Shown: one piece after another, positions 1-49,637 of the stretch | How the letters are laid out: every line of letters begins with the position of its first letter | Numbering within the stretch: the first letter of the stretch is position 1 | From: Aeromicrobium sp. | GTDB lineage: Bacteria; Actinomycetota; Actinomycetes; Propionibacteriales; Nocardioidaceae | DNA: 49,637 nucleotides | NCBI GenBank assembly: GCA_023257515.1 | Contig: JALRCA010000090.1 | Location: forward strand, 1-49,637 | Reading direction: 5' to 3' | Position numbers and translations under genes: made by a program | Notes under the pieces: model-generated | The model's input: the letters and a program-made list of their open reading frames with translations, nothing else | Database searches by the model: none | What the model was told of the DNA's origin: nothing

Positions 1-183
1 CTCGACAGCCACGACACCCCCTATCACATCTGCGGCTCGGACGCGTCAGGCATTGTCTGGGCCGTCGGCTCCAAGGTGAAGCGCTGGAAGGTCGGCGACG
101 AGGTCATCATCCACTGTAATCAGGACGATGGCGACGACGAGGAGTGCAACGGCGGCGATCCGATGCTGTCGCCCTCGCAGCGT
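1..183 (+). pseudogene. ccr: crotonyl-CoA carboxylase/reductase internal fragment
   Basis: Read in the frame of base 1, this gives about 60 residues from the middle of crotonyl-CoA carboxylase/reductase, an NADPH-dependent MDR enzyme of the ethylmalonyl-CoA pathway. The family-specific segment [17 protein letters not shown] followed by SPSQR is unmistakable. Homology stops at the SPSQR segment; the frame then runs into unrelated sequence and stops at 235-237. The gene continues off the left edge, so I cannot tell whether the rest exists. Codon choice (tgt aat, gat ggc, gca-/att-type codons) is less GC-biased than in the genes that follow, so the piece looks foreign to its neighbours. It is a remnant or an assembly join, not a working gene. 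Confidence 0.85.
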
Positions 184-304
184 GAAGAAATACGCCGTGG
201 AGGCGCGGCGAGTGGAGATTCTCGAGGCCACTTGTGAAGTGGTGATCGAGCGGGGTTTCGCCGGCACTCGGATTGCCGACGTTGCGAAGCGTCTCGACGT
301 GTCG
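182..304 (+). pseudogene. TetR-family regulator, N-terminal fragment
   Basis: Starting at a GTG, about 40 residues ([16 protein letters not shown]..., then GFAGTRIADVAKRLDVS) match the first two helices of a TetR DNA-binding domain: the ILEA helix 1, the G-x-x-G-T-x-I-x-D-V-A turn and the start of the helix-turn-helix. Just where the recognition helix should begin, the reading frame passes without a stop into an ABC ATPase. The nine bases gacgtgtcg at the join (296-304) fit both parents, so the join lies in shared sequence. This stretch is visibly less GC-rich than the flanks. The ligand domain and the recognition helix are absent, so it cannot act as a repressor. Confidence 0.75.
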
Positions 305-1000
305 TTCGAGCTGCGGGCCGGCGAGATCCTCGGGGTCGGCGGCCTCGTGGGATCGGGCAAGGGCGATCTCGGTGCCGCGCTGTACGGGATCTCGCAGGTC
401 GCCGGCGGCACGGTGACCGCCGCGGGAGCGCCCGTGCGCTCGCTCACGGCACGCGCCATGTACCGCCGCGGGTTCGGGTACGTCGGCGAGGACCGCAAGC
501 GGGCCGGCATCCTCCCGGACTCCGACGTCGCCACGAACATCATGATCGAGCGCATCGCCACGGCGAGGACCGCCACCCGGTGGGGCTTGCTGCGGCGCTC
601 CGCGATGCGCGCGCGGGCCGGCGAGCTGATCACGACCTTCGACGTCAGGCCGTCGGGAGCGTCGCAGATGCCGATCTCGCACCTCTCCGGTGGCAACCAG
701 CAGAAGGCCCTGGTCGCTCGCGCCCTGTCGACGTCCCGCAAGGGACTCATCGTCGTCGAGCCGACCGCCGGCGTCGACGTCGGCTCGCGCATGGAGATCT
801 ACCAGCACCTGCGCCAGGAGTGCCGCAACGGTGTGGCGATCCTGTTGATCTCCTCGGACGTCGACGAGCTCGTCACGCTGAGCGACCGGGTGCTCGTGAT
901 GTGCACCGGCGAGGTCTCGGCACAGCTCACCGGACCGGACATCACCGCCGACGCGATCGTCGGCGCCTCGTTCAGCTCGACCCAAGGAGCCTCATCGTGA
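296..1000 (+). pseudogene. Sugar-type ABC transporter ATPase, C-terminal half only (RbsA/MglA-like)
   Basis: Family members carry two tandem nucleotide-binding domains in about 500 residues and power uptake of sugars or sugar-like solutes. Here only the second domain remains, beginning at DVSFELRAGEI. Visible motifs are the weak Walker A of the second domain (GLVGSGKGDL), the signature LSGGNQQK near 690-715, a degenerate Walker B/D-loop VVEPTAGVDVGS and the switch-region SSDVDEL. The first ATPase domain, which normally does most of the hydrolysis, is replaced by Ccr and TetR debris. The stop overlaps the permease start (GTGA at 997-1000), so the original operon order is preserved downstream. 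With half of the ATPase gone and no solute-binding protein in view, the importer is probably non-functional unless the join is an assembly artefact. Confidence 0.8.
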
Positions 1001-2073
1001 CCGACAACCTCTTGCTCGAGCGTGACCTCGGCACCCCACCCGAACCGACGTCCGCGTCCGCCTGGGACTGGATCGTCCGCCAGTTCGGGACCGTCGGGCC
1101 CCTGCCGGTCCTCCTCGTGGTCGCGTTCGGGTACTTCGCCGTGCTGGCACCCACCTTCGCGACGGTCACGAACATCGTGGACCTGCTGCAGCGGTCGGTC
1201 TTCCTGCTCCTCATGGCGAGCGGTCAGCTGCTGATCCTCATCACGGGCGGCTTCGACCTGTCCGTGGCAGCCGTCGTCTCGTTCGTCAGCATCGTCGGGT
1301 CGCAGGTCATGGCCGACGCGTTCCTCGCGGGCACGGGCAGCAGCGAGTCCGCCGCCGTCCTGCTCAGCCTGGGCGTGACGATCCTGGCGGGCGCCGTGGT
1401 CGGCCTGGCCAACGGCCTGGGCGTCGCCCTGCTGAAGATCAACCCGTTCATCGTCACGTTGGCGGTCGCCACGATCCTCGGTGGCGTGACGCTCATCGTC
1501 AGCGGCGGCGTCACCGTCGGGGGGCTGCCGGACCTGTACACCCGCGAGATCGCCAGCGGCGGACTGCTCGGTGTGCCGTGGCTCGTGGTGCTCACGGCTC
1601 CCGTCATCGTGGGGCTCTTCGTCCTCACGCGTTACAGCGTCCTGGGCGTCCACCTCTACGCCCTCGGCGACAACGCCACGGCCGCGCGCATCGCCGGCGT
1701 CCGGGTGGACCTCGTCACGATCCTGGCCTACGTCATGGGCAGCGCGCTCGTCGCCTACGCCTCGTGGCTCCTGACCGCCCGCATCGGCAGCGGCCAGCCG
1801 ACGATGGGCGGCAGCTACACGATGGAGTCGCTCACGGCCGCCATCATCGGCGGCGCCTCGCTGCGCGGTGGCAAGGGCACGATCGTCGGGGTGTTCCTCG
1901 GCGTGATCTTCATGCAGATCCTGACGAACGGCATGAACCTCATGCAGCTCGACTCCAACCGCCAGCAGATCGCGATCGGCGCCGCGCTGGTCCTGGCGGT
2001 CCTGATCGACCGGCTGCGCACCCGGGCGCGGGAGAGCTCCGCTGCGAAGCTGCGATCGGGGCACGGCAGATGA
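997..2073 (+). CDS. ABC transporter permease, RbsC/BPD_transp_2 type
   Basis: 358 residues with roughly eight to ten hydrophobic segments after a short soluble N-terminus. This is the membrane half of a ribose-type importer (inner membrane). Family hallmarks are the early GGFDLSVAAVVSF segment, the central YALGDNATAARIAGVRVD loop (the cytoplasmic coupling region that contacts the ATPase) and GGASLRGGKGTIVGVFLG near the C-terminus. The start is a GTG overlapping the ATPase stop by four bases, which implies translational coupling. It precedes biotin carboxylase and 5-oxoprolinase-family genes, so the transported solute may be the substrate of those enzymes rather than a sugar. That link is inferred from position only. 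Confidence 0.88.
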   Translation: MTDNLLLERDLGTPPEPTSASAWDWIVRQFGTVGPLPVLLVVAFGYFAVLAPTFATVTNIVDLLQRSVFLLLMASGQLLILITGGFDLSVAAVVSFVSIVGSQVMADAFLAGTGSSESAAVLLSLGVTILAGAVVGLANGLGVALLKINPFIVTLAVATILGGVTLIVSGGVTVGGLPDLYTREIASGGLLGVPWLVVLTAPVIVGLFVLTRYSVLGVHLYALGDNATAARIAGVRVDLVTILAYVMGSALVAYASWLLTARIGSGQPTMGGSYTMESLTAAIIGGASLRGGKGTIVGVFLGVIFMQILTNGMNLMQLDSNRQQIAIGAALVLAVLIDRLRTRARESSAAKLRSGHGR

Positions 2074-2115
2074 CGACGTCGGACCCGTCGTCGACCCACA
2101 TCGGAAGGACCGTTC

Positions 2116-2370
2116 ATGACTGACATCGTCGACGTCGACTCCCCCCTGCCGGGCGTCTTCTTCCGCAGGCCCGCGAGCGACAAGCCCCCCTTCGTCGAGA
2201 CCGGCGACACGGTCGAGGCGGGACAGACGCTGGGGCTGATCGAGATCATGAAGCAGTTCGCGTCCCTGAACTCACCCGTCGCCGGCACGGTCGTCGAGAT
2301 CCTCGTCGAGGACGGCGCGAACCTCGACCCCGGCACGGTCGTCGTCAAGGTGAGGCCCTCCGATGGCTGA
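2116..2370 (+). CDS. Biotin carboxyl carrier protein (biotinyl domain)
   Basis: 84 residues forming a single biotinyl/lipoyl-type domain. The acceptor lysine is Lys46 in the sequence IEIMKQF; the usual motif is A-M-K-M, so both the preceding Ala and the following Met are changed, while the Met-Lys pair is kept. The flanking turns GDTVEAGQTLG and SPVAGTVVEILVEDGANL fit the flattened barrel. The protein would carry carboxybiotin from the biotin carboxylase encoded next, with which it overlaps by eight bases. A GGAAGGA ribosome site lies about seven bases ahead of the ATG. It lacks the Pro/Ala-rich N-terminal linker of AccB, matching the short carriers found beside PxpABC genes. Confidence 0.87.
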   Translation: MTDIVDVDSPLPGVFFRRPASDKPPFVETGDTVEAGQTLGLIEIMKQFASLNSPVAGTVVEILVEDGANLDPGTVVVKVRPSDG

Positions 2371-3793
2371 GCCGGTGACCGTGCTCGTCGCGAACCGCGG
2401 CGAGATCGCCGTCCGCGTGGTCCGGGCGGTCCGCGAGCTCGGCCACGTCGCCGCGGTCGTCGTCAGCGACGCCGATCGTGACTCGCTGGCGGCCCGGCTG
2501 GCGGACCAGGTCGTCGTGCTCCCCGGGACGGCGTCGAAGGACACCTACCTCGACGGCGCGGCGGTCGTGGCTGCCGCGCTCGGCGTCGGGGCGTCGGCGA
2601 TCCACCCGGGGTACGGGTTCCTGTCGGAGAACGCGGAGTTCGCGCGCTCGGTGGTCGCGGCCGGCCTGGTGTGGGTCGGTCCTTCGCCCGACGTGATCGC
2701 GGTCATGGGCGACAAGGCGACGGCGCTGCAGCAGGCGCGTGCCGCCGGCGTGCCGACCGTTCCCGGCTCGGACGGGGTCGTCCCCGACGTCGTGACGGCC
2801 ACCGCCGTCGCCGAGACGATCGGGTTCCCGGTCGCCATCAAGGCCGCTGCGGGAGGCGGTGGGCGGGGCATCCGCGTCGTCGACTCCGCCGCCGAGCTGG
2901 CCGCGCAGTGGGACGTGACCGCGGCGGAGGCGCTCGGCGCCTTCGGCGACGGACGTCTCTACCTCGAGAAGTTCATCCGCCGGGCCCGCCACGTCGAGGT
3001 CCAGGTCTTCGGTGACGGGCATCGTTTCGTGCACCTGCACGACCGGGACTGCAGCCTGCAGCGTCGCCACCAGAAGCTCGTGGAGGAGGGCCCGGCGCCG
3101 GGTCTTCCGGACGCGACCCGTGCCGACCTGCACGAGTCGGCGCGCCGGCTCGCCGCCGAGATCGGCTACGTCGGCGCGGGGACGGTCGAGTACCTCTACG
3201 ACGCCGAGGCCGACTCGTTCCACTTCATCGAGATGAACACCCGCATCCAGGTCGAGCACCCCGTGACCGAGGAGCTCCTGGGCGTCGACCTCGTCCAGGA
3301 GCAGCTCGCGGTGGCGCTCGGTGCGCCGCTGTCGTTCGACCAGGAGGACCTGGTGCCGCGCGGGCACGTGCTGGAGCTGCGGATCAACGCCGAGAACCCC
3401 CTGATGAGCTTCTTCCCGTCACCCGGGACCCTGACGGCGTTGACGTGGCCGTCCGGCCCGGGGGTGCGGGTCGACCCTGGCGTCACCGCCGGGGACACCA
3501 TCTCCCCCTACTACGACTCGATGATCGGCAAGCTCGTGGTGCGCGCGGCCGATCGGGCCGGCGCGATCGCCCGGGCCCGTCGTGCCCTCGCCGAGCTGGA
3601 GCTGGCGGGGGTCCAGAGCACGGCCGGCTTCGTCGGGGCTGCCCTGGCCGACCCGGTGTTCGGCGCGGCCGAGCACCACACCAAGCACCTGGAGGAGCAG
3701 CTCGACGTCCTCGTGGCCGGGCTCTCCTCCTCCAGCGGCGGGCCGGGGTGGTCCGTGGCCGAGCCGGCGAGCGAGAGGACGGTCGACGCATGA
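2363..3793 (+). CDS. Biotin carboxylase subunit (AccC-like)
   Basis: 476 residues, close to the roughly 450 of AccC. It catalyses ATP- and bicarbonate-dependent carboxylation of carrier-bound biotin. Seen in order: N-terminal VLVANRGEIAVRVVRA, HPGYGFLSENAEFA, the ATP-grasp glycine-rich loop KAAAGGGGRGIRVV, the biotin/bicarbonate region RDCSLQRRHQKLVEE, and EMNTRIQVEHPVTEE with the catalytic Glu/Arg set. The C-terminus adds a short disordered tail. It sits between a biotin carrier and PxpA/PxpC/PxpB, with no acetyl- or propionyl-CoA carboxyltransferase (AccA/AccD/PccB type) nearby, so ordinary fatty-acid synthesis is an unlikely role. The probable acceptor is a substrate of the Pxp proteins. 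Confidence 0.92.
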   Translation: MAEPVTVLVANRGEIAVRVVRAVRELGHVAAVVVSDADRDSLAARLADQVVVLPGTASKDTYLDGAAVVAAALGVGASAIHPGYGFLSENAEFARSVVAAGLVWVGPSPDVIAVMGDKATALQQARAAGVPTVPGSDGVVPDVVTATAVAETIGFPVAIKAAAGGGGRGIRVVDSAAELAAQWDVTAAEALGAFGDGRLYLEKFIRRARHVEVQVFGDGHRFVHLHDRDCSLQRRHQKLVEEGPAPGLPDATRADLHESARRLAAEIGYVGAGTVEYLYDAEADSFHFIEMNTRIQVEHPVTEELLGVDLVQEQLAVALGAPLSFDQEDLVPRGHVLELRINAENPLMSFFPSPGTLTALTWPSGPGVRVDPGVTAGDTISPYYDSMIGKLVVRAADRAGAIARARRALAELELAGVQSTAGFVGAALADPVFGAAEHHTKHLEEQLDVLVAGLSSSSGGPGWSVAEPASERTVDA

Positions 3794-4584
3794 CCGAGCA
3801 GGATCGTGGCCCGACGTGGGCCGTCGACATCAACGGTGACCTCGGGGAGGGGTACGGGAACTGGGAGTTCGGCAACGACGCCGACCTGATGCCGTACCTC
3901 ACGACCGCCAACATCGCGTGCGGCTTCCACGGGGGAGACCCCGTGATCATGGGGCGCTCCATCGACCTCGCCGTGTCCGCCGGAGTGACCATCGGGGCGC
4001 ACCCCGGCTTCCCGGACCTGACCGGGTTCGGACGTCGAATCATCCCGCTCGACGCCGAGGAGGTCGGTGCCATGCTCACCTACCAGGTCGGGGCCCTGCA
4101 GGGCTTCCTGCGCGCACGCGACCTGGAGCTCAACCACGTCAAGCCCCACGGTGCCCTCTACGGCTACCTGCTCGGTGACGACACGATCGGGCACGCGGCC
4201 GCGACGGCCATCGCGAAGGTCGCTCCCGGCACGCTCATCTACTGGCCCGCGGGCGCCGGCGACAGCGTCTACAAGAAGGTCCTGGAGGACGCGGGCCACC
4301 GGTTCGTGGGGGAGATCTACCCGGACCTGCACTACGCGCCGGACGGCTCGGTGGTGATCCAGCGACGCAAGCAGCCGACCGACGTCGACTTCGCCCGCGC
4401 CCAGGTGCGACGGTGGCTGACCGACTCGGTCGTCGAGACGCAGGACGGCTCGCTGTTCGGCGTCGGAGGCACGAGCATCTGCCTGCACTCGGACGCGCGC
4501 AACGCCGTCGAGGTCGCGAGGGCGCTGCGCGACGAGGTCGAGTCGCTCGGGCGCTCGCTGGCCGCGGAGCCGCGCGTCGCATGA
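3790..4584 (+). CDS. pxpA: 5-oxoprolinase subunit A / LamB-YcsF family
   Basis: 264 residues, the usual family length. PxpA works with PxpB and PxpC to open 5-oxo-L-proline to glutamate using ATP; the wider LamB/YcsF family was first linked to lactam use. The N-terminal DINGDLGEGYG motif, ANIACGFHGGDP metal-type cluster, GAHPGFPD and HVKPHGALY are all intact, so the TIM-barrel-like active site looks complete. The ATG overlaps the biotin carboxylase stop by four bases (ATGA). The start was set by this overlap, because the frame is open further upstream. Coupling to biotin carboxylase suggests that the amide may be carboxylated rather than phosphorylated before hydrolysis, as in urea amidolyase; this is inference. 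Confidence 0.9.
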   Translation: MTEQDRGPTWAVDINGDLGEGYGNWEFGNDADLMPYLTTANIACGFHGGDPVIMGRSIDLAVSAGVTIGAHPGFPDLTGFGRRIIPLDAEEVGAMLTYQVGALQGFLRARDLELNHVKPHGALYGYLLGDDTIGHAAATAIAKVAPGTLIYWPAGAGDSVYKKVLEDAGHRFVGEIYPDLHYAPDGSVVIQRRKQPTDVDFARAQVRRWLTDSVVETQDGSLFGVGGTSICLHSDARNAVEVARALRDEVESLGRSLAAEPRVA

Positions 4585-5555
4585 TCGAGATCGTCACGCC
4601 GGGCCTCAGCACCACGGTCCAGGACACCCGGGAGCGCCTCGGGACCGCGGAGCTCGGGGTGAACGTCGGGGGTGCGCTCGATCGTCGCTCGGCGGTGACG
4701 GCCAACCTCCTCGTGGGCAACGCCCCGGAGGCCGCCGTGCTCGAGGCGGCCTACGTCGGACCGTCCTTCGTCGTGCACGCGAGGACGGCGCTGGCCGTGA
4801 CGGGCGGGTCGGTCGACGTGACGGTGAACGGTGAGCCCCGCGAGGCGTGGACGACGGTCGAGCTGCGACCGGGGGACGTGGTCGGTCTGGGGCCGTGCCG
4901 CGACGCGCCCCGGGTCTACCTGGCCTTGCGCGGCGGTGTCGACGTCCCGGTGGTCCACGGGTCCAGGTCGACCAACCTGCTCGGTCGCTTCGGCGGCCTG
5001 GCGGGCTCGGCACTGACGAAGGGAAGCCACGTCCCCCTCGGGCCGGCGGACGGTCGTGCCGTCGCCTGGACCGTGCCGGTCGAGCACCGGCTCGCGGCAC
5101 GGCGCCGCGATGCCCTGGACGTGGTGCCGGTCGAGCCGGACGACCGGCTGACCCAGGAGGGCCTCGACACGTTCTTCTCGACGGACTGGTCCGTGACGCC
5201 TGCGAGCGACCGGACCGGCGTCCGCCTCGCCGGCCCAGCCCTGTCCTGGAGGCCGCGGCCGCAGCAGCTCGGCGCCGGACCGGACCTCTCGAACACCGTG
5301 GACGGCGGCTACCCGCTCGGCTCGATCCACGTCCCGGGCGGCAGCGGGCCGATCCTGCTGCACCGTGACGGACCGACGATGGGCGGCTACGCCGTCATCG
5401 GCGTCGTGGCGCGTGCGGACCTCGACCTCGCGGCGCAGAACATGCCGCGGTCGTCGGTGCGGTTCCGTCGCGTCACGCGCCCCGAGGCGCTGGCCCGCTG
5501 GGACGAGTACCGTGCCGGGCTCTCGTCCTTGCCGAGTCTCCTGGTGCGCGCATGA
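4581..5555 (+). CDS. pxpC: 5-oxoprolinase subunit C / biotin-dependent carboxyltransferase family (KipA/AHS2)
   Basis: 324 residues of the AHS2 domain, the family shared by KipA, PxpC and the carboxyltransferase half of urea carboxylase. Diagnostic stretches are the opening PGLSTTVQDTRER, the GALDRRSAVTANLLVGN helix and the C-terminal DGPTMGGYAVIGVVARADL segment, which lines the active site in the urea carboxylase relatives. It overlaps PxpA by four bases. In urea carboxylase the equivalent domain moves CO2 from biotin to urea nitrogen. With a biotin carrier and carboxylase in the same operon, this subunit is the natural carboxyl-transfer partner. Confidence 0.88.
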   Translation: MIEIVTPGLSTTVQDTRERLGTAELGVNVGGALDRRSAVTANLLVGNAPEAAVLEAAYVGPSFVVHARTALAVTGGSVDVTVNGEPREAWTTVELRPGDVVGLGPCRDAPRVYLALRGGVDVPVVHGSRSTNLLGRFGGLAGSALTKGSHVPLGPADGRAVAWTVPVEHRLAARRRDALDVVPVEPDDRLTQEGLDTFFSTDWSVTPASDRTGVRLAGPALSWRPRPQQLGAGPDLSNTVDGGYPLGSIHVPGGSGPILLHRDGPTMGGYAVIGVVARADLDLAAQNMPRSSVRFRRVTRPEALARWDEYRAGLSSLPSLLVRA

Positions 5556-5580
5556 CCACCTCGACGAAGGAGAGCTCCCG

Positions 5581-6447
5581 GTGAAGACCTACGCCAGCGG
5601 TGAGGACCATCTGACGGTCGAGCTGGAACCCGACATGTCCCTCGGGGTCAACCTGCGCGTCATCCGTCTCGGTCGCGCCCTCGCCGAGCGGCAGGTCGAC
5701 GGTCTCGTGGCGTGCTACCCGACCAACGCCTCGATCCAGGTCCGGTTCGACACCGACGTCGTGGGCCCGGACGAGGTGGCACGGGTGGTCGAGGAGGTCG
5801 CCCAGGTGGTCGACCAGGAGGACTCGGCGACGCTCCGTGCCCGGGTCGTGGCGATCCCGGTCTGGTTCGACGACCCGGTGACCCGCGCGTGCCAGGAGGA
5901 GTTCTCGACCTCTCGTCACGACCCGACGGTCGACGACCTGACCTTCTGCGCGCGGGTGAACGGACTGAGCGGCAAGCAGGAGATGATCGACCGGTACGCG
6001 GGGGCTCCGTGGATCGTGTCGGCGGCCGGCTTCTACCCGGGCAGCTTCGAGGGCTTCCAGCTGGTCGAGCCGAGTCGGCAGCTCATGACGCCGAAGTACC
6101 TCTCACCGCGCCTCCACACGCCGGAACGGACCGTCGGTCAGGCCGGGTGCTTCGCCGGTGCGTATCCCTACGCCAGTGCCGGCGGCTACCAGATGCTCGG
6201 GCGAGCGGCCGGACCGTTCTACCGGCCCGCGGGCGACCTGCACGACTTCCGGGAGAGTCCGGCGCTGCTCAAGGCCGGCGACCTCATGGTCTTCCAGCAG
6301 GTGGACGAGGCGGAGTTCGGGGCCCTGGAGCGTCAGGTCGACGACGCCAGCTTCCGGTTCCGCACCGCCGAGGTCGAGCTGCCGGTCGGCGAACTGCTGC
6401 GCGACCCCGCTCGGGTCGCCGCCCAGGTGCGTCGCTCGGTCGAGTGA
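5581..6447 (+). CDS. pxpB: 5-oxoprolinase subunit B (KipI/AHS1 family)
   Basis: 288 residues of the AHS1 domain, paired with AHS2 in KipI-KipA, PxpB-PxpC and urea carboxylase. The core AGAPWIVSAAGFYPGSFEGF ... GQAGCFAGAYPYASAGGYQMLGR ... FDP-like turn is clear; the final aromatic segment reads GPFYRPAGDLHDFRESPALL. The GTG start is chosen because a good ribosome site (gaaggagag) ends a few bases ahead, and because upstream codons in this frame shadow the pxpC gene. It is longer than typical KipI (about 220-240), with an added C-terminal region after the domain. It is the last gene of the operon and runs tail to tail with gntR. Confidence 0.87.
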   Translation: MKTYASGEDHLTVELEPDMSLGVNLRVIRLGRALAERQVDGLVACYPTNASIQVRFDTDVVGPDEVARVVEEVAQVVDQEDSATLRARVVAIPVWFDDPVTRACQEEFSTSRHDPTVDDLTFCARVNGLSGKQEMIDRYAGAPWIVSAAGFYPGSFEGFQLVEPSRQLMTPKYLSPRLHTPERTVGQAGCFAGAYPYASAGGYQMLGRAAGPFYRPAGDLHDFRESPALLKAGDLMVFQQVDEAEFGALERQVDDASFRFRTAEVELPVGELLRDPARVAAQVRRSVE

Positions 6448-6450
6448 GGC

Positions 6451-7137
6451 TCAGGAGCGGTCCGCCGTCAGCGGCGGCTCCCCGGCCAGGGACCGCCGGA
6501 CGTCCTCCCGCCCGGTCATCACGGCCTCAGCGATGATCCGCTCGGCTCGTCCGACGTCGCCGCTGGTGATCGCCTGGTAGATCTGCACGTGCTCGTGCTG
6601 CAGGTCGCCCGCGTCGCGCGGCTCCGTCGTGTGGTACGCGACCGAGAAGCAGTAGCCGAGCTCCTCCAGCACCTTCTGGTAGTACCGGTCCAGGTGGGCG
6701 CTGCCGAGCAGGCCGACGATCGCGCCGTGGAAGGCCAGGTCCTTCACGACGATGTCCTTGGTGTCGCCGGAGTCGTAGGCGACGAGCAGCTCGTCGAGGG
6801 CCTTCTTGAGCGCGCCGAAGTCGGTGGACGGCGAGACGGCGCGCGCAGCAGCGGTCTCGAGGTGGTAGCGCGCGACGTACAGGTCCAGGATCTCGGCCTC
6901 GGTCGGCTGCCACACGACCCAGCCCTTGTTCGGGGTGTGCCGGGCGAAGCCGGCCGACTCCAACGAGATCAGGGCGCTGCGCACCGTGTTGCGCGAGACC
7001 TCGAGGTCACGCGCGAGGCGGCTCTCCTTGATGCGCTCGCCCGCACTCAGGTGCCCCTCGAGGATCATCTCGTGGATGGTGTTGGCCACCTGGGCCACGA
7101 CACCTTGAGCGTTGACATCCTGCGCATCGGTCGACAC
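6451..7137 (-). CDS. GntR-family transcriptional regulator, FCD subfamily
   Basis: 228 residues. An N-terminal winged helix-turn-helix (about residues 12-80, with GERIKESRLARDLEVSRNTVRSALISLES) is followed by an all-helical FCD ligand domain. That domain contains the metal/ligand-site residues in DLAFHGAIVGLLGSAHL and HEHVQIYQAI. FCD regulators usually sense organic acids and repress adjacent catabolic genes. It lies between the Pxp operon (convergent, three bases apart) and the CoA-catabolic cluster (divergent), so it may control either or both. The GTG start is supported by a TACACT -10 hexamer exactly seven bases upstream, the usual leaderless arrangement. Confidence 0.88.
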   Translation of the reverse strand: MSTDAQDVNAQGVVAQVANTIHEMILEGHLSAGERIKESRLARDLEVSRNTVRSALISLESAGFARHTPNKGWVVWQPTEAEILDLYVARYHLETAAARAVSPSTDFGALKKALDELLVAYDSGDTKDIVVKDLAFHGAIVGLLGSAHLDRYYQKVLEELGYCFSVAYHTTEPRDAGDLQHEHVQIYQAITSGDVGRAERIIAEAVMTGREDVRRSLAGEPPLTADRS

Positions 7138-7543
7138 CTGCGCAAGTGTAGAGCATCACGATCGGGCTGCGTCGGCGTCTCGCCGTCGGGTGGACGTCGC
7201 GCCGGGCCGGGTGGGGGACGGGCCGGGGCAGCGGTGGCGGGACGACGGCTCGATCGCCGATCCGTGCGGACCGACTGTGCGAATTGATCAACGATCACTA
7301 GGCACTTGAGAACTGTCATCGCAGGATGAAGGGAGAAACATTCTCAAAAGTGCTTGTAAGTGTTGAACAATCGTGAGTACAGTGCGGAGCACGAGGTGCG
7401 AGCGTGCTCTCGCGAGGGCACCGGCCCCGTCCTCCGGTCCGATCCGGGGGTCGTAGGTCGAGGGTGCCACGCGACGGTCGCGTCTCGTCGAAAGATTGTT
7501 CAACACTCGCTGGCCGACGGCCAGGACCCGGAGAGGAGAGGGC
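7138..7543. promoter_or_regulatory. Divergent control region with paired TGTTNAACA operators
   Basis: This 406-base gap separates gntR from the catabolic cluster and holds no gene that I can support. It contains TGTTGAACA at 7361-7369 and TGTTCAACA at 7497-7505, each a 4+4 dyad. Each sits inside a longer 14-base arm: agtgttgaacaatc (7360-7373) is exactly complementary to gattgttcaacact (7494-7507). A second imperfect dyad, cacttgagaa (7303-7312) against ttctcaaaagtg (7341-7352), lies closer to gntR. The middle is much more AT-rich than the genes. The natural reading is operator sites for the FCD GntR protein controlling the divergent operon. A gagaggagag ribosome site closes the region. Confidence 0.55.
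7145..7150 (-). promoter_or_regulatory. Leaderless -10 hexamer of gntR (TACACT)
   Basis: On the minus strand TACACT is followed by seven bases and then the GTG of gntR. TANNNT seven bases ahead of the start codon is the standard layout of leaderless actinobacterial transcripts. No purine-rich ribosome site is present here. No convincing -35 box is seen. Confidence 0.5.
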
Positions 7544-8215
7544 GTGAGCGAGCAGCAGCCGGACGCCGCGATGATCGCCGTCCTCGAGCTCGGCCAGGTC
7601 GATGCCGGGGAGTTCGCCGCGTGGTACGACACCGAGCACCTCCCGGAGCGCCGTTCCGTCCCGGGCATCCTGACGGCGCGCCGCTGGCTGTCGACGTCCG
7701 AGCCGGCGACCTCGGTGGCCTTCTACGACCTCCACGGCCTGGAGACGCTGGAGTCCGCCGACTACCGCGCGATCTCGGGTCCGCACCTCTCGCCGTGGTC
7801 GCGCCGGATCATCGAGGCCAGTGCCGACTTCCGCTACTACGAGGTGCGACGTCTCACCGGTGATCCCCGCCCGTCCGCCGAGGAGGCGACCGGCTTCTAC
7901 GTGGTGGGCATGAACGTCGAGGACTCGTTCGACGCCGAGCTCAACGCCTGGTGGGACGAGGAGCACCTGCCTCGCCTGTCGGCCGTGCCCGGGGTCCTCC
8001 GCGCCCGGCGGTTCGTGGCCGTCGAGGGTCCCCACCGGTACCTGGCGGTCTACGACCTCGCATCGCCCGACGTCGTCGGCTCGCCCCCGTGGATGAGCGC
8101 GGCGGAGACGCCGTGGACGCACCGCGTGCGCCCTCGGACCTCCGACCGGTTCAAGCTCGTCTGCCGTCGGCCGCACCCCCACGCTGCGACGCATGCCCGA
8201 GGAGGCACCCGATGA
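7544..8215 (+). CDS. Duplicated dimeric alpha/beta-barrel protein, function unknown
   Basis: 223 residues made of two related halves of about 100 residues. Each half carries the same pattern: an aromatic Trp-Tyr/Trp-Asp-x-Glu-His-Leu-Pro segment (WYDTEHLPERRSVPG; WWDEEHLPRLSAVPG), a RAR-R-F/W strand and a L-x-x-YDL strand. This is the ferredoxin-like fold of EthD/DUF4286-type proteins. In one polypeptide the two halves could form an intramolecular barrel. The GTG start has an excellent GAGAGGAGAG ribosome site; an in-frame ATG upstream lies inside the operator and is not used. First gene of the catabolic operon. Relatives include small decarboxylase/cyclase-like or heme-handling proteins, but I do not assign a reaction. 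Confidence 0.75.
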   Translation: MSEQQPDAAMIAVLELGQVDAGEFAAWYDTEHLPERRSVPGILTARRWLSTSEPATSVAFYDLHGLETLESADYRAISGPHLSPWSRRIIEASADFRYYEVRRLTGDPRPSAEEATGFYVVGMNVEDSFDAELNAWWDEEHLPRLSAVPGVLRARRFVAVEGPHRYLAVYDLASPDVVGSPPWMSAAETPWTHRVRPRTSDRFKLVCRRPHPHAATHARGGTR

Positions 8216-8814
8216 CGACCCTCTACACCGTCCAGTGCAACGTCGACCGCCCGGATCTCGAGGCGGAGTGGAACGCCTGGTACGACGGTCCCAAGACCGC
8301 CCACATGATGGCCAAGCCCCTGTTCCTGAGGTCGCAGCGCTTCCGCGCCCACGCGTTCGACGTCGACACGGCGTACCTCGCGATGTGGGAGCTGGAGTCG
8401 GCCCAGGCGCTGGAGACACCCGAGTACACCGCCACCTGGGGCTGGGACCGTTGGGCGTCGATGATCACCGACTGGGTCCGTGACCTGAGCGTGGCCGACG
8501 CCGGCGAGCGGGTGCCCTTCGCGCCCGGCACGGACGGCGTGGTCCACGCACACCTCGCTTGGTTCGACTCCCCGGTCGACCCGGCGCGCCGGGCCGAGCT
8601 GACGCGGCGTGGGATCGATGCGTCCGCGTGGTGGTGGGGCTCGTGCGGCGGGCTGGACGACTCCGCGCGAGCGGTCGCGCTGCGGATCCACACGGACGAC
8701 CAGCAGGTGCCGACGCAGCGCGTCTTCGAGGGACTCGCGAGCAAGGAGACCGTCTACCGCTCGATCTCCGCCCTGGCCCACGCGGCCCCGTCCGACGCGG
8801 TGCTCGGCGCATGA
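8212..8814 (+). CDS. Second dimeric alpha/beta-barrel-like protein, function unknown
   Basis: 200 residues overlapping the previous gene by four bases. The N-terminal half resembles each repeat of its neighbour (WNAWYDGPKTAHMMAKPLFLRSQRF, then YLAMWELES), but the Glu-His-Leu-Pro core is replaced by PKTAHMM, so the putative active-site Glu-His pair is not conserved in place. The second half (AHLAWFDSP..., then VALRIHTDD) keeps the strand pattern weakly. I therefore read it as a diverged tandem partner. Together with the preceding gene it supplies four related domains at the head of an acyl-CoA operon. Function is unknown. Confidence 0.7.
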   Translation: MTTLYTVQCNVDRPDLEAEWNAWYDGPKTAHMMAKPLFLRSQRFRAHAFDVDTAYLAMWELESAQALETPEYTATWGWDRWASMITDWVRDLSVADAGERVPFAPGTDGVVHAHLAWFDSPVDPARRAELTRRGIDASAWWWGSCGGLDDSARAVALRIHTDDQQVPTQRVFEGLASKETVYRSISALAHAAPSDAVLGA

Positions 8815-9572
8815 GCGGCCGGCGAGTCGTCGTGACGGGCGGTGGCGGTGGCCTGGGCTCGGCGATCGCGCAGGCTCTGGCGCGCCAGGGCGACGAGGTC
8901 GTGGTGGCGGACCGCGACCTGGCGCGCGCCGAGGAGGTGGCCCGCAGCATCGCCGAGAGCGGGGACCGGGCGGTGGCCGTCCAGGTCGACGTCACCCGGT
9001 CGGACTCCTGGGCCGACCTCGTCCGTGCGGCGGACGACCGCGTCGACGTGCTGGTGAACGCGGCCGGTGTGATCGCGCGCGTCACGCTCGAGACGCTGGA
9101 CGCGCGGAGCTGGTCCGACGTCATGTCCGTCAACGTGCTGGGCGCCTCGCTCGGGATCCAGGCCGTCATCCCCGGGATGAAGGCCGCCGGCGCAGGAGTG
9201 GTCGTGAACATCGGGTCGACGGCTGCCCTGCAGGCGCACTCCGACCCGGTCTACTGCACGAGCAAGTGGGCCCTTCGAGGACTCTCCAAGGCCGCGGCCG
9301 TCGAGCTCGCCCCGTTCGGGATCCGGGTCGGCTGCGTGCACCCGGGACTCGTGCCGACCGAGCTCACCAGCTCCGCCGAGCACTACGTCGCCGCCGCCCT
9401 GCACGCCAGTCCGCTCGGTCGTCTCGCCGACGGTCGGGCGATCGCCGAGGCCGTCAGCTACCTGGCCGGTGCCAGCGCGGTCACGGGGGTCGACCTCGAG
9501 GTCGACGGCGGGTACACGGTCGGCGGCGCGGTCTGGGCGCGCCGGCAGTTCACGCGGGCGCAGGAGGCGTGA
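8811..9572 (+). CDS. SDR-family dehydrogenase (classical)
   Basis: 253 residues, classical short-chain dehydrogenase. The cofactor loop TGGGGGLG (about residues 9-16), the NAAG motif and the catalytic Ser136, Tyr148 and Lys152 (YCTSK) are all in place; DGGYTVGG closes the fold. Asp34 after the second strand (VVADRD) favours NAD over NADP. It overlaps both neighbours by one to four bases, so it is made with the cluster. A likely role is oxidation of a ring or chain hydroxyl on a CoA ester, as BadH does for 2-hydroxycyclohexanecarboxyl-CoA; the substrate is inferred. Confidence 0.87.
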   Translation: MSGRRVVVTGGGGGLGSAIAQALARQGDEVVVADRDLARAEEVARSIAESGDRAVAVQVDVTRSDSWADLVRAADDRVDVLVNAAGVIARVTLETLDARSWSDVMSVNVLGASLGIQAVIPGMKAAGAGVVVNIGSTAALQAHSDPVYCTSKWALRGLSKAAAVELAPFGIRVGCVHPGLVPTELTSSAEHYVAAALHASPLGRLADGRAIAEAVSYLAGASAVTGVDLEVDGGYTVGGAVWARRQFTRAQEA

Positions 9573-10789
9573 TGGCCGAGCGCACAGGACCGTTGGACGG
9601 TGTCCGGGTCGTCGACATGACGACGTCCTACGCGGGACCGACCGCGAGCATGTACCTCGCCGACCTGGGTGCCACCGTGATCAAGGTCGAGCGACCGGGG
9701 CGGGGTGACGACGCGCGGCACTGGGGCCCACCCTTCGACGGCGGCACGTCCGCGTGGTTCGCCTCGGCCAACCGGAACAAGCAGTCCGTCGTGATCGACG
9801 TGCGCGACGAGCTCGGGCGCGAGGCGCTCGGGCGGCTGCTGGACGGAGCCGACGTGTTCCTGCAGAACGTCAACCCCGCCAAGCTCGCCCGGCTCGGCAT
9901 CGACGCCGACACGTTGCGGGCCCGCAACCCGCGCCTGGTCTACTGCGCGCTGTCCGGGTTCGGCCTCGACGGTCCGGACCGCGACCTGGCGGGCTACGAC
10001 CTCGTCGCGCAGGCCCGGTCGGGGCTCATGTCCGTGACCGGCGCGCAGGGCGGCACCCCGCAGCGCGTGTCGACGGCGCTGTCGGACATCGCGTCCGGCA
10101 TGGCCGCGGCGATCGCGATCAGTGCTGCGTTGGTGCGGCAGCGTGACCGGGGAGAGGGAGAGGTCATCGACGTCTCCCTGCTCGAGACCGACCTCGCGCT
10201 CATGGCGCCACGGATCGCGGCGTTCCACGCCGGCGAGGCCCTCCCGGCCCCGAGTGGCGGCACCGACTCGGTGCTCGCGCTCTACCAGTCGTTCGAGACC
10301 GCCGACCGCACGATCGTGGTCGCCGTCGGCAACGACGCCATGTGGCTGAGGTTCTGCGGCGTCGTGGGCCTCGAGGATCTGGCCGCCGACCTCGCCCTGC
10401 GGGACAACGCGGGCCGCCGCGCGCAGCGTCAGCGGATCATCGAGGCCGTCGCCGCGCGTCTGGTCACGCGCACGGCCCGGGAGTGGCTCGACGACCTGGC
10501 CGGCGCCGAGGTGCCGGCGGCACCCGTGCAGACGCTCGCCGACGTCGTGTCCGACCCGCACGTCGTCGCTCGCGGGTCGGTTCTCCCGGTCCCTGGTTCC
10601 GACGGTCGCCTCGTGTCGGTGCGCAGCCCGTTCCGCCTGGCCTCCGTCCCGCCCCGGAACGAGCGCTTCCCGGGCCTGGGTGACGACACGCGGTCGGTCA
10701 TGCTCGACCTCGGGTACGACGGGGACGACCTCGCGCGGCTCACGGCCGGTTCCCCGGCGGCGCCCACGACCGCAGGAGCCGGGTCGTGA
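9572..10789 (+). CDS. Class III (CaiB/BaiF) CoA-transferase
   Basis: 405 residues. Moves CoA between carboxylic acids through an aspartyl-CoA anhydride. The N-terminal GVRVVDMTTSYAGP, the transferase-type segment GYDLVAQARSGLMSVTG and the candidate nucleophile Asp172 in TALSDIASGMAAA are intact. The Gln and Ser-Gly around residues 147-151 are typical of transferases rather than racemases, in contrast to the second family member at 18886. It may activate the free acid, or recycle CoA from the product acid. Start ATG overlaps the SDR stop by one base. Confidence 0.88.
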   Translation: MAERTGPLDGVRVVDMTTSYAGPTASMYLADLGATVIKVERPGRGDDARHWGPPFDGGTSAWFASANRNKQSVVIDVRDELGREALGRLLDGADVFLQNVNPAKLARLGIDADTLRARNPRLVYCALSGFGLDGPDRDLAGYDLVAQARSGLMSVTGAQGGTPQRVSTALSDIASGMAAAIAISAALVRQRDRGEGEVIDVSLLETDLALMAPRIAAFHAGEALPAPSGGTDSVLALYQSFETADRTIVVAVGNDAMWLRFCGVVGLEDLAADLALRDNAGRRAQRQRIIEAVAARLVTRTAREWLDDLAGAEVPAAPVQTLADVVSDPHVVARGSVLPVPGSDGRLVSVRSPFRLASVPPRNERFPGLGDDTRSVMLDLGYDGDDLARLTAGSPAAPTTAGAGS

Positions 10790-11592
10790 CCGCGGTGTCG
10801 ACCCAGGCCTGCGGTGCCGTCCTGCGGGTCACGATCGAGCGGCCGGAGGCCCACAACGCGCTGAACCGCGAGGTCCTCCAGGGCCTGGCGCGGGCGATCG
10901 AGGGCGCCGAGGCCGATCCGGCCGTCCGAGCCGTCGTCCTGACGGGGCGCGGCACCACGGCGTTCAGTGCCGGCGCGGACCTGAAGGAGATCGCGGCCAT
11001 GGGTCCTGACGAGGCCGCGGACGCGATCGCGGCCGGTCAGGCGACCATGGACCGCGTCGCGGCCGCGGACGTCCCCGTGGTGGCTGCCGTCGACGGTCTC
11101 GCCCTGGGCGGTGGGTTCGAGCTGGCGCTCGCGGCGACGTTCACCGTGCTGTCCGAGAGTGCGTCGCTGGGCCTGCCGGAGTCCGGCCTCGGGCTCATCC
11201 CCGGCTACGGGGGCACCCAGCGGCTCCCGCGGGCGATCGGCGCGCGCACGGCCACCTACCTCATGACGACCGGGACGCGACTCGACGCCCGGCGTGCCTA
11301 CGAGCTCGGGTTGTCCCCGGTCGCGCCGGTCCCCTCGGCGCGGCTGGTCGACACGGCCCACGAGATCGCCGACCGGATCGCGGCCCAGGGTCCCCGAGCG
11401 GTCCGTTCGATCCTGCGCGCGGTGCGCGGCGGGGCCGACGGGTCGCTCGCCACAGGGCTCGGTCTCGAGGCCGGGCTCGCCGCCCTGGCCGTCGCCGGTG
11501 CCGAGTCCGCCGAGGGTGTCGAGGCGTTCCTCGCGCGCCGCACGCCGCGATTCGTCGACGGCGCGTCGAACGGCGAGGAGGCGGTGTCATGA
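10786..11592 (+). CDS. Enoyl-CoA hydratase (crotonase family)
   Basis: 268 residues. Adds water to a 2-enoyl-CoA. Both catalytic glutamates are present: the one in LGGGFELAL and the one twenty residues later in LPESGLGLIPG, the same spacing as Glu144/Glu164 of the rat enzyme. The oxyanion loop SAGADLKEI and the GYGGTQRLPR helix are canonical, so true hydratase activity is expected. GTG start, overlapping the CoA-transferase by four bases. In the proposed pathway it would fill the BadK-like step after an acyl-CoA dehydrogenase. Confidence 0.9.
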   Translation: MTAVSTQACGAVLRVTIERPEAHNALNREVLQGLARAIEGAEADPAVRAVVLTGRGTTAFSAGADLKEIAAMGPDEAADAIAAGQATMDRVAAADVPVVAAVDGLALGGGFELALAATFTVLSESASLGLPESGLGLIPGYGGTQRLPRAIGARTATYLMTTGTRLDARRAYELGLSPVAPVPSARLVDTAHEIADRIAAQGPRAVRSILRAVRGGADGSLATGLGLEAGLAALAVAGAESAEGVEAFLARRTPRFVDGASNGEEAVS

Positions 11593-12812
11593 CCGTCGAG
11601 ACGCTCGACCTGGACGTCGACCCCGCCACCTACGTCGCGATCCACGACCGGCTCGACGAGCCGACCGCCGATCTCGCCCTCGACGAGCGGGAGCGTGAGG
11701 TCCGCGCGGTGACCCGCGCCGTGGTGGCGCACGAGGTCGCACCGAGGGCTGCGGCGCTCGACGAGACGGGGACGTTCGCCCACGAGAGCGTCCAGGCGCT
11801 CGCGCGCGCCGGTCTCGGTGGACTGATCTTCCCGACGCACCTGGGTGGCACGAACGACTCGAACGTCGCGTACGCCGTGGCCCTGGAGGAGGTCGCCGCG
11901 GGATGCGCTGCGACGAGTCTCGTCCTCATGACGCAGATGCACGCGGCCTACCCCATCCTCCTGGCGGGAACGTCCGAGCAGCAGCAACGCCACGTCCCCG
12001 GGCTGCTCGACGTCACGCGCTACGGCTCGCTCGCGATCACCGAGCCCGGGGCGGGGTCCGACGTCTCCGGCCTCGCGACGACCGCCACCCCGACCGCGGA
12101 CGGGTGGCGGCTGAGCGGCCAGAAGACCTTCATCACCTCGGGGGACCGCGCCGACGTGATCATCTGCTTCGCCACGACGGACCGCACGCGTGGCCGCGAC
12201 GGCGTCACGGCCTTCATCCTCGAGGGGGACTGGCGCGGGGTCGTGCACGGGCAGCCCTTCGTCAAGCTGGGCATGCACGGCTCCACCACGGCCGAGCTGT
12301 TCCTCGACGGCGTCGAGGTGCCGCGCAGCCACCTGCTCGGGGACGAGGGCCAGGGCTGGCGCGTCGTCATGGGCTCGGTCGTCAAGTCGCGCATCAGCGC
12401 GGCCGCCCAGGGCGTCGGTCTCGCGCGGGCCGCCTACGCACGGACGCTGGCGGTGCTGGACCGGCTCCACGACGGCCGCTGGCCCGCCGAGGCCGCCTTC
12501 GCACTGGCCGGTCTCCGCAGCCGGATCCTGCAGGCGCGTCTGCTCCTGCACGCGACCGCCCGGCTCGCCGATGCGGACCCGGGCCCGAGTGCCGGCCAGG
12601 TCGCCCTGATGAAGCAGGCGTGCACGGACCTCGGGTTCGAGGTGGCGGTGGAGGCCGCCCGGATCCTCGGTCCGTACGGCGACCTCGCCGCCCTCGGCGT
12701 CGAGCGCTGCCTGCGCGACGCCAAGGTGACGCAGATCTACGACGGCACCAACGAGGTGCAGCGACTCCTGGTGGGTCGTGAGACGACTCGCAGCTGGAAG
12801 GACCAGGCATGA
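11589..12812 (+). CDS. Acyl-CoA dehydrogenase
   Basis: 407 residues with all three ACAD domains: helical N-terminus, beta domain with ITEPGAGSDVSG and GQKTFITSGD (FAD contacts), and C-terminal helices ending VTQIYDGTNEVQR. In most family members the base is the Glu of YEGT; here that position is Asp385 (YDGT). Asp is known in this slot in some members but is the minority choice, so rate or substrate range may differ. It introduces the alpha,beta double bond and passes electrons to ETF; no etf genes are in the window. Four-base overlaps on both sides. Confidence 0.88.
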   Translation: MTVETLDLDVDPATYVAIHDRLDEPTADLALDEREREVRAVTRAVVAHEVAPRAAALDETGTFAHESVQALARAGLGGLIFPTHLGGTNDSNVAYAVALEEVAAGCAATSLVLMTQMHAAYPILLAGTSEQQQRHVPGLLDVTRYGSLAITEPGAGSDVSGLATTATPTADGWRLSGQKTFITSGDRADVIICFATTDRTRGRDGVTAFILEGDWRGVVHGQPFVKLGMHGSTTAELFLDGVEVPRSHLLGDEGQGWRVVMGSVVKSRISAAAQGVGLARAAYARTLAVLDRLHDGRWPAEAAFALAGLRSRILQARLLLHATARLADADPGPSAGQVALMKQACTDLGFEVAVEAARILGPYGDLAALGVERCLRDAKVTQIYDGTNEVQRLLVGRETTRSWKDQA

Positions 12813-13570
12813 GCGTGGAGAGGACCCTCGAGGGCCGGGTGGCGATCGTCACCGGCGCCGGACGCGGTCTCGGCAGGAGCATGGCGACCGCGCTGAGCGC
12901 GGCGGGCGCCGCCGTCAGCGTGGCGGCGCGCAGCGCCGACGAGCTCGACTCCTTCGTCGCCGACACGACGGCGGCCGGAGGACGCGCCCTCGCGTGTCCG
13001 ACCGACGTCACGGACGAGGACGCGGTCGAGCACCTCGTGGCCTCCACGCTGGAGCACTTCGGCCGGGTCGACGTCCTGGTGAACAACTCGGGCATCGTCG
13101 CGACGACACCGCTCCTGGAGCAGTCTGCCGACGAGTGGGACCGGGTCGTCGCCACGAACCTGCGGGGGACCTACCTCGCGACGCGCGCCGTGGGGCGCCA
13201 CTTGGTCGGACAGGGCTCGGGGAAGGTCGTCAACATCGCGTCGAACTTCGCGCTCAAGGGCGTGTCGCACCACGCGGCGTACTCGGCGTCCAAGGCCGGT
13301 GTCATCGCCTTCACGCGTTCGATGGCCGTCGAGTGGGCGCGCCACGGCGTCCAGGTCAACGCGATCGCGCCCGGCTACTTCGCGACCCCCCTGAACGCCG
13401 AGCTCCGCGAGGACGAGGCGACGGTGGAGCGGGTCGTCCGTGCGATCCCGGCGCGGCGCATGGGCGAGGCAGCCGAGCTCGCTCCGTGGATCGTGCTCCT
13501 GGCCGGCAGCGCGTCGGACTTCATGACCGGCGAGGTCGTCGTGATCGACGGGGGGCAGAGCGTCCGATGA
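12809..13570 (+). CDS. SDR-family dehydrogenase (FabG/BadH-like)
   Basis: 253 residues. Cofactor loop TGAGRGLG (15-22), NNSG motif (92-95), catalytic Ser145, Tyr158 and Lys162 (YSASK) and the C-terminal DGGQ are all intact. Arg41 after the second strand (VAARSADE) suggests NADP, unlike the first SDR of the cluster. It lies between an acyl-CoA dehydrogenase and hydroxyacyl-CoA dehydrogenases, with four-base overlaps. It probably oxidises a beta-hydroxyacyl-CoA or cyclic alcohol. BadH-type, FabG-type and 3-oxoacyl reductase roles cannot be separated from sequence alone. Confidence 0.87.
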   Translation: MSVERTLEGRVAIVTGAGRGLGRSMATALSAAGAAVSVAARSADELDSFVADTTAAGGRALACPTDVTDEDAVEHLVASTLEHFGRVDVLVNNSGIVATTPLLEQSADEWDRVVATNLRGTYLATRAVGRHLVGQGSGKVVNIASNFALKGVSHHAAYSASKAGVIAFTRSMAVEWARHGVQVNAIAPGYFATPLNAELREDEATVERVVRAIPARRMGEAAELAPWIVLLAGSASDFMTGEVVVIDGGQSVR

Positions 13571-14478
13571 GTACTCCCACGACCGGACCCGACGGGCTGG
13601 AAGGGCGCGACCCCCGCACGGTCGCCGTCCTCGGCGCCGGGACCATGGGCTCGGGGATCGCCGTCGTGATGGCGCGCGCCCTGCACCGCACGATCCTGTT
13701 CGACGTCGACGAGGCGAACCTGCAGCGGGGCCTGGACACCGTCCACGGCTTCTTCGACAAGAGCGTGGAGCGCGGCAAGCTGACGGCGCCGCTCGCGGCG
13801 GCGGCGAAGGCGTCGCTCGTGGGGACGACCGACCTGGCCGACCTGGCGGCCAGCGACGTCGTGGTCGAGGCCGTCTACGAGGACCTCGCCCTGAAGAAGG
13901 AGCTGTTCGGGGCGCTGGACGACCTCGTGCCGGACACGACGCTGTTCCACACGAACACCTCGACGCTGTCGGTCACCGGCATCGCCTCGGGGTCGCGGCT
14001 TCCCGAGCGCGTGGTGGGCACCCACTACTGCAACCCCGCGCCTCTCATGAAGCTCGTCGAGGTGGCCGACGGACGGCACACGGCGTCGTGGGCCAGGGCC
14101 GCGACCATCGACTTCCTCGAGTCCCTCGGCAAGACCACCGTCGTCACGAAGGACCGGCCGGGCTTCATCGTGAACCGCTTCCTCATCCCGTGGGAGAACT
14201 CGTGCATCCGCGCGCTGGAGTCCGGGCTCGGCACGAAGGAGTCGATCGACGCCGCCGTCCTCGGTGCCCTCGGCCACCCGATGGGTCCGTTCAGGCTGCT
14301 CGACATCGTCGGGATGGACATCCACCAGCAGGTCGCCACACGCCTGTACGAGCAGCTGCGCGACCCCCGGTTCTTCCCCCCGCCGATGGTCGAGCGGATG
14401 GTCGCCGCGGGCGACCTGGGCCGCAAGACCGGACGCGGATTCTACGACTACGACGACACCCGCCTGTTCGGGTCGTGA
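13567..14478 (+). CDS. 3-hydroxyacyl-CoA dehydrogenase (first of three)
   Basis: 303 residues of the HAD/L-gulonate dehydrogenase type. The Rossmann motif VLGAGTMGSGIA is followed by the active-site segment GTHYCNPAPLMKLVEV, where the catalytic His is kept but the usual FFNP is YCNP. The remaining motifs are KDRPGFIVNR and a C-terminal GRKTGRGFYDY. It oxidises (S)-3-hydroxyacyl-CoA with NAD. It overlaps the SDR stop by four bases; eleven bases follow before the next paralogue. The altered FF pair suggests a different acyl pocket from its two paralogues. Confidence 0.88.
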   Translation: MSTPTTGPDGLEGRDPRTVAVLGAGTMGSGIAVVMARALHRTILFDVDEANLQRGLDTVHGFFDKSVERGKLTAPLAAAAKASLVGTTDLADLAASDVVVEAVYEDLALKKELFGALDDLVPDTTLFHTNTSTLSVTGIASGSRLPERVVGTHYCNPAPLMKLVEVADGRHTASWARAATIDFLESLGKTTVVTKDRPGFIVNRFLIPWENSCIRALESGLGTKESIDAAVLGALGHPMGPFRLLDIVGMDIHQQVATRLYEQLRDPRFFPPPMVERMVAAGDLGRKTGRGFYDYDDTRLFGS

Positions 14479-14488
14479 GGAGACGACG

Positions 14489-15409
14489 ATGACCACGACG
14501 ACCACCGAGCTGCGGCACGTCGGTGTCCTCGGCCTGGGCACGATGGGCGCCGGGATCGCCCAGGTGCTGGCGGCCTCGGGACGCGACGTCACCGTCCTGG
14601 AGCAGGACGGCGCGCGCATCGCCGCAGGACGCGCGCGGCTGGAGGCCTCGTTGGACCGCGACGTCGCGCGGGGCCGCACCACCGAGGCCGAGCGCGCGGC
14701 CGTCCTCGAGCGGGTGTGGTGCACGTCGAGCCTCGTGGACCTCGCCCCCGTCGACCTCGTCGTGGAGTCGGTGTCGGAGGACCTCGCGGTCAAGCGTGCC
14801 GTGCTGGACCGGGTCGCCGCCACGGTCGCCCCCGACGTGCCGATCGTCACCAACACGTCCGCCCTGTCCGTGACCGAGCTCGCGACCGGGCTGCCCGGTC
14901 CGGAGCGGTTCGCAGGCCTGCACTTCTTCAACCCGGCGCCGGCGATGCGGACGGTCGAGGTCGTGCCCGGGCTGCGGACGACGCCCGAGCTGGTCGAGCG
15001 TCTGGTCGCCCTCGTCGAGTCCTTGGCCGACAAGATCGCCGTCGTCGTGAAGGACCGTCCGGGGTTCCTGGTCAACTCCCTGCTCCTGCCCTACCTCAAC
15101 GACGTGGTGCAGGAGCTCGACGACGACCTGGCGACGGCCGAGGACATCGACGTCGCCCTGCAGCTGGGTCTGGGCTACCGCACAGGCCCCCTCGCGATGC
15201 TCGACCTGATCGGGCTCGACGTGCACCTCCAGGCGACGACCGCGCTCCACGCGGCCACCGCCGACCCTCGGTACGCGCCGCCGCCGTTGCTGCGCCAGAT
15301 GGTGGCCGACGGCCGCCTCGGCGACAAGTCCGGTGACGGCTTCCGCACCCATCCGTCCCCCGCGGCCTCGCCGCGACCCGTCTCGCCCCACGACAGGAGT
15401 CCGGCATGA
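14489..15409 (+). CDS. 3-hydroxyacyl-CoA dehydrogenase (second of three)
   Basis: 306 residues. VLGLGTMGAGIAQ Rossmann loop, GLHFFNPAPAMRTVEVV with the catalytic His, VVKDRPGFLVNSLLLPYLNDVV and C-terminal GDKSGDGF. It is closer to the 3-hydroxybutyryl-CoA dehydrogenase pattern than its predecessor. It carries an extra Pro/Ser-rich tail of about 20 residues after the domain. The start follows a gaggagacgacg ribosome site. Its stop overlaps the next start by four bases. Several HADs in tandem would be needed if the pathway includes more than one hydroxyacyl intermediate. Confidence 0.88.
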   Translation: MTTTTTELRHVGVLGLGTMGAGIAQVLAASGRDVTVLEQDGARIAAGRARLEASLDRDVARGRTTEAERAAVLERVWCTSSLVDLAPVDLVVESVSEDLAVKRAVLDRVAATVAPDVPIVTNTSALSVTELATGLPGPERFAGLHFFNPAPAMRTVEVVPGLRTTPELVERLVALVESLADKIAVVVKDRPGFLVNSLLLPYLNDVVQELDDDLATAEDIDVALQLGLGYRTGPLAMLDLIGLDVHLQATTALHAATADPRYAPPPLLRQMVADGRLGDKSGDGFRTHPSPAASPRPVSPHDRSPA

Positions 15410-16182
15410 CCTACGACGACATCCTCACGCACGTCGACGACGCGGTGCTGACGATCACGATCGACCGCCCGGACCAGGGCAACAAGCTGCGGCACCAGAC
15501 GTGCCTGGAGCTGGTCGACGCCCTCCAGCGCCTGCGTCTCGATCGCGAGCTGCGAGCCGCCGTGCTCACCGGCAGCGGAGACAGGTTCTTCTGCATCGGC
15601 GGCGAGCACGATCCTGCGACGTCCCTCGACCAGTCGCAGGTGCTGCCGATCATCGACGTGTACCAGGCCATCGACACCACGCCCAAGCCAGTCGTGGCCG
15701 CGGTGAACGGCTTCGCCGTGGGCGGCGGCAACGTGCTCAACACCGTGTGCGACCTGTCCGTCGCCGCACGGGACGCGGTGTTCCGGCAGGTCGGGCCCCT
15801 GGTCGGCAGCTTCGACGCCGGGTACGGCACGTGGTACCTCGAGGACACGATCGGGCGCAAGCGGGCCAAGGAGCTGTGGTACCTGAACCGCAAGTACACC
15901 GCCGACCAGGCCCTCGCGCTGGGGCTGGTGAACGAGGTCGTCGCACCGGAGGACGTGGTGGGACGGGCGACCGAGCTGGCGCGCGAGATCAGCACGCGCA
16001 GCCCGCTGGCCATCGCCGGCCTGAAGGGGGCGTTCTCGGCCCGGCACAACGGAGTGTCCGGTCAGGCGCGCATGGCCCACGACCAGCAGCTCACGCTCTA
16101 CCTGCAGACGCGCGAGGCGCAGGAGGTGAGCCAGGCGTTCGGGGAGCGTCGCTCGCCCGACCCCGAGAGCTTCTGGCTGTGA
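15406..16182 (+). CDS. BadI/MenB-type crotonase, probable beta-ketoacyl-CoA ring-cleavage hydrolase
   Basis: 258 residues of the crotonase branch that holds MenB (naphthoate synthase) and BadI (2-ketocyclohexanecarboxyl-CoA hydrolase). The branch signature is complete: oxyanion loop FFCIGGEHD (61-69), NGFAVGGGNVL (101-111), QVGPLVGSFDAGYGT with Ser135, Asp137 and Tyr140, then KRAKELWYLNRKY. The hydratase glutamates are absent, as expected. No menaquinone genes are near, whereas a ligase, acyl-CoA dehydrogenases, a crotonase and SDRs are. So hydrolytic opening of a 2-oxo-ring carboxyl-CoA (BadI-like) is the preferred reading. Ring size and substituents are unknown. Clustering with BadI rather than MenB needs a tree. 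Confidence 0.8.
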   Translation: MTYDDILTHVDDAVLTITIDRPDQGNKLRHQTCLELVDALQRLRLDRELRAAVLTGSGDRFFCIGGEHDPATSLDQSQVLPIIDVYQAIDTTPKPVVAAVNGFAVGGGNVLNTVCDLSVAARDAVFRQVGPLVGSFDAGYGTWYLEDTIGRKRAKELWYLNRKYTADQALALGLVNEVVAPEDVVGRATELAREISTRSPLAIAGLKGAFSARHNGVSGQARMAHDQQLTLYLQTREAQEVSQAFGERRSPDPESFWL

Positions 16183-17228
16183 CCGCCCTCGTCGCGGACC
16201 TCACGTCCGACCAGCGGGACCTCCAGCGGATGCTGGCCGCGCTGGCGCACGACCGGGACGTCGTGCTGTCGGACGCTCGCCCCGACGAGGTCGCGGCCCT
16301 CGCCGTCGAGCTGGCCGACCTGGGGGTCTGGACCCTGGGCGCCCCGGAGTCCACCGGAGGTGGCGGGGCGGATCCTGCGACGGTGGCGGTGGCGCTGGAG
16401 CAGCTGGGTCGCTCGTGGCCGGCGCTGGCCTGGGCCTCGGTCCAGGCCCACGCGGCGGCCGACGTCCTCGGTGACGACCCGAGCGCCGAGCTGCTCGGAC
16501 CGGTCCACCGTCGTGAGGTGGGCGTCGCGGTGGTCGACGTCGCCTCGGACGCGGTCGACCTGTGGTGGGACGGCGGTCGACTGATCGGCGTCGTCGCCCG
16601 GGTGGACGCGGCCCACGTCGCGCCTCACCTCCTCGTCCTGTCCGACACCGACGCCGTGCTCGTCGCACCGGAGGACCTGACGACCTCGCCCGTGCGCCGG
16701 ACCGGCCTCGACGGAGCCCTCACGCGGTCCGTGACCGTCGACGCAGGTCCGCGAGACGTGCGCCGGGTCGACGGCGTCGACGTCGCCGCGGCTCGACGCC
16801 GTCTGCTGCTGGGCGCGGCGGCGATCGCGCTCGGGATCGGTGGTGCCGCGGCGGACGCGGCGCGGGCGTACGCGCGGGAGCGGCACCAGTTCGGCGGTCC
16901 GCTGACCGCGATCGCGACGGTGCGGGCCTCGCTCCTCGAGCAGGTGGCCGGCGTCGCCGCCCTCGCCCCGGCGGCCCGGGGACGTCTCGACGACCTCGCG
17001 GCCGGGATCGTGGCCCGGGCCGCGTGCGAGGCGGCCATCTCGACGAGCGCCGCGGCACTGCAGTCCCACGGGGGCTACGGGTACCTGGCCGAGTACCCCG
17101 CCGAGCGCCACCTGCGGGACGCCGTCTCGCTGCGTGCGGCAGCCGACGTCGCCGCCTCGGCCCCCTCGCACGCCCGGGCACTCGCGGGCCACCCGGTCGA
17201 GCCCACCAGCATCCAGGAGGCATCGTGA
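16179..17228 (+). CDS. Acyl-CoA dehydrogenase-like protein, degenerate subunit
   Basis: 349 residues, about 30-50 shorter than a full ACAD. The helical N-terminus (LADLGVWTLGAPESTGGGGAD) and the C-terminal QSHGGYGYLAEYPAERHLRDA segment are clear, but the beta domain is eroded. There is no TEPGAGSD or KxFIT motif, and the IYEGT base region is replaced by LRAAADVAAS. Such proteins usually act as the non-catalytic partner in heteromeric ACADs (as in actinobacterial steroid FadE pairs and PimC/PimD). Its likely partner is the full-length enzyme at 11589, although the genes are not adjacent. GTG start overlapping the ring-cleavage gene by four bases. Confidence 0.78.
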   Translation: MTALVADLTSDQRDLQRMLAALAHDRDVVLSDARPDEVAALAVELADLGVWTLGAPESTGGGGADPATVAVALEQLGRSWPALAWASVQAHAAADVLGDDPSAELLGPVHRREVGVAVVDVASDAVDLWWDGGRLIGVVARVDAAHVAPHLLVLSDTDAVLVAPEDLTTSPVRRTGLDGALTRSVTVDAGPRDVRRVDGVDVAAARRRLLLGAAAIALGIGGAAADAARAYARERHQFGGPLTAIATVRASLLEQVAGVAALAPAARGRLDDLAAGIVARAACEAAISTSAAALQSHGGYGYLAEYPAERHLRDAVSLRAAADVAASAPSHARALAGHPVEPTSIQEAS

Positions 17229-18889
17229 CCGACGTCCAGGCACCGGCCGCGTCGATCGAGATCGACGGCGGTCAGTACAGCCCCATCGATCGCGCGACGG
17301 CCGAGCGATGGCGAGCGGAGGGCTGGTGGGAGCAGCGGTCGATCCGCTCGCTCCTGACCGAGGCCGCTCGCCGCCACCCGCAGCGCCTCGCGCTCGTCGG
17401 GCGCCGCGAGGCCGGTCGGGTCACCCGCACGTACGCCGAGCTCGACGAGCGTGCCACCCGCGCCGCCAGCATCCTGGACTCCCTCGGCGTCGGCACCGGC
17501 GACGCGGTCGCCGTCATGCTCCCGAACTGGGTGGAGTACGCCGAGATCGTGTTCGGCATCAACGAGGTCGGTGGCGTCTACGTCGGGATCCCGGTGGCAC
17601 ACGGTGAGCAGCAGGCCGCCGCCGTCCTGCGTCGGAGCCGGGCCAAGGTCCTCGTCGTCCCGCGCCGGTGGCGGCGGGACGATCACCTCGAGCTGACGCG
17701 CCGGATGCGGGCCGACCTGCCGGACCTCGAGCACGTGGTCGTGGTGGACGAGGACGGCGGCGCGCTCCGGGCCGGCGAGTCCCTGTGGAGCGACCACGCC
17801 GACGTCACGCCGCGTCGGTTCCCCGACCCCGACCCGGACCGGGTCTGCTACCTCGGCTTCACGTCGGGCACGACCGGCGAGCCCAAGGGCGCGATGCACA
17901 GCCACAACACGCTCATCTACTCGGCGCGTCAGCAGGCCCGCCACGTCGGTCCGCGGGTGTACGGCGATCCGCTCGTGCAGCTCGTCGCCTCGCCGGTGGG
18001 GCACCACACGGGTTTCGTGTGGGGCCTGCTGTTCACCGTCCTGCAGGCCGGGACCGGGGTCCACGTCGACCGGTGGGACCCCGCGTGGGGCGTCGACGTC
18101 ATCCGGGAGGAAGGGGTCACGACGTTCTTCGGGGCGCCGACGTTCCTGCAGGACATGATGCGTACCGATCTCGCTGACGACGCCGACAACCCGCTCAGCT
18201 GCCTCGTGATCGCGGGCGCCCCCGTGCCGCGCAGCCTGCCGGCCAGGGCCAGCACCGCGCTCGGTGCGTACGTCGCGCCGGCCTGGGGCATGACCGAGTG
18301 CAGCATCATCGTCTCCTGCACGCCGGCCGAGCCGGACGACGTGCAGCGCACCGACGGGTCGGTCTTCGCCGGGTCCGCTGCGAAGGTGGTCGGACCCGAC
18401 GGCACGGAGCTCCCGGCAGGCGTCGTCGGTGACCTGCTGGTCCACGGACCCGCCGTCACCTACGGCTACGTCGACCGCCGGGACGCCACGGAGGCAGCCT
18501 TCCGTCCGGGCCTGTGGTTCGACACGGGCGATCGCGCGAGCATCGACGAGCGCGGCTGGGTCTCCCTCGCGGGACGCACGAAGGACATCATCATCCGCGG
18601 CGGCGAGAACGTCCCGGTGACCGACGTCGAGTCCTTGGTCTTCGACCATCCCGACGTCCTCAACGCCGCCGTCGTCGGCCTGCCCGACGAGCGACTCGGC
18701 GAGCGCATCGGCGCCGTCCTCGTCGTGCGCCCCGGTCGGCCCGAGCCGACCGTCGAGACGCTGGCGGACTTCCTGCTGGGTCAGGGCCTGTCCAAGCACT
18801 ACCTGCCGGAGCGCGTCACGTGCGTGCCGGAGCTGCCGATGACGCCGAGCGGCAAGATCCAGAAGTTCAAGCTGCGGGAGCCGTGGTGA
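17225..18889 (+). CDS. Acyl-CoA ligase (AMP-forming), AliA-like candidate
   Basis: 554 residues of the ANL superfamily. Activates a carboxylic acid as acyl-AMP and then acyl-CoA. Seen in order: P-loop TSGTTGEPKG (213-222), the GHHTGFVWG loop, A5 motif AWGMTE, WFDTGD, GRTKDIIIRGGENV hinge and the C-terminal catalytic lysine in PSGKIQKFKL. A short N-terminal extension WWEQRSIRSLL is typical of cyclohexanecarboxylate- and medium-chain ligases. Together with the BadI-like gene two positions upstream it probably commits the alicyclic or branched acid to the pathway. GTG start with a four-base overlap. Confidence 0.87.
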   Translation: MTDVQAPAASIEIDGGQYSPIDRATAERWRAEGWWEQRSIRSLLTEAARRHPQRLALVGRREAGRVTRTYAELDERATRAASILDSLGVGTGDAVAVMLPNWVEYAEIVFGINEVGGVYVGIPVAHGEQQAAAVLRRSRAKVLVVPRRWRRDDHLELTRRMRADLPDLEHVVVVDEDGGALRAGESLWSDHADVTPRRFPDPDPDRVCYLGFTSGTTGEPKGAMHSHNTLIYSARQQARHVGPRVYGDPLVQLVASPVGHHTGFVWGLLFTVLQAGTGVHVDRWDPAWGVDVIREEGVTTFFGAPTFLQDMMRTDLADDADNPLSCLVIAGAPVPRSLPARASTALGAYVAPAWGMTECSIIVSCTPAEPDDVQRTDGSVFAGSAAKVVGPDGTELPAGVVGDLLVHGPAVTYGYVDRRDATEAAFRPGLWFDTGDRASIDERGWVSLAGRTKDIIIRGGENVPVTDVESLVFDHPDVLNAAVVGLPDERLGERIGAVLVVRPGRPEPTVETLADFLLGQGLSKHYLPERVTCVPELPMTPSGKIQKFKLREPW

Positions 18890-20022
18890 CGCCGCCGCTG
18901 CAGGGCGTCAGGGTCCTGGACCTCTCGACGTTGCTCCCCGGGCCCCTGGCGACCCTGTTCCTGGCGCAGTCCGGCGCGGACGTCGTCAAGATCGAGCGTC
19001 CGGTCCAGGGCGACGAGATGCGCAGCTACCACCCCCGGCTCGGCGAGGCCAGCGCCAACTACGCCGTGCTGAACCGCGGCAAGCGGGCCTACGCCGCCGA
19101 CCTCAAGGATCCGTCGCAACGGGACCGCGTCCTGGAGATCGCGGCCGAGGCGGACGTCGTGGTCGAGCAGTTCCGGCCCGGGGTCGCCGACCGACTGGGC
19201 CTGGGCTACGACGTCGTCGCACGGCTCAACCCGCGCGTCGTCTACTGCTCGGTCAACGGCTACGGCTCGACGGGTCCGTCCGCCGGGCGCGCCGGCCACG
19301 ACCTGAACTACCTCGCCGAGTCGGGCCTGCTCGGCGTCGTGGTCGACCGTGACGGGGCCCCGAGCCTGCCCGTCAGCGTGCTCGCGGACATCGCCGGCGG
19401 GACCTACCCCGCGGTCGTCAACATCCTGCTCGCCCTCCGGCAGGCCGAGGCCACGGGCCGTGGCTGCCGGGTCGAGGTGGCCATGGCCCGCAACCTGCAG
19501 GTCCTGGCCTACGGCTACTTCGCGACCCACCAGGTCGACGGGACGTGGCCCGAGCCAGGCGCCGAGCTGCTCACCGGAGGCAGCCCCCGGTACCAGGTCT
19601 ACCCGACCGCCGACGGCCGGCACGTCGCCTGCGCGGCACTCGAGGACAGGTTCTGGCGACGGCTCACCGAGCTCGTCGGTCTCGACGAGAGATGGCGGGC
19701 CGACGCCGGGCAGGAGGACGCGGTGATCGCGGCCCTCGGCGAGGTCTTCGCCTCCCGCACGGCTGCCCACTGGCGCCGCGTGCTGACCGGAGAGGACGTC
19801 TGCACGAGCGTCGTCGCGACCTGGGACGAGGCGGTCGACTCCGGCCTCGTCGAGGTCGACGGCCCGGACCGCGTCCGCGACCCCGGGCCGTCGGGTCGCG
19901 CCGTCGCGACGCTCCCGAGCCCCGTGTCGCCGCAGCTGCGACGTGCACCGGGGACCTCCTCCTACCCCGCCCTCCACGCCCTCCCCGACGGCTCGCCCTG
20001 GGCCGCCTCCACCCCGCGATAA
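18886..20022 (+). CDS. Alpha-methylacyl-CoA racemase-like CaiB/BaiF protein
   Basis: 378 residues. Same superfamily as the transferase at 9572, but the catalytic region differs. It has GHDLNYLAESGLLG with His138, and Asp168 in VLADIAGG, thirty residues apart, as are the His126/Asp156 catalytic pair of Mycobacterium MCR. This pattern marks alpha-methylacyl-CoA racemases, which interconvert 2R and 2S epimers so that stereospecific dehydrogenases can act. That fits a substrate with a stereocentre at C2, for example a ring carboxylic acid or 2-methyl acid. Transferase activity remains possible. GTG start, overlapping the ligase by four bases. Confidence 0.78.
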   Translation: MTPPLQGVRVLDLSTLLPGPLATLFLAQSGADVVKIERPVQGDEMRSYHPRLGEASANYAVLNRGKRAYAADLKDPSQRDRVLEIAAEADVVVEQFRPGVADRLGLGYDVVARLNPRVVYCSVNGYGSTGPSAGRAGHDLNYLAESGLLGVVVDRDGAPSLPVSVLADIAGGTYPAVVNILLALRQAEATGRGCRVEVAMARNLQVLAYGYFATHQVDGTWPEPGAELLTGGSPRYQVYPTADGRHVACAALEDRFWRRLTELVGLDERWRADAGQEDAVIAALGEVFASRTAAHWRRVLTGEDVCTSVVATWDEAVDSGLVEVDGPDRVRDPGPSGRAVATLPSPVSPQLRRAPGTSSYPALHALPDGSPWAASTPR

Positions 20023-20032
20023 GGAGCCACGC

Positions 20033-21019
20033 ATGCGTGCAGTACTCGTCGAGGACTTCGGTCCTCCGTCCAGCCTGGTCGTCAAGGACGTGCCCGACCT
20101 CGTGCCGCAGGCGGGCGAGGTCCTCGTGGAGGTCGCGGCGGCGAGCGTGAACTTCCCCGACATCCTGGTCGTCGACGGGACCTACCAGAACCTCCCACCG
20201 CGACCGTTCAGCCCAGGCAAGGAGGTGGCGGGACGCGTCGCAGCGGTCGGCGCGGGCGTCGAGCGCCTGGTCGTGGGCCAGCGCGTGTTCGCGCTCGTGG
20301 AGCACGGTGGCTACGCGGAGCAGGTCGTGGTGCCCGAGGAGCTCGTGGTCGAGCTGCCCGACGAGGTCGACGACGTGCAGGCGGCCGCGGCCGGCCTGGT
20401 GTACGCGACGGCCCACCTGGGGCTGCGGCGTCGTGGCCGACTGCTGCCGGGGGAGACCGTCCTGGTCACCGGTGCCGGCGGGGGTGTCGGCTCGGCGGGC
20501 GTCCAGCTCGCCAAGGCCTGGGGTGCGCGCGTCATCGCGCTCGCGCAGGACGAGGCGAAGGGTGGGCTGACGCGGCGTCAGGGCGCCGACGTGGTCCTCA
20601 CGTCGACTCCGACGACGCTGCGCGACGACGTGCTCGCCGCCACGGACGGTCGCGGTGTCGACCTGACGCTCGAGATGCTCGGCGGTGACTTCCTGGCGCA
20701 GGTGCTGCGGGCGACCGCCTGGGAGGGCCGCGTCGTGGTCGTCGGCTTCGCGTCCGGCGGTCAGCTGCCGATCAAGCCCGGCCACCTCCTGGTCAAGAAC
20801 ATCGGGGTCCTCGGGCTGCAGAGCAGCGACTACCGCGACCGCGATCCCGGCCTCACCCGCGAGACGATGGCCGAGGTCTTCGGACTCCTGGGCTCGGGTG
20901 CGGTCGACGCGGCGGTCGACACGGTCCTGCCGTTGGAGGACGCCGCGCAGGCGCTGCAGTACGTCAAGGACGGGCGGGTCAAGGGCAAGGTCGTGCTGAC
21001 GACCCGGAGCGCGTCATGA
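20033..21019 (+). CDS. MDR-superfamily NADPH:quinone oxidoreductase-like reductase
   Basis: 328 residues, zinc-free medium-chain reductase. The catalytic-domain part runs through VAAASVNFPDILVVDG and PGKEVAGRVAAVG; the cofactor loop is VLVTGAGGGVGSAGVQLAKAWGARV. No zinc-ligand Cys cluster is seen. Relatives reduce quinones or the double bond of enoyl-type compounds, so an enoyl-CoA reductase role in the pathway is possible. It starts eleven bases after the racemase-like gene behind the ribosome site aaggag and overlaps the next HAD by four bases. Confidence 0.85.
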   Translation: MRAVLVEDFGPPSSLVVKDVPDLVPQAGEVLVEVAAASVNFPDILVVDGTYQNLPPRPFSPGKEVAGRVAAVGAGVERLVVGQRVFALVEHGGYAEQVVVPEELVVELPDEVDDVQAAAAGLVYATAHLGLRRRGRLLPGETVLVTGAGGGVGSAGVQLAKAWGARVIALAQDEAKGGLTRRQGADVVLTSTPTTLRDDVLAATDGRGVDLTLEMLGGDFLAQVLRATAWEGRVVVVGFASGGQLPIKPGHLLVKNIGVLGLQSSDYRDRDPGLTRETMAEVFGLLGSGAVDAAVDTVLPLEDAAQALQYVKDGRVKGKVVLTTRSAS

Positions 21020-21909
21020 GTCGCGAAGGAACCGCCCACGCCGAGGAGCCGACCGTGCTGTGGAGCCACGAGCTGCCTGCCTCGGTCGGCGTGGTCGGCG
21101 GCGGCCGGATGGGCGCGGGCATCGCCCACGCCTTCCTCGCCGCGGGTGCTCGCGTCGTCGTGCTCGAGGCCGACGACGAGGCGGCGTCGCACGCCCGGAG
21201 CCGCGTGACGCGGAACGTCGAGCTGGCGCTCGAGCGGGGCGACGAGCCTCGATCCGCCGACGCGGTCCTGGCCGCGTTCACCACCGCCACCGACGTGCGG
21301 TCCCTGGCCGACGTCGGACTCGTCGTCGAGGCCGTCCCGGAGTCGCACGACCTGAAGGTCGAGGTCTTGAGGCGGGTCGAGGGCGTCGCCCCCGGTGCGG
21401 TGCTCGCGACCAACACGAGCTCGCTCTCGGTCGACGCCATCGCCGCGAGGCTGACGCGTCCGGAGCGCGTGGTCGGGCTGCACTTCTTCAACCCGGTGCC
21501 GGCCAGCCGGCTGGTCGAGGTCGTCGTCGGGACGGCGACGCCACCGGACCTGGCCGAGGCGGCCGGGCAGTGGGTGGCTGCTCTCGGGAAGACGGCGATC
21601 ACCGTGACGGACTCGCCCGGGTTCGCCAGCAGCAGGCTCGGCCTCGCGCTGGCCCTGGAGGCGATGCGCATGGTCGAGGCGGGTGTCGCGACGGCCGCGG
21701 ACATCGACCTCGCGATGACGCTGGGCTACAAGCACCACCTGGGACCGTTGCGGACCACTGATCTCGTCGGGCTGGACGTCCGCCTGGCCATCGCCGACCA
21801 CCTCGCCCGAGAGGTCGGGGAGCGGTTCGCGCCGCCGCAGGTGCTGCGCGACAAGGTCGCGGCCGGCGAGCTCGGCCGCAAGACCGGACAGGGGTTCTAC
21901 ACATGGTGA
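21016..21909 (+). CDS. 3-hydroxyacyl-CoA dehydrogenase (third of three)
   Basis: 297 residues. Rossmann loop VVGGGRMGAGIAHA, in which the usual T-M-G is R-M-G; catalytic His in GLHFFNPVPASRLVEVV; TDSPGFASSRLGLALALEAMRM; and GYKHHLGPLRTTDLVGLDVRL with C-terminal GRKTGQGFYTW. The last half is closest to 3-hydroxybutyryl-CoA dehydrogenase. It carries an 18-residue N-terminal extension ahead of the fold. It overlaps the MDR gene by four bases and the glutamate dehydrogenase by seven, so it is translated as part of the same message. Confidence 0.87.
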   Translation: MSREGTAHAEEPTVLWSHELPASVGVVGGGRMGAGIAHAFLAAGARVVVLEADDEAASHARSRVTRNVELALERGDEPRSADAVLAAFTTATDVRSLADVGLVVEAVPESHDLKVEVLRRVEGVAPGAVLATNTSSLSVDAIAARLTRPERVVGLHFFNPVPASRLVEVVVGTATPPDLAEAAGQWVAALGKTAITVTDSPGFASSRLGLALALEAMRMVEAGVATAADIDLAMTLGYKHHLGPLRTTDLVGLDVRLAIADHLAREVGERFAPPQVLRDKVAAGELGRKTGQGFYTW

Positions 21910-23183
21910 CGATCGAGCCCGAGCTGGCGCCGGCCCCCACGCCGCGCCCCCTGGACGATGCCCGTGCGCAGCTGCGCGACGCGGTCGAGCGGCTCGGGCA
22001 CGACGAGAGCGTCTACGCCATGTTGTCAGTCGCCCGCCGGGAGCTCTCGGTGAGCATCCCGCTGCGGCGCGACGACGGCCGTGTCGAGGTGCTGACGGGC
22101 CACCGGGTGCAGCACAACCTCTCGCGCGGTCCCGGCAAGGGCGGCCTGCGGTTCAGCCCCGACGTGGGGATCGACGAGGTGCGGGCGCTCGCGATGTGGA
22201 TGACCTGGAAGTGTGCGCTGCTCGACGTGCCCTACGGCGGCGCGAAGGGCGGGATCACGATCGACCCGCGGGCGTACTCCCAGGCCGAGCTCGAGCGCGT
22301 GACGCGTCGCTACACGAGCGAGGTCTCGCAGCTGATCGGCCCTGACGTCGACATCATGGCGCCTGACGTCGGCACGGACGAGCGCACCATGGCCTGGATG
22401 ATGGACACGTACTCCGTGGGTCGCGGCAGCACCGTCCTGGGCGTCGTCACCGGCAAGCCCGTGGCGCTGGGCGGGTCCCTCGGTCGGGCCATGGCGACCT
22501 CGCGCGGTGTCGCCTACGTCTCGCTGCTGGCCCTGGAGCGACGGGGGATCCGGGCATCGGGCGCGACGGCCGCGGTGCAGGGGTTCGGCAAGGTCGGCCG
22601 CGGCGCCGCCCGTCTGCTGCACGACGCCGGTGTCCGTGTCGTCGCCGTGAGCGACGCCGACGGTGTCGTCCACCGTGCGGACGGCATCGACGTCCCGGAC
22701 CTGGAGCGCCACGTCGACCGGACCGGCTCGGTCTCCGGGTTCGCGGGGGCCGACCCCCTGCCGGGGCAGCGCGAGCTCCTGACGCTCGACGTCGACCTGC
22801 TGGTCCCGGCCGCCGTCGAGGCGGTCGTCACCGAGGACAACGCTCGTGACGTCCGGGCGCGGATCCTCGTCGAGGGCGCGAACGGGCCGCTCACGACCGT
22901 GGCGGACGCGATCCTGCAGGACGCGGGATGCCTGGTGGTGCCGGACATCCTGGCGAACGCCGGTGGTGTCGTCGTGAGCTACTTCGAGTGGGTCCAGGCG
23001 AACCAGGCGTACTGGTGGAGCGTCGACGAGGTCGAGAGCCGTCTGGACGCGCGGATGCAGGTGGCCTGGGACCGTGTGTGGGACCGGGCCCAGCGGGACG
23101 GGCAGTCCCTGCGGAGCGCCGCCATGACCCTGGCGGTCAAGACCGTCGCCGACGCGCACCGGCTCCGGGGGTTGTACCCGTGA
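21903..23183 (+). CDS. Glutamate dehydrogenase (Glu/Leu/Phe/Val family)
   Basis: 426 residues, the length of the hexameric NAD-type enzyme. It interconverts glutamate and 2-oxoglutarate plus ammonia. GPGKGGLRFSP holds Lys79, MTWKCALLDVP holds Lys103, and PYGGAKGGI holds the catalytic Lys115. The cofactor domain has VQGFGKVGRGAARLL. The MTWK and PYGGAKGG forms favour glutamate over leucine or phenylalanine. It overlaps the HAD by seven bases and MerR by four, an odd place for a housekeeping enzyme. It may process nitrogen released from the pathway substrate or rebalance NAD(H). Confidence 0.87.
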   Translation: MVTIEPELAPAPTPRPLDDARAQLRDAVERLGHDESVYAMLSVARRELSVSIPLRRDDGRVEVLTGHRVQHNLSRGPGKGGLRFSPDVGIDEVRALAMWMTWKCALLDVPYGGAKGGITIDPRAYSQAELERVTRRYTSEVSQLIGPDVDIMAPDVGTDERTMAWMMDTYSVGRGSTVLGVVTGKPVALGGSLGRAMATSRGVAYVSLLALERRGIRASGATAAVQGFGKVGRGAARLLHDAGVRVVAVSDADGVVHRADGIDVPDLERHVDRTGSVSGFAGADPLPGQRELLTLDVDLLVPAAVEAVVTEDNARDVRARILVEGANGPLTTVADAILQDAGCLVVPDILANAGGVVVSYFEWVQANQAYWWSVDEVESRLDARMQVAWDRVWDRAQRDGQSLRSAAMTLAVKTVADAHRLRGLYP

Positions 23184-23557
23184 GGATCGGTGAGGCCTCG
23201 CGCGCGAGCGGCGCGAGCCCGCGGGCGCTGCGGCTGTACGAGGAGGAGGGGCTGATCGTGCCGGGCCGCTGCAGCAACGGCTACCGGGACTACTGCCCGT
23301 CGACCGTCGAGCGGGTGCGCGTCATCCGGCACCTCATGGACGCGGGGGTGCCCGTGCGGTTCCTCAAGCAGGTGCTCCCGATGGTCGTCGGCGAGACCAC
23401 GATGGACCCCGAGGCGATGCAGGAGGTCGCGGCCTACCTGGATCGACTCAGCGGTCGCATCGAGGCGCTCGAGCGCCAGCGGTCCGCGCTGGGCGAGTTC
23501 CTGCTGCAGGTCCAGGTGCGCGAGGTGTTGACCTTGACGCATGCGGCAGGCTCCTAG
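23180..23557 (+). CDS. MerR-family transcriptional regulator
   Basis: 125 residues. N-terminal winged helix (RIGEASRASGASPRALRLYEEEGLIVPGR, then GYRDY) is followed by a dimerising coiled coil (EVAAYLDRLSGRIEALERQRSALGEFL). No cysteine-rich metal site is present, so it is not a heavy-metal sensor; one Cys lies in the wing (YCPS). The GTG start overlaps the glutamate dehydrogenase stop by four bases. Its 3' end carries a promoter-like element for the next gene, the probable target. Confidence 0.85.
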   Translation: MRIGEASRASGASPRALRLYEEEGLIVPGRCSNGYRDYCPSTVERVRVIRHLMDAGVPVRFLKQVLPMVVGETTMDPEAMQEVAAYLDRLSGRIEALERQRSALGEFLLQVQVREVLTLTHAAGS

Positions 23558-23567
23558 CGTCGTCCAC
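23528..23567 (+). promoter_or_regulatory. Leaderless promoter inside the 3' end of merR
   Basis: TTGACC (23528-23533) and TAGCGT (23555-23560) are separated by 21 bases, longer than the usual 17 and similar to the stretched spacers that MerR proteins untwist. TAGCGT is followed by seven bases and the ATG at 23568, the leaderless pattern. The spacer contains only a weak dyad. An alternative -35, TTGACG at 23534, would give a 15-base spacer. Confidence 0.4.
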
Positions 23568-24587
23568 ATGACTGTGACATCGCCTGCACACGCCGTGCCC
23601 GCCACCATCCGAGGACTCGTCCAGCGGACGTCCGCCGGACCGGACGACCTCGAGCTCGTCGAGGACCTGCCGACGCCCGTTCCCGGGCCAGGGGAGTACC
23701 TGGTCAAGGTGGGCGCCGCCGGTCTCAACTTCGCCGACGTCATGCAGACGTACGGCACCTACGCCGGGGGTCCGACCCCGGAGTACGTCGCGGGATTCGA
23801 GGCGGCCGGAGAGATCGTGGCCGTCGGCCCCGACGTGACGGACCCGCTGCCGGTCGGCAGCCACGTCATCGGGGTCGGCCCCGGGGCGTTCGCCCAGTAC
23901 ATGGTCATGCCGGCCGTGGCCGTCGCTCCGGTGCCCCAGGGGTGGAGCGACGCGGCCTCGCTGGGACTCGTGCTGAACTGGGCCACCGCGCTCGCGGCGA
24001 TCAAGCCGCTGGGCGGGCTGGGCGAGGGCGACTGGGTCCTCGTCCACGCCGCGGCGGGTGGTGTCGGCCAGGCCGCGATCCGGCTGGCGAAGCACTACGG
24101 GGCGCACGTGGTCGCGCTCGCGTCGAGCCACAAGCACGACGCGATCGCCGGCCTCGGTGCCGACGTGGTCCTGGACCGCTCGCGCGACGACCTCGCCGAG
24201 GAGATCCTCCGTGTCACCGGAGGTGGCGTCGACCTCGTCCTCGAGTCGATCGGGAAGACCACGTTCGAGCTGAGCCTGGGCGTCGCGAAGCCGTTCCAGG
24301 GTCGCCTCGTGGTCTTCGGGGCGGCCTCGGGCGACGCCTCCGTCGACACCCACCAGCTCGTCTTCGAGCACCGGGTCCAGGTGCAGGGCCTCCACATCGG
24401 GGCGTTCGCCGAGCTGGTGCCCGACCAGTACGCGGAGCTGGTGGCCGAGCTCGACCGGCTCATCGAGGTCGGGGTCCTCGTGCCCGGCACACCGACCGTG
24501 CACGCCTTGACCGACGGCGTGGCGGCCGTCCACCAGCTCGCCTCGGGCACGTCCGTCGGCAAGCTCGCCATCGATCCCTGGGCCTGA
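23568..24587 (+). CDS. MDR-superfamily oxidoreductase (quinone reductase-like)
   Basis: 339 residues, second zinc-free MDR of the cluster. VKVGAAGLNFADVMQTYG and VAGFEAAGEIVAVGPDV form the catalytic domain; WVLVHAAAGGVGQAAIRLAKHYGAHVVALAS is the NADPH fold. It was probably recruited as an enoyl-type reductase. The ATG at 23568 is chosen over an upstream in-frame ATG because the upstream one lies in merR coding sequence, and a TAGCGT hexamer sits exactly seven bases ahead. Its expression may be tied to the adjacent MerR protein rather than to the upstream operon. Confidence 0.85.
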   Translation: MTVTSPAHAVPATIRGLVQRTSAGPDDLELVEDLPTPVPGPGEYLVKVGAAGLNFADVMQTYGTYAGGPTPEYVAGFEAAGEIVAVGPDVTDPLPVGSHVIGVGPGAFAQYMVMPAVAVAPVPQGWSDAASLGLVLNWATALAAIKPLGGLGEGDWVLVHAAAGGVGQAAIRLAKHYGAHVVALASSHKHDAIAGLGADVVLDRSRDDLAEEILRVTGGGVDLVLESIGKTTFELSLGVAKPFQGRLVVFGAASGDASVDTHQLVFEHRVQVQGLHIGAFAELVPDQYAELVAELDRLIEVGVLVPGTPTVHALTDGVAAVHQLASGTSVGKLAIDPWA

Positions 24588-24595
24588 CCGCACCG

Positions 24596-25324
24596 ATGGA
24601 TCTGCGACTCGCCGGGGCCCGCTGCCTCGTGACCGGCGGCAGCGGGCTCGTCGGCGGCGCCGTGGCCGCCTCGCTGGTCCGAGAAGGCGCTCGTGTCGTC
24701 CTGCTCGGCCGGACCCCCGGCCGCCTGGAGCACGTCGCGGCGACGATCGGCGCCGCCGGCACGGTCGTGGCGGACACGACCGACGACGTCGCGGTCGGGA
24801 CGGCGGTCGATCAGGTGGTGCAGCAGCTCGGAGGACTGGACGTGCTCGTGAACTGCGCGGCCACGCCGGCGTCGTCGACACCGGCGCGCCGGATCGACGA
24901 CGTGGACGCCGGGGCGTTGCTCGTGAACGTCGACACCAAGGTCGTCGGCTACCTGCGGGTCGCACGAGCGGCGGCCCCGTTCCTCGCCCGAGGCGGCGGG
25001 GCCCTCGTGAACGTCAGCGGCACCAACGCCCGCAGGACCGGCGACGTCGTGGGATCGATCCGCAACAGCGCGGTCGTCGCGCTCAGCAAGAACCTGGCCG
25101 ACGAGCTCGGGCCGAGCGGCGTCGCCGTGACGTGCGTGCACCCGGGTCCGATCACGACCGCCGCCGCGGTCGAGCGCGCCGCCCCGGCCGGCTCCCTGCA
25201 CCCTCAGGTCGCGCTCCAGGACGTGGCGGACCTCGTGGTGTTCCTGTGCTCGCCGCGCGGACGAGCCACGAGTGGGTCCGTGGTCGCGGCAGACGGCGGG
25301 CAGCCGGGCGTCATCTGGGCGTGA
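24596..25324 (+). CDS. SDR-fold protein lacking the catalytic Tyr and Lys
   Basis: 242 residues with a good Rossmann half (VTGGSGLVGGAVAASLVREGARVVLLGR; LVNCAATP) and the C-terminal cap (HPGPITT, DGGQPG). The Ser motif VNVSGTNARR is kept, but where YxxxK should follow the sequence is VGSIRNSAVVALSKNL: by alignment of the AVVALSK helix, Tyr becomes Gly or Ile and Lys becomes Asn. Ordinary hydride-transfer chemistry is therefore doubtful. It starts eight bases after the MDR stop. It could act as a binding or regulatory subunit, or use another proton donor. Last gene of the cluster, tail to tail with tetR. Confidence 0.78.
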   Translation: MDLRLAGARCLVTGGSGLVGGAVAASLVREGARVVLLGRTPGRLEHVAATIGAAGTVVADTTDDVAVGTAVDQVVQQLGGLDVLVNCAATPASSTPARRIDDVDAGALLVNVDTKVVGYLRVARAAAPFLARGGGALVNVSGTNARRTGDVVGSIRNSAVVALSKNLADELGPSGVAVTCVHPGPITTAAAVERAAPAGSLHPQVALQDVADLVVFLCSPRGRATSGSVVAADGGQPGVIWA

Positions 25325-25337
25325 CGACGACGTCAGG

Positions 25338-26012
25338 TCAGGCGGTCAGCGCCGCCACGAGCTCGCGCATCTCGTCCTCGTAGAGGCGACCGGGATCGTC
25401 GACCTGCCCCAGGTGCCCGTTGAGCTCCAGGGTCAGCAGACCGTGCATGCGTCCCCAGGCCCGCAGCGCCCGCGCGGCATCGCTCGGATGCGCGCCGAGA
25501 TCGAGGGCCGCCTGGCGGAACGTCGGCTCGAAGAACTCCCACGTGAGGTCCTCCTGGTCGTCTCCGGAGGGCTGCGGTGACCGGATGACGTGCCGCATGA
25601 GGGCCGAGCACATCCGGTGCTCGGCGGCCCGGCCGGCGCCGTCGGTCGGACGCACGTAACCGGGGACGGGGTCTCCGTAGATCAAGGCGAACATGGCGCG
25701 GTGCTCCAACGCCCACTCGCGGTAGGCGAGCCCGTGGACCAGGACCGGATGTCTCCCGTCGTCGGCCGTGGCCGCCGCTCGGTCGAGGTGGTCGGCGAGA
25801 TCCTCGTAGATCGAGTCGATGACGTCGGCCAGCAGGTCGTCGCGCGTCGCGAAGTACGCGTACAGGGCGCTCGGCGTGAGTCCGATCTCGCGGGCGATCG
25901 CGCGCAGGGTGAGCGCGTCCGTGCCTCCGTGCGTGAGCAGGTCGAGGGCGGTGCGGCGGATCTCCAGCGTCGTCTCCTGACGCAGTCGTTCGCGCCTCGA
26001 CGTCCCGGCCAT
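25338..26012 (-). CDS. TetR-family regulator
   Basis: 224 residues. Helix-turn-helix near residues 12-60 (TALDLLTHGGTDALTLRAIAREIGLTPSALYAYFATRDDLL) is followed by an all-helical ligand domain with YREWALEHRAMFALIYG, the WHG-type C-terminal family. The start is set at ATG 26012 behind a GAGGAAAGG site; longer upstream forms would run through the operator. It is divergent from a DHA2 efflux pump with repeated operator-like elements between, so it very likely represses both that pump and itself. Confidence 0.87.
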   Translation of the reverse strand: MAGTSRRERLRQETTLEIRRTALDLLTHGGTDALTLRAIAREIGLTPSALYAYFATRDDLLADVIDSIYEDLADHLDRAAATADDGRHPVLVHGLAYREWALEHRAMFALIYGDPVPGYVRPTDGAGRAAEHRMCSALMRHVIRSPQPSGDDQEDLTWEFFEPTFRQAALDLGAHPSDAARALRAWGRMHGLLTLELNGHLGQVDDPGRLYEDEMRELVAALTA

Positions 26013-26039
26013 CGGTCTCGCCCCTTTCCTCGATCGCGA

Positions 26040-26125
26040 TTCTACGCCATTCACACATTGGACGCCGCTCTCGAAGAGAACGGTGTACATTAAGAGAACA
26101 CTGTGCATTCATTCTACACCGTTCA
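26040..26125. promoter_or_regulatory. Repeated operator between tetR and the MFS pump
   Basis: An AT-rich patch in a GC-rich window. GAACGGTGTA (26078-26087) and TACACCGTTC (26115-26124) are an exact inverted pair. AGAGAACGGTGTACATT (26075-26091) is repeated with three mismatches as AGAGAACACTGTGCATT (26093-26109), 18 bases apart. TTCTACGCCATTCA (26040-26053) resembles TTCTACACCGTTCA (26113-26126). Four related half-sites between divergent promoters are what a cooperatively binding TetR repressor uses. Confidence 0.6.
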
Positions 26126-26137
26126 ATGAGGATTGAC

Positions 26138-27553
26138 ATGACTGCCTCCCCTCCATCGACGAGCAGCGCGGGCCGACTCGGGTTGCTGGCCTTCGCCCAG
26201 TTCGTCATCGCCGTCGACTACAACATCGTCTACGTCGCACTGCCCGACATCGGCACGGCGCTCGGATTCTCCGAGCAGAGCCTGCAGTGGGTGGTCAGCG
26301 CCTATGCCCTCGGCTTCGGCGGCCTGCTCATGCTCGGCGGCCGGGCCGTCGACCTGCTCGGTCCGAGGCGGGTCTTCCAGGTCGCCCTCGGCGTGTACGC
26401 CGTCTCGTCGCTCGTGGGCGGCCTGGCGACCTCGCCGGAGCTGCTGGTCATCGCCCGTGGCGCGCAGGGCGTCGGGGGTGCGCTGCTCTTCCCGGCGACG
26501 CTCACGCTCATCAACACGACCTTCGCCGAGGGACCGGACCGCACGCGTGCCCTGGGCGTCTGGGGCTCCGCCGGTGGTGCGGGTCTCTCCGCCGGTGCGC
26601 TCCTCGGTGGATTCCTGACCAGCGCCTGGGGCTGGGAGTGGGTGCTGCTCATCAACGTGCCGCTCGCACTCGGTGCCTTCGTGGCGAGCACGCGACTGCT
26701 GCCGAGGGACGAGCGACCGGCCCGGTTCCACGGGTTCGACCTGCCGGGCGGTCTCGTCATCACGGCGGCGAGCACCCTGGCGGTCGCCGGTCTCATCCGT
26801 GCTCCCGAGGTGGGGTGGCTGTCGGGGTGGACCGCGGCGACGCTCGGTGCGGCTCTCGTGCTGCTGGCGGTCTTCGTCGCGATCGAGCGCTCGACGGCCG
26901 AGCCGCTGGCCCCACGGTCCGTGCTCGGCCACGCGCCGCTCCTGGTCGCCATGCTGGTGATCCTGATCTACCAGGCCGCCCTGGGCGGCACCTACTACCT
27001 GCTCACGACGTTCCTGCAGGTCGTCAGGGACCTGTCGCCCCTGGTGACGGGTCTCGCCTTCCTGCCCCTGACGCTCGTCAGCATCGTCGGACTCGGCACG
27101 GTCGGACCCAAGCTGGTGAACCGCTACGGAGTGCGTTCGGCGCTGGCGATCGGGATGGTGGGGACGGGCGGCGGCCTGGCTCTCCTGACGGTCGGCATGA
27201 CGATGACCGGGAGCATCGCGCTCCTGGTCCCCGGCGTCCTGGTCTTCGGCCTGTTCGGCGGAGTCGCGTTCGTGACGATGTTCGTGGCCGCCTCGCTCGG
27301 CGTGGAGGCCGAGCGGGCGGGGGTCGCGTCGGCGATGGCGTCGACGGCGCAGCAGGTGGGCGGCGCCCTGGGCCTGGCCGTCCTCGTCGCCGTCCTCACC
27401 GCCCCGCTGGACGGCGCCGGTGCCGGGGCCACCGCCGAGACGGTCGCCGGACTCCACCTCGCGGGCTACGTCGCGGCTGCCGCGGCACTCGTGGGCGGTG
27501 TCGTCGCCTGGCGGCTCCCGAGCCGCGAGATGGTGCCGACGCGCGTGGGGTGA
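26138..27553 (+). CDS. DHA2-family MFS drug efflux transporter (EmrB/QacA-like)
   Basis: 471 residues with about 14 hydrophobic segments. The first helix carries FAQFVIAVDYNIVYVALPDIG, containing the DHA2 motif D1 around the conserved Asp. The loop 2-3 motif reads GGRAVDLLGPRRVF, and motif C follows as GSAGGAGLSAGALLGGFLTSAWGWEWVLLINVP. A proton-driven exporter of hydrophobic toxins or pathway by-products, in the cytoplasmic membrane. ATG 26138 is preferred over 26126 because GAGGA stands the right distance ahead of it. Controlled in all likelihood by the divergent TetR protein. Confidence 0.9.
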   Translation: MTASPPSTSSAGRLGLLAFAQFVIAVDYNIVYVALPDIGTALGFSEQSLQWVVSAYALGFGGLLMLGGRAVDLLGPRRVFQVALGVYAVSSLVGGLATSPELLVIARGAQGVGGALLFPATLTLINTTFAEGPDRTRALGVWGSAGGAGLSAGALLGGFLTSAWGWEWVLLINVPLALGAFVASTRLLPRDERPARFHGFDLPGGLVITAASTLAVAGLIRAPEVGWLSGWTAATLGAALVLLAVFVAIERSTAEPLAPRSVLGHAPLLVAMLVILIYQAALGGTYYLLTTFLQVVRDLSPLVTGLAFLPLTLVSIVGLGTVGPKLVNRYGVRSALAIGMVGTGGGLALLTVGMTMTGSIALLVPGVLVFGLFGGVAFVTMFVAASLGVEAERAGVASAMASTAQQVGGALGLAVLVAVLTAPLDGAGAGATAETVAGLHLAGYVAAAAALVGGVVAWRLPSREMVPTRVG

Positions 27554-27556
27554 GGA

Positions 27557-28504
27557 CTAGCGCGTCGACCGAGGGTCCGGCGGTGCCGGTGCCTCAGCCA
27601 GCTCGTGCGCCGGGCGCGTCCGGCGCACGAGCTGGCCGGCGACCATGGCGGTCAGGGCGAGGGCGAACCCGAGCAGCTGGACCGCCGTCAGTGCCTCCGA
27701 CGCGACCGCGGCTCCCAGGGCTGCGGCCACGAGCGGCGACAGCAGCCCGAGGAGAGCCGTGGCCGTGACGGGGAGTCGCCGGATGCCGTCGAACCACAGC
27801 GTGTAGGCGAGCAGCGCGCCGACGAGCCCGAGCCAGGCGTACCCGGCGAGCGCGGGGCCGTCGACGCCGGGAGGCACGCCGTCCACGACCAGCGCCGGGA
27901 CCAGCAGCACGAGCCCGGCCGCGGTGAGCTGCCAGCCGGCGAGGCTGATCGGCCGCACGCCCTCCGGTCGGCCCCAGCGCTTCGTCAGCACGACTCCCAT
28001 CGCCATCGACAGCGTCCCGGCGAGGCCGGAGACCACGCCCACGGGGTCGAGTGCGGCCTCGGGACCGAGCACCACCATGGCCACCCCGAGCATGCCGACA
28101 CCGCCCCAGGCGACCCGTCTCAGCGAGAGCCGTTCCTGCAGGACCGCGACGGCCAGGAAGGCCACGACGATCGGCTGGACGCCGCCGAGGGTCGCGGCCA
28201 CGCCGCCGGGCAGGTGCTGCGCCGCGACGAACAGCAACGGGAAGAACGCGCCCATGTTGAGCGTGCCGAGCACGAGGCTCCGCCACCACCAGGAGCCGTG
28301 CGGCAGCTGGCGGGCGACGAGCAGCGCGATCACGCCGGCCGGCAGCGACCGCGCGAGGGCGGCGAAGAGCGGGTGGCCCTCCGGCAGGAGGTGGGTCGTC
28401 ACGAGGTAGGTCGACCCCCACACGGCCGGCGCCAGCGCGGTGAGCGCGGTCCGGCCGACGGGCACGCGAGCGCCCGCGGGCAGCGGTGCCAGGGTCACGG
28501 TCAT
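27557..28504 (-). CDS. EamA/DMT-family transporter
   Basis: 315 residues with ten hydrophobic segments in two EamA repeats (PAVWGSTYLVTTHLLPEG... and GVVSGLAGTLSMAMGVVLTKRW...). Members export amino acids, metabolites or drugs across the cytoplasmic membrane. The C-terminal tail is Pro/Ala-rich and soluble. It is convergent with the MFS gene (three bases apart) and divergent from a LysR regulator that probably controls it. A GACACT hexamer seven bases ahead of the ATG could be a leaderless -10, though its first base is off consensus. Confidence 0.88.
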   Translation of the reverse strand: MTVTLAPLPAGARVPVGRTALTALAPAVWGSTYLVTTHLLPEGHPLFAALARSLPAGVIALLVARQLPHGSWWWRSLVLGTLNMGAFFPLLFVAAQHLPGGVAATLGGVQPIVVAFLAVAVLQERLSLRRVAWGGVGMLGVAMVVLGPEAALDPVGVVSGLAGTLSMAMGVVLTKRWGRPEGVRPISLAGWQLTAAGLVLLVPALVVDGVPPGVDGPALAGYAWLGLVGALLAYTLWFDGIRRLPVTATALLGLLSPLVAAALGAAVASEALTAVQLLGFALALTAMVAGQLVRRTRPAHELAEAPAPPDPRSTR

Positions 28505-28543
28505 GGTTCCAGTGTCGAGATCGGGCGATGATGAGTCCAGGAC

Positions 28544-28574
28544 ATGGTTCTCATCGCAGCCATGAGGTGCCATC
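28544..28574. promoter_or_regulatory. LysR-type dyad between eamA-like and lysR genes
   Basis: ATGGTTCTCAT (28544-28554) faces ATGAGGTGCCAT (28562-28573), with CTCAT/ATGAG and ATGG/CCAT arms and a seven-base centre. It lies in the divergent promoter gap, just upstream of lysR, in the expected autoregulatory position. Confidence 0.4.
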
Positions 28575-28582
28575 ATGGACGT

Positions 28583-29470
28583 GTGGACCTGCAGCAGATG
28601 CGGTACGTCGACGCGATCGCGCGAGAGGGCAGCTTCACGCGTGCCGCCGAGCAGTGCTTCGTCGTGCAGTCCGCGCTCAGTCACCGGGTCAAGGCGCTCG
28701 AGACGGAGCTCAAGGTCCAGCTCTTCGCCCGGACCAGCCGCCGCGTCGAGCTGACCGCTGCCGGTGAGGCGTTCCTGGTCGCGGCCCGCGAGAGCCTGGC
28801 GGCCGCCGAGCGCGCCGTCGCCGACGCGGCTGCGGCCACCGGGGAGATCCGTGGCACCGTCACGATCGGCGTGATCCCGACGGTGACCGCGATCGACGTG
28901 CCGCGGACCCTGGCCGGCTTCCGCGCGGACCACCCGGCCGTGGGCATCCGGCTGCGTGGAGCGAGCAGCGAGCAGCTCGTGTCCGAGGTCGTCGAGGGAC
29001 GGGTGGACGTGGCCCTGCTCGGCCTTCCGGACACCGGACCGCCCCAAGGGGTCGCGAGCCGCGAGCTGCTCCGGCAGAGACTCGTCGCGGTGCTGCCCGT
29101 CGACCATCCGCTGGCCGCTCGCCGACGACTCCGCCTCGCCGACCTGGCCGACGAGACGTTCGTCGACTTCCCCGAGGGCTCGGCCGGCCGCGCGCAGTCG
29201 GACCTGGCGTTCGCCGCCGCCGGCCTGCGGCGGGTGGTCGCGTTCGAGACCATGAGCACCGACCTCGTCCTCGGGCTCGTCGCCCAGGCCCTGGTCGTCG
29301 CACTGCTGGCACCAGGCGTCGTGCCGGACCGCGACGACCTCCGCACCGTCCCGGTCGTCGACGGCCCCGTGCGCGTGGAGCACCTGGCGTGGAGCGACTT
29401 CAACCCGTCGCCCGCGGCATCGGCCCTGGTGCGGCTGATCACCACCGGCGCAGGGGCGGGGGTGTCATGA
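28583..29470 (+). CDS. LysR-family transcriptional regulator
   Basis: 295 residues. N-terminal helix-turn-helix (DLQQMRYVDAIAREGSFTRAAEQCFVVQSALSHRVKALE) is followed by the two-lobed effector domain (GTVTIGVIPTVTAIDVP...; VVEGRVDVALLGLP). The GTG start is chosen because the fold begins there; the ATG further upstream is inside the dyad. Divergent from the EamA exporter, the usual regulator-target layout. It overlaps the next small membrane protein by four bases. Confidence 0.87.
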   Translation: MDLQQMRYVDAIAREGSFTRAAEQCFVVQSALSHRVKALETELKVQLFARTSRRVELTAAGEAFLVAARESLAAAERAVADAAAATGEIRGTVTIGVIPTVTAIDVPRTLAGFRADHPAVGIRLRGASSEQLVSEVVEGRVDVALLGLPDTGPPQGVASRELLRQRLVAVLPVDHPLAARRRLRLADLADETFVDFPEGSAGRAQSDLAFAAAGLRRVVAFETMSTDLVLGLVAQALVVALLAPGVVPDRDDLRTVPVVDGPVRVEHLAWSDFNPSPAASALVRLITTGAGAGVS

Positions 29471-29943
29471 CCGGCAGTCGCCACGCGGCGGGTCCGAGCA
29501 CCGTGCCGCAGGTGTGGTCGCTCCTCCACGTGATCGTCTCGGGGGCCGCGCTCGCCGTGGTCGGGGCGTCGAGCGTCCTCTCGTGGTCCGAGAGCGAGAC
29601 GCTCGTGGTCCTGACGTTCCCGGTGTCGATGACCTTCGCCCTCGTGCTCGCCACGGGCGCCTGGGTGCTCGCGCCGGTCCGGCTCGTGCCGAGGGTGCTG
29701 CTCCGCGCCGGGCTCGTCGGCGCACTCGGGGTGTTCGCCGGGGGCTCGCTCCTCGCGCTGGTCACGTGGTGGAAGGGGTTCGACTTCATCGAGAGTCCCG
29801 ACGGCGTGCCGCCACGCCTGGAGCAGTTGGGCGACGTCGGCTACGCCGTCGGTCATGCGGGGTTCCTCGCCGTCCTTGCCGTGAGTGCGCTGACGGGGGT
29901 CGTCGCGGCGCTGCGGCGACGGTCCGGCCGGTCGGCCGGCTAG
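29467..29943 (+). CDS. Small four-helix membrane protein, unknown function
   Basis: 158 residues with four hydrophobic segments (VWSLLHVIVSGAALAVVGA; ETLVVLTFPVSMTFALVLATGAWVL; AGLVGALGVFAGGSLLALVTWW; VGHAGFLAVLAVSALTGVVAAL) and a short charged loop holding GFDFIESPDGVPP. The Arg-rich tail is probably cytoplasmic. I do not recognise a family. The ATG overlaps the LysR stop by four bases, so the two are co-translated. Confidence 0.7.
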   Translation: MTGSRHAAGPSTVPQVWSLLHVIVSGAALAVVGASSVLSWSESETLVVLTFPVSMTFALVLATGAWVLAPVRLVPRVLLRAGLVGALGVFAGGSLLALVTWWKGFDFIESPDGVPPRLEQLGDVGYAVGHAGFLAVLAVSALTGVVAALRRRSGRSAG

Positions 29944-29978
29944 ACATCACGGCCAGACCGGCGCACCAGGGACCTCGG

Positions 29979-30362
29979 TCAGCCGAAGTCGCCGACCTGC
30001 CGGTCGATGGGGACGGTCCGCTCGCTCACGACGTCGCCGGTGTGCGAGGTCGTGGTCGTCTCGATCAGGACGATCGTGACCTCCTGCTCGGCGACCGGGT
30101 TGTGCCGCACCCCGCGCGGTACGACGTAGAAGTCGCCGGGTCCGAGCCGGACCTCCCGGTCGCCCTCGAGCTGGATCACGAGGTCACCGGTGACCACGAG
30201 GAACATCTCGTCGGCGTCGTCGTGGGCGTGCCAGACGAGCTCGCCGAGCAACCGCGCGACCTTGACGTACTGGTCGTTGACCTGGCCGATGACTCGCGGT
30301 GTCCAGTGGTCGACGACCTGCTCGAGCTCCGCGGCGACGTTGGTGGGATCGAGGGCGAGCAC
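29979..30362 (-). CDS. Cupin-domain protein
   Basis: 127 residues, single cupin barrel. Motif 1 is WHAHDDADEMFLVVTGDL with two His and one Glu for metal binding; motif 2 is PGDFYVVPRGVRHNP with the third His. The metal site therefore looks complete. Small cupins of this type act as isomerases, dioxygenases or sugar-binding proteins, and sequence alone does not tell which. GTG start with an AGGAGG site five bases ahead. It stands alone between the small membrane protein (convergent) and a GNAT gene. Confidence 0.83.
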   Translation of the reverse strand: MLALDPTNVAAELEQVVDHWTPRVIGQVNDQYVKVARLLGELVWHAHDDADEMFLVVTGDLVIQLEGDREVRLGPGDFYVVPRGVRHNPVAEQEVTIVLIETTTTSHTGDVVSERTVPIDRQVGDFG

Positions 30363-30449
30363 GGGGCCTCCTGGCGCGGGCGTCGCCGGCGAACGACGCG
30401 GGGGTTCCAGGCTAGCGGCGCGGACGGGGCCAGGGGACCGATCGTCCGG

Positions 30450-31001
30450 TCACCGCGTCGGGTCCTGGGTGAGACGGGAGAACACGATCGCGTCCCTCGG
30501 TCGTACGGCGACGTCGAGGAACGCCCTGAGCGTTCCCTCGCGGACGAACCCGACCGAGCACAGCAGGCGCTGCGACGCAGCGTTGTCCACCTCGACCCAT
30601 GCCTCCACCCGTGCTGCTCCGAGGTCCCGCAGGGCCCAGCGGGTGGCCAGGTCGACCGCGTGGGTGCCGAGGCCGCTGCCGCGGGCGCTCGGCACGACCC
30701 AGTAGCCGAGACCCAGGACGTGGCGTTGGGGTCGGCGTGCCAGCCACACCAGGCCGACGGCTCGATCGGTCCCGGCGGCGACGACCGCGAGGGACACGCC
30801 CTGACCGGTCTCGAGGCGACGTCGCTGTCGTTCGACGAAGGCCTCGCCTGCGGCCTCGGTGAACCGCGGCGGCACGGTGGTGTGCGCGAGGATCCGCGGG
30901 TCCGACCCGGCCTCCTCGACGCACCCTGCGTCGCGGAGCTCCCACGCACGCAGGTGGACCACGGCGTCGGCGAGTGGCGGGTCCGGGTAGCGAAGCTCCA
31001 C
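30450..31001 (-). CDS. GNAT-family N-acetyltransferase (RimJ/RimL-like)
   Basis: 183 residues. The acetyl-CoA site is GYWVVPSARGSGLGTHAVDLATRWAL (motif A, with R-G-x-G-x-G/T), followed by VEVDNAASQRLLCSVGFVREG, the RimJ/RimL subgroup motif. It acetylates an amino group on a protein N-terminus or small molecule. The GTG start is favoured because the fold begins with VELRYPDPPL and a TACGGT hexamer stands six bases ahead, again a leaderless-like layout. Confidence 0.82.
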   Translation of the reverse strand: MELRYPDPPLADAVVHLRAWELRDAGCVEEAGSDPRILAHTTVPPRFTEAAGEAFVERQRRRLETGQGVSLAVVAAGTDRAVGLVWLARRPQRHVLGLGYWVVPSARGSGLGTHAVDLATRWALRDLGAARVEAWVEVDNAASQRLLCSVGFVREGTLRAFLDVAVRPRDAIVFSRLTQDPTR

Positions 31002-31039
31002 GAGGAGACCGTAGCCGCGTCGGTCGACGGGTGGCGTCC

Positions 31040-31546
31040 TCAGCGCTTCTTCCACCCCGTCAGCCGGTCGAACGCGCGGCCGTGGATCGGTGCGTCCTTC
31101 TCGATCGGACGGACCTGGGAGTGCAGGGTGCCACCGAGTCGCAGGGTGGCTCGCTCGAGGGCACCGCCGACCCGACGGGCGACCAGCCCGAGGCTGCCGC
31201 CGTCGCCCCGGAAGCCCCACACGGTCGTCGCGAGGAGACGGCTGCCGGCGCCGGCACCTTGCACGGCGACCGCAGCGGCGCACCGCGCGTAGTGGCGACG
31301 CAGGCCCACGAGCGACAGGAGCGGGAACACCTCGAGCAGGAGGTCGCTGCGGTTCGAGGCCGCGTCGTCGCCGATGGTGGCGTAGCGGACCGACCACTCC
31401 ACGGTGGTGAACACCGTCGGCTCGACGGTGAACCCGTCGGCCGCCAGCTCGGCCAGCACGGCGTCCTGCGTCGGCGCCGCCGGTTCCGGCGAGAGCAGCT
31501 CGTGGGACCGGACGAACGTGCCGATCCTGAAGGCGTGGTCGCTCAC
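31040..31546 (-). CDS. Conserved-looking protein of unknown function
   Basis: 168 residues, soluble, no signal peptide. It begins VSDHAFRIGTFVRSHEL and ends HGRAFDRLTGWKKR. The middle has a short hydrophobic stretch (LLLEVFPLLSLVGLRRHYARCAAAVAVQG) followed by GSRLLATTVWGFRGDGGSLGLVARRVGGALE. I recognise no family. Codon use and third-position GC match the neighbours, which supports it as a real gene. It lies five bases downstream of a LysR gene in the same direction and is probably co-transcribed with it. Confidence 0.55.
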   Translation of the reverse strand: MSDHAFRIGTFVRSHELLSPEPAAPTQDAVLAELAADGFTVEPTVFTTVEWSVRYATIGDDAASNRSDLLLEVFPLLSLVGLRRHYARCAAAVAVQGAGAGSRLLATTVWGFRGDGGSLGLVARRVGGALERATLRLGGTLHSQVRPIEKDAPIHGRAFDRLTGWKKR

Positions 31547-31551
31547 GGGTC

Positions 31552-32397
31552 TCAGAGCCGACCGGCCGCGTCCACGATCCCGGCGACCCCGGGCGAGGTG
31601 CTGTGGGGCGGCCACGCGATGACGGTCTCGACCGGCGGCGCGTCCGACAGCGGGACCACGGCGAGTCCGTCACCCAGGGTCGCGCGGGCCGACTCCGGCA
31701 GCACGATCGCGGTCCGGCCGAGCCGGACGAGCTGCAGCACCTGCGTCAGGTCGCGCAGCTCCGGTCCGTCGCCCTCGGGGTAGCTGCCGTCGAGTCGGGG
31801 CCAGCGAGGTCGGGGGAGCCCCGGGATCGAGCTCGCCTCGGCCACGGTCATGGAGGCGACGGTGCTGACCGGATGTCCGGCGGGGACGACCAGCACCTGC
31901 GGCTCGACGACGAGCGTGTCGGTGTCGAAGCCGCCCAGGTCGTCGAACGGCCGGTGCAGGATCGCGACGTCGGCCCGGCCGTCGCGCAGCATCACGGCCT
32001 GGTGGCCCGGCGGGCTCAGCACCACCTCGACGGGCACGGCCCCGGGCTCGGCTGCGTAGGCGTCGAGCAGCTTGGCCATGAGCTCGCTCGACGCGCCCGC
32101 CTTGGCGGTGAGGACGAGCGACTCGCGTCCCTCGGCCGCAGCGGTGCGTCGGGTGCGCCGCTCCGCGGCCTCGACCGCGGACAACGCCGCCCGTCCCTCG
32201 CGCAGGAGTGTCTCGCCCGCGGGGGTCAGGGTCACCCCGTGCGGGGTGCGGACGAACAGCTCGGCTCCCAGGCGCCGCTCGAGCTGGGCGATGGCCCGCG
32301 ACAGCGGTGGCTGCGCCATGCCGAGTCGCTCCGCGGCCCGACTGACGTGCGACTCCTCGGCCACGGCGACGAAGTAGCGCAGCTCCCTGGTCTCCAC
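31552..32397 (-). CDS. LysR-family transcriptional regulator
   Basis: 281 residues. Helix-turn-helix (ELRYFVAVAEESHVSRAAERLGMAQPPLSRAIAQLERRLG) and a periplasmic-binding-like effector domain (VLTAKAGASSELMAKLL; RDGRADVAILHRPFDDLGG). The GTG start is supported by TAGCCT exactly seven bases upstream (32405-32410 on the minus strand), indicating a leaderless message. Divergent from an SDR gene, which is its likely target. Confidence 0.87.
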   Translation of the reverse strand: METRELRYFVAVAEESHVSRAAERLGMAQPPLSRAIAQLERRLGAELFVRTPHGVTLTPAGETLLREGRAALSAVEAAERRTRRTAAAEGRESLVLTAKAGASSELMAKLLDAYAAEPGAVPVEVVLSPPGHQAVMLRDGRADVAILHRPFDDLGGFDTDTLVVEPQVLVVPAGHPVSTVASMTVAEASSIPGLPRPRWPRLDGSYPEGDGPELRDLTQVLQLVRLGRTAIVLPESARATLGDGLAVVPLSDAPPVETVIAWPPHSTSPGVAGIVDAAGRL

Positions 32398-32404
32398 GAG
32401 GACG

Positions 32405-32444
32405 AGGCTACCCGCGCTCACCTGGTCCGATACCCCGTCGGTAT
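32405..32444. promoter_or_regulatory. Leaderless -10 of lysR plus a T-N11-A LysR box
   Basis: TAGCCT on the minus strand (32405-32410) lies seven bases ahead of the lysR GTG. Upstream, ATACC-CCGTC-GGTAT (32430-32444) is a perfect 5+5 dyad with the T-N11-A core of LysR operators. It is centred about 40 bases from the predicted lysR start, and it also faces the divergent SDR promoter. Confidence 0.55.
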
Positions 32445-32501
32445 GCACGCGGACCCGATCGGTCTTGGATCGCGCGCCCAGCGCGAGCGCACCATCGAGG
32501 C

Positions 32502-33239
32502 ATGACGGAGAACAATCACGAGACCACTCGGACGGCGCTGGTCACCGGCGCCAACAAGGGCATCGGCTACGAGATCGCCGCGGGACTGGCACGGCTCGGC
32601 TTCCGCGTCGGCGTCGGTGCTCGCGACCAGGGGCGGCGCGACGAGGCCGTGGCGCGTCTGCAGGCGGAGGGCCTCGACGCGTTCGGCGTCGCCCTCGACG
32701 TGACCGACGACGAGAGCGTGGCCGCCGCCGCCGCTCAGCTGGAGGCCGAGGGACGGCTCGACGTGCTGGTCAACAACGCCGCGATCGCCGGTGGCGAGCC
32801 GCAGGAGCCGACCCGCGTGACGGGCGCGCAGGTGCTCGAGGTCGTCGACACCAACGTCGTCGGCGTCGTCCGCGTGACCAACGCGCTGCTGCCGTTGCTG
32901 CGGCAGTCGCCGTCGCCGCGCATCGTCAACGTTTCGAGCAGCGTCGGCTCGCTGACCCTGCAGACCGCGCAGGCCGACCCGGTGGGCCCGCTCTCGGCGG
33001 TCTACTCGCCGACGAAGTCCTACCTGAACGCGATCACGATCCAGTACGCCAAGGAGCTCGCGGACACCAACGTGCTGGTCAACGCCGGCTGCCCCGGCTA
33101 CGTCGCGACCGACCTCAACGGCCACCGGGGATTCCGCACGGCCGAGCAGGGCGCCGCCGTGTTCCTCGAGCTCGCGACCCTGCCCGACGACGGCCGCAGC
33201 GGCACGTTCCGCAACGAGGACGGCCCGCTTCCCTGGTGA
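32502..33239 (+). CDS. SDR-family NADPH-dependent carbonyl reductase-like protein
   Basis: 245 residues. TGANKGIGYEIA cofactor loop, NNAA motif, VNVSSSVGSL with the catalytic Ser, YSPTKSYLNA with Tyr and Lys, and a CPGYVATDLNG cap. The spacing and the insert between Ser and Tyr (about 20 extra residues) match the carbonyl reductase (CBR1-like) group that reduces ketones and aldehydes. Arg41 following the second strand (GVGARDQGRR) favours NADPH. Divergent from and probably regulated by the LysR gene. A GCCGGTC/GACCGGC hairpin follows the stop. Confidence 0.87.
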   Translation: MTENNHETTRTALVTGANKGIGYEIAAGLARLGFRVGVGARDQGRRDEAVARLQAEGLDAFGVALDVTDDESVAAAAAQLEAEGRLDVLVNNAAIAGGEPQEPTRVTGAQVLEVVDTNVVGVVRVTNALLPLLRQSPSPRIVNVSSSVGSLTLQTAQADPVGPLSAVYSPTKSYLNAITIQYAKELADTNVLVNAGCPGYVATDLNGHRGFRTAEQGAAVFLELATLPDDGRSGTFRNEDGPLPW

Positions 33240-33240
33240 G

Positions 33241-33260
33241 GCCGGTCCGCCGCGACCGGC
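33241..33260 (+). terminator. Hairpin after the SDR gene
   Basis: GCCGGTC (33241-33247) pairs with GACCGGC (33254-33260) across a six-base loop, immediately behind the stop codon. No T-run follows, which is common for actinobacterial terminators. Confidence 0.35.
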
Positions 33261-33261
33261 C

Positions 33262-33317
33262 GACGAAGGAATCTGCTTTCCGCACCCCCGGTCGTGTCAG
33301 ATGCAGATTCCTTCGTC
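33262..33317. repeat. 15-base perfect inverted repeat in an intergenic gap
   Basis: GACGAAGGAATCTGC (33262-33276) is exactly complementary to GCAGATTCCTTCGTC (33303-33317), with 26 bases between. The arms are less GC-rich than the surroundings. It lies in the 227-base gap between two co-directional genes; the rest of that gap holds no gene that I can support. It could be a terminator, a mobile-element relic or a REP-like unit. Confidence 0.6.
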
Positions 33318-33466
33318 CTCGCGACGGGCTCGGCACCCGTGCCATCTCGACCCTCCTCCCGTGCATGCGTGACGTCGACGGTGGTCCGGCCGACACGTCG
33401 ACGCCGTGGCGTCCGGGGACGCGTGAGGGCTCCCGGCCCGCCCTGGAGTGCGGTAGGACTGGGACC

Positions 33467-33757
33467 ATGACCGTCCGACTCACGGGTCGCCTGATCTGCG
33501 CGAGCGCTGCCGACCTGGAGCACGTCCGCGCGCTGCTGCCTCGACACGTCGAGCTGACGAGGGCCGAGCCCGGCTGCGTGTCGTTCGAGGTGACGCCGAC
33601 GCAGGACCCGATGGTCTGGCGGGTCGACGAGGAGTTCACCGATCCCGAGGCCTTCGCGGCGCACCAGACGCTGGTGGCCGAGAGTCCCTGGGGCCGAGGT
33701 ACCGCGCACCTGGAGCGGCAGTACACGATCGAGGGCCTGGAGCCGCCGCGCGGATGA
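33467..33757 (+). CDS. Antibiotic biosynthesis monooxygenase (ABM) domain protein
   Basis: 96 residues, one ferredoxin-like ABM domain: VRLTGRLICASAADLEHVRALLPRHVELTRAEPGC, then FEVTPTQDP and FTDPEAFAAHQ. Family members work as dimers and act as cofactor-free monooxygenases on quinols or as heme-degrading/stress proteins. The conserved R/T-x-x-E-P-G-C strand pattern is present. TAGGAC seven bases ahead of the ATG may be an imperfect leaderless -10. Convergent with the MFS gene. Confidence 0.82.
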   Translation: MTVRLTGRLICASAADLEHVRALLPRHVELTRAEPGCVSFEVTPTQDPMVWRVDEEFTDPEAFAAHQTLVAESPWGRGTAHLERQYTIEGLEPPRG

Positions 33758-33775
33758 GGCGCCGCGACCGGACGA

Positions 33776-34999
33776 TCACCTGGGCGCGCGCAGGAGCGAC
33801 GGTGCACAGACGAGCGCGACGGCGAGCGCGACGACACCGCTGCAGGCGAGTGCGTCGCCCGGGCTGACGAGCCCCGTCAGGGCCCCGAACATCATCGCGC
33901 CCAGGGTCGAGCCCAGCTGGACCGCGGTGTCCATCCAGCCGTTCGCCTCGGTGCGGGCCCGGGGGTCGGCACGCTCGTCCGCGGCGAGGTAGCCCGCGAT
34001 CAGGCCCGGTGCGAGGAACACACCGGCCAGCCCGAAGCCGACGACCCAGACGACGACACCACCGAGGAGCCCGGCGCCGATCGCCACGAGGTTGAGGAGG
34101 ACGGCCATCAGCAGGAGCTGCCGCTCGAGCGAGGCCGTGACGGGCAGTCGTCCGTAGACCAGTCCGCTGATCCCGCTCGTCAGGGCGAGCAGCCCCAGCA
34201 GCAGGCCGGCCAGGAGCGGCCCCGTGTCGTCGGTGACGAGGGCGGGTGCGGCGATGTCCATGTAGCCGAGCACGAGTCCCGGGACGAGCATCGCGACCAC
34301 GAGGGGGATGAACCCGGGAGAGCGCAGCGGCGACCGTGCCGGACCGTCCTGCGTGACGTCGACGACCGAGCCCCGCTCCGCGCGCGCGAGCGGGCTCGCG
34401 GCGTAGACGAGTGCGGCCACCACGATGGCGGCGGCCGACGCGAGCAGCGAGACGAGCGGGCTGACCGTCGCTGCGAGGACCGCGGCCACGACGGGCCCGA
34501 CGGCGTACGAGAGCTCGCCGGCGACGGCGTCGAGACTGAAGCCGGACCGGCGCGCCGACCCGGGCGGCAGGGCCACCGACCACAGGACACGCATCGTCGT
34601 CGGGAACGGTGGGGTGGACGCTCCGGTCACCAGGCTCAGCGCCACCACGACGACCAGTCCCACCGCGCCCCCGACGTCCGACGTGGCGACGAGAGCGAGA
34701 GCCGTCAGCGAGACGCCGTGACCCACGGCCAGCACCGTCATGGGCGTGGTCTGTCCACGCCGATCGATCCACCGGGCCCTGGGCGCCGTCGCGACGACGT
34801 TGGCCAGGCCGACGAGTCCCGTGACCACGCCGGCGAGCACGAACGAGCCGGCTCCCTCGCCCAGCAGGATGATGAGGGCGAGCCGCGACGTCGAGAGAGC
34901 CACGCGGCCGCCGACGCTCGGCACGAACGATCGGAGCACGTGCGGTGCCTGCAACGTCTCCAGGTAGCCCGCCGATCTCACTGCTCCATTGAGCCACAT
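33776..34999 (-). CDS. MFS transporter
   Basis: 407 residues with about 12 hydrophobic segments. RVALSTSRLALIILL opens the first helix after a soluble start, RARWIDRRGQTTPM is the loop 2-3 motif, and a second half begins after the charged central loop ERGSVVDVTQDGPARSPLRSP. Probably an exporter of small molecules in the cytoplasmic membrane; the substrate is unknown. Divergent from the bestrophin-like gene across 120 bases, in which I see no strong operator. Confidence 0.83.
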   Translation of the reverse strand: MWLNGAVRSAGYLETLQAPHVLRSFVPSVGGRVALSTSRLALIILLGEGAGSFVLAGVVTGLVGLANVVATAPRARWIDRRGQTTPMTVLAVGHGVSLTALALVATSDVGGAVGLVVVVALSLVTGASTPPFPTTMRVLWSVALPPGSARRSGFSLDAVAGELSYAVGPVVAAVLAATVSPLVSLLASAAAIVVAALVYAASPLARAERGSVVDVTQDGPARSPLRSPGFIPLVVAMLVPGLVLGYMDIAAPALVTDDTGPLLAGLLLGLLALTSGISGLVYGRLPVTASLERQLLLMAVLLNLVAIGAGLLGGVVVWVVGFGLAGVFLAPGLIAGYLAADERADPRARTEANGWMDTAVQLGSTLGAMMFGALTGLVSPGDALACSGVVALAVALVCAPSLLRAPR

Positions 35000-35119
35000 C
35001 CTGCTGTCGCGCCGCTTTCACGCCGCCCGGCGTCGGCCTGTGTTCCCCCGGGTCCCGGCCAGGCTGAGAACCCTCTGAACTGTCGTGCGGGACGTGTAAA
35101 CCCGAGTCACAGTTGAATC

Positions 35120-36019
35120 ATGATCACGTCGCGCCTTCCCCGGACCGTGCCCGCGTGGCGCCCGCTCATCGTGCCGCTCGTCGTGCTGCTGACGTGGGAC
35201 GTCGCGGTCACGGTCGCGTTCAAGCTCGGGTGGATCGAGTTCGAGGGCATCACGATCCAGTACACGCTGTACGGCACGGCGATCGCGCTGTTCCTCGGTT
35301 TCATGGTGAACGCCTCGTACGCGCGGTGGTGGGAGGCGCGGACCCTGTGGGGCAGCATCGTCAACCACTCCCGCAACCTCGCACGGCAGGCGACGACGCT
35401 TCTCGACGACTCCGTGCCGCAGGCCCGTCCCGAGATCGTGGGGGAGATCGTGCGTGCCCAGATCGCGTACGTCCACGCGCTGCGCACCGCGTTGCGGCTG
35501 CAGCCCCTCGCGAAGGAGGTCGACGTCTACCTGGGCGGCGAGGCGTTGGGGGCGGTGCGCGCCGCGACGAGCGCGCCGACGGCCACGCTGACGCACATCG
35601 GCAGGCTGCTCGCCGAGGCGCGGCGACGCGGCATGGTCGACGACATCGCGCGGGTGCAGATCGAGACCACGCTCAGCACCCTGACCGACGCCCAGGGCGG
35701 TCTCGAGCGGATCAAGAAGACACCGCTCCCCGTCCAGTACCGGTTCCTGCCGTCGTTCTTCGCCCGCGCGTTCTGCATCATCCTGCCGTTCGCGATCTAC
35801 AAGGACCTGCAGTGGTGGACGCCCCTGGGCTCAGGTCTGGTCGGCATGATGTTCCTGCTCGCGGTCCAGGTCGGGCGCGACCTCGCCGACCCGTTCGTCG
35901 ACCGCGTCCACGACGTCCCCATGACGGCGATCTGCCGCACGATCGAGATCGACCTGCTCGAGATGATCGGGTCGGAGGCGCCTGACGCCGTGACCCCGGT
36001 CGACGAGGTCCTCTGGTGA
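35120..36019 (+). CDS. Bestrophin-like (YneE/RFP-TM) membrane channel protein
   Basis: 299 residues. N-terminal helices (PLIVPLVVLLTWDVAVTVAFKLG), then the family segment TLYGTAIALFLGFMVNASYARWWEARTLWGSIVNHSRNLARQ. The C-terminal half has FARAFCIILPFAIYKDLQWWTPLGSGLVGMMFLLAVQVGRDLADPF, matching the bestrophin neck and gate. Bacterial members form pentameric ion channels in the cytoplasmic membrane. It is complete and single, with no obvious operon partner; the next gene is convergent. Confidence 0.85.
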   Translation: MITSRLPRTVPAWRPLIVPLVVLLTWDVAVTVAFKLGWIEFEGITIQYTLYGTAIALFLGFMVNASYARWWEARTLWGSIVNHSRNLARQATTLLDDSVPQARPEIVGEIVRAQIAYVHALRTALRLQPLAKEVDVYLGGEALGAVRAATSAPTATLTHIGRLLAEARRRGMVDDIARVQIETTLSTLTDAQGGLERIKKTPLPVQYRFLPSFFARAFCIILPFAIYKDLQWWTPLGSGLVGMMFLLAVQVGRDLADPFVDRVHDVPMTAICRTIEIDLLEMIGSEAPDAVTPVDEVLW

Positions 36020-36032
36020 CGTCCGTCCGACG

Positions 36033-36494
36033 TCACTGCGTCGGAGGGTGCTCGACCACGTCGACGATCCGGACGACGACCTCACGGGCCCGGTCGGGGC
36101 CGAGCAGATCGTCGAGGACGTCGCGCGCGGCGGTGCGTGTCGCCGCGGCCTCCGCCTTCAGGTCGGTGCCGTAGGAGCAGACCAGGTCGAGCTCGACGCG
36201 GGCGCAGCGCTCGCCGTCGAGGACGAGGCGCACGTCGTCGAGGACCCGCTCGTCGCTGACGAGCCGTTCGTTCAGTCGCGCCACGACGATGCGTCCTGAC
36301 ACCAGGACGGTGGAGCCGCGCTCGTCCCACAGCACCGAGCCGTCGTCGGTGGTCGCGGCCAGCGCGGCGGCGGGCGAGACGAGGTCCCGGACGCGTCGGC
36401 GCACGGTGTCGGACAGCTCGGACCACCCCGAGGGGCGCTCACGACGCATGGCGTGGGTCGCGCGCTCGAGAGCGTCGTCGTCGTTCATCGCCAT
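36033..36494 (-). CDS. Asp23-related protein coupled to an ECF sigma factor
   Basis: 153 residues, soluble. The C-terminal two-thirds (SGRIVVARLNERLVSDERVLDDVRLVLDGERCARVELDLVCSYGTDLKAEAAATRTAARDVLDDLLG) has the strand pattern of Asp23/Gls24 domains, with an N-terminal helical part (DALERATHAMRRERPSGWSELSDTVRRRVRDLV). Ten bases overlap with the sigma gene, and a GGGAGGA site inside that gene serves this start. This is the position normally held by an anti-sigma factor. Whether it binds the sigma factor is untested. Confidence 0.72.
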   Translation of the reverse strand: MAMNDDDALERATHAMRRERPSGWSELSDTVRRRVRDLVSPAAALAATTDDGSVLWDERGSTVLVSGRIVVARLNERLVSDERVLDDVRLVLDGERCARVELDLVCSYGTDLKAEAAATRTAARDVLDDLLGPDRAREVVVRIVDVVEHPPTQ

Positions 36495-37030
36495 GACTCC
36501 ATCCTCCCTGCCAGGGACGTGCGTGCTCGTTGGAGGTGTCCGCGAGCGCTGTCCGGGGTCGTGCCCACCGCCTGCGCGATCTCGTCGTAGGACAGTCCCT
36601 CGATCTCGCGCAGGATCCACGCGGCCCGCTGCGTGGTCGGCAGCTCGTCGAGCGCCGCCTGGAGCGCCCGGACCATCGCCGAACCGATCGCGTCGCGCTC
36701 GGGATCGTCGGACGCTCGCTGCAGCAGGCCCTGGATCGCCTCGTCGTCCGTCGGGGTCGGCTTGCGCCGGCGCTGCAGGTCGACCGCCCGTCGGTTGACG
36801 AGCCGGTAGAGCCACGTCCGCAACGACGAGCGGGCCTCGAAGGTGCCGATGTTCTTCCAGGCCGAGACGAGCGCCTCCTGGACGACGTCGCGGGCGTCGT
36901 GCTCGTCCGCGACCATGCGGAACGCGAAGCGGTACATGTCCGCGCCGTAGCGGTCGACGACCTCCGAGAACGCGCGCTTGTCACCCAGCGCGGCGTCGCG
37001 CACCAGGGCGCGGTCGGATCGCGTCGACAC
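36485..37030 (-). CDS. ECF-type RNA polymerase sigma factor
   Basis: 181 residues. Region 2 (FSEVVDRYGADMYRFAFRMVADEHDARDVVQEALVSAWKNIGTF) and region 4 (ALDELPTTQRAAWILREIEGLSYDEIAQAVGTTPDSARGHLQRARTSL) are intact, joined by a short linker and without region 3. It directs polymerase to stress promoters. GTG start with a GAGGAGG ribosome site. Its nearest divergent target is the Asp23 gene set. The gap contains GGAAA, 17 bases and CGTG, a weak ECF-like promoter. Confidence 0.88.
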   Translation of the reverse strand: MSTRSDRALVRDAALGDKRAFSEVVDRYGADMYRFAFRMVADEHDARDVVQEALVSAWKNIGTFEARSSLRTWLYRLVNRRAVDLQRRRKPTPTDDEAIQGLLQRASDDPERDAIGSAMVRALQAALDELPTTQRAAWILREIEGLSYDEIAQAVGTTPDSARGHLQRARTSLAGRMESWR

Positions 37031-37186
37031 CGGTCCTCCTCGCTCGTCCGGACCTCAGCATGGCCCGCACCGTGGGAAAGCGCAGAACGAGATCGACGTG
37101 ACCCAGATCACGCACCATCGAGCGTGCGGATCCGGTGGCTCGGCACGACCAACCAGTGACAGCACATCGAGAGAAAGGCAAGGGAC
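37031..37186. promoter_or_regulatory. Divergent sigma/Asp23 promoter gap
   Basis: 156 bases without a gene. GGAAA (37075-37079) and CGTG (37097-37100) are 17 bases apart on the plus strand, resembling the GGAAC/CGTT layout of ECF promoters. The match is imperfect and could be chance. A gagaaaggcaagg ribosome site precedes the Asp23 ATG. Confidence 0.3.
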
Positions 37187-37666
37187 ATGGCTGAGACGAC
37201 CAAGAGCGGCACCGCCACGAAGGACGTCGCGACCTCGGGCAAGGACGTCGCGACGCGCGAGACCGGAGCCCTCGACACCGAGCAGGGACGCACGTCGATC
37301 GCCGACCAGGTCGTGTCCAAGATCGCCGGCATCGCGACGCGCGAGATCAGCGGCGTGCACGCCCTCGGTGGCAGCGCCGCTCGCACGGTCGGTGCGATCC
37401 GTGAGCGCATCCCGGGGTCGCGGACCAACATGTCGCAGGGCGTCGCGGTCGAGGTCGGCGAGCGCCAGGCCGCCGTCGACATCGACCTGGTCGCCGAGTA
37501 CGGCGTCGCGATCGCGGACCTCGCCGAGGGCGTGCGCCGCAACGTCGTCGGTTCCGTCGAGCGCATGACCGGCCTCGAGGTGACCGAGGTCAACATCACC
37601 GTCCACGACATCCACGTCGAGGGCGACGACGACGAGGAGACCACCGAGGAGCCTCGTGTCCTCTGA
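37187..37666 (+). CDS. Asp23/Gls24-family envelope stress protein
   Basis: 159 residues. A Thr/Lys-rich leader (about 35 residues, with repeated KDVAT) precedes a full Asp23 domain: TSIADQVVSKIAGIATREISGVHALGG, then QGVAVEVGERQAAVDIDLVAEYGVAIADLAEGVRRNVVGSVERMTGLEVTEVNITVHDIHV. In Gram-positives Asp23 gathers at the cytoplasmic face of the membrane through AmaP-type anchors, several candidates for which follow. First gene of a six-gene set plus CsbD. The C-terminus is acidic. Confidence 0.88.
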   Translation: MAETTKSGTATKDVATSGKDVATRETGALDTEQGRTSIADQVVSKIAGIATREISGVHALGGSAARTVGAIRERIPGSRTNMSQGVAVEVGERQAAVDIDLVAEYGVAIADLAEGVRRNVVGSVERMTGLEVTEVNITVHDIHVEGDDDEETTEEPRVL

Positions 37667-37934
37667 GACCACCGCGGACCAGGTCGCCGAGAGCGTCCTG
37701 GCCGTCCCCGGCGTGGAGGGCCTCCACGCCGGGGTCCTGGGCGAGGTCGCCACGTACCTGCCGGGCCGGCGGATCAACGGCGTGCGGCTGTCGGCCGACG
37801 TGTGCGAGGTGCACGTCGTCGTCGCGTGGGACGCGGACCTCCGCTCGATCGCGGACGACGTCCGTGGTCACCTCGCCGCCCTCGTCGACGTCCCGGTCAC
37901 CGTGACCGTCGAGGACGTCGCGGCCCCCAGCTGA
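37656..37934 (+). CDS. Small Asp23-like protein
   Basis: 92 residues. QVAESVLAVPGVEGLHAGVLGEVATYLPGRRINGVRLSADVCEVHVVVAWDADLRSIADDVRGHLAAL follows the Asp23 strand-helix pattern without the leader. It is shorter than its neighbour and keeps the V-x-G-V-x-x-L-H and R-x-x-G motifs. GTG start, eleven bases inside the preceding gene, so it is translationally coupled. Probably part of the same membrane-associated layer. Confidence 0.78.
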   Translation: MSSETTADQVAESVLAVPGVEGLHAGVLGEVATYLPGRRINGVRLSADVCEVHVVVAWDADLRSIADDVRGHLAALVDVPVTVTVEDVAAPS

Positions 37935-37964
37935 TCACCCCCACCACACGCAAGGAAGCGCATC

Positions 37965-38141
37965 ATGAATCTCTCCACGATCGGCCTCGTGACCGGACTC
38001 CTGCTGGCGATCGCCATCGCGATCGGCGGCTTCAGCGGTTTCCTGCTCGCGATCGTGCTCGGCGTCGCCGGGTTCCTCGTGGGCGGCCACCTCGACGGCC
38101 GGTTCGACCTCGCCGCCCTGATCAGGGGGAACCGTGAGTGA
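37965..38141 (+). CDS. 58-residue membrane protein (DUF2273-like)
   Basis: A short gene with two hydrophobic stretches (TIGLVTGLLLAIAIAIGG and FSGFLLAIVLGVAGFLVGG) followed by a GHLDGRFDLAALIRG tail. Small proteins of this kind sit next to Asp23 and AmaP genes in many Gram-positives and probably help anchor them. The ATG follows a caaggaag ribosome site, and its stop overlaps the next GTG by eight bases. Codon use is like the neighbours. The exact family name is tentative. Confidence 0.78.
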   Translation: MNLSTIGLVTGLLLAIAIAIGGFSGFLLAIVLGVAGFLVGGHLDGRFDLAALIRGNRE

Positions 38142-38523
38142 CTTCGCGCTCTCGGACCTGGCGGGCCGCGGTGCCGACCGCCCCGCGGCAGAGCGCGGCA
38201 CGCTCGAGGTCAAGCAGCGCGTCGTGCAGCGGATCGCCGAGCGCGCCGCCCAGGAGATCGACGGCACCGTCGCCGCACACCACACGGGTCTGCGGGCGCT
38301 GGCCGATCGTTCCTCGGTCTCGGTCCGCATGCTCGGCGGTCGCGCCTGGATCGACCTGACGGTCGACGCGTCGTGGCCGTGCGAGGCGACCGCCGTGGGC
38401 GGCAGCGTGCGTGAGCACGTCCACCGTCGCACGAGCGAGCTCAGCGGCACCCACGTGGAGCGGGTGGACGTCACCGTCCGTCTGGTCGAGGCCGACGAGA
38501 GCACCCGGAGGAGGGTCGTATGA
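38134..38523 (+). CDS. Asp23-like protein, diverged
   Basis: 129 residues. VKQRVVQRIAERAAQEIDGTVAAH, then SVRMLGGRAWIDLTVDASWPCEATAVGGSVREHVHRRTSELSGTHVERVDVTVRLV; this keeps the Asp23 helix and the final V-x-R-V-D-V-T-V strand. The N-terminal 20 residues are unstructured and charged. It overlaps both neighbours. It is the third domain of this type in the plus-strand set, which suggests a mixed assembly rather than simple redundancy. Confidence 0.75.
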   Translation: MSDFALSDLAGRGADRPAAERGTLEVKQRVVQRIAERAAQEIDGTVAAHHTGLRALADRSSVSVRMLGGRAWIDLTVDASWPCEATAVGGSVREHVHRRTSELSGTHVERVDVTVRLVEADESTRRRVV

Positions 38524-39041
38524 GCACGCCGGCACCCCGTGCACGACCGCAGGCTGCGCTGACCGGCGCCCTGATCGCGCTCGTGCTCGCGGCCCTCGCC
38601 GCGACCGGGATCCACGACCTGCTCGTGGCCCAGGGCTGGAGCCGTGGGTCCTCGTGGATCGACCGCGCCGTCGAGCGCGTCGACGGCCTCGGCCCCAGTG
38701 CCGTCACGACGGCGGCCGGCGTGGCGGTGGTCCTGCTGGGTCTCGCCCTGGTCTGGGCCTCCGTGGCCCCGGCCCGGCGCACGCACGACCGGGCAGCGGC
38801 CGACGACGTCGACGTCTGGGTCAGCCGGGCAGCACTGCGCCGGCTCGCCGTCGACGCGGCCGAGGAGACCCCCGCCGTGGAGTCCGCGGAGGCGAAGGTC
38901 GGCCGACGCCTCGTGCGTGTCCGCTACCGGACGCCCGACCCGGCATCCATCGAGACCGTACGCACCAACGTCGAGCGCGCGCTCGACGGACTGACGAGCC
39001 GCACCGTCAAGGTGCGGGCCCAGGAGGTGACCTATGACTAG
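38520..39041 (+). CDS. Two-helix membrane protein, DUF6286-like
   Basis: 173 residues. Two transmembrane segments (ALTGALIALVLAALAATGIHDLL and AVTTAAGVAVVLLGLALVWASV) flank a short extracytoplasmic loop. A soluble C-terminal domain (VWVSRAALRRLAVDAAEETPAVESAEAKVGRRLVRVRYRTPDP) resembles the Asp23/AmaP alpha-beta unit. This matches the DUF6286 group that accompanies actinobacterial Asp23 genes. A likely membrane anchor. ATG overlapped by four bases with the gene before and eight with the one after. Confidence 0.75.
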   Translation: MSTPAPRARPQAALTGALIALVLAALAATGIHDLLVAQGWSRGSSWIDRAVERVDGLGPSAVTTAAGVAVVLLGLALVWASVAPARRTHDRAAADDVDVWVSRAALRRLAVDAAEETPAVESAEAKVGRRLVRVRYRTPDPASIETVRTNVERALDGLTSRTVKVRAQEVTYD

Positions 39042-39618
39042 GCGACTCGTCGTGATCGACCGTCTCGTGACGCTCGTGGTCGGCCTCGCCCTCGTGGCCG
39101 GTGGCCTCGCGCTGCTGGACTGGAGGTTCGAGCTGGTCCGCAGCTGGCCGCAGGAGATCGAGCTCGGCCGCTACTCGGAGCTGAGCGGTCAGTCCTGGTG
39201 GTGGTGGAGCGTCGGCGGTGCCGGCGTCGTCCTCGGGCTGCTCGCGGTCCTGTGGCTCCTGGCGCACGTCCCGCGTCCGCACCGCGCTCCCGTCCGCACC
39301 GAGAACCGCACGGAGCTCGGCTCGGTCAAGATCGACGTGGAGTCGCTGGCCCGCACCGCGGGTCGCAGGTTCCAGAGCCTGGCCCCGGTCATCGAGGCCT
39401 CGGGCGCCTCGCGTCGCCTGCGTCGTCAGGACGTCGTCGAGCTCAAGGCCCGGATCGACCTGCGCTCCGACGGCCCGCTCATCCTCGAGGCCGCCCGCCA
39501 GACCCGGGACGACGTCGAGGCCACCCTCCCCGGTCGACAGGTCGCGTGCCGCGTCCTGCTGTCCGGCCCGCGGCGCGTGCGCCGCCCCCGTTCCGGTGGA
39601 CCCGCCCGGGTCCACTGA
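39034..39618 (+). CDS. AmaP-like alkaline-shock membrane anchor
   Basis: 194 residues. Two transmembrane segments (RLVTLVVGLALVAGGLALLDW and WWWWSVGGAGVVLGLLAVLWLLAHV) precede a soluble domain (GSVKIDVESLARTAGRRFQSLAPVIEASGASRRLRRQDVVELKARIDLR). This is the layout of AmaP, which tethers Asp23 to the membrane. The end is Arg/Pro-rich. Together with the preceding gene it gives the operon two anchors. Confidence 0.75.
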   Translation: MTRRLVVIDRLVTLVVGLALVAGGLALLDWRFELVRSWPQEIELGRYSELSGQSWWWWSVGGAGVVLGLLAVLWLLAHVPRPHRAPVRTENRTELGSVKIDVESLARTAGRRFQSLAPVIEASGASRRLRRQDVVELKARIDLRSDGPLILEAARQTRDDVEATLPGRQVACRVLLSGPRRVRRPRSGGPARVH

Positions 39619-39651
39619 TCCCCACCCCGACCCGACACGAAGGAGAACATC

Positions 39652-39825
39652 ATGGGTATCGCCGACAAGGCCAAGAACGCTGCCGAGGACCTGGCCGGCA
39701 AGGCCAAGGAGGTCATCGGTGACGTGACGAACGACGACAGCCTCAAGGCCGAGGGCAAGAAGGACCAGGCGAAGTCCTCGGTCAAGAAGGCCGGCGAGGA
39801 CGTCAAGGACGTCTTCAAGAAGTGA
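39652..39825 (+). CDS. CsbD-family stress protein
   Basis: 57 residues, highly charged, rich in Lys, Asp, Glu and Ala: MGIADKAKNAAEDLAGKAK, then DDSLKAEGKKDQAKSSVKKAGEDVKD. CsbD proteins are small general-stress products of unknown mechanism. A cgaaggag ribosome site lies seven bases ahead. It closes the envelope-stress set and is followed by a strong hairpin. Confidence 0.85.
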   Translation: MGIADKAKNAAEDLAGKAKEVIGDVTNDDSLKAEGKKDQAKSSVKKAGEDVKDVFKK

Positions 39826-39834
39826 CGTGACGCC

Positions 39835-39871
39835 ACGAGTGCCCGACCCCGCTGCGGGGTCGGGCACTCGT
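39835..39871. terminator. Bidirectional terminator, 17-base perfect stem
   Basis: ACGAGTGCCCGACCCCG (39835-39851) pairs without mismatch to 39855-39871 across a CTG loop. It separates the convergent CsbD and histidine kinase genes and can end transcription from both sides. The last base of the stem is the final base of the kinase stop codon. Confidence 0.8.
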
Positions 39872-42570
39872 CACGTCGTCGGCGCGTGCTCGGCCAGGTA
39901 GGCCAGCAACGCGGCGCTGGCCTCGCGCAGTCGTGCCTCGACGACCGAGATCGCCGTCGCCGCCTCCGGCGACGGGAGGCCGCCGTGACGGACCGCCCGC
40001 TCCAGCTCGCGCAACGCCTCGCCGGCGGTGATCGCGCCGAGGTTGAGCGCTGCCCCGGCGACGCGGTGGGCCTCGTCCTCGAGCAGCTCGGCGGCATCGG
40101 CGTCGAGGGCTGCGCGAAGCACGTCACCGCACGACGTGGCCGACGTGACGAAGTTGTCGATCGCCTCGGCCACGTAGGCGCCGCCACCGACCGCCGCGAG
40201 CTCGTCGAGGCGACCGCGGTCGATCACGTCCAGGGGTGGCCCGTCACCGGGAGGGCGGTCTCCCGCGACCCAGTGGGCCAGCGTCGACTGCAGGAGCGAG
40301 GAGTCGACCGGCTTGACGAGGAAGTCGTCCATGCCCGCGGCGAGGCACCGCTCGCGCTCGCCCTCGACCGCCGCGGCCGTCATCGCGATGATCGGGTGAT
40401 GGACGCGGGTCTCGAGGCGGCGGATCTCCCGTGCCGCGGTGTAGCCGTCCATGCCGGGCATCTGCACGTCCATGAGGATCGCGTCGTAGGACACGGAGCT
40501 CGCGAGCTCGATGCCCTCGACGCCGTTGCTCGCGACGACGCTCGCGTAGCCGAGTGCGCTCAGCAGCCCGGTGGCGACCATCTGGTTGACGGGGTCGTCC
40601 TCGACCACCAGCACGGTGCCGCGGACGGGCGCGTCGGTCGCGGGGAGGGAGCTCGCCACGGTCTGCTGCGCGCCCACCAGCGTCAGCAGGCACGAGCGCA
40701 GAGCGTCCGGGAGCACAGGTCGGACCAGCACGTGGTCGACGTCGAGCCTGTCCGCGCGGACCGTGGGTCGGACCAGGGCCACGACGGGGCAGTCGGCCGA
40801 CGGGGGCTCGTGCTCGTCGTCGACGATCGCGACCGTGTAGTCGGCGCCCGCCTCCGGAGCGGTGTCGATCACCATGCCCCACCCGTCGAGGAGCTCGGTC
40901 ACGGCCTCGCGCGACTCGGACGGGCTCGCGACGAGGAGCGCGCGGCGTCCCGACAGGTGGCCGTGCGCCGCGGCGTCCTCGTCGACGGGGACGCCGGCCA
41001 CCTGGCGCAGCGCGGGGTCGAACGTCGCCGCGAAGCGGAACACGCTGCCGCCCCCCGGTCGCGCCGAGTGGCTGATGGTCCCGCCCATGGCGACCGCCAG
41101 CTCGTGCGAGATCGCCAGACCGAGACCGGTGCCGCCGTACACGCGCGTGTGCGAGGAGTCGGCCTGGGTGAAGGGCTCGAACAGGCTCGAGGCGTCGTCG
41201 ACGCCGATCCCGGTGTCGCTCACCTGGACCACCACGCGCGTGCGCGAGCCGACCGGCGAGGCGGACACCCGCACCGACACGGAGCCGGACTCGGTGAACT
41301 TGACGGCGTTCGAGAGCAGGTTCCCCACCACCTGGGCCACGCGGGTGGGGTCTCCTCGCACCCATGGGGGCACGCTCGGGTCGTGGCGCAGGACGAGATC
41401 GAGACCCTTGGCCCGTGCGTCCTCGACGACGAGGCTCGTCGTGCGCTCCAGCACCGGGCGCACCTCGAAGTCGACCTCCTCGAGCTCGAGGCGGCCCGCC
41501 TCGATCTTGGAGAAGTCCAGGATGTCGGTGATGAGCGCGAGCAGCGCGCGGCCGGCGTCCTTGACCCCCGTGGCGAGCCGGTGCTGCTCGACCGACAGCT
41601 CGTGCCTCAGCAGCAGGTCGTTGAGACCGATCACCGCGTTGAGCGGCGTCCGGATCTCGTGACTCATCGTGGCGACGAACTCGGACTTGTGGCGCGAGGC
41701 CTCCATCGCGGCGTCGCGTGCCCGGGCGATCTCGGCCTGCGCACGCTGGCGCTCGGCCACGACGGCGATCTGGTCGGCCACGCGCTCGACCATGCCCTCG
41801 ATCATCTCGTGGCGGTAGAGCGGAGGATTCGAGGTGATGACGAGGACGGCGAGCACCTCCTCGCCCAGCATGACGGGGAACCCGACGATCAGTCGCTCGG
41901 GCTCGTGCCACAGCGTGCGCCGCGCCGTGTAGCAACGCCAGGCGAGTGCGTCCTCGAGCGGCGCGCGCGGATCGGTGTCCGGTCCCTCGGGCACCCCGAT
42001 CAGCAGCGGCTCGAGCGCGCCGTCGACCGGCAGGTAGGCGTGCGCGCGGTCCCAGTCGTCGTGCATCAGCACGAGCGTCCGAGCCGTGACGAGGACCTCC
42101 TCGATCGTGGCGGCCTGGTTCGCGGCGGACGCGAGCGCCTGCATCAGGAGGTTCTGCGCGACCTGGTCCTCGAGCGCCTCTTCGCTCGCGCGCAGCGACG
42201 TCAGGATCGCGCGACGCTCCGTGTAGTCGGTGAAGCGCAGGCGGAGGGCATAGATCTCGCCGTCGTCGTCACGCATGGGGGTCTCGCGCACCATCATCCA
42301 GACAGGACTGCCGTCCACCCGGTCCCACCGGACCTCGACCTCGTCGTCGGTGAGCCGACCCAGCCGGGCCTCCGCGAGGTGCTCGCCCAGCCGTGCCCGA
42401 CCCTCCTCGTCGAGGACGTCACCGAGCTGGAGCGTCGCGCTCCCGGGCTCGACGCCGTGGATGCGTGAGACCGCCGGGTTGGCGTAGAGCGTGCGTCCGT
42501 CGAGGTCGACGACCCAGATACCGTCGGCGGCGTTCTCGACGATGTCGCGGTACATGCGTGACAGGTCCAT
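39871..42570 (-). CDS. Hybrid sensor histidine kinase (PAS-GAF-HisKA-HATPase-REC-HPt)
   Basis: 899 residues. PAS domain at about 5-120 (DIVENAADGIWVVDLDG), GAF-like domain at about 150-270, HisKA with phospho-acceptor His304 (TMSHEIRTPLN) and HATPase with N/G boxes (NLLSNAVKF, DTGIGV, GGTGLGLAIS) at about 405-515. A receiver-like region without a phospho-Asp follows at about 540-635, then a true receiver with Asp701 (LMDVQMPGMDGY) and Lys753, and HPt with His835 (EAHRVAGAALNLGA). No transmembrane segment: a cytoplasmic sensor. The start ATG has a GGAAGGA site seven bases ahead. The output regulator is not in the window. Confidence 0.9.
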   Translation of the reverse strand: MDLSRMYRDIVENAADGIWVVDLDGRTLYANPAVSRIHGVEPGSATLQLGDVLDEEGRARLGEHLAEARLGRLTDDEVEVRWDRVDGSPVWMMVRETPMRDDDGEIYALRLRFTDYTERRAILTSLRASEEALEDQVAQNLLMQALASAANQAATIEEVLVTARTLVLMHDDWDRAHAYLPVDGALEPLLIGVPEGPDTDPRAPLEDALAWRCYTARRTLWHEPERLIVGFPVMLGEEVLAVLVITSNPPLYRHEMIEGMVERVADQIAVVAERQRAQAEIARARDAAMEASRHKSEFVATMSHEIRTPLNAVIGLNDLLLRHELSVEQHRLATGVKDAGRALLALITDILDFSKIEAGRLELEEVDFEVRPVLERTTSLVVEDARAKGLDLVLRHDPSVPPWVRGDPTRVAQVVGNLLSNAVKFTESGSVSVRVSASPVGSRTRVVVQVSDTGIGVDDASSLFEPFTQADSSHTRVYGGTGLGLAISHELAVAMGGTISHSARPGGGSVFRFAATFDPALRQVAGVPVDEDAAAHGHLSGRRALLVASPSESREAVTELLDGWGMVIDTAPEAGADYTVAIVDDEHEPPSADCPVVALVRPTVRADRLDVDHVLVRPVLPDALRSCLLTLVGAQQTVASSLPATDAPVRGTVLVVEDDPVNQMVATGLLSALGYASVVASNGVEGIELASSVSYDAILMDVQMPGMDGYTAAREIRRLETRVHHPIIAMTAAAVEGERERCLAAGMDDFLVKPVDSSLLQSTLAHWVAGDRPPGDGPPLDVIDRGRLDELAAVGGGAYVAEAIDNFVTSATSCGDVLRAALDADAAELLEDEAHRVAGAALNLGAITAGEALRELERAVRHGGLPSPEAATAISVVEARLREASAALLAYLAEHAPTT

Positions 42571-42636
42571 GGCCCGTCCTTCCGCGGCCCGAGTGCTCCG
42601 TGTGGTGATCGTCTCACGCGGGCCGCTCACGCGCCC

Positions 42637-43416
42637 TCAGCCGCGTGGCCTCGAGTACGCACGGACGGACCAGGCTGCGGCGACGATCGTCAGGGCGACG
42701 CTCCACGCGAGGGAGAGCAGCACGTCCTCGGTCCGCACCCCGCCCAGCATCAGACCCCGCACGGCGTCCATCGTCGGGGTGAACGGCTGGTAGTCGGCGA
42801 ACCATCGCAGCGCGGTCGGCATCGACTCCGTGGGCACGAATCCCGAGCCGAGGAACGGCAGCAGGACCAGCGGCATCGGTGCGTTGCTGGCCGTCTCGAC
42901 GCTGTCGCTCACGAGGCCGAGCCCGACGCAGATCCAGGTGGCCGCGACGGTGATCGCGAGCAGGATGCCGGCGGCACCCAGCAGGTCCCACGGACCGGTG
43001 GTCGTGCGGAAGCCGAGTGCCAGGGAGACGCCGAGCACGACGGTCACCACCGCGGCGGTCTGGACGACCGCCCCGAGGACGTGACCGGTCAGCAGCGCGG
43101 ACCGGGCGACGGGCATCGTCCGGAAGCGGTCGACGATGCCCTCCTGCTGGTCGAGGGCGACCGAGACGGCGGTGCCTGTCGCGACCGAGGCGACGGCCAT
43201 GACGAGGATCCCCGGCACGACGAAGTCGAGGTACGCGGCGCGACCACCACCGCCCGGCAGCCCCGTGCCGAGCGTCTCGCCGAAGACGTAGACGAACAGC
43301 AGCAGGAAGATCAGCGGCATGCCGACGAGGATCAGGGTGAGGGACGGGTAGCGCTTGATGTGCAGCAGCGTGCGCCGCAGCATCGTGGTCGAGTCGGTCA
43401 GGACGGCGGTGCTCAT
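42637..43416 (-). CDS. ABC-2 type permease (DrrB-like)
   Basis: 259 residues with six hydrophobic segments (LTLILVGMPLIFLLLFVYVFG; LDFVVPGILVMAVASVATGTAV; LTGHVLGAVVQTAAVVTVVLGVSLALGF; ILLAITVAATWICVGLGLVS; NAPMPLVLLPFLGSGFVP; LSLAWSVALTIVAAAWSVRAY). The ABC-2 motif GIVDRFRTMPVARSALL is clear. An export permease of the daunorubicin-resistance type. It overlaps the ATPase by four bases; the substrate is unknown. Confidence 0.88.
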   Translation of the reverse strand: MSTAVLTDSTTMLRRTLLHIKRYPSLTLILVGMPLIFLLLFVYVFGETLGTGLPGGGGRAAYLDFVVPGILVMAVASVATGTAVSVALDQQEGIVDRFRTMPVARSALLTGHVLGAVVQTAAVVTVVLGVSLALGFRTTTGPWDLLGAAGILLAITVAATWICVGLGLVSDSVETASNAPMPLVLLPFLGSGFVPTESMPTALRWFADYQPFTPTMDAVRGLMLGGVRTEDVLLSLAWSVALTIVAAAWSVRAYSRPRG

Positions 43417-44360
43417 GCGGACTCCTTGGTCTGGGTGAGAAGGCGGAAGACGTCGTCGAGGTCGGGGCGCTGCAGCCGCAGGTCGTCGACCTCGACGTCC
43501 AGCTCCTCGAGCCTCGCCAGCAGCGATCGCAGCGAGGCGACGTCGTCGACGTGCGGGACGCGCAGCCGGTTGGCCGTCGCGTCGGGCTCGGAGCCGGGCA
43601 GGGCGGTCGCGGCCCGGGCGAGCGCAGCGGCGTCGGGGAGCTGCAGCTCGGCGTGGCCGTCGCCGACCTGGCTCGTCAGCTCGCGCGAGGTCCCCTCCGC
43701 GACGATGCGTCCGTCGTGCAGGACGGCGATGTGGTCGGCCAGGCGGTCGGCCTCGTCGAGGTACTGCGTGGTGAGGACCACGGTCGTGCCGTCGTCGGCG
43801 AGACCGCGCACGACGTCCCACAGGGCGTGACGACTCGTGGGGTCGAGACCCGTCGTGGGCTCGTCGAGGAACAGGACGCTCGGGCGGGCGACCAGGCTCA
43901 TGGCCAGGTCCAGGCGTCGTCTCATGCCGCCCGAGTACGTGCTCGTCCGGCGGTCCGCGGCGCCGACGAGGTCGAACGTCTCGAGCAGCTCGTCGGTGCG
44001 GGCGGAACGCTCCGGCGTCGACAGGTGGTGCAGCCGCCCGACGAGGTCCAGGTTCTCGCGGCCCGTGAGCAGCCCGTCGACGGCGGAGAACTGGCCCGTC
44101 GTCGAGATGGTCCGCCGCACGGTCCTGGCGTCGCGGGCCAGGTCGAGACCGGCCACCTCGACCGTTCCGGAGTCGGGCGCCGACAGGGTGCTCAGGATGC
44201 GCACGATCGTCGTCTTGCCGGCACCGTTCGGTCCCAGCAGGGCGAAGACGGAACCAGGAGCGATGTCCAGGTCGACGCCGCGCAGGACGTGGTGGTCGCC
44301 GAAGGACTTGCGCAGGTCGCGCACGCGGACGGCGTGGGTCGTGGTCGAAGCGATGGTCAT
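43413..44360 (-). CDS. ABC transporter ATPase (DrrA-like)
   Basis: 315 residues. Walker A LLGPNGAGKTT, Q-loop TTGQFSAV, signature YSGGMRRRLDLAMSL, Walker B VLFLDEPTTGLDP, and a C-terminal extension (ATANRLRVPHVDDVASLRSLLARLEELDVEVDDLRLQRPDLDDVFRLL) typical of the drug-resistance ATPases. It pairs with the permease to export a drug or lipid-like compound. Start ATG overlaps the DUF4097 gene by four bases; all four genes of this set are coupled. Confidence 0.9.
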   Translation of the reverse strand: MTIASTTTHAVRVRDLRKSFGDHHVLRGVDLDIAPGSVFALLGPNGAGKTTIVRILSTLSAPDSGTVEVAGLDLARDARTVRRTISTTGQFSAVDGLLTGRENLDLVGRLHHLSTPERSARTDELLETFDLVGAADRRTSTYSGGMRRRLDLAMSLVARPSVLFLDEPTTGLDPTSRHALWDVVRGLADDGTTVVLTTQYLDEADRLADHIAVLHDGRIVAEGTSRELTSQVGDGHAELQLPDAAALARAATALPGSEPDATANRLRVPHVDDVASLRSLLARLEELDVEVDDLRLQRPDLDDVFRLLTQTKESA

Positions 44361-45226
44361 CGCGTCTCCTTCGGGTCGTGGCGGCGCACGTGGACGTCGC
44401 CGGAGAGGTTGTGGACGTGGACCTCGACGGTCCGGTCGTCGTCCTGGGGCGCCTCCGCGGAGGCGAGCTCGCTGTGCAGGACGCCGGCCCTCGTGTCGAC
44501 GTCGAGCCACGCAGCGGTGCCGTGGGGCACGCCGACGTCGACCTGGCCGTGATGGGTGCGCAGTCGCAGCACGCCCGACTCGGCGCGCTCCACGCGGACG
44601 TCGCCCGAGGCCGTGCGAGCGCTCAGCTCGGCCGTGCTCGTGCCGACGCGGATGCTGCCGGCTGCGGTCTTGAGCTCGGTGACCCCGTGTGCCTCCCCGA
44701 GCTCGACGTCACCGGCGGACGTGCGCAGTCGTGCGCGACCGAGGGTCAGCCCGCAGCCGGCCTGGCCGGCCTGGGTACGCAGGTCGAGGTCGGCGTCGGC
44801 GCGCTGGACCCGCACGTCGCCGACGGCGGACGACACGCGGGCGGCCGCGGCATGTTCGATTCTGACGTCCCCCATCGTGCTCGAGGCATCGACGTCGCCG
44901 AGTCGACCGGTCGTCGCGAGGTCGGCCCAGCCACGGAAGGTCAGGCTCGAGCCGTCGGGCACGTCGATGACGACGGTGGTCGCCGGTCCCGACCCGAGCC
45001 AGGCACGGATGCCTCGTCGCCGCGGTGTCTGGACGGTCAGCACGGAACCGTCGAGCCGGACCGTCGTCTGCTCGGCGGCCTGGCGATCCTGGTCGGACCG
45101 CGCGTCGTGGGGCGACACGGTCACGACGGCGACGTCGGTGTCCGTGGCGTTGACGACGAGCCGGCCCCCGGTGACGTGCACGTCCAGCGTGAGGGGTCCG
45201 GTCGCGTCGAAGGCGTGGTGCGTCAT
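44357..45226 (-). CDS. DUF4097-family beta-strand repeat protein
   Basis: 289 residues dominated by short repeating strands of the form S-x-x-G-D-V-x-V/I-x-x-A (SSAVGDVRVQRAD, SAGDVELGEAH, TASGDVRVERAE), predicted as a right-handed beta-helix. No signal peptide or membrane helix, so cytoplasmic. The family is common next to small regulators and ABC exporters; its function is unproven. It overlaps the RHH gene and the ATPase by four bases each. Confidence 0.82.
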   Translation of the reverse strand: MTHHAFDATGPLTLDVHVTGGRLVVNATDTDVAVVTVSPHDARSDQDRQAAEQTTVRLDGSVLTVQTPRRRGIRAWLGSGPATTVVIDVPDGSSLTFRGWADLATTGRLGDVDASSTMGDVRIEHAAAARVSSAVGDVRVQRADADLDLRTQAGQAGCGLTLGRARLRTSAGDVELGEAHGVTELKTAAGSIRVGTSTAELSARTASGDVRVERAESGVLRLRTHHGQVDVGVPHGTAAWLDVDTRAGVLHSELASAEAPQDDDRTVEVHVHNLSGDVHVRRHDPKETR

Positions 45227-45696
45227 CGGACCCACCCGCCCCGGCCGTCGCGGGGGGCCGGACGGGAGGCGCCCCCGTCCAGGGCGGCCGAGATCGTGCG
45301 CACGAGCCAGGCGTTGACCGAGATCCCGGCCCGCTCGGCTGCCTCGTCCAGGCGTGGCTTGAGCCGGTCGGGCAGGCGGAGGCTGAAGCGTGCGGTGCCG
45401 CCGGTGTCGGGCTCGGTGGCGGCAGCCTGCGCCGGCCCGGCGGCGACGGCTCGATCGGTGTGCGTGACGACCAGGTCGGGGTCGAGGCCGCGCAGCCTGA
45501 CCTCCACGACCGCGTCGTCGAGGTCGAGCGAGATCTCTCCCGCGGCGGCGGTCAGCAGCTCAAGCATCGCGAGGCGAACGCCGGACTCGAGCGTGCCGGT
45601 GAGGCGTTCGGCGAGCTCCTGGGCCTCCGGTCCGCCGGCGGCCGCGGCGAGGGCCAGCTCGCGCTGGAGCCGCGTGATGTAGGGATCGATGTCCAT
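45223..45696 (-). CDS. RHH (HicB/Arc-type) DNA-binding protein
   Basis: 157 residues. The N-terminal part (YITRLQRELALAAAAGGPEAQELAERLTGTLESGVRLAMLELLTAAAGEISLDL, then VEVRLRGLDPDLVVT) is a helical plus strand domain. The C-terminal part (ARFSLRLPDRLKPRLDEAAERAGISVNAWLVRTISAAL) is a ribbon-helix-helix DNA-binding unit as in HicB antitoxins. No HicA-like toxin is adjacent, so a stand-alone repressor role is more likely. Its start codon lies within repeated TGACGCCAT elements, suggesting autoregulation. Confidence 0.8.
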   Translation of the reverse strand: MDIDPYITRLQRELALAAAAGGPEAQELAERLTGTLESGVRLAMLELLTAAAGEISLDLDDAVVEVRLRGLDPDLVVTHTDRAVAAGPAQAAATEPDTGGTARFSLRLPDRLKPRLDEAAERAGISVNAWLVRTISAALDGGASRPAPRDGRGGWVR

Positions 45697-45748
45697 GACG
45701 CCATCATGACGCCATGAGTGACGTCAGTGCAACCCCGCAATGGCGTCA
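45694..45748. promoter_or_regulatory. TGACGCCAT operator repeats of the RHH operon
   Basis: CATGACGCCAT occurs at 45694-45704 and, directly adjoining, at 45705-45715. An inverted copy, ATGGCGTCA, lies at 45740-45748, and a palindromic TGACGTCA lies between (45719-45726). The first copy includes the start codon of the RHH gene. Tandem short repeats are typical RHH operators. Confidence 0.6.
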
Positions 45749-46026
45749 GCATCAGGGAGCCGCCAAGAATCGTCAGGAACGTGCGGGGAACTCCGATCGG
45801 CGACCGGCGCGGCCGTAACGTCGGGACCACGACGTCGGCGTCGCCCGGTCACAGGCCCGCGGCCCGTCGTCCAGGGAGCCACGCCCCGCCCGGCTCGCAC
45901 GTCACACGCGCTGCTGCCGCCAACCTGTCGAGGCGGGCGTGGCCCCGTCCAGCCCCTGGCCCGGTCTGCGCGCTGCGGCGGAGGCGGAGGATGATGGCGG
46001 GCGGGGACGACGGACGAGCAGGAGCC
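45749..46026. other. Intergenic stretch ahead of threonine dehydratase
   Basis: Together with the operator repeats this makes a gap of about 330 bases without a gene. In-frame codons upstream of the ilvA ATG are open, but they show no family similarity and lack the codon bias of the genes. A gagcaggagcc ribosome site ends the gap. I see no convincing promoter or riboswitch. Confidence 0.4.
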
Positions 46027-47301
46027 ATGAGCAGCGACACCGTGGGCACGAGCGTGCACGACATCGCGACCGCCATCGAGGAGGCGGCGGAACGGCTCGA
46101 CGGCGTCGCCGTCACGACGCCGCTCGAGCGCAGCCCGCGACTCTCCGCCGCGACCGGTGCCGACGTGTGGCTCAAGCGCGAGGACCTGCAGCCGGTCCGC
46201 TCCTACAAGCTGCGCGGCGCCTACAACCTGATCTCCCAGCTCGACGACGAGCAGCGGTCGCGTGGCGTCGTCACGGCCAGCGCCGGCAACCACGCGCAGG
46301 GTGTCGCCTTCGCCTGCGCGGCCCTCGGCATCCGTGGCCGCATCCACCTGCCGAGCGGCACGCCGCGCCAGAAGCGCGACCGGATCGCCGTGATCGGCGG
46401 GGAGTGGGTCGACGTGGTGATGGGAGCCGAGACGTACGACGAGGTCTCGCAGTCGGCGACGTCGGACGCACGGTCCAGTGGTGCGACGCTCGTGCCCGCG
46501 TTCGACGACCCGCGGGTCATCGCGGGTCAGGGCACCGTCGTCCGCGAGGTCGTCGAGCAGCTCGGCGCGGCCCCTGACGTCGTGGTCGTGCCCGTCGGTG
46601 GCGGTGGGCTCGTCGCCGGGACGGTCGCCTGGCTGAGCGTCCACCACCCGCACGTGCGTGTCGTCGGTGTCGAGCCGGAGGGCTCGCCCAACCTGGCGGC
46701 CGCGCTCGCGGCGGGCGAGCCCGTCACCCTGCCGACGATCGACACCTTCGTCGACGGCGCGTCCGTGCGGCGGGCGGGCGACCACACGACGGCCGTCGCG
46801 TCGCAGGGCGCCCTCGAGCTCGTGGCCGAGCCCGAGGGATCGATCTGCCGCGAGATGCTGTCCCTCTACCAGGTCGACGGCATCATCGCCGAGCCCGCCG
46901 GGGCGCTCGCGACGGGCGCGATCGCGAGCGGGACGATCACCGTCGAGGCCGGGCAGCGCGTCGTGTGCGTGCTGTCGGGCGGCAACAACGACGTGAGCCG
47001 CTATGCCGACGTCGTGGAACGCGCCCTCGTGCACGAGGGGCGCAAGCACTACTTCTTGGTCGACTTCGCGCAGGAGCCCGGCGCGCTGCGGCAGTTCCTC
47101 GACGAGATCCTCGGTCCCGACGACGACATCACGCTGTTCGAGTACGTCAAGCGGAGCAACCGCGAGACCGGTCCGGCGCTCGTCGGCATCGAGCTCGCCC
47201 GGGCCGAGGACCTGGCGAGCCTGCTCGAGCGCATGGAGGCCGCACCGCCGAGCATCGAGAAGATCGACAGCACCAGCCCTCTCTTCCGCTTCCTGCTCTG
47301 A
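46027..47301 (+). CDS. ilvA: Threonine ammonia-lyase
   Basis: 424 residues. PLP-dependent conversion of threonine to 2-oxobutyrate, the first step of isoleucine synthesis. PLP lysine in VRSYKLRGAYNL, substrate loop ASAGNHAQGVAFA, phosphate-binding VPVGGGGLVAGTVAW and SGGNNDVSRY are all present. After about residue 330 a regulatory ACT-like region begins (KHYFLVDFAQEPGALRQFLDEILGPDDDITLFEYVKRSNRETGPALVGIELA), so feedback control by isoleucine or valine is likely. ATG 46027 is set by the ribosome site and by the start of the conserved fold. Confidence 0.9.
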   Translation: MSSDTVGTSVHDIATAIEEAAERLDGVAVTTPLERSPRLSAATGADVWLKREDLQPVRSYKLRGAYNLISQLDDEQRSRGVVTASAGNHAQGVAFACAALGIRGRIHLPSGTPRQKRDRIAVIGGEWVDVVMGAETYDEVSQSATSDARSSGATLVPAFDDPRVIAGQGTVVREVVEQLGAAPDVVVVPVGGGGLVAGTVAWLSVHHPHVRVVGVEPEGSPNLAAALAAGEPVTLPTIDTFVDGASVRRAGDHTTAVASQGALELVAEPEGSICREMLSLYQVDGIIAEPAGALATGAIASGTITVEAGQRVVCVLSGGNNDVSRYADVVERALVHEGRKHYFLVDFAQEPGALRQFLDEILGPDDDITLFEYVKRSNRETGPALVGIELARAEDLASLLERMEAAPPSIEKIDSTSPLFRFLL

Positions 47302-47318
47302 TCCCCGACGCGACACGA

Positions 47319-47346
47319 CGCCGCCGACCCGTCCGGGTCGGCGGCG
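47319..47346 (+). terminator. Terminator after ilvA
   Basis: CGCCGCCGACCC (47319-47330) pairs with GGGTCGGCGGCG (47335-47346) around GTCC. It lies 18 bases past the ilvA stop. No T-run follows. Confidence 0.7.
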
Positions 47347-47363
47347 CCGTCGCAGCCGCGGTG

Positions 47364-47381
47364 ACTCCTGGACTCAGGAGT
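47364..47381 (-). terminator. Small hairpin at the lipoprotein stop codon
   Basis: ACTCCTG (47364-47370) pairs with CAGGAGT (47375-47381) across GACT. It overlaps the last codons and stop of the convergent lipoprotein gene. The stem is short, so it is a weak terminator candidate. Confidence 0.3.
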
Positions 47382-47787
47382 TGCAGAGCTTGTTCAGGTC
47401 CTGCGCCTGCGAGGTGATCTCGGACGACAGCGAGCTGAGCTTGCCGCTGACCTCCTGCAGCTTCGCGCTGTCGGTGCCGGCGGCCTTGAGGTCCGCCAGG
47501 AGGCCCGAGAGCTGGCCGAACTGGTCCGTCAGCTCGTTGAGCTCCTTCTTGACCTCCTCGTTCTCGAGGTCGTCGGCCGTCTTCTTCAGGCGATCCGTGA
47601 GCTTGTCGATCGTGGTGGCGCTCGAGTCGGGATCGGTCGGAGAGATGCCGGACAGGTCGCGCGTGGCGTCGGTGGCCTCCTTGTTCGCGACCTTGCAGGC
47701 GTCCTCGACGGACTGTCCGCCGCACGCGGTGAGACCGAGGCTCAGCGCGACGGTGGCGAGGGCGATGGCGGGCTTGCGAACGTTCAT
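47374..47787 (-). CDS. Small secreted lipoprotein with coiled-coil tail
   Basis: 137 residues. A lipoprotein signal (MNVRKPAIALATVALSLGL followed by the lipobox TAC) ends at the Cys to be lipidated. The mature part is helical and charged (TIDKLTDRLKKTADDLENEEVKKELNELTDQFGQLSGLLADL, then LQEVSGKLSSLSSEITSQAQDL), with heptad-like leucines suggesting a coiled coil. A second Cys near the C-terminus (KLCNS) and one at CKVAN could pair. Anchored to the outer face of the membrane; role unknown. A GGGGAGA site supports this start. Confidence 0.83.
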   Translation of the reverse strand: MNVRKPAIALATVALSLGLTACGGQSVEDACKVANKEATDATRDLSGISPTDPDSSATTIDKLTDRLKKTADDLENEEVKKELNELTDQFGQLSGLLADLKAAGTDSAKLQEVSGKLSSLSSEITSQAQDLNKLCNS

Positions 47788-47840
47788 GGTGACTCTCCCC
47801 AGATCCGGTGTGACGACCGACGGCTGCGGTCGCATGCCAC

Positions 47841-47870
47841 ACCGTAGGGGGAGTGGGTCACGAGCGCCAA
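47841..47870 (-). promoter_or_regulatory. Promoter of the lipoprotein gene
   Basis: On the minus strand TTGGCG (47865-47870) and TACGGT (47841-47846) are 18 bases apart, a good housekeeping-sigma spacing. A transcript would start near 47834, giving a leader of roughly 45 bases that contains the ribosome site. Confidence 0.45.
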
Positions 47871-47901
47871 TGCGGTCCGGGCTCGCGGTACCGAACGGCC
47901 G

Positions 47902-48294
47902 TCAGCTGGGTGCCTTGACCGCCACGACCGGGCACACGGCGTCGAGGAGGATGCGCTGGGACGTCGAGCCGAGCAGCATCTTGCCGACCGGTGACCGGCG
48001 ACGCTGCCCGATCACGATGAGATCGGCATCCACTCCCGCGGCACGCTCCAGGATCTCGTCGGCAGCGGGGCGTTCGCCGTGCAGGTGGACGATCGTGTGC
48101 TCCACGGCAGCGGTCACGAGACGATCCCGCAGCAGGTCGATCTCCTGCTCGGGGGAGACCCCCACGGCTCCGCCGCCGGTCGGCGTCGCGACGACGACGA
48201 GGCGTCCTCGCTCCTGCTGTGCGTAGGCGATGGCCCATTCCAGGGCGGCCTGGCTCTCCGGCGTGTCGCGATACCCGGCGACGATCGTGGACAT
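47902..48294 (-). CDS. Universal stress protein (UspA family)
   Basis: 130 residues, one Usp domain. STIVAGYRDTPESQAALEWAIAYAQ opens the fold. The nucleotide-binding signature is IVIGQRRRSPVGKMLLGSTSQRIL, of the form G-2x-G-9x-G-S/T with the first glycines partly altered, so ATP binding is likely but not certain. Cytoplasmic, made under stress or growth arrest. A GAGGAGA site precedes the ATG. Divergent from the PLP enzyme across about 100 bases. Confidence 0.87.
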   Translation of the reverse strand: MSTIVAGYRDTPESQAALEWAIAYAQQERGRLVVVATPTGGGAVGVSPEQEIDLLRDRLVTAAVEHTIVHLHGERPAADEILERAAGVDADLIVIGQRRRSPVGKMLLGSTSQRILLDAVCPVVAVKAPS

Positions 48295-48394
48295 CGGTTC
48301 TCCTCTCGCTGCCCCCGGTGGGACCCACGCTACGCCCATCGGCCCGGGTCGTCGGTCGTCGCCCACGCAGACGACTGCTGCGAGCATGGGGGCC

Positions 48395-49510
48395 ATGCAC
48401 CCCCTGCGCGCCTGGACGATCGACGACCTGCGACGGCGACGAACCATCAAGTGGTCGATGCACGGCCCCGACGTGCTGCCGTTCTGGGTCGCCGAGATGG
48501 ACGCGCCGCTGGCGCCCGCGGTCCTGGAGGTCCTCGCCGACGTCGCCGCGACGGGCGACCTGGGCTACCCGACGGGCGAGGGGTACGCCGAGGCGTTCGC
48601 CGACTTCGCGCACGATCGCTGGTCGTGGCAGCCGCCGGCCGGGGTGGCGGTCCACGACGTGATGGCGGGGGTCGTGCAGGCGCTGCGCCTGAGCGTCGGG
48701 CCGGGTGACGCCGTCATCACGAGCCCGCCCGTGTACCCGCCGTTCCACGACGCCGTGACGATGGTCGGCGGGCGACCCGTCCACGTGCCGCTCGGTGCGA
48801 ACTGGCGCCTCGACCTGGACCGACTCGAGTCGGCGTTCTCCGCGCACGCCGGTCGCGCGGCCTACGTGTTGTGCAACCCGCACAACCCGACGTCCGTCGC
48901 CCCCAGCCGCGACGAGCTCACCGCGCTCGCCGCCCTGGCACGTCGCCACGGCGTGCGGGTCGTGTCCGACGAGATCCACGCGCCGCTCACCGACCCCGCC
49001 GCGTTCACGCCGTACCTCTCGGTGCCCGACACGGAGCCGGACCTCGTCGCGACATCGGCCTCGAAGGCCTGGAACCTCGCCGGGGCCAAGGCTGGCCTGC
49101 TGCTCGGGGGGACGCCGGGGGAGCTGGCGGGTCTGCCCGAGCTGGTCGGTCACGGGGCGAGCACCGTCGGCATCGCGGTGCAGACCGCGGCCTGGACCGA
49201 TGGCCGTGAGTGGCTCGACGCGGTCCGCGCCGACCTCGTCGAGAACCGCGCGCTCCTGGCCGATCTCGTGGCCGAGCACCTGCCGCGGGCCCGCCCGGTG
49301 ATCGGCGAGGCGTCCTACATCGCGTGGCTCGACCTGCGTGACCACGACCTGGGCCCGGACCCCGCCGCGGTGCTGCTCGAACGGGCCCGCGTCGCCCTGG
49401 GGTCGGGGCTGCCGTTCGGCGCCGGCGAGGGGTTCGCCCGCGTGGTCTACGCAACGACCCCCGAGGTGCTGACCGAGGCGTTCGAACGGATCGGTGCCGT
49501 CCTGACCTAG
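48395..49510 (+). CDS. MalY/PatB-family PLP enzyme, probable cystathionine beta-lyase
   Basis: 371 residues, fold-type I aminotransferase of the MalY/PatB group, which cleaves C-S bonds of cystathionine or cysteine conjugates. IKWSMHGPDVLPFWVAEMD is the family N-terminus, YPTGEGYAEAFADF the next block, CNPHNPTS the cofactor Asn region, and SDEIHAPL holds the Asp for the PLP nitrogen. TSASKAWNLAGAKAG holds the Schiff-base lysine. The start could also be the in-frame ATG nine bases upstream. Its stop lies within CTAG, close to the IS481-family end. Confidence 0.86.
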   Translation: MHPLRAWTIDDLRRRRTIKWSMHGPDVLPFWVAEMDAPLAPAVLEVLADVAATGDLGYPTGEGYAEAFADFAHDRWSWQPPAGVAVHDVMAGVVQALRLSVGPGDAVITSPPVYPPFHDAVTMVGGRPVHVPLGANWRLDLDRLESAFSAHAGRAAYVLCNPHNPTSVAPSRDELTALAALARRHGVRVVSDEIHAPLTDPAAFTPYLSVPDTEPDLVATSASKAWNLAGAKAGLLLGGTPGELAGLPELVGHGASTVGIAVQTAAWTDGREWLDAVRADLVENRALLADLVAEHLPRARPVIGEASYIAWLDLRDHDLGPDPAAVLLERARVALGSGLPFGAGEGFARVVYATTPEVLTEAFERIGAVLT

Positions 49511-49518
49511 CACCTAGC

Positions 49519-49637
49519 TGTATTCGGCCATCACGTTGGTGACAGGCGGCTGATGGGTGGTTGTCCGCCGAGTGCGCTGTGGCGTCGTTCAGTGTTGTAG
49601 TGCTCGATCCAGGGTGCAAGGGCTGCTTGTCGGTCGG
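49519..49637 (-). mobile_element. IS481-family insertion sequence, right part cut by window edge
   Basis: The element runs off the right edge. Its outer end is placed near TGTATTCGGCC (from 49519), because the transposase stop lies only about twelve bases inside and IS481 relatives end that close to the stop. CTAG motifs stand at 49507-49510 and 49514-49517; IS481 relatives favour CTAG targets. The exact terminal repeat cannot be defined without the other end. Confidence 0.6.
49531..49637 (-). CDS. IS481-family transposase, C-terminal part
   Basis: Partial; 35 codons including the stop. Read on the minus strand the residues are DRQAALAPWIEHYNTERRHSALGG followed by QPPISRLSPT and a stop. The HYNxxRRHSALGGxPPxSRL block is the C-terminus of the DDE integrase core of IS481-type transposases. 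It is less GC-biased than the host genes. The catalytic triad would lie beyond the edge, so activity cannot be judged. Confidence 0.85.
   Translation of the reverse strand, partial: DRQAALAPWIEHYNTERRHSALGGQPPISRLSPT

Follow-up and report, generated by a model that had tools for sequence, protein, structure and literature searches.

What does a run of 19 tightly packed genes in an Aeromicrobium sp. degrade, and what part is played by an enzyme that resembles both BadI and MenB? The run lies at positions 7544-25324 of the window, the whole 49,637-nucleotide stretch of DNA analyzed, and the original prediction saw in it an undescribed aerobic pathway for an alicyclic or branched acid. The genes and coordinates are as it described: all 19 genes are on the same strand and, given the chosen starts, 14 of the 18 junctions are 4-base overlaps, the others being one overlap of 17 bases and three gaps of 8 to 10 bases. 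Third-position GC is 0.91 to 0.96 throughout. The enzyme classes named before were found, namely, a CoA-ligase, a CoA-transferase, a racemase-type gene, acyl-CoA-dehydrogenase-like genes (two), a hydratase, three 3-hydroxyacyl-CoA dehydrogenases (HADs), three SDRs, a BadI/MenB-type gene, and a glutamate dehydrogenase (GDH); g14, g17, g18, and the second acyl-CoA-dehydrogenase-like gene had gone unmentioned. Pfam assigns g3, g7, and g19 to SDR; g4 and g13 to CoA_transf_3; g5 to ECH; g6 to ACAD; g8, g9, and g15 to 3HCDH; g10 to ECH_1; g12 to AMP-binding ligases; g14 and g18 to MDR; g16 to GDH; and g17 to MerR. The features are as follows.

7359-7507, no strand: perfect 14-nt inverted pair (AGTGTTGAACAATC at 7359-7372, GATTGTTCAACACT at 7494-7507), candidate operator region upstream of g1
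7544-8215, + strand: g1, barrel-like protein, DUF4286/EthD-like, accessory (DUF4286 E 0.0049, below cut-off)
8212-8814, + strand: g2, barrel-like protein, accessory (DUF4286 E 0.0071, below cut-off)
8811-9572, + strand: g3, SDR, accessory (profile match)
9569-10789, + strand: g4, family III CoA-transferase, core (best model, locus comparison)
10786-11592, + strand: g5, enoyl-CoA hydratase, core (profile match, residue alignment with g10)
11589-12812, + strand: g6, acyl-CoA dehydrogenase, core (profile match, IYDGTNE motif)
12809-13570, + strand: g7, SDR, core (profile match, locus comparison)
13567-14478, + strand: g8, HAD, core, highly conserved (profile match, locus comparison)
14489-15409, + strand: g9, HAD, core in Actinobacteria (profile match, locus comparison)
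15406-16182, + strand: g10, third-clade BadI/MenB-type crotonase, proposed ring-opening hydrolase (profiles, tree, residues, fold match)
16179-17228, + strand: g11, acyl-CoA-dehydrogenase-like, without the usual catalytic-base motif, possible partner of g6 (weak ACAD matches)
17225-18889, + strand: g12, acyl-CoA ligase (best model cyclohexanecarboxylate-CoA ligase, below cut-off)
18886-20022, + strand: g13, alpha-methylacyl-CoA-racemase-type protein, CaiB family (alignment with racemase structure)
20033-21019, + strand: g14, MDR, quinone oxidoreductase type (profile match)
21016-21909, + strand: g15, HAD (profile match)
21906-23183, + strand: g16, GDH, accessory, ATG present at 21903 (profile match)
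23180-23557, + strand: g17, MerR-type regulator, accessory (profile match)
23541-24587, + strand: g18, second MDR, accessory, alternative start 23574 (profile match)
24596-25324, + strand: g19, SDR, accessory (profile match)

The identity of g10 is central to the question. It scored 226.3 on the BadI model TIGR03210 (cut-off 467.6), similar to a g10-family member at L172 (219.0), whereas a reference BadI (L186) reached 480.7. On the MenB models TIGR01929 and PRK07396, g10 scored 236.9 and 252.7 against cut-offs of 342.7 and 380; a reference MenB (L013) scored 394.8 and 457.3. In a tree of 61 rows (59 from 163 extracted sequences, plus g10 and g5 of the window), g10 and 33 relatives form a third clade with 100/100 support outside the BadI and MenB clades; the MenB clade is separated from g10 with 100/100 support, and the BadI clade has 99/98 support for its six rows, of which L186 alone was compared with the cut-off and five are annotated badI (L189 is not). 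The nearest clade is BadI, to which the join is weak (88/56). On sequence, g10 is neither BadI nor MenB but a member of a third clade. It does not branch within true MenB, the outcome that the original prediction had named as contrary to it, nor is it BadI itself. Further g10-like matches in 25 genomes at 41 to 45% identity, and a second one in G037, are taken to be MenB by their C termini except for that of G058; of six of these that were placed in the tree, five fell inside MenB and G058 outside. The Aeromicrobium genome also encodes a separate MenB-like fragment, which matches half of the profile with 178 bits.

The residues of g10 point in the same direction. Ser135, Asp137, Val110, and Gly130 are present in all 97 family rows (g10 of the window and 96 others, 90 of them distinct, at an identity of at least 47%), and the Ser/Asp equivalents are also found in 8/8 BadI-type and 9/9 MenB rows; the hydratase g5 has Glu at both positions occupied by Val110 and Gly130. 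The Ser/Asp pair and the absence of both hydratase glutamates fit C-C chemistry of the MenB/BadI type. With MenB (1,4-dihydroxy-2-naphthoyl-CoA synthase), g10 shares the fold, the nearest solved folds being MenB, and the G-S-x-D motif; it differs in Phe61, Asp90, Arg127, and Asn161, where MenB has Ala, Arg, Gly, and Cys. Phe61 and Arg127 (97/97 rows) distinguish the family from both MenB and BadI; Asn161 also occurs in one BadI-type row. At position 233, where 9/9 MenB rows and the 6 BadI-clade rows have a C-terminal Tyr that we take to be catalytic, the family has Leu in 90/97 rows (including g10), Tyr in 5, and Arg in 2. Asp stands in place of Arg90, and Arg127 lies in the stretch that also holds Ser135/Asp137; these changes suggest a substrate that differs from cyclohexanecarboxylate itself, perhaps by bearing an additional carboxyl group. 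The structure model of g10 (mean pLDDT 75) falls below 50 at residues 131 to 142, and therefore Arg127 cannot be placed in it relative to Ser135/Asp137.

Does g10 belong to a recurring set of genes? The order g4 to g15 is kept at 53 to 84% identity in Mycolicibacterium (L089) and Rhodococcus (L090) and, minus g14, in Nocardia (L095), and hence the grouping is not due to chance. The core was found in many Actinobacteria and is rearranged in Proteobacteria; hosts are Actinobacteria, Alpha-, Beta-, and Gammaproteobacteria, and Myxococcota, the module being sometimes plasmid borne, and the key enzyme also occurs in Rokubacteria, with few or no other core genes. The comparison covered the best 80 of 270 loci, all retrieved through g10 with two peptide patterns of its family, so that the counts are biased toward g10 and absence elsewhere is not inferable from them. 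With thresholds that were fixed after inspection of the gene-order comparison and are superfamily level for SDRs and the ligase, 43 actinobacterial loci gave g4 in 39, g5 in 41, g6 in 40, g7 in 39, g8 in 41, g9 in 40, g11 in 36, g12 in 26, g13 in 24, and g14 in 19; 37 non-actinobacterial loci gave g12 in 28, g6 and g8 in 25 each, g7 in 24, and g13 in 20. Among the loci, L099 and L101 have identical matches (one assembly), L112 and L120 are one MAG, L096 equals G037, and L100 equals G004. Searching with g8 alone identified six genomes, five of which have g10. In an order-level sample, g8 and g10 orthologues occur in 4/293 genomes each, three shared (G502 has g8 without g10, G457 the reverse); in a class-level sample, under differing E-value limits, g10 occurs in 5/296 and g8 in 4/296, four shared. 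The one-contig relative G502 (L196) carries g4-g9 and g11-g15 at 56 to 85% without g10, its best g10-like match being 40% over residues 65 to 256; G804 (L198) has g10 at 51% with neither g4 nor g8 nearby. Three plasmid records, one each from Cupriavidus basilensis, Cupriavidus sp. P-10, and Paraburkholderia fungorum, hold both an annotated badI and a g10-family member. The third clade, the recurring core, and this co-occurrence together argue for a separate, widespread module. In the accessible parts of the open-licence PMC literature, no published description of it was found, nor did that literature yield a paper combining at least four of the five enzyme terms of the module; to this extent "undescribed" was apt.

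The flanking genes do not help to define the pathway. GDH, MerR, the second MDR, the barrels, g3, and g19 had no match of at least 45% identity over 60% length in the 80 loci; they look like accessories of the Aeromicrobium lineage and are therefore unfit for this purpose. The only GDH homologue among the searched loci is 32% identical (L170), so that GDH merely hints at a substrate containing nitrogen. Neither g1 nor g2 matched Pfam at 0.001; with the limit relaxed to E ≤ 1, DUF4286 ranked first for both (17.5 and 17.0, cut-off 25.8), and EthD, for g1 only, scored 15.9 (cut-off 22). Since g1 has relatives in nine other loci and g2 in one (L106, 42%), and given the DUF4286 matches below cut-off, the predicted "barrel proteins" are plausible, not proven. 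Upstream, TGTTGAACAATC (≤2 mismatches) occurs three times in the window, all within the candidate operator region, against 0.30 expected (0/100 shuffles reached 3); its ten-base core, TGTTGAACAA, has one copy each in L167 and L188 and is absent from the other searched loci numbered L039 or above. The operon is probably inducible.

The remaining core enzymes are familiar classes with deviations. For g4, the best model is the succinate-glutarate CoA-transferase NF052585 (307 bits, cut-off 750). In g6, Asp replaces the usual catalytic Glu (IYDGTNE), as in 36 of 41 copies of at least 55% identity, the motif pattern not being located in the other 5; g11 matches ACAD N and C domains weakly, and the two presumably resemble the paired dehydrogenases of steroid routes. 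The best PDB match of g13 is an alpha-methylacyl-CoA racemase (MCR/FAR, 192.9 bits), and alignment with 2g04 shows that GHD, Asp, and Glu, which we take to be the catalytic residues, are all retained; g13 is a racemase-type protein of putative activity. A carnitine route is not supported, the scores on L-carnitine models being far below cut-off.

From this gene content we infer each reaction, their order, and the cyclic nature of the substrate. In our model, to which we give an even chance, the operon breaks down an alicyclic acid, perhaps a carboxyl-substituted one, by CoA-dependent beta-oxidation and opens its ring hydrolytically. The acid would be converted to its CoA thioester by the ligase g12 and/or the CoA-transferase g4, and g13 would epimerize the alpha carbon. 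A 1-ene would be formed by g6, perhaps together with g11, and hydrated by g5; an SDR or HAD (g7-g9) would oxidize the 2-hydroxyl to a cyclic beta-ketoacyl-CoA, which g10 would open with water to an omega-carboxy-acyl-CoA in a retro-Dieckmann reaction, as in BadI. The remaining HAD, the MDR, and general beta-oxidation would complete the breakdown. Against this model we count the G502 operon without g10; Leu for the MenB/BadI Tyr; the missed BadI, MenB, AliA, and AliB cut-offs; the aromatic-ring genes that adjoin some relatives; G804; and the sparse Rokubacteria loci. A bolder version, which we hold to be doubtful, is an undescribed, multi-phylum pathway for carboxyl-substituted alicyclic acids in which g10 would form a third functional branch beside BadI and MenB and, through Arg90-to-Asp and Gly127-to-Arg, recognize a second carboxylate of the substrate. 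The carboxyl-rich alicyclic molecules of dissolved organic matter belong to the chemical class of such acids. Hints of a carboxyl-substituted substrate are the nearest model of g4 and the TRAP or tripartite tricarboxylate transporter genes that adjoin several proteobacterial copies (L139, L173, L178, L179, and L180); the host of L179 came from seawater.

The alternative that survives best, unlikely as we consider it, is degradation of an acyclic alpha-branched (di)acid, with g10 as a linear C-C hydrolase or thioesterase. The racemase-type g13, the dicarboxylate CoA-transferase model nearest g4, the three HADs, and G502 are all in line with it, and the racemase type and the CoA-dependent beta-oxidation enzymes fit an alicyclic or an alpha-branched acid, in agreement with the original prediction, which as a whole is partly supported. 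However, a linear beta-ketoacyl-CoA is usually cleaved by thiolase, and therefore a MenB/BadI-type hydrolase would not be needed; g10 is also present in most of the genomes found through g8.

Improbable as well is that the core serves as the lower route in the degradation of polycyclic compounds (steroids, diterpenoids, or tetralin-like ones), in which peripheral oxygenases open one ring and the module the other. The core of L099 adjoins a BphC/HsaC-like extradiol dioxygenase, an HsaA-like oxygenase, and a flavin reductase, L104 has the same clusters, and the g6/g11 pair recalls steroid routes. In the available text of PMC7793797, the estrogen edc cluster contains a BadI-like gene. On the other hand, no P450, dioxygenase, or thiolase was recognized among the 19 genes, which leaves an edc-type route unsupported; four loci have the dioxygenase cluster and four the HsaA-like one, and peripheral genes vary between hosts.

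Less probable still is an actinobacterial version of the known aerobic bad-ali (chcpca) route (AliA, AliB, BadK, BadH, and BadI) for cyclohexane- or cyclopentanecarboxylate. Both group a CoA ligase, an acyl-CoA dehydrogenase, a hydratase, an SDR, and a BadI-superfamily gene; the best model of g12 is the AliA model TIGR03208 (401.6, cut-off 792.3), and identities are 43 to 45% for g10-BadI, 38% for g12-AliA, and 34% for g7-BadH. According to the available part of PMC5906575, badI-badH-aliA-gcdH-aliB of Rhodococcus BCP1 is induced on CHCA and CPCA. The operon differs in its gene order, as originally predicted, and in proteins that miss the AliA, AliB, and BadI cut-offs, whereas the reference BadI clears its own; g6 is only 28% identical to AliB (94.1 on TIGR03207, cut-off 575.35), adjacent badH/badI/aliB/aliA orthologues were not found, and g10 lies in a separate clade. 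CoA-transferases, the racemase type, HADs, the MDR, and g11 are added. Furthermore, badI and the g10 family coexist on the three plasmid records, and the actinobacterium L182 has its own bad/ali-like four-gene set (56% badI, 49% aliB, 51% badH, and 42% aliA versus Haematobacter), whose BadI-like protein (308.6, below cut-off and outside the BadI clade) is no clean BadI reference. Identity with BadI or bad-ali was rejected on cut-offs and identities; water-driven opening of a cyclic beta-ketoacyl-CoA is retained as the model chemistry. A partial parallel is the thn operon (ThnO, ThnP, and ThnT) of anaerobic naphthalene degradation, in which, in the accessible text of PMC11659651, a CoA-transferase and acyl-CoA dehydrogenases act on carboxylated cyclohexane-carboxyl-CoA; it belongs to an anaerobic pathway, and by its description ThnP is a family I transferase, whereas Pfam places g4 and g13 in family III. 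That g10 is a MenB paralogue for menaquinone is very improbable: it does score higher on PRK07396 and TIGR01929 than on TIGR03210, but it misses the MenB cut-offs and no men gene was recognized in the operon, and MenB identity is ruled out by the tree and the separate MenB-like fragment.

In sum, we propose a module that across its hosts is annotated solely as generic beta-oxidation genes. To our knowledge, the aerobic degradation genes for naphthenic and carboxyl-rich alicyclic acids are poorly known. If ring opening by g10 is true, Phe61 together with Arg127 in the BadI/MenB superfamily would be a marker by which degraders of alicyclic acids could be found in genomic and metagenomic data, and the module would offer a testable route for both groups of acids.

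The operon spans 7544-25324 of the window and consists of nineteen genes (g1-g19), all on the plus strand, of an Aeromicrobium genome of 3.54 Mb (288 contigs, 87.7% complete). The original observation of a tightly overlapped gene run was borne out: with the start codons chosen, on which the junction counts depend, 14 of the 18 junctions are 4-base overlaps, and the remaining four comprise three gaps of 8-10 bases and a single overlap of 17 bases. Upstream of g1 is a perfect 14-nt inverted pair, with arms 121 nt apart and no other match within the window. The operon is flanked by two regulator genes:

6451-7137, minus strand: GntR-FCD regulator, upstream of g1 and divergent
25338-26108, minus strand: TetR gene, downstream of the operon

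Following the TetR gene is an MFS transporter gene. Upstream of the divergent GntR gene sits a PxpABC-like set (2363-6447), a single run of biotin carboxylase, PxpA-type and 5-oxoprolinase/urea-amidolyase-type genes; glutamate from this putative set could serve the glutamate dehydrogenase of the operon (g16), which it would suit. Elsewhere, the window encodes a hybrid sensor kinase of 919 residues (39871-42630, minus strand) that combines PAS, HisKA, HATPase, receiver and Hpt domains, and a Bestrophin-family protein (35120-36019).

The most economical reading of the operon is a route in which an alicyclic acid would first be activated, then dehydrogenated, hydrated and oxidized before hydrolytic ring opening, with an epimerization step included. 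The nearest solved structures to the CaiB-type protein g13 are racemases (192.9 bits versus 164.8 for the top transferase), and the GHD, Asp and Glu of the racemase are aligned in it; those nearest to g4 are formyl-CoA and succinate-hydroxymethylglutarate CoA-transferases. The acyl-CoA dehydrogenase (ACAD) g6 has Asp in 36 of 41 copies (at least 55% identity) at what we take to be the place of the usual catalytic Glu, which is retained in 37/38 ACADs of the non-actinobacterial cluster 6. Furthermore, g11 resembles ACADs chiefly over the C-terminal domain and is devoid of the catalytic-base motif; g6 and g11 may form a heteromer.

The BadI/MenB-type crotonase g10 (15406-16182) scored below the cut-off of its top NCBIfam models, PRK07396 (252.7; cut-off, 380), menB (236.9; 342.7) and badI (226.3; 467.6). 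A plasmid BadI (L186) passes the badI model (480.7) and an Aeromicrobium MenB (L013) the MenB models (394.8 and 457.3); both types of model reject L172, another g10-family member. A tree of BadI, MenB and g10 had been proposed as a refuting check; in our 61-row tree, whose outgroup is a very long branch, g10 falls outside MenB (17 rows, 100/100) and BadI (6 rows, 99/98) in a group of its own (34 rows, 100/100, stem 1.19), with a weakly supported join to BadI (88/56). The 50 Foldseek matches listed for the g10 model (mean pLDDT, 75) are MenB structures.

F61, V110, R127, G130, S135, D137 and N161 are invariant in all 97 g10-family rows, Asn161 being found also in 1/8 BadI-type rows (these comprise the six rows within the BadI clade together with L182 and L183 from outside it). 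Position 90 is Asp (93/97) or Glu (4/97) in the family and Arg in 8/8 BadI-type and 9/9 MenB rows. Position 233 is Leu (90/97), Tyr (5/97) or Arg (2/97), its counterpart being Tyr in 9/9 MenB and 6/8 BadI-type rows. The counterparts of S135 and D137 and the C-terminal Tyr are presumably catalytic in MenB, and that of Q128 presumably lies at its bicarbonate site. V110 and G130 replace two glutamates of the hydratase g5, which we take to be its catalytic pair, and therefore, a hydratase role would not be expected for g10. In Rokubacteria, the C-terminal-site Tyr is kept in 4/4 members (L130-L133), and the two included in the tree are the first branches of the g10 family, which suggests a later loss of this Tyr within the family. 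As for MenB itself, two types seem present across the genus; that of the window genome (L053, G000:C3) is a fragment ending FPWYY, and those of many relatives (L013-L037) end FPRRx or FPKRx.

Evidence against the ring-opening reading comes from G502, a one-contig genome of the same family. Its orthologous operon (L196, G502:C1:520000-539900) contains g4-g9 and g11-g15 at 56-85%, and g11 directly follows g9; g10 is the sole gene missing among g4-g15. Its g15 is followed by a PRK07327-type crotonase and, judged by eye, a transporter-like frame. Either this crotonase substitutes for g10, or the operon of G502 handles another substrate. Among the six genomes found through g8, five have g10.

A scan of genome contigs with five g10-family members gave 270 loci, of which the best 80 were compared (see table), several of their contigs being truncated and the cut-offs for SDRs and the ligase being set at superfamily level. 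In Actinobacteria, the order g4-g5-g6-g7-g8-g9-g10-g11 recurs with variations, often followed by g12-g13-g14 and g15.

Operon genes beside g10 among the best 80 of 270 loci, all found through g10, at the thresholds used
Gene: actinobacterial (n = 43); non-actinobacterial (n = 37)
g4, CoA-transferase: 39; 15
g5, hydratase: 41; 15
g6, ACAD: 40; 25
g7, SDR: 39; 24
g8, HAD: 41; 25
g9, HAD: 40; 0
g11, ACAD-like: 36; 0
g12, CoA ligase: 26; 28
g13, racemase-type CaiB: 24; 20
g14, MDR: 19; 15
g15, HAD: 12; 0

Proteobacterial plasmids usually carry the genes in the order CoA-transferase, g10, ligase, hydratase, SDR, ACAD, HAD, short HAD, CaiB and MDR, with an adjoining sigma-54 regulator, and some loci differ in arrangement; in Rokubacteria, other core genes are few or absent. 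Accessories vary between hosts: ETF and a different glutamate dehydrogenase in Streptomyces NBC_01727; a DUF4286 protein, type II dehydroquinase and SDRs in Cupriavidus; lactonase-like and alpha/beta-hydrolase-like genes in L112, L117 and L136; and an extradiol dioxygenase together with an HsaA-like oxygenase in L099 and, by clustering, L104. Relatives of the barrel-like g1 occur in nine loci and of g2 in one. A hypothetical protein on a Streptomyces anthocyanicus plasmid (L175, 24745-25341) is tagged OXA-42-like in PLSDB, possibly a doubtful automatic call.

The known cyclohexanecarboxylate (bad-ali) clusters are described as widespread (PMC9795900); in Rhodococcus BCP1, the published gene order is badI-badH-aliA-gcdH-aliB (PMC5906575). 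In Haematobacter, an SDR gene, badI, aliB and aliA are consecutive. One actinobacterium (L182, G434) has a bad/ali-like set with 56% (badI), 49% (aliB), 51% (badH) and 42% (aliA) identity to that of Haematobacter, its BadI-like protein, at 308.6, scoring below the BadI cut-off; no BadI above the cut-off was found among 296 genomes of the phylum. Of the window genes, g12 reaches 38% to AliA, g7 34% to BadH and g6 28% to AliB. Three plasmid records (NZ_CP062805.1, NZ_AP025173.1 and NZ_CP099646.1) carry both a g10-family member and an annotated badI. The module is separate from bad-ali. In the open-licence literature, to which our search was confined, we found no description of this gene set. In sum, we propose with moderate confidence that the operon represents an apparently new, putative form of CoA-dependent alicyclic-acid degradation.
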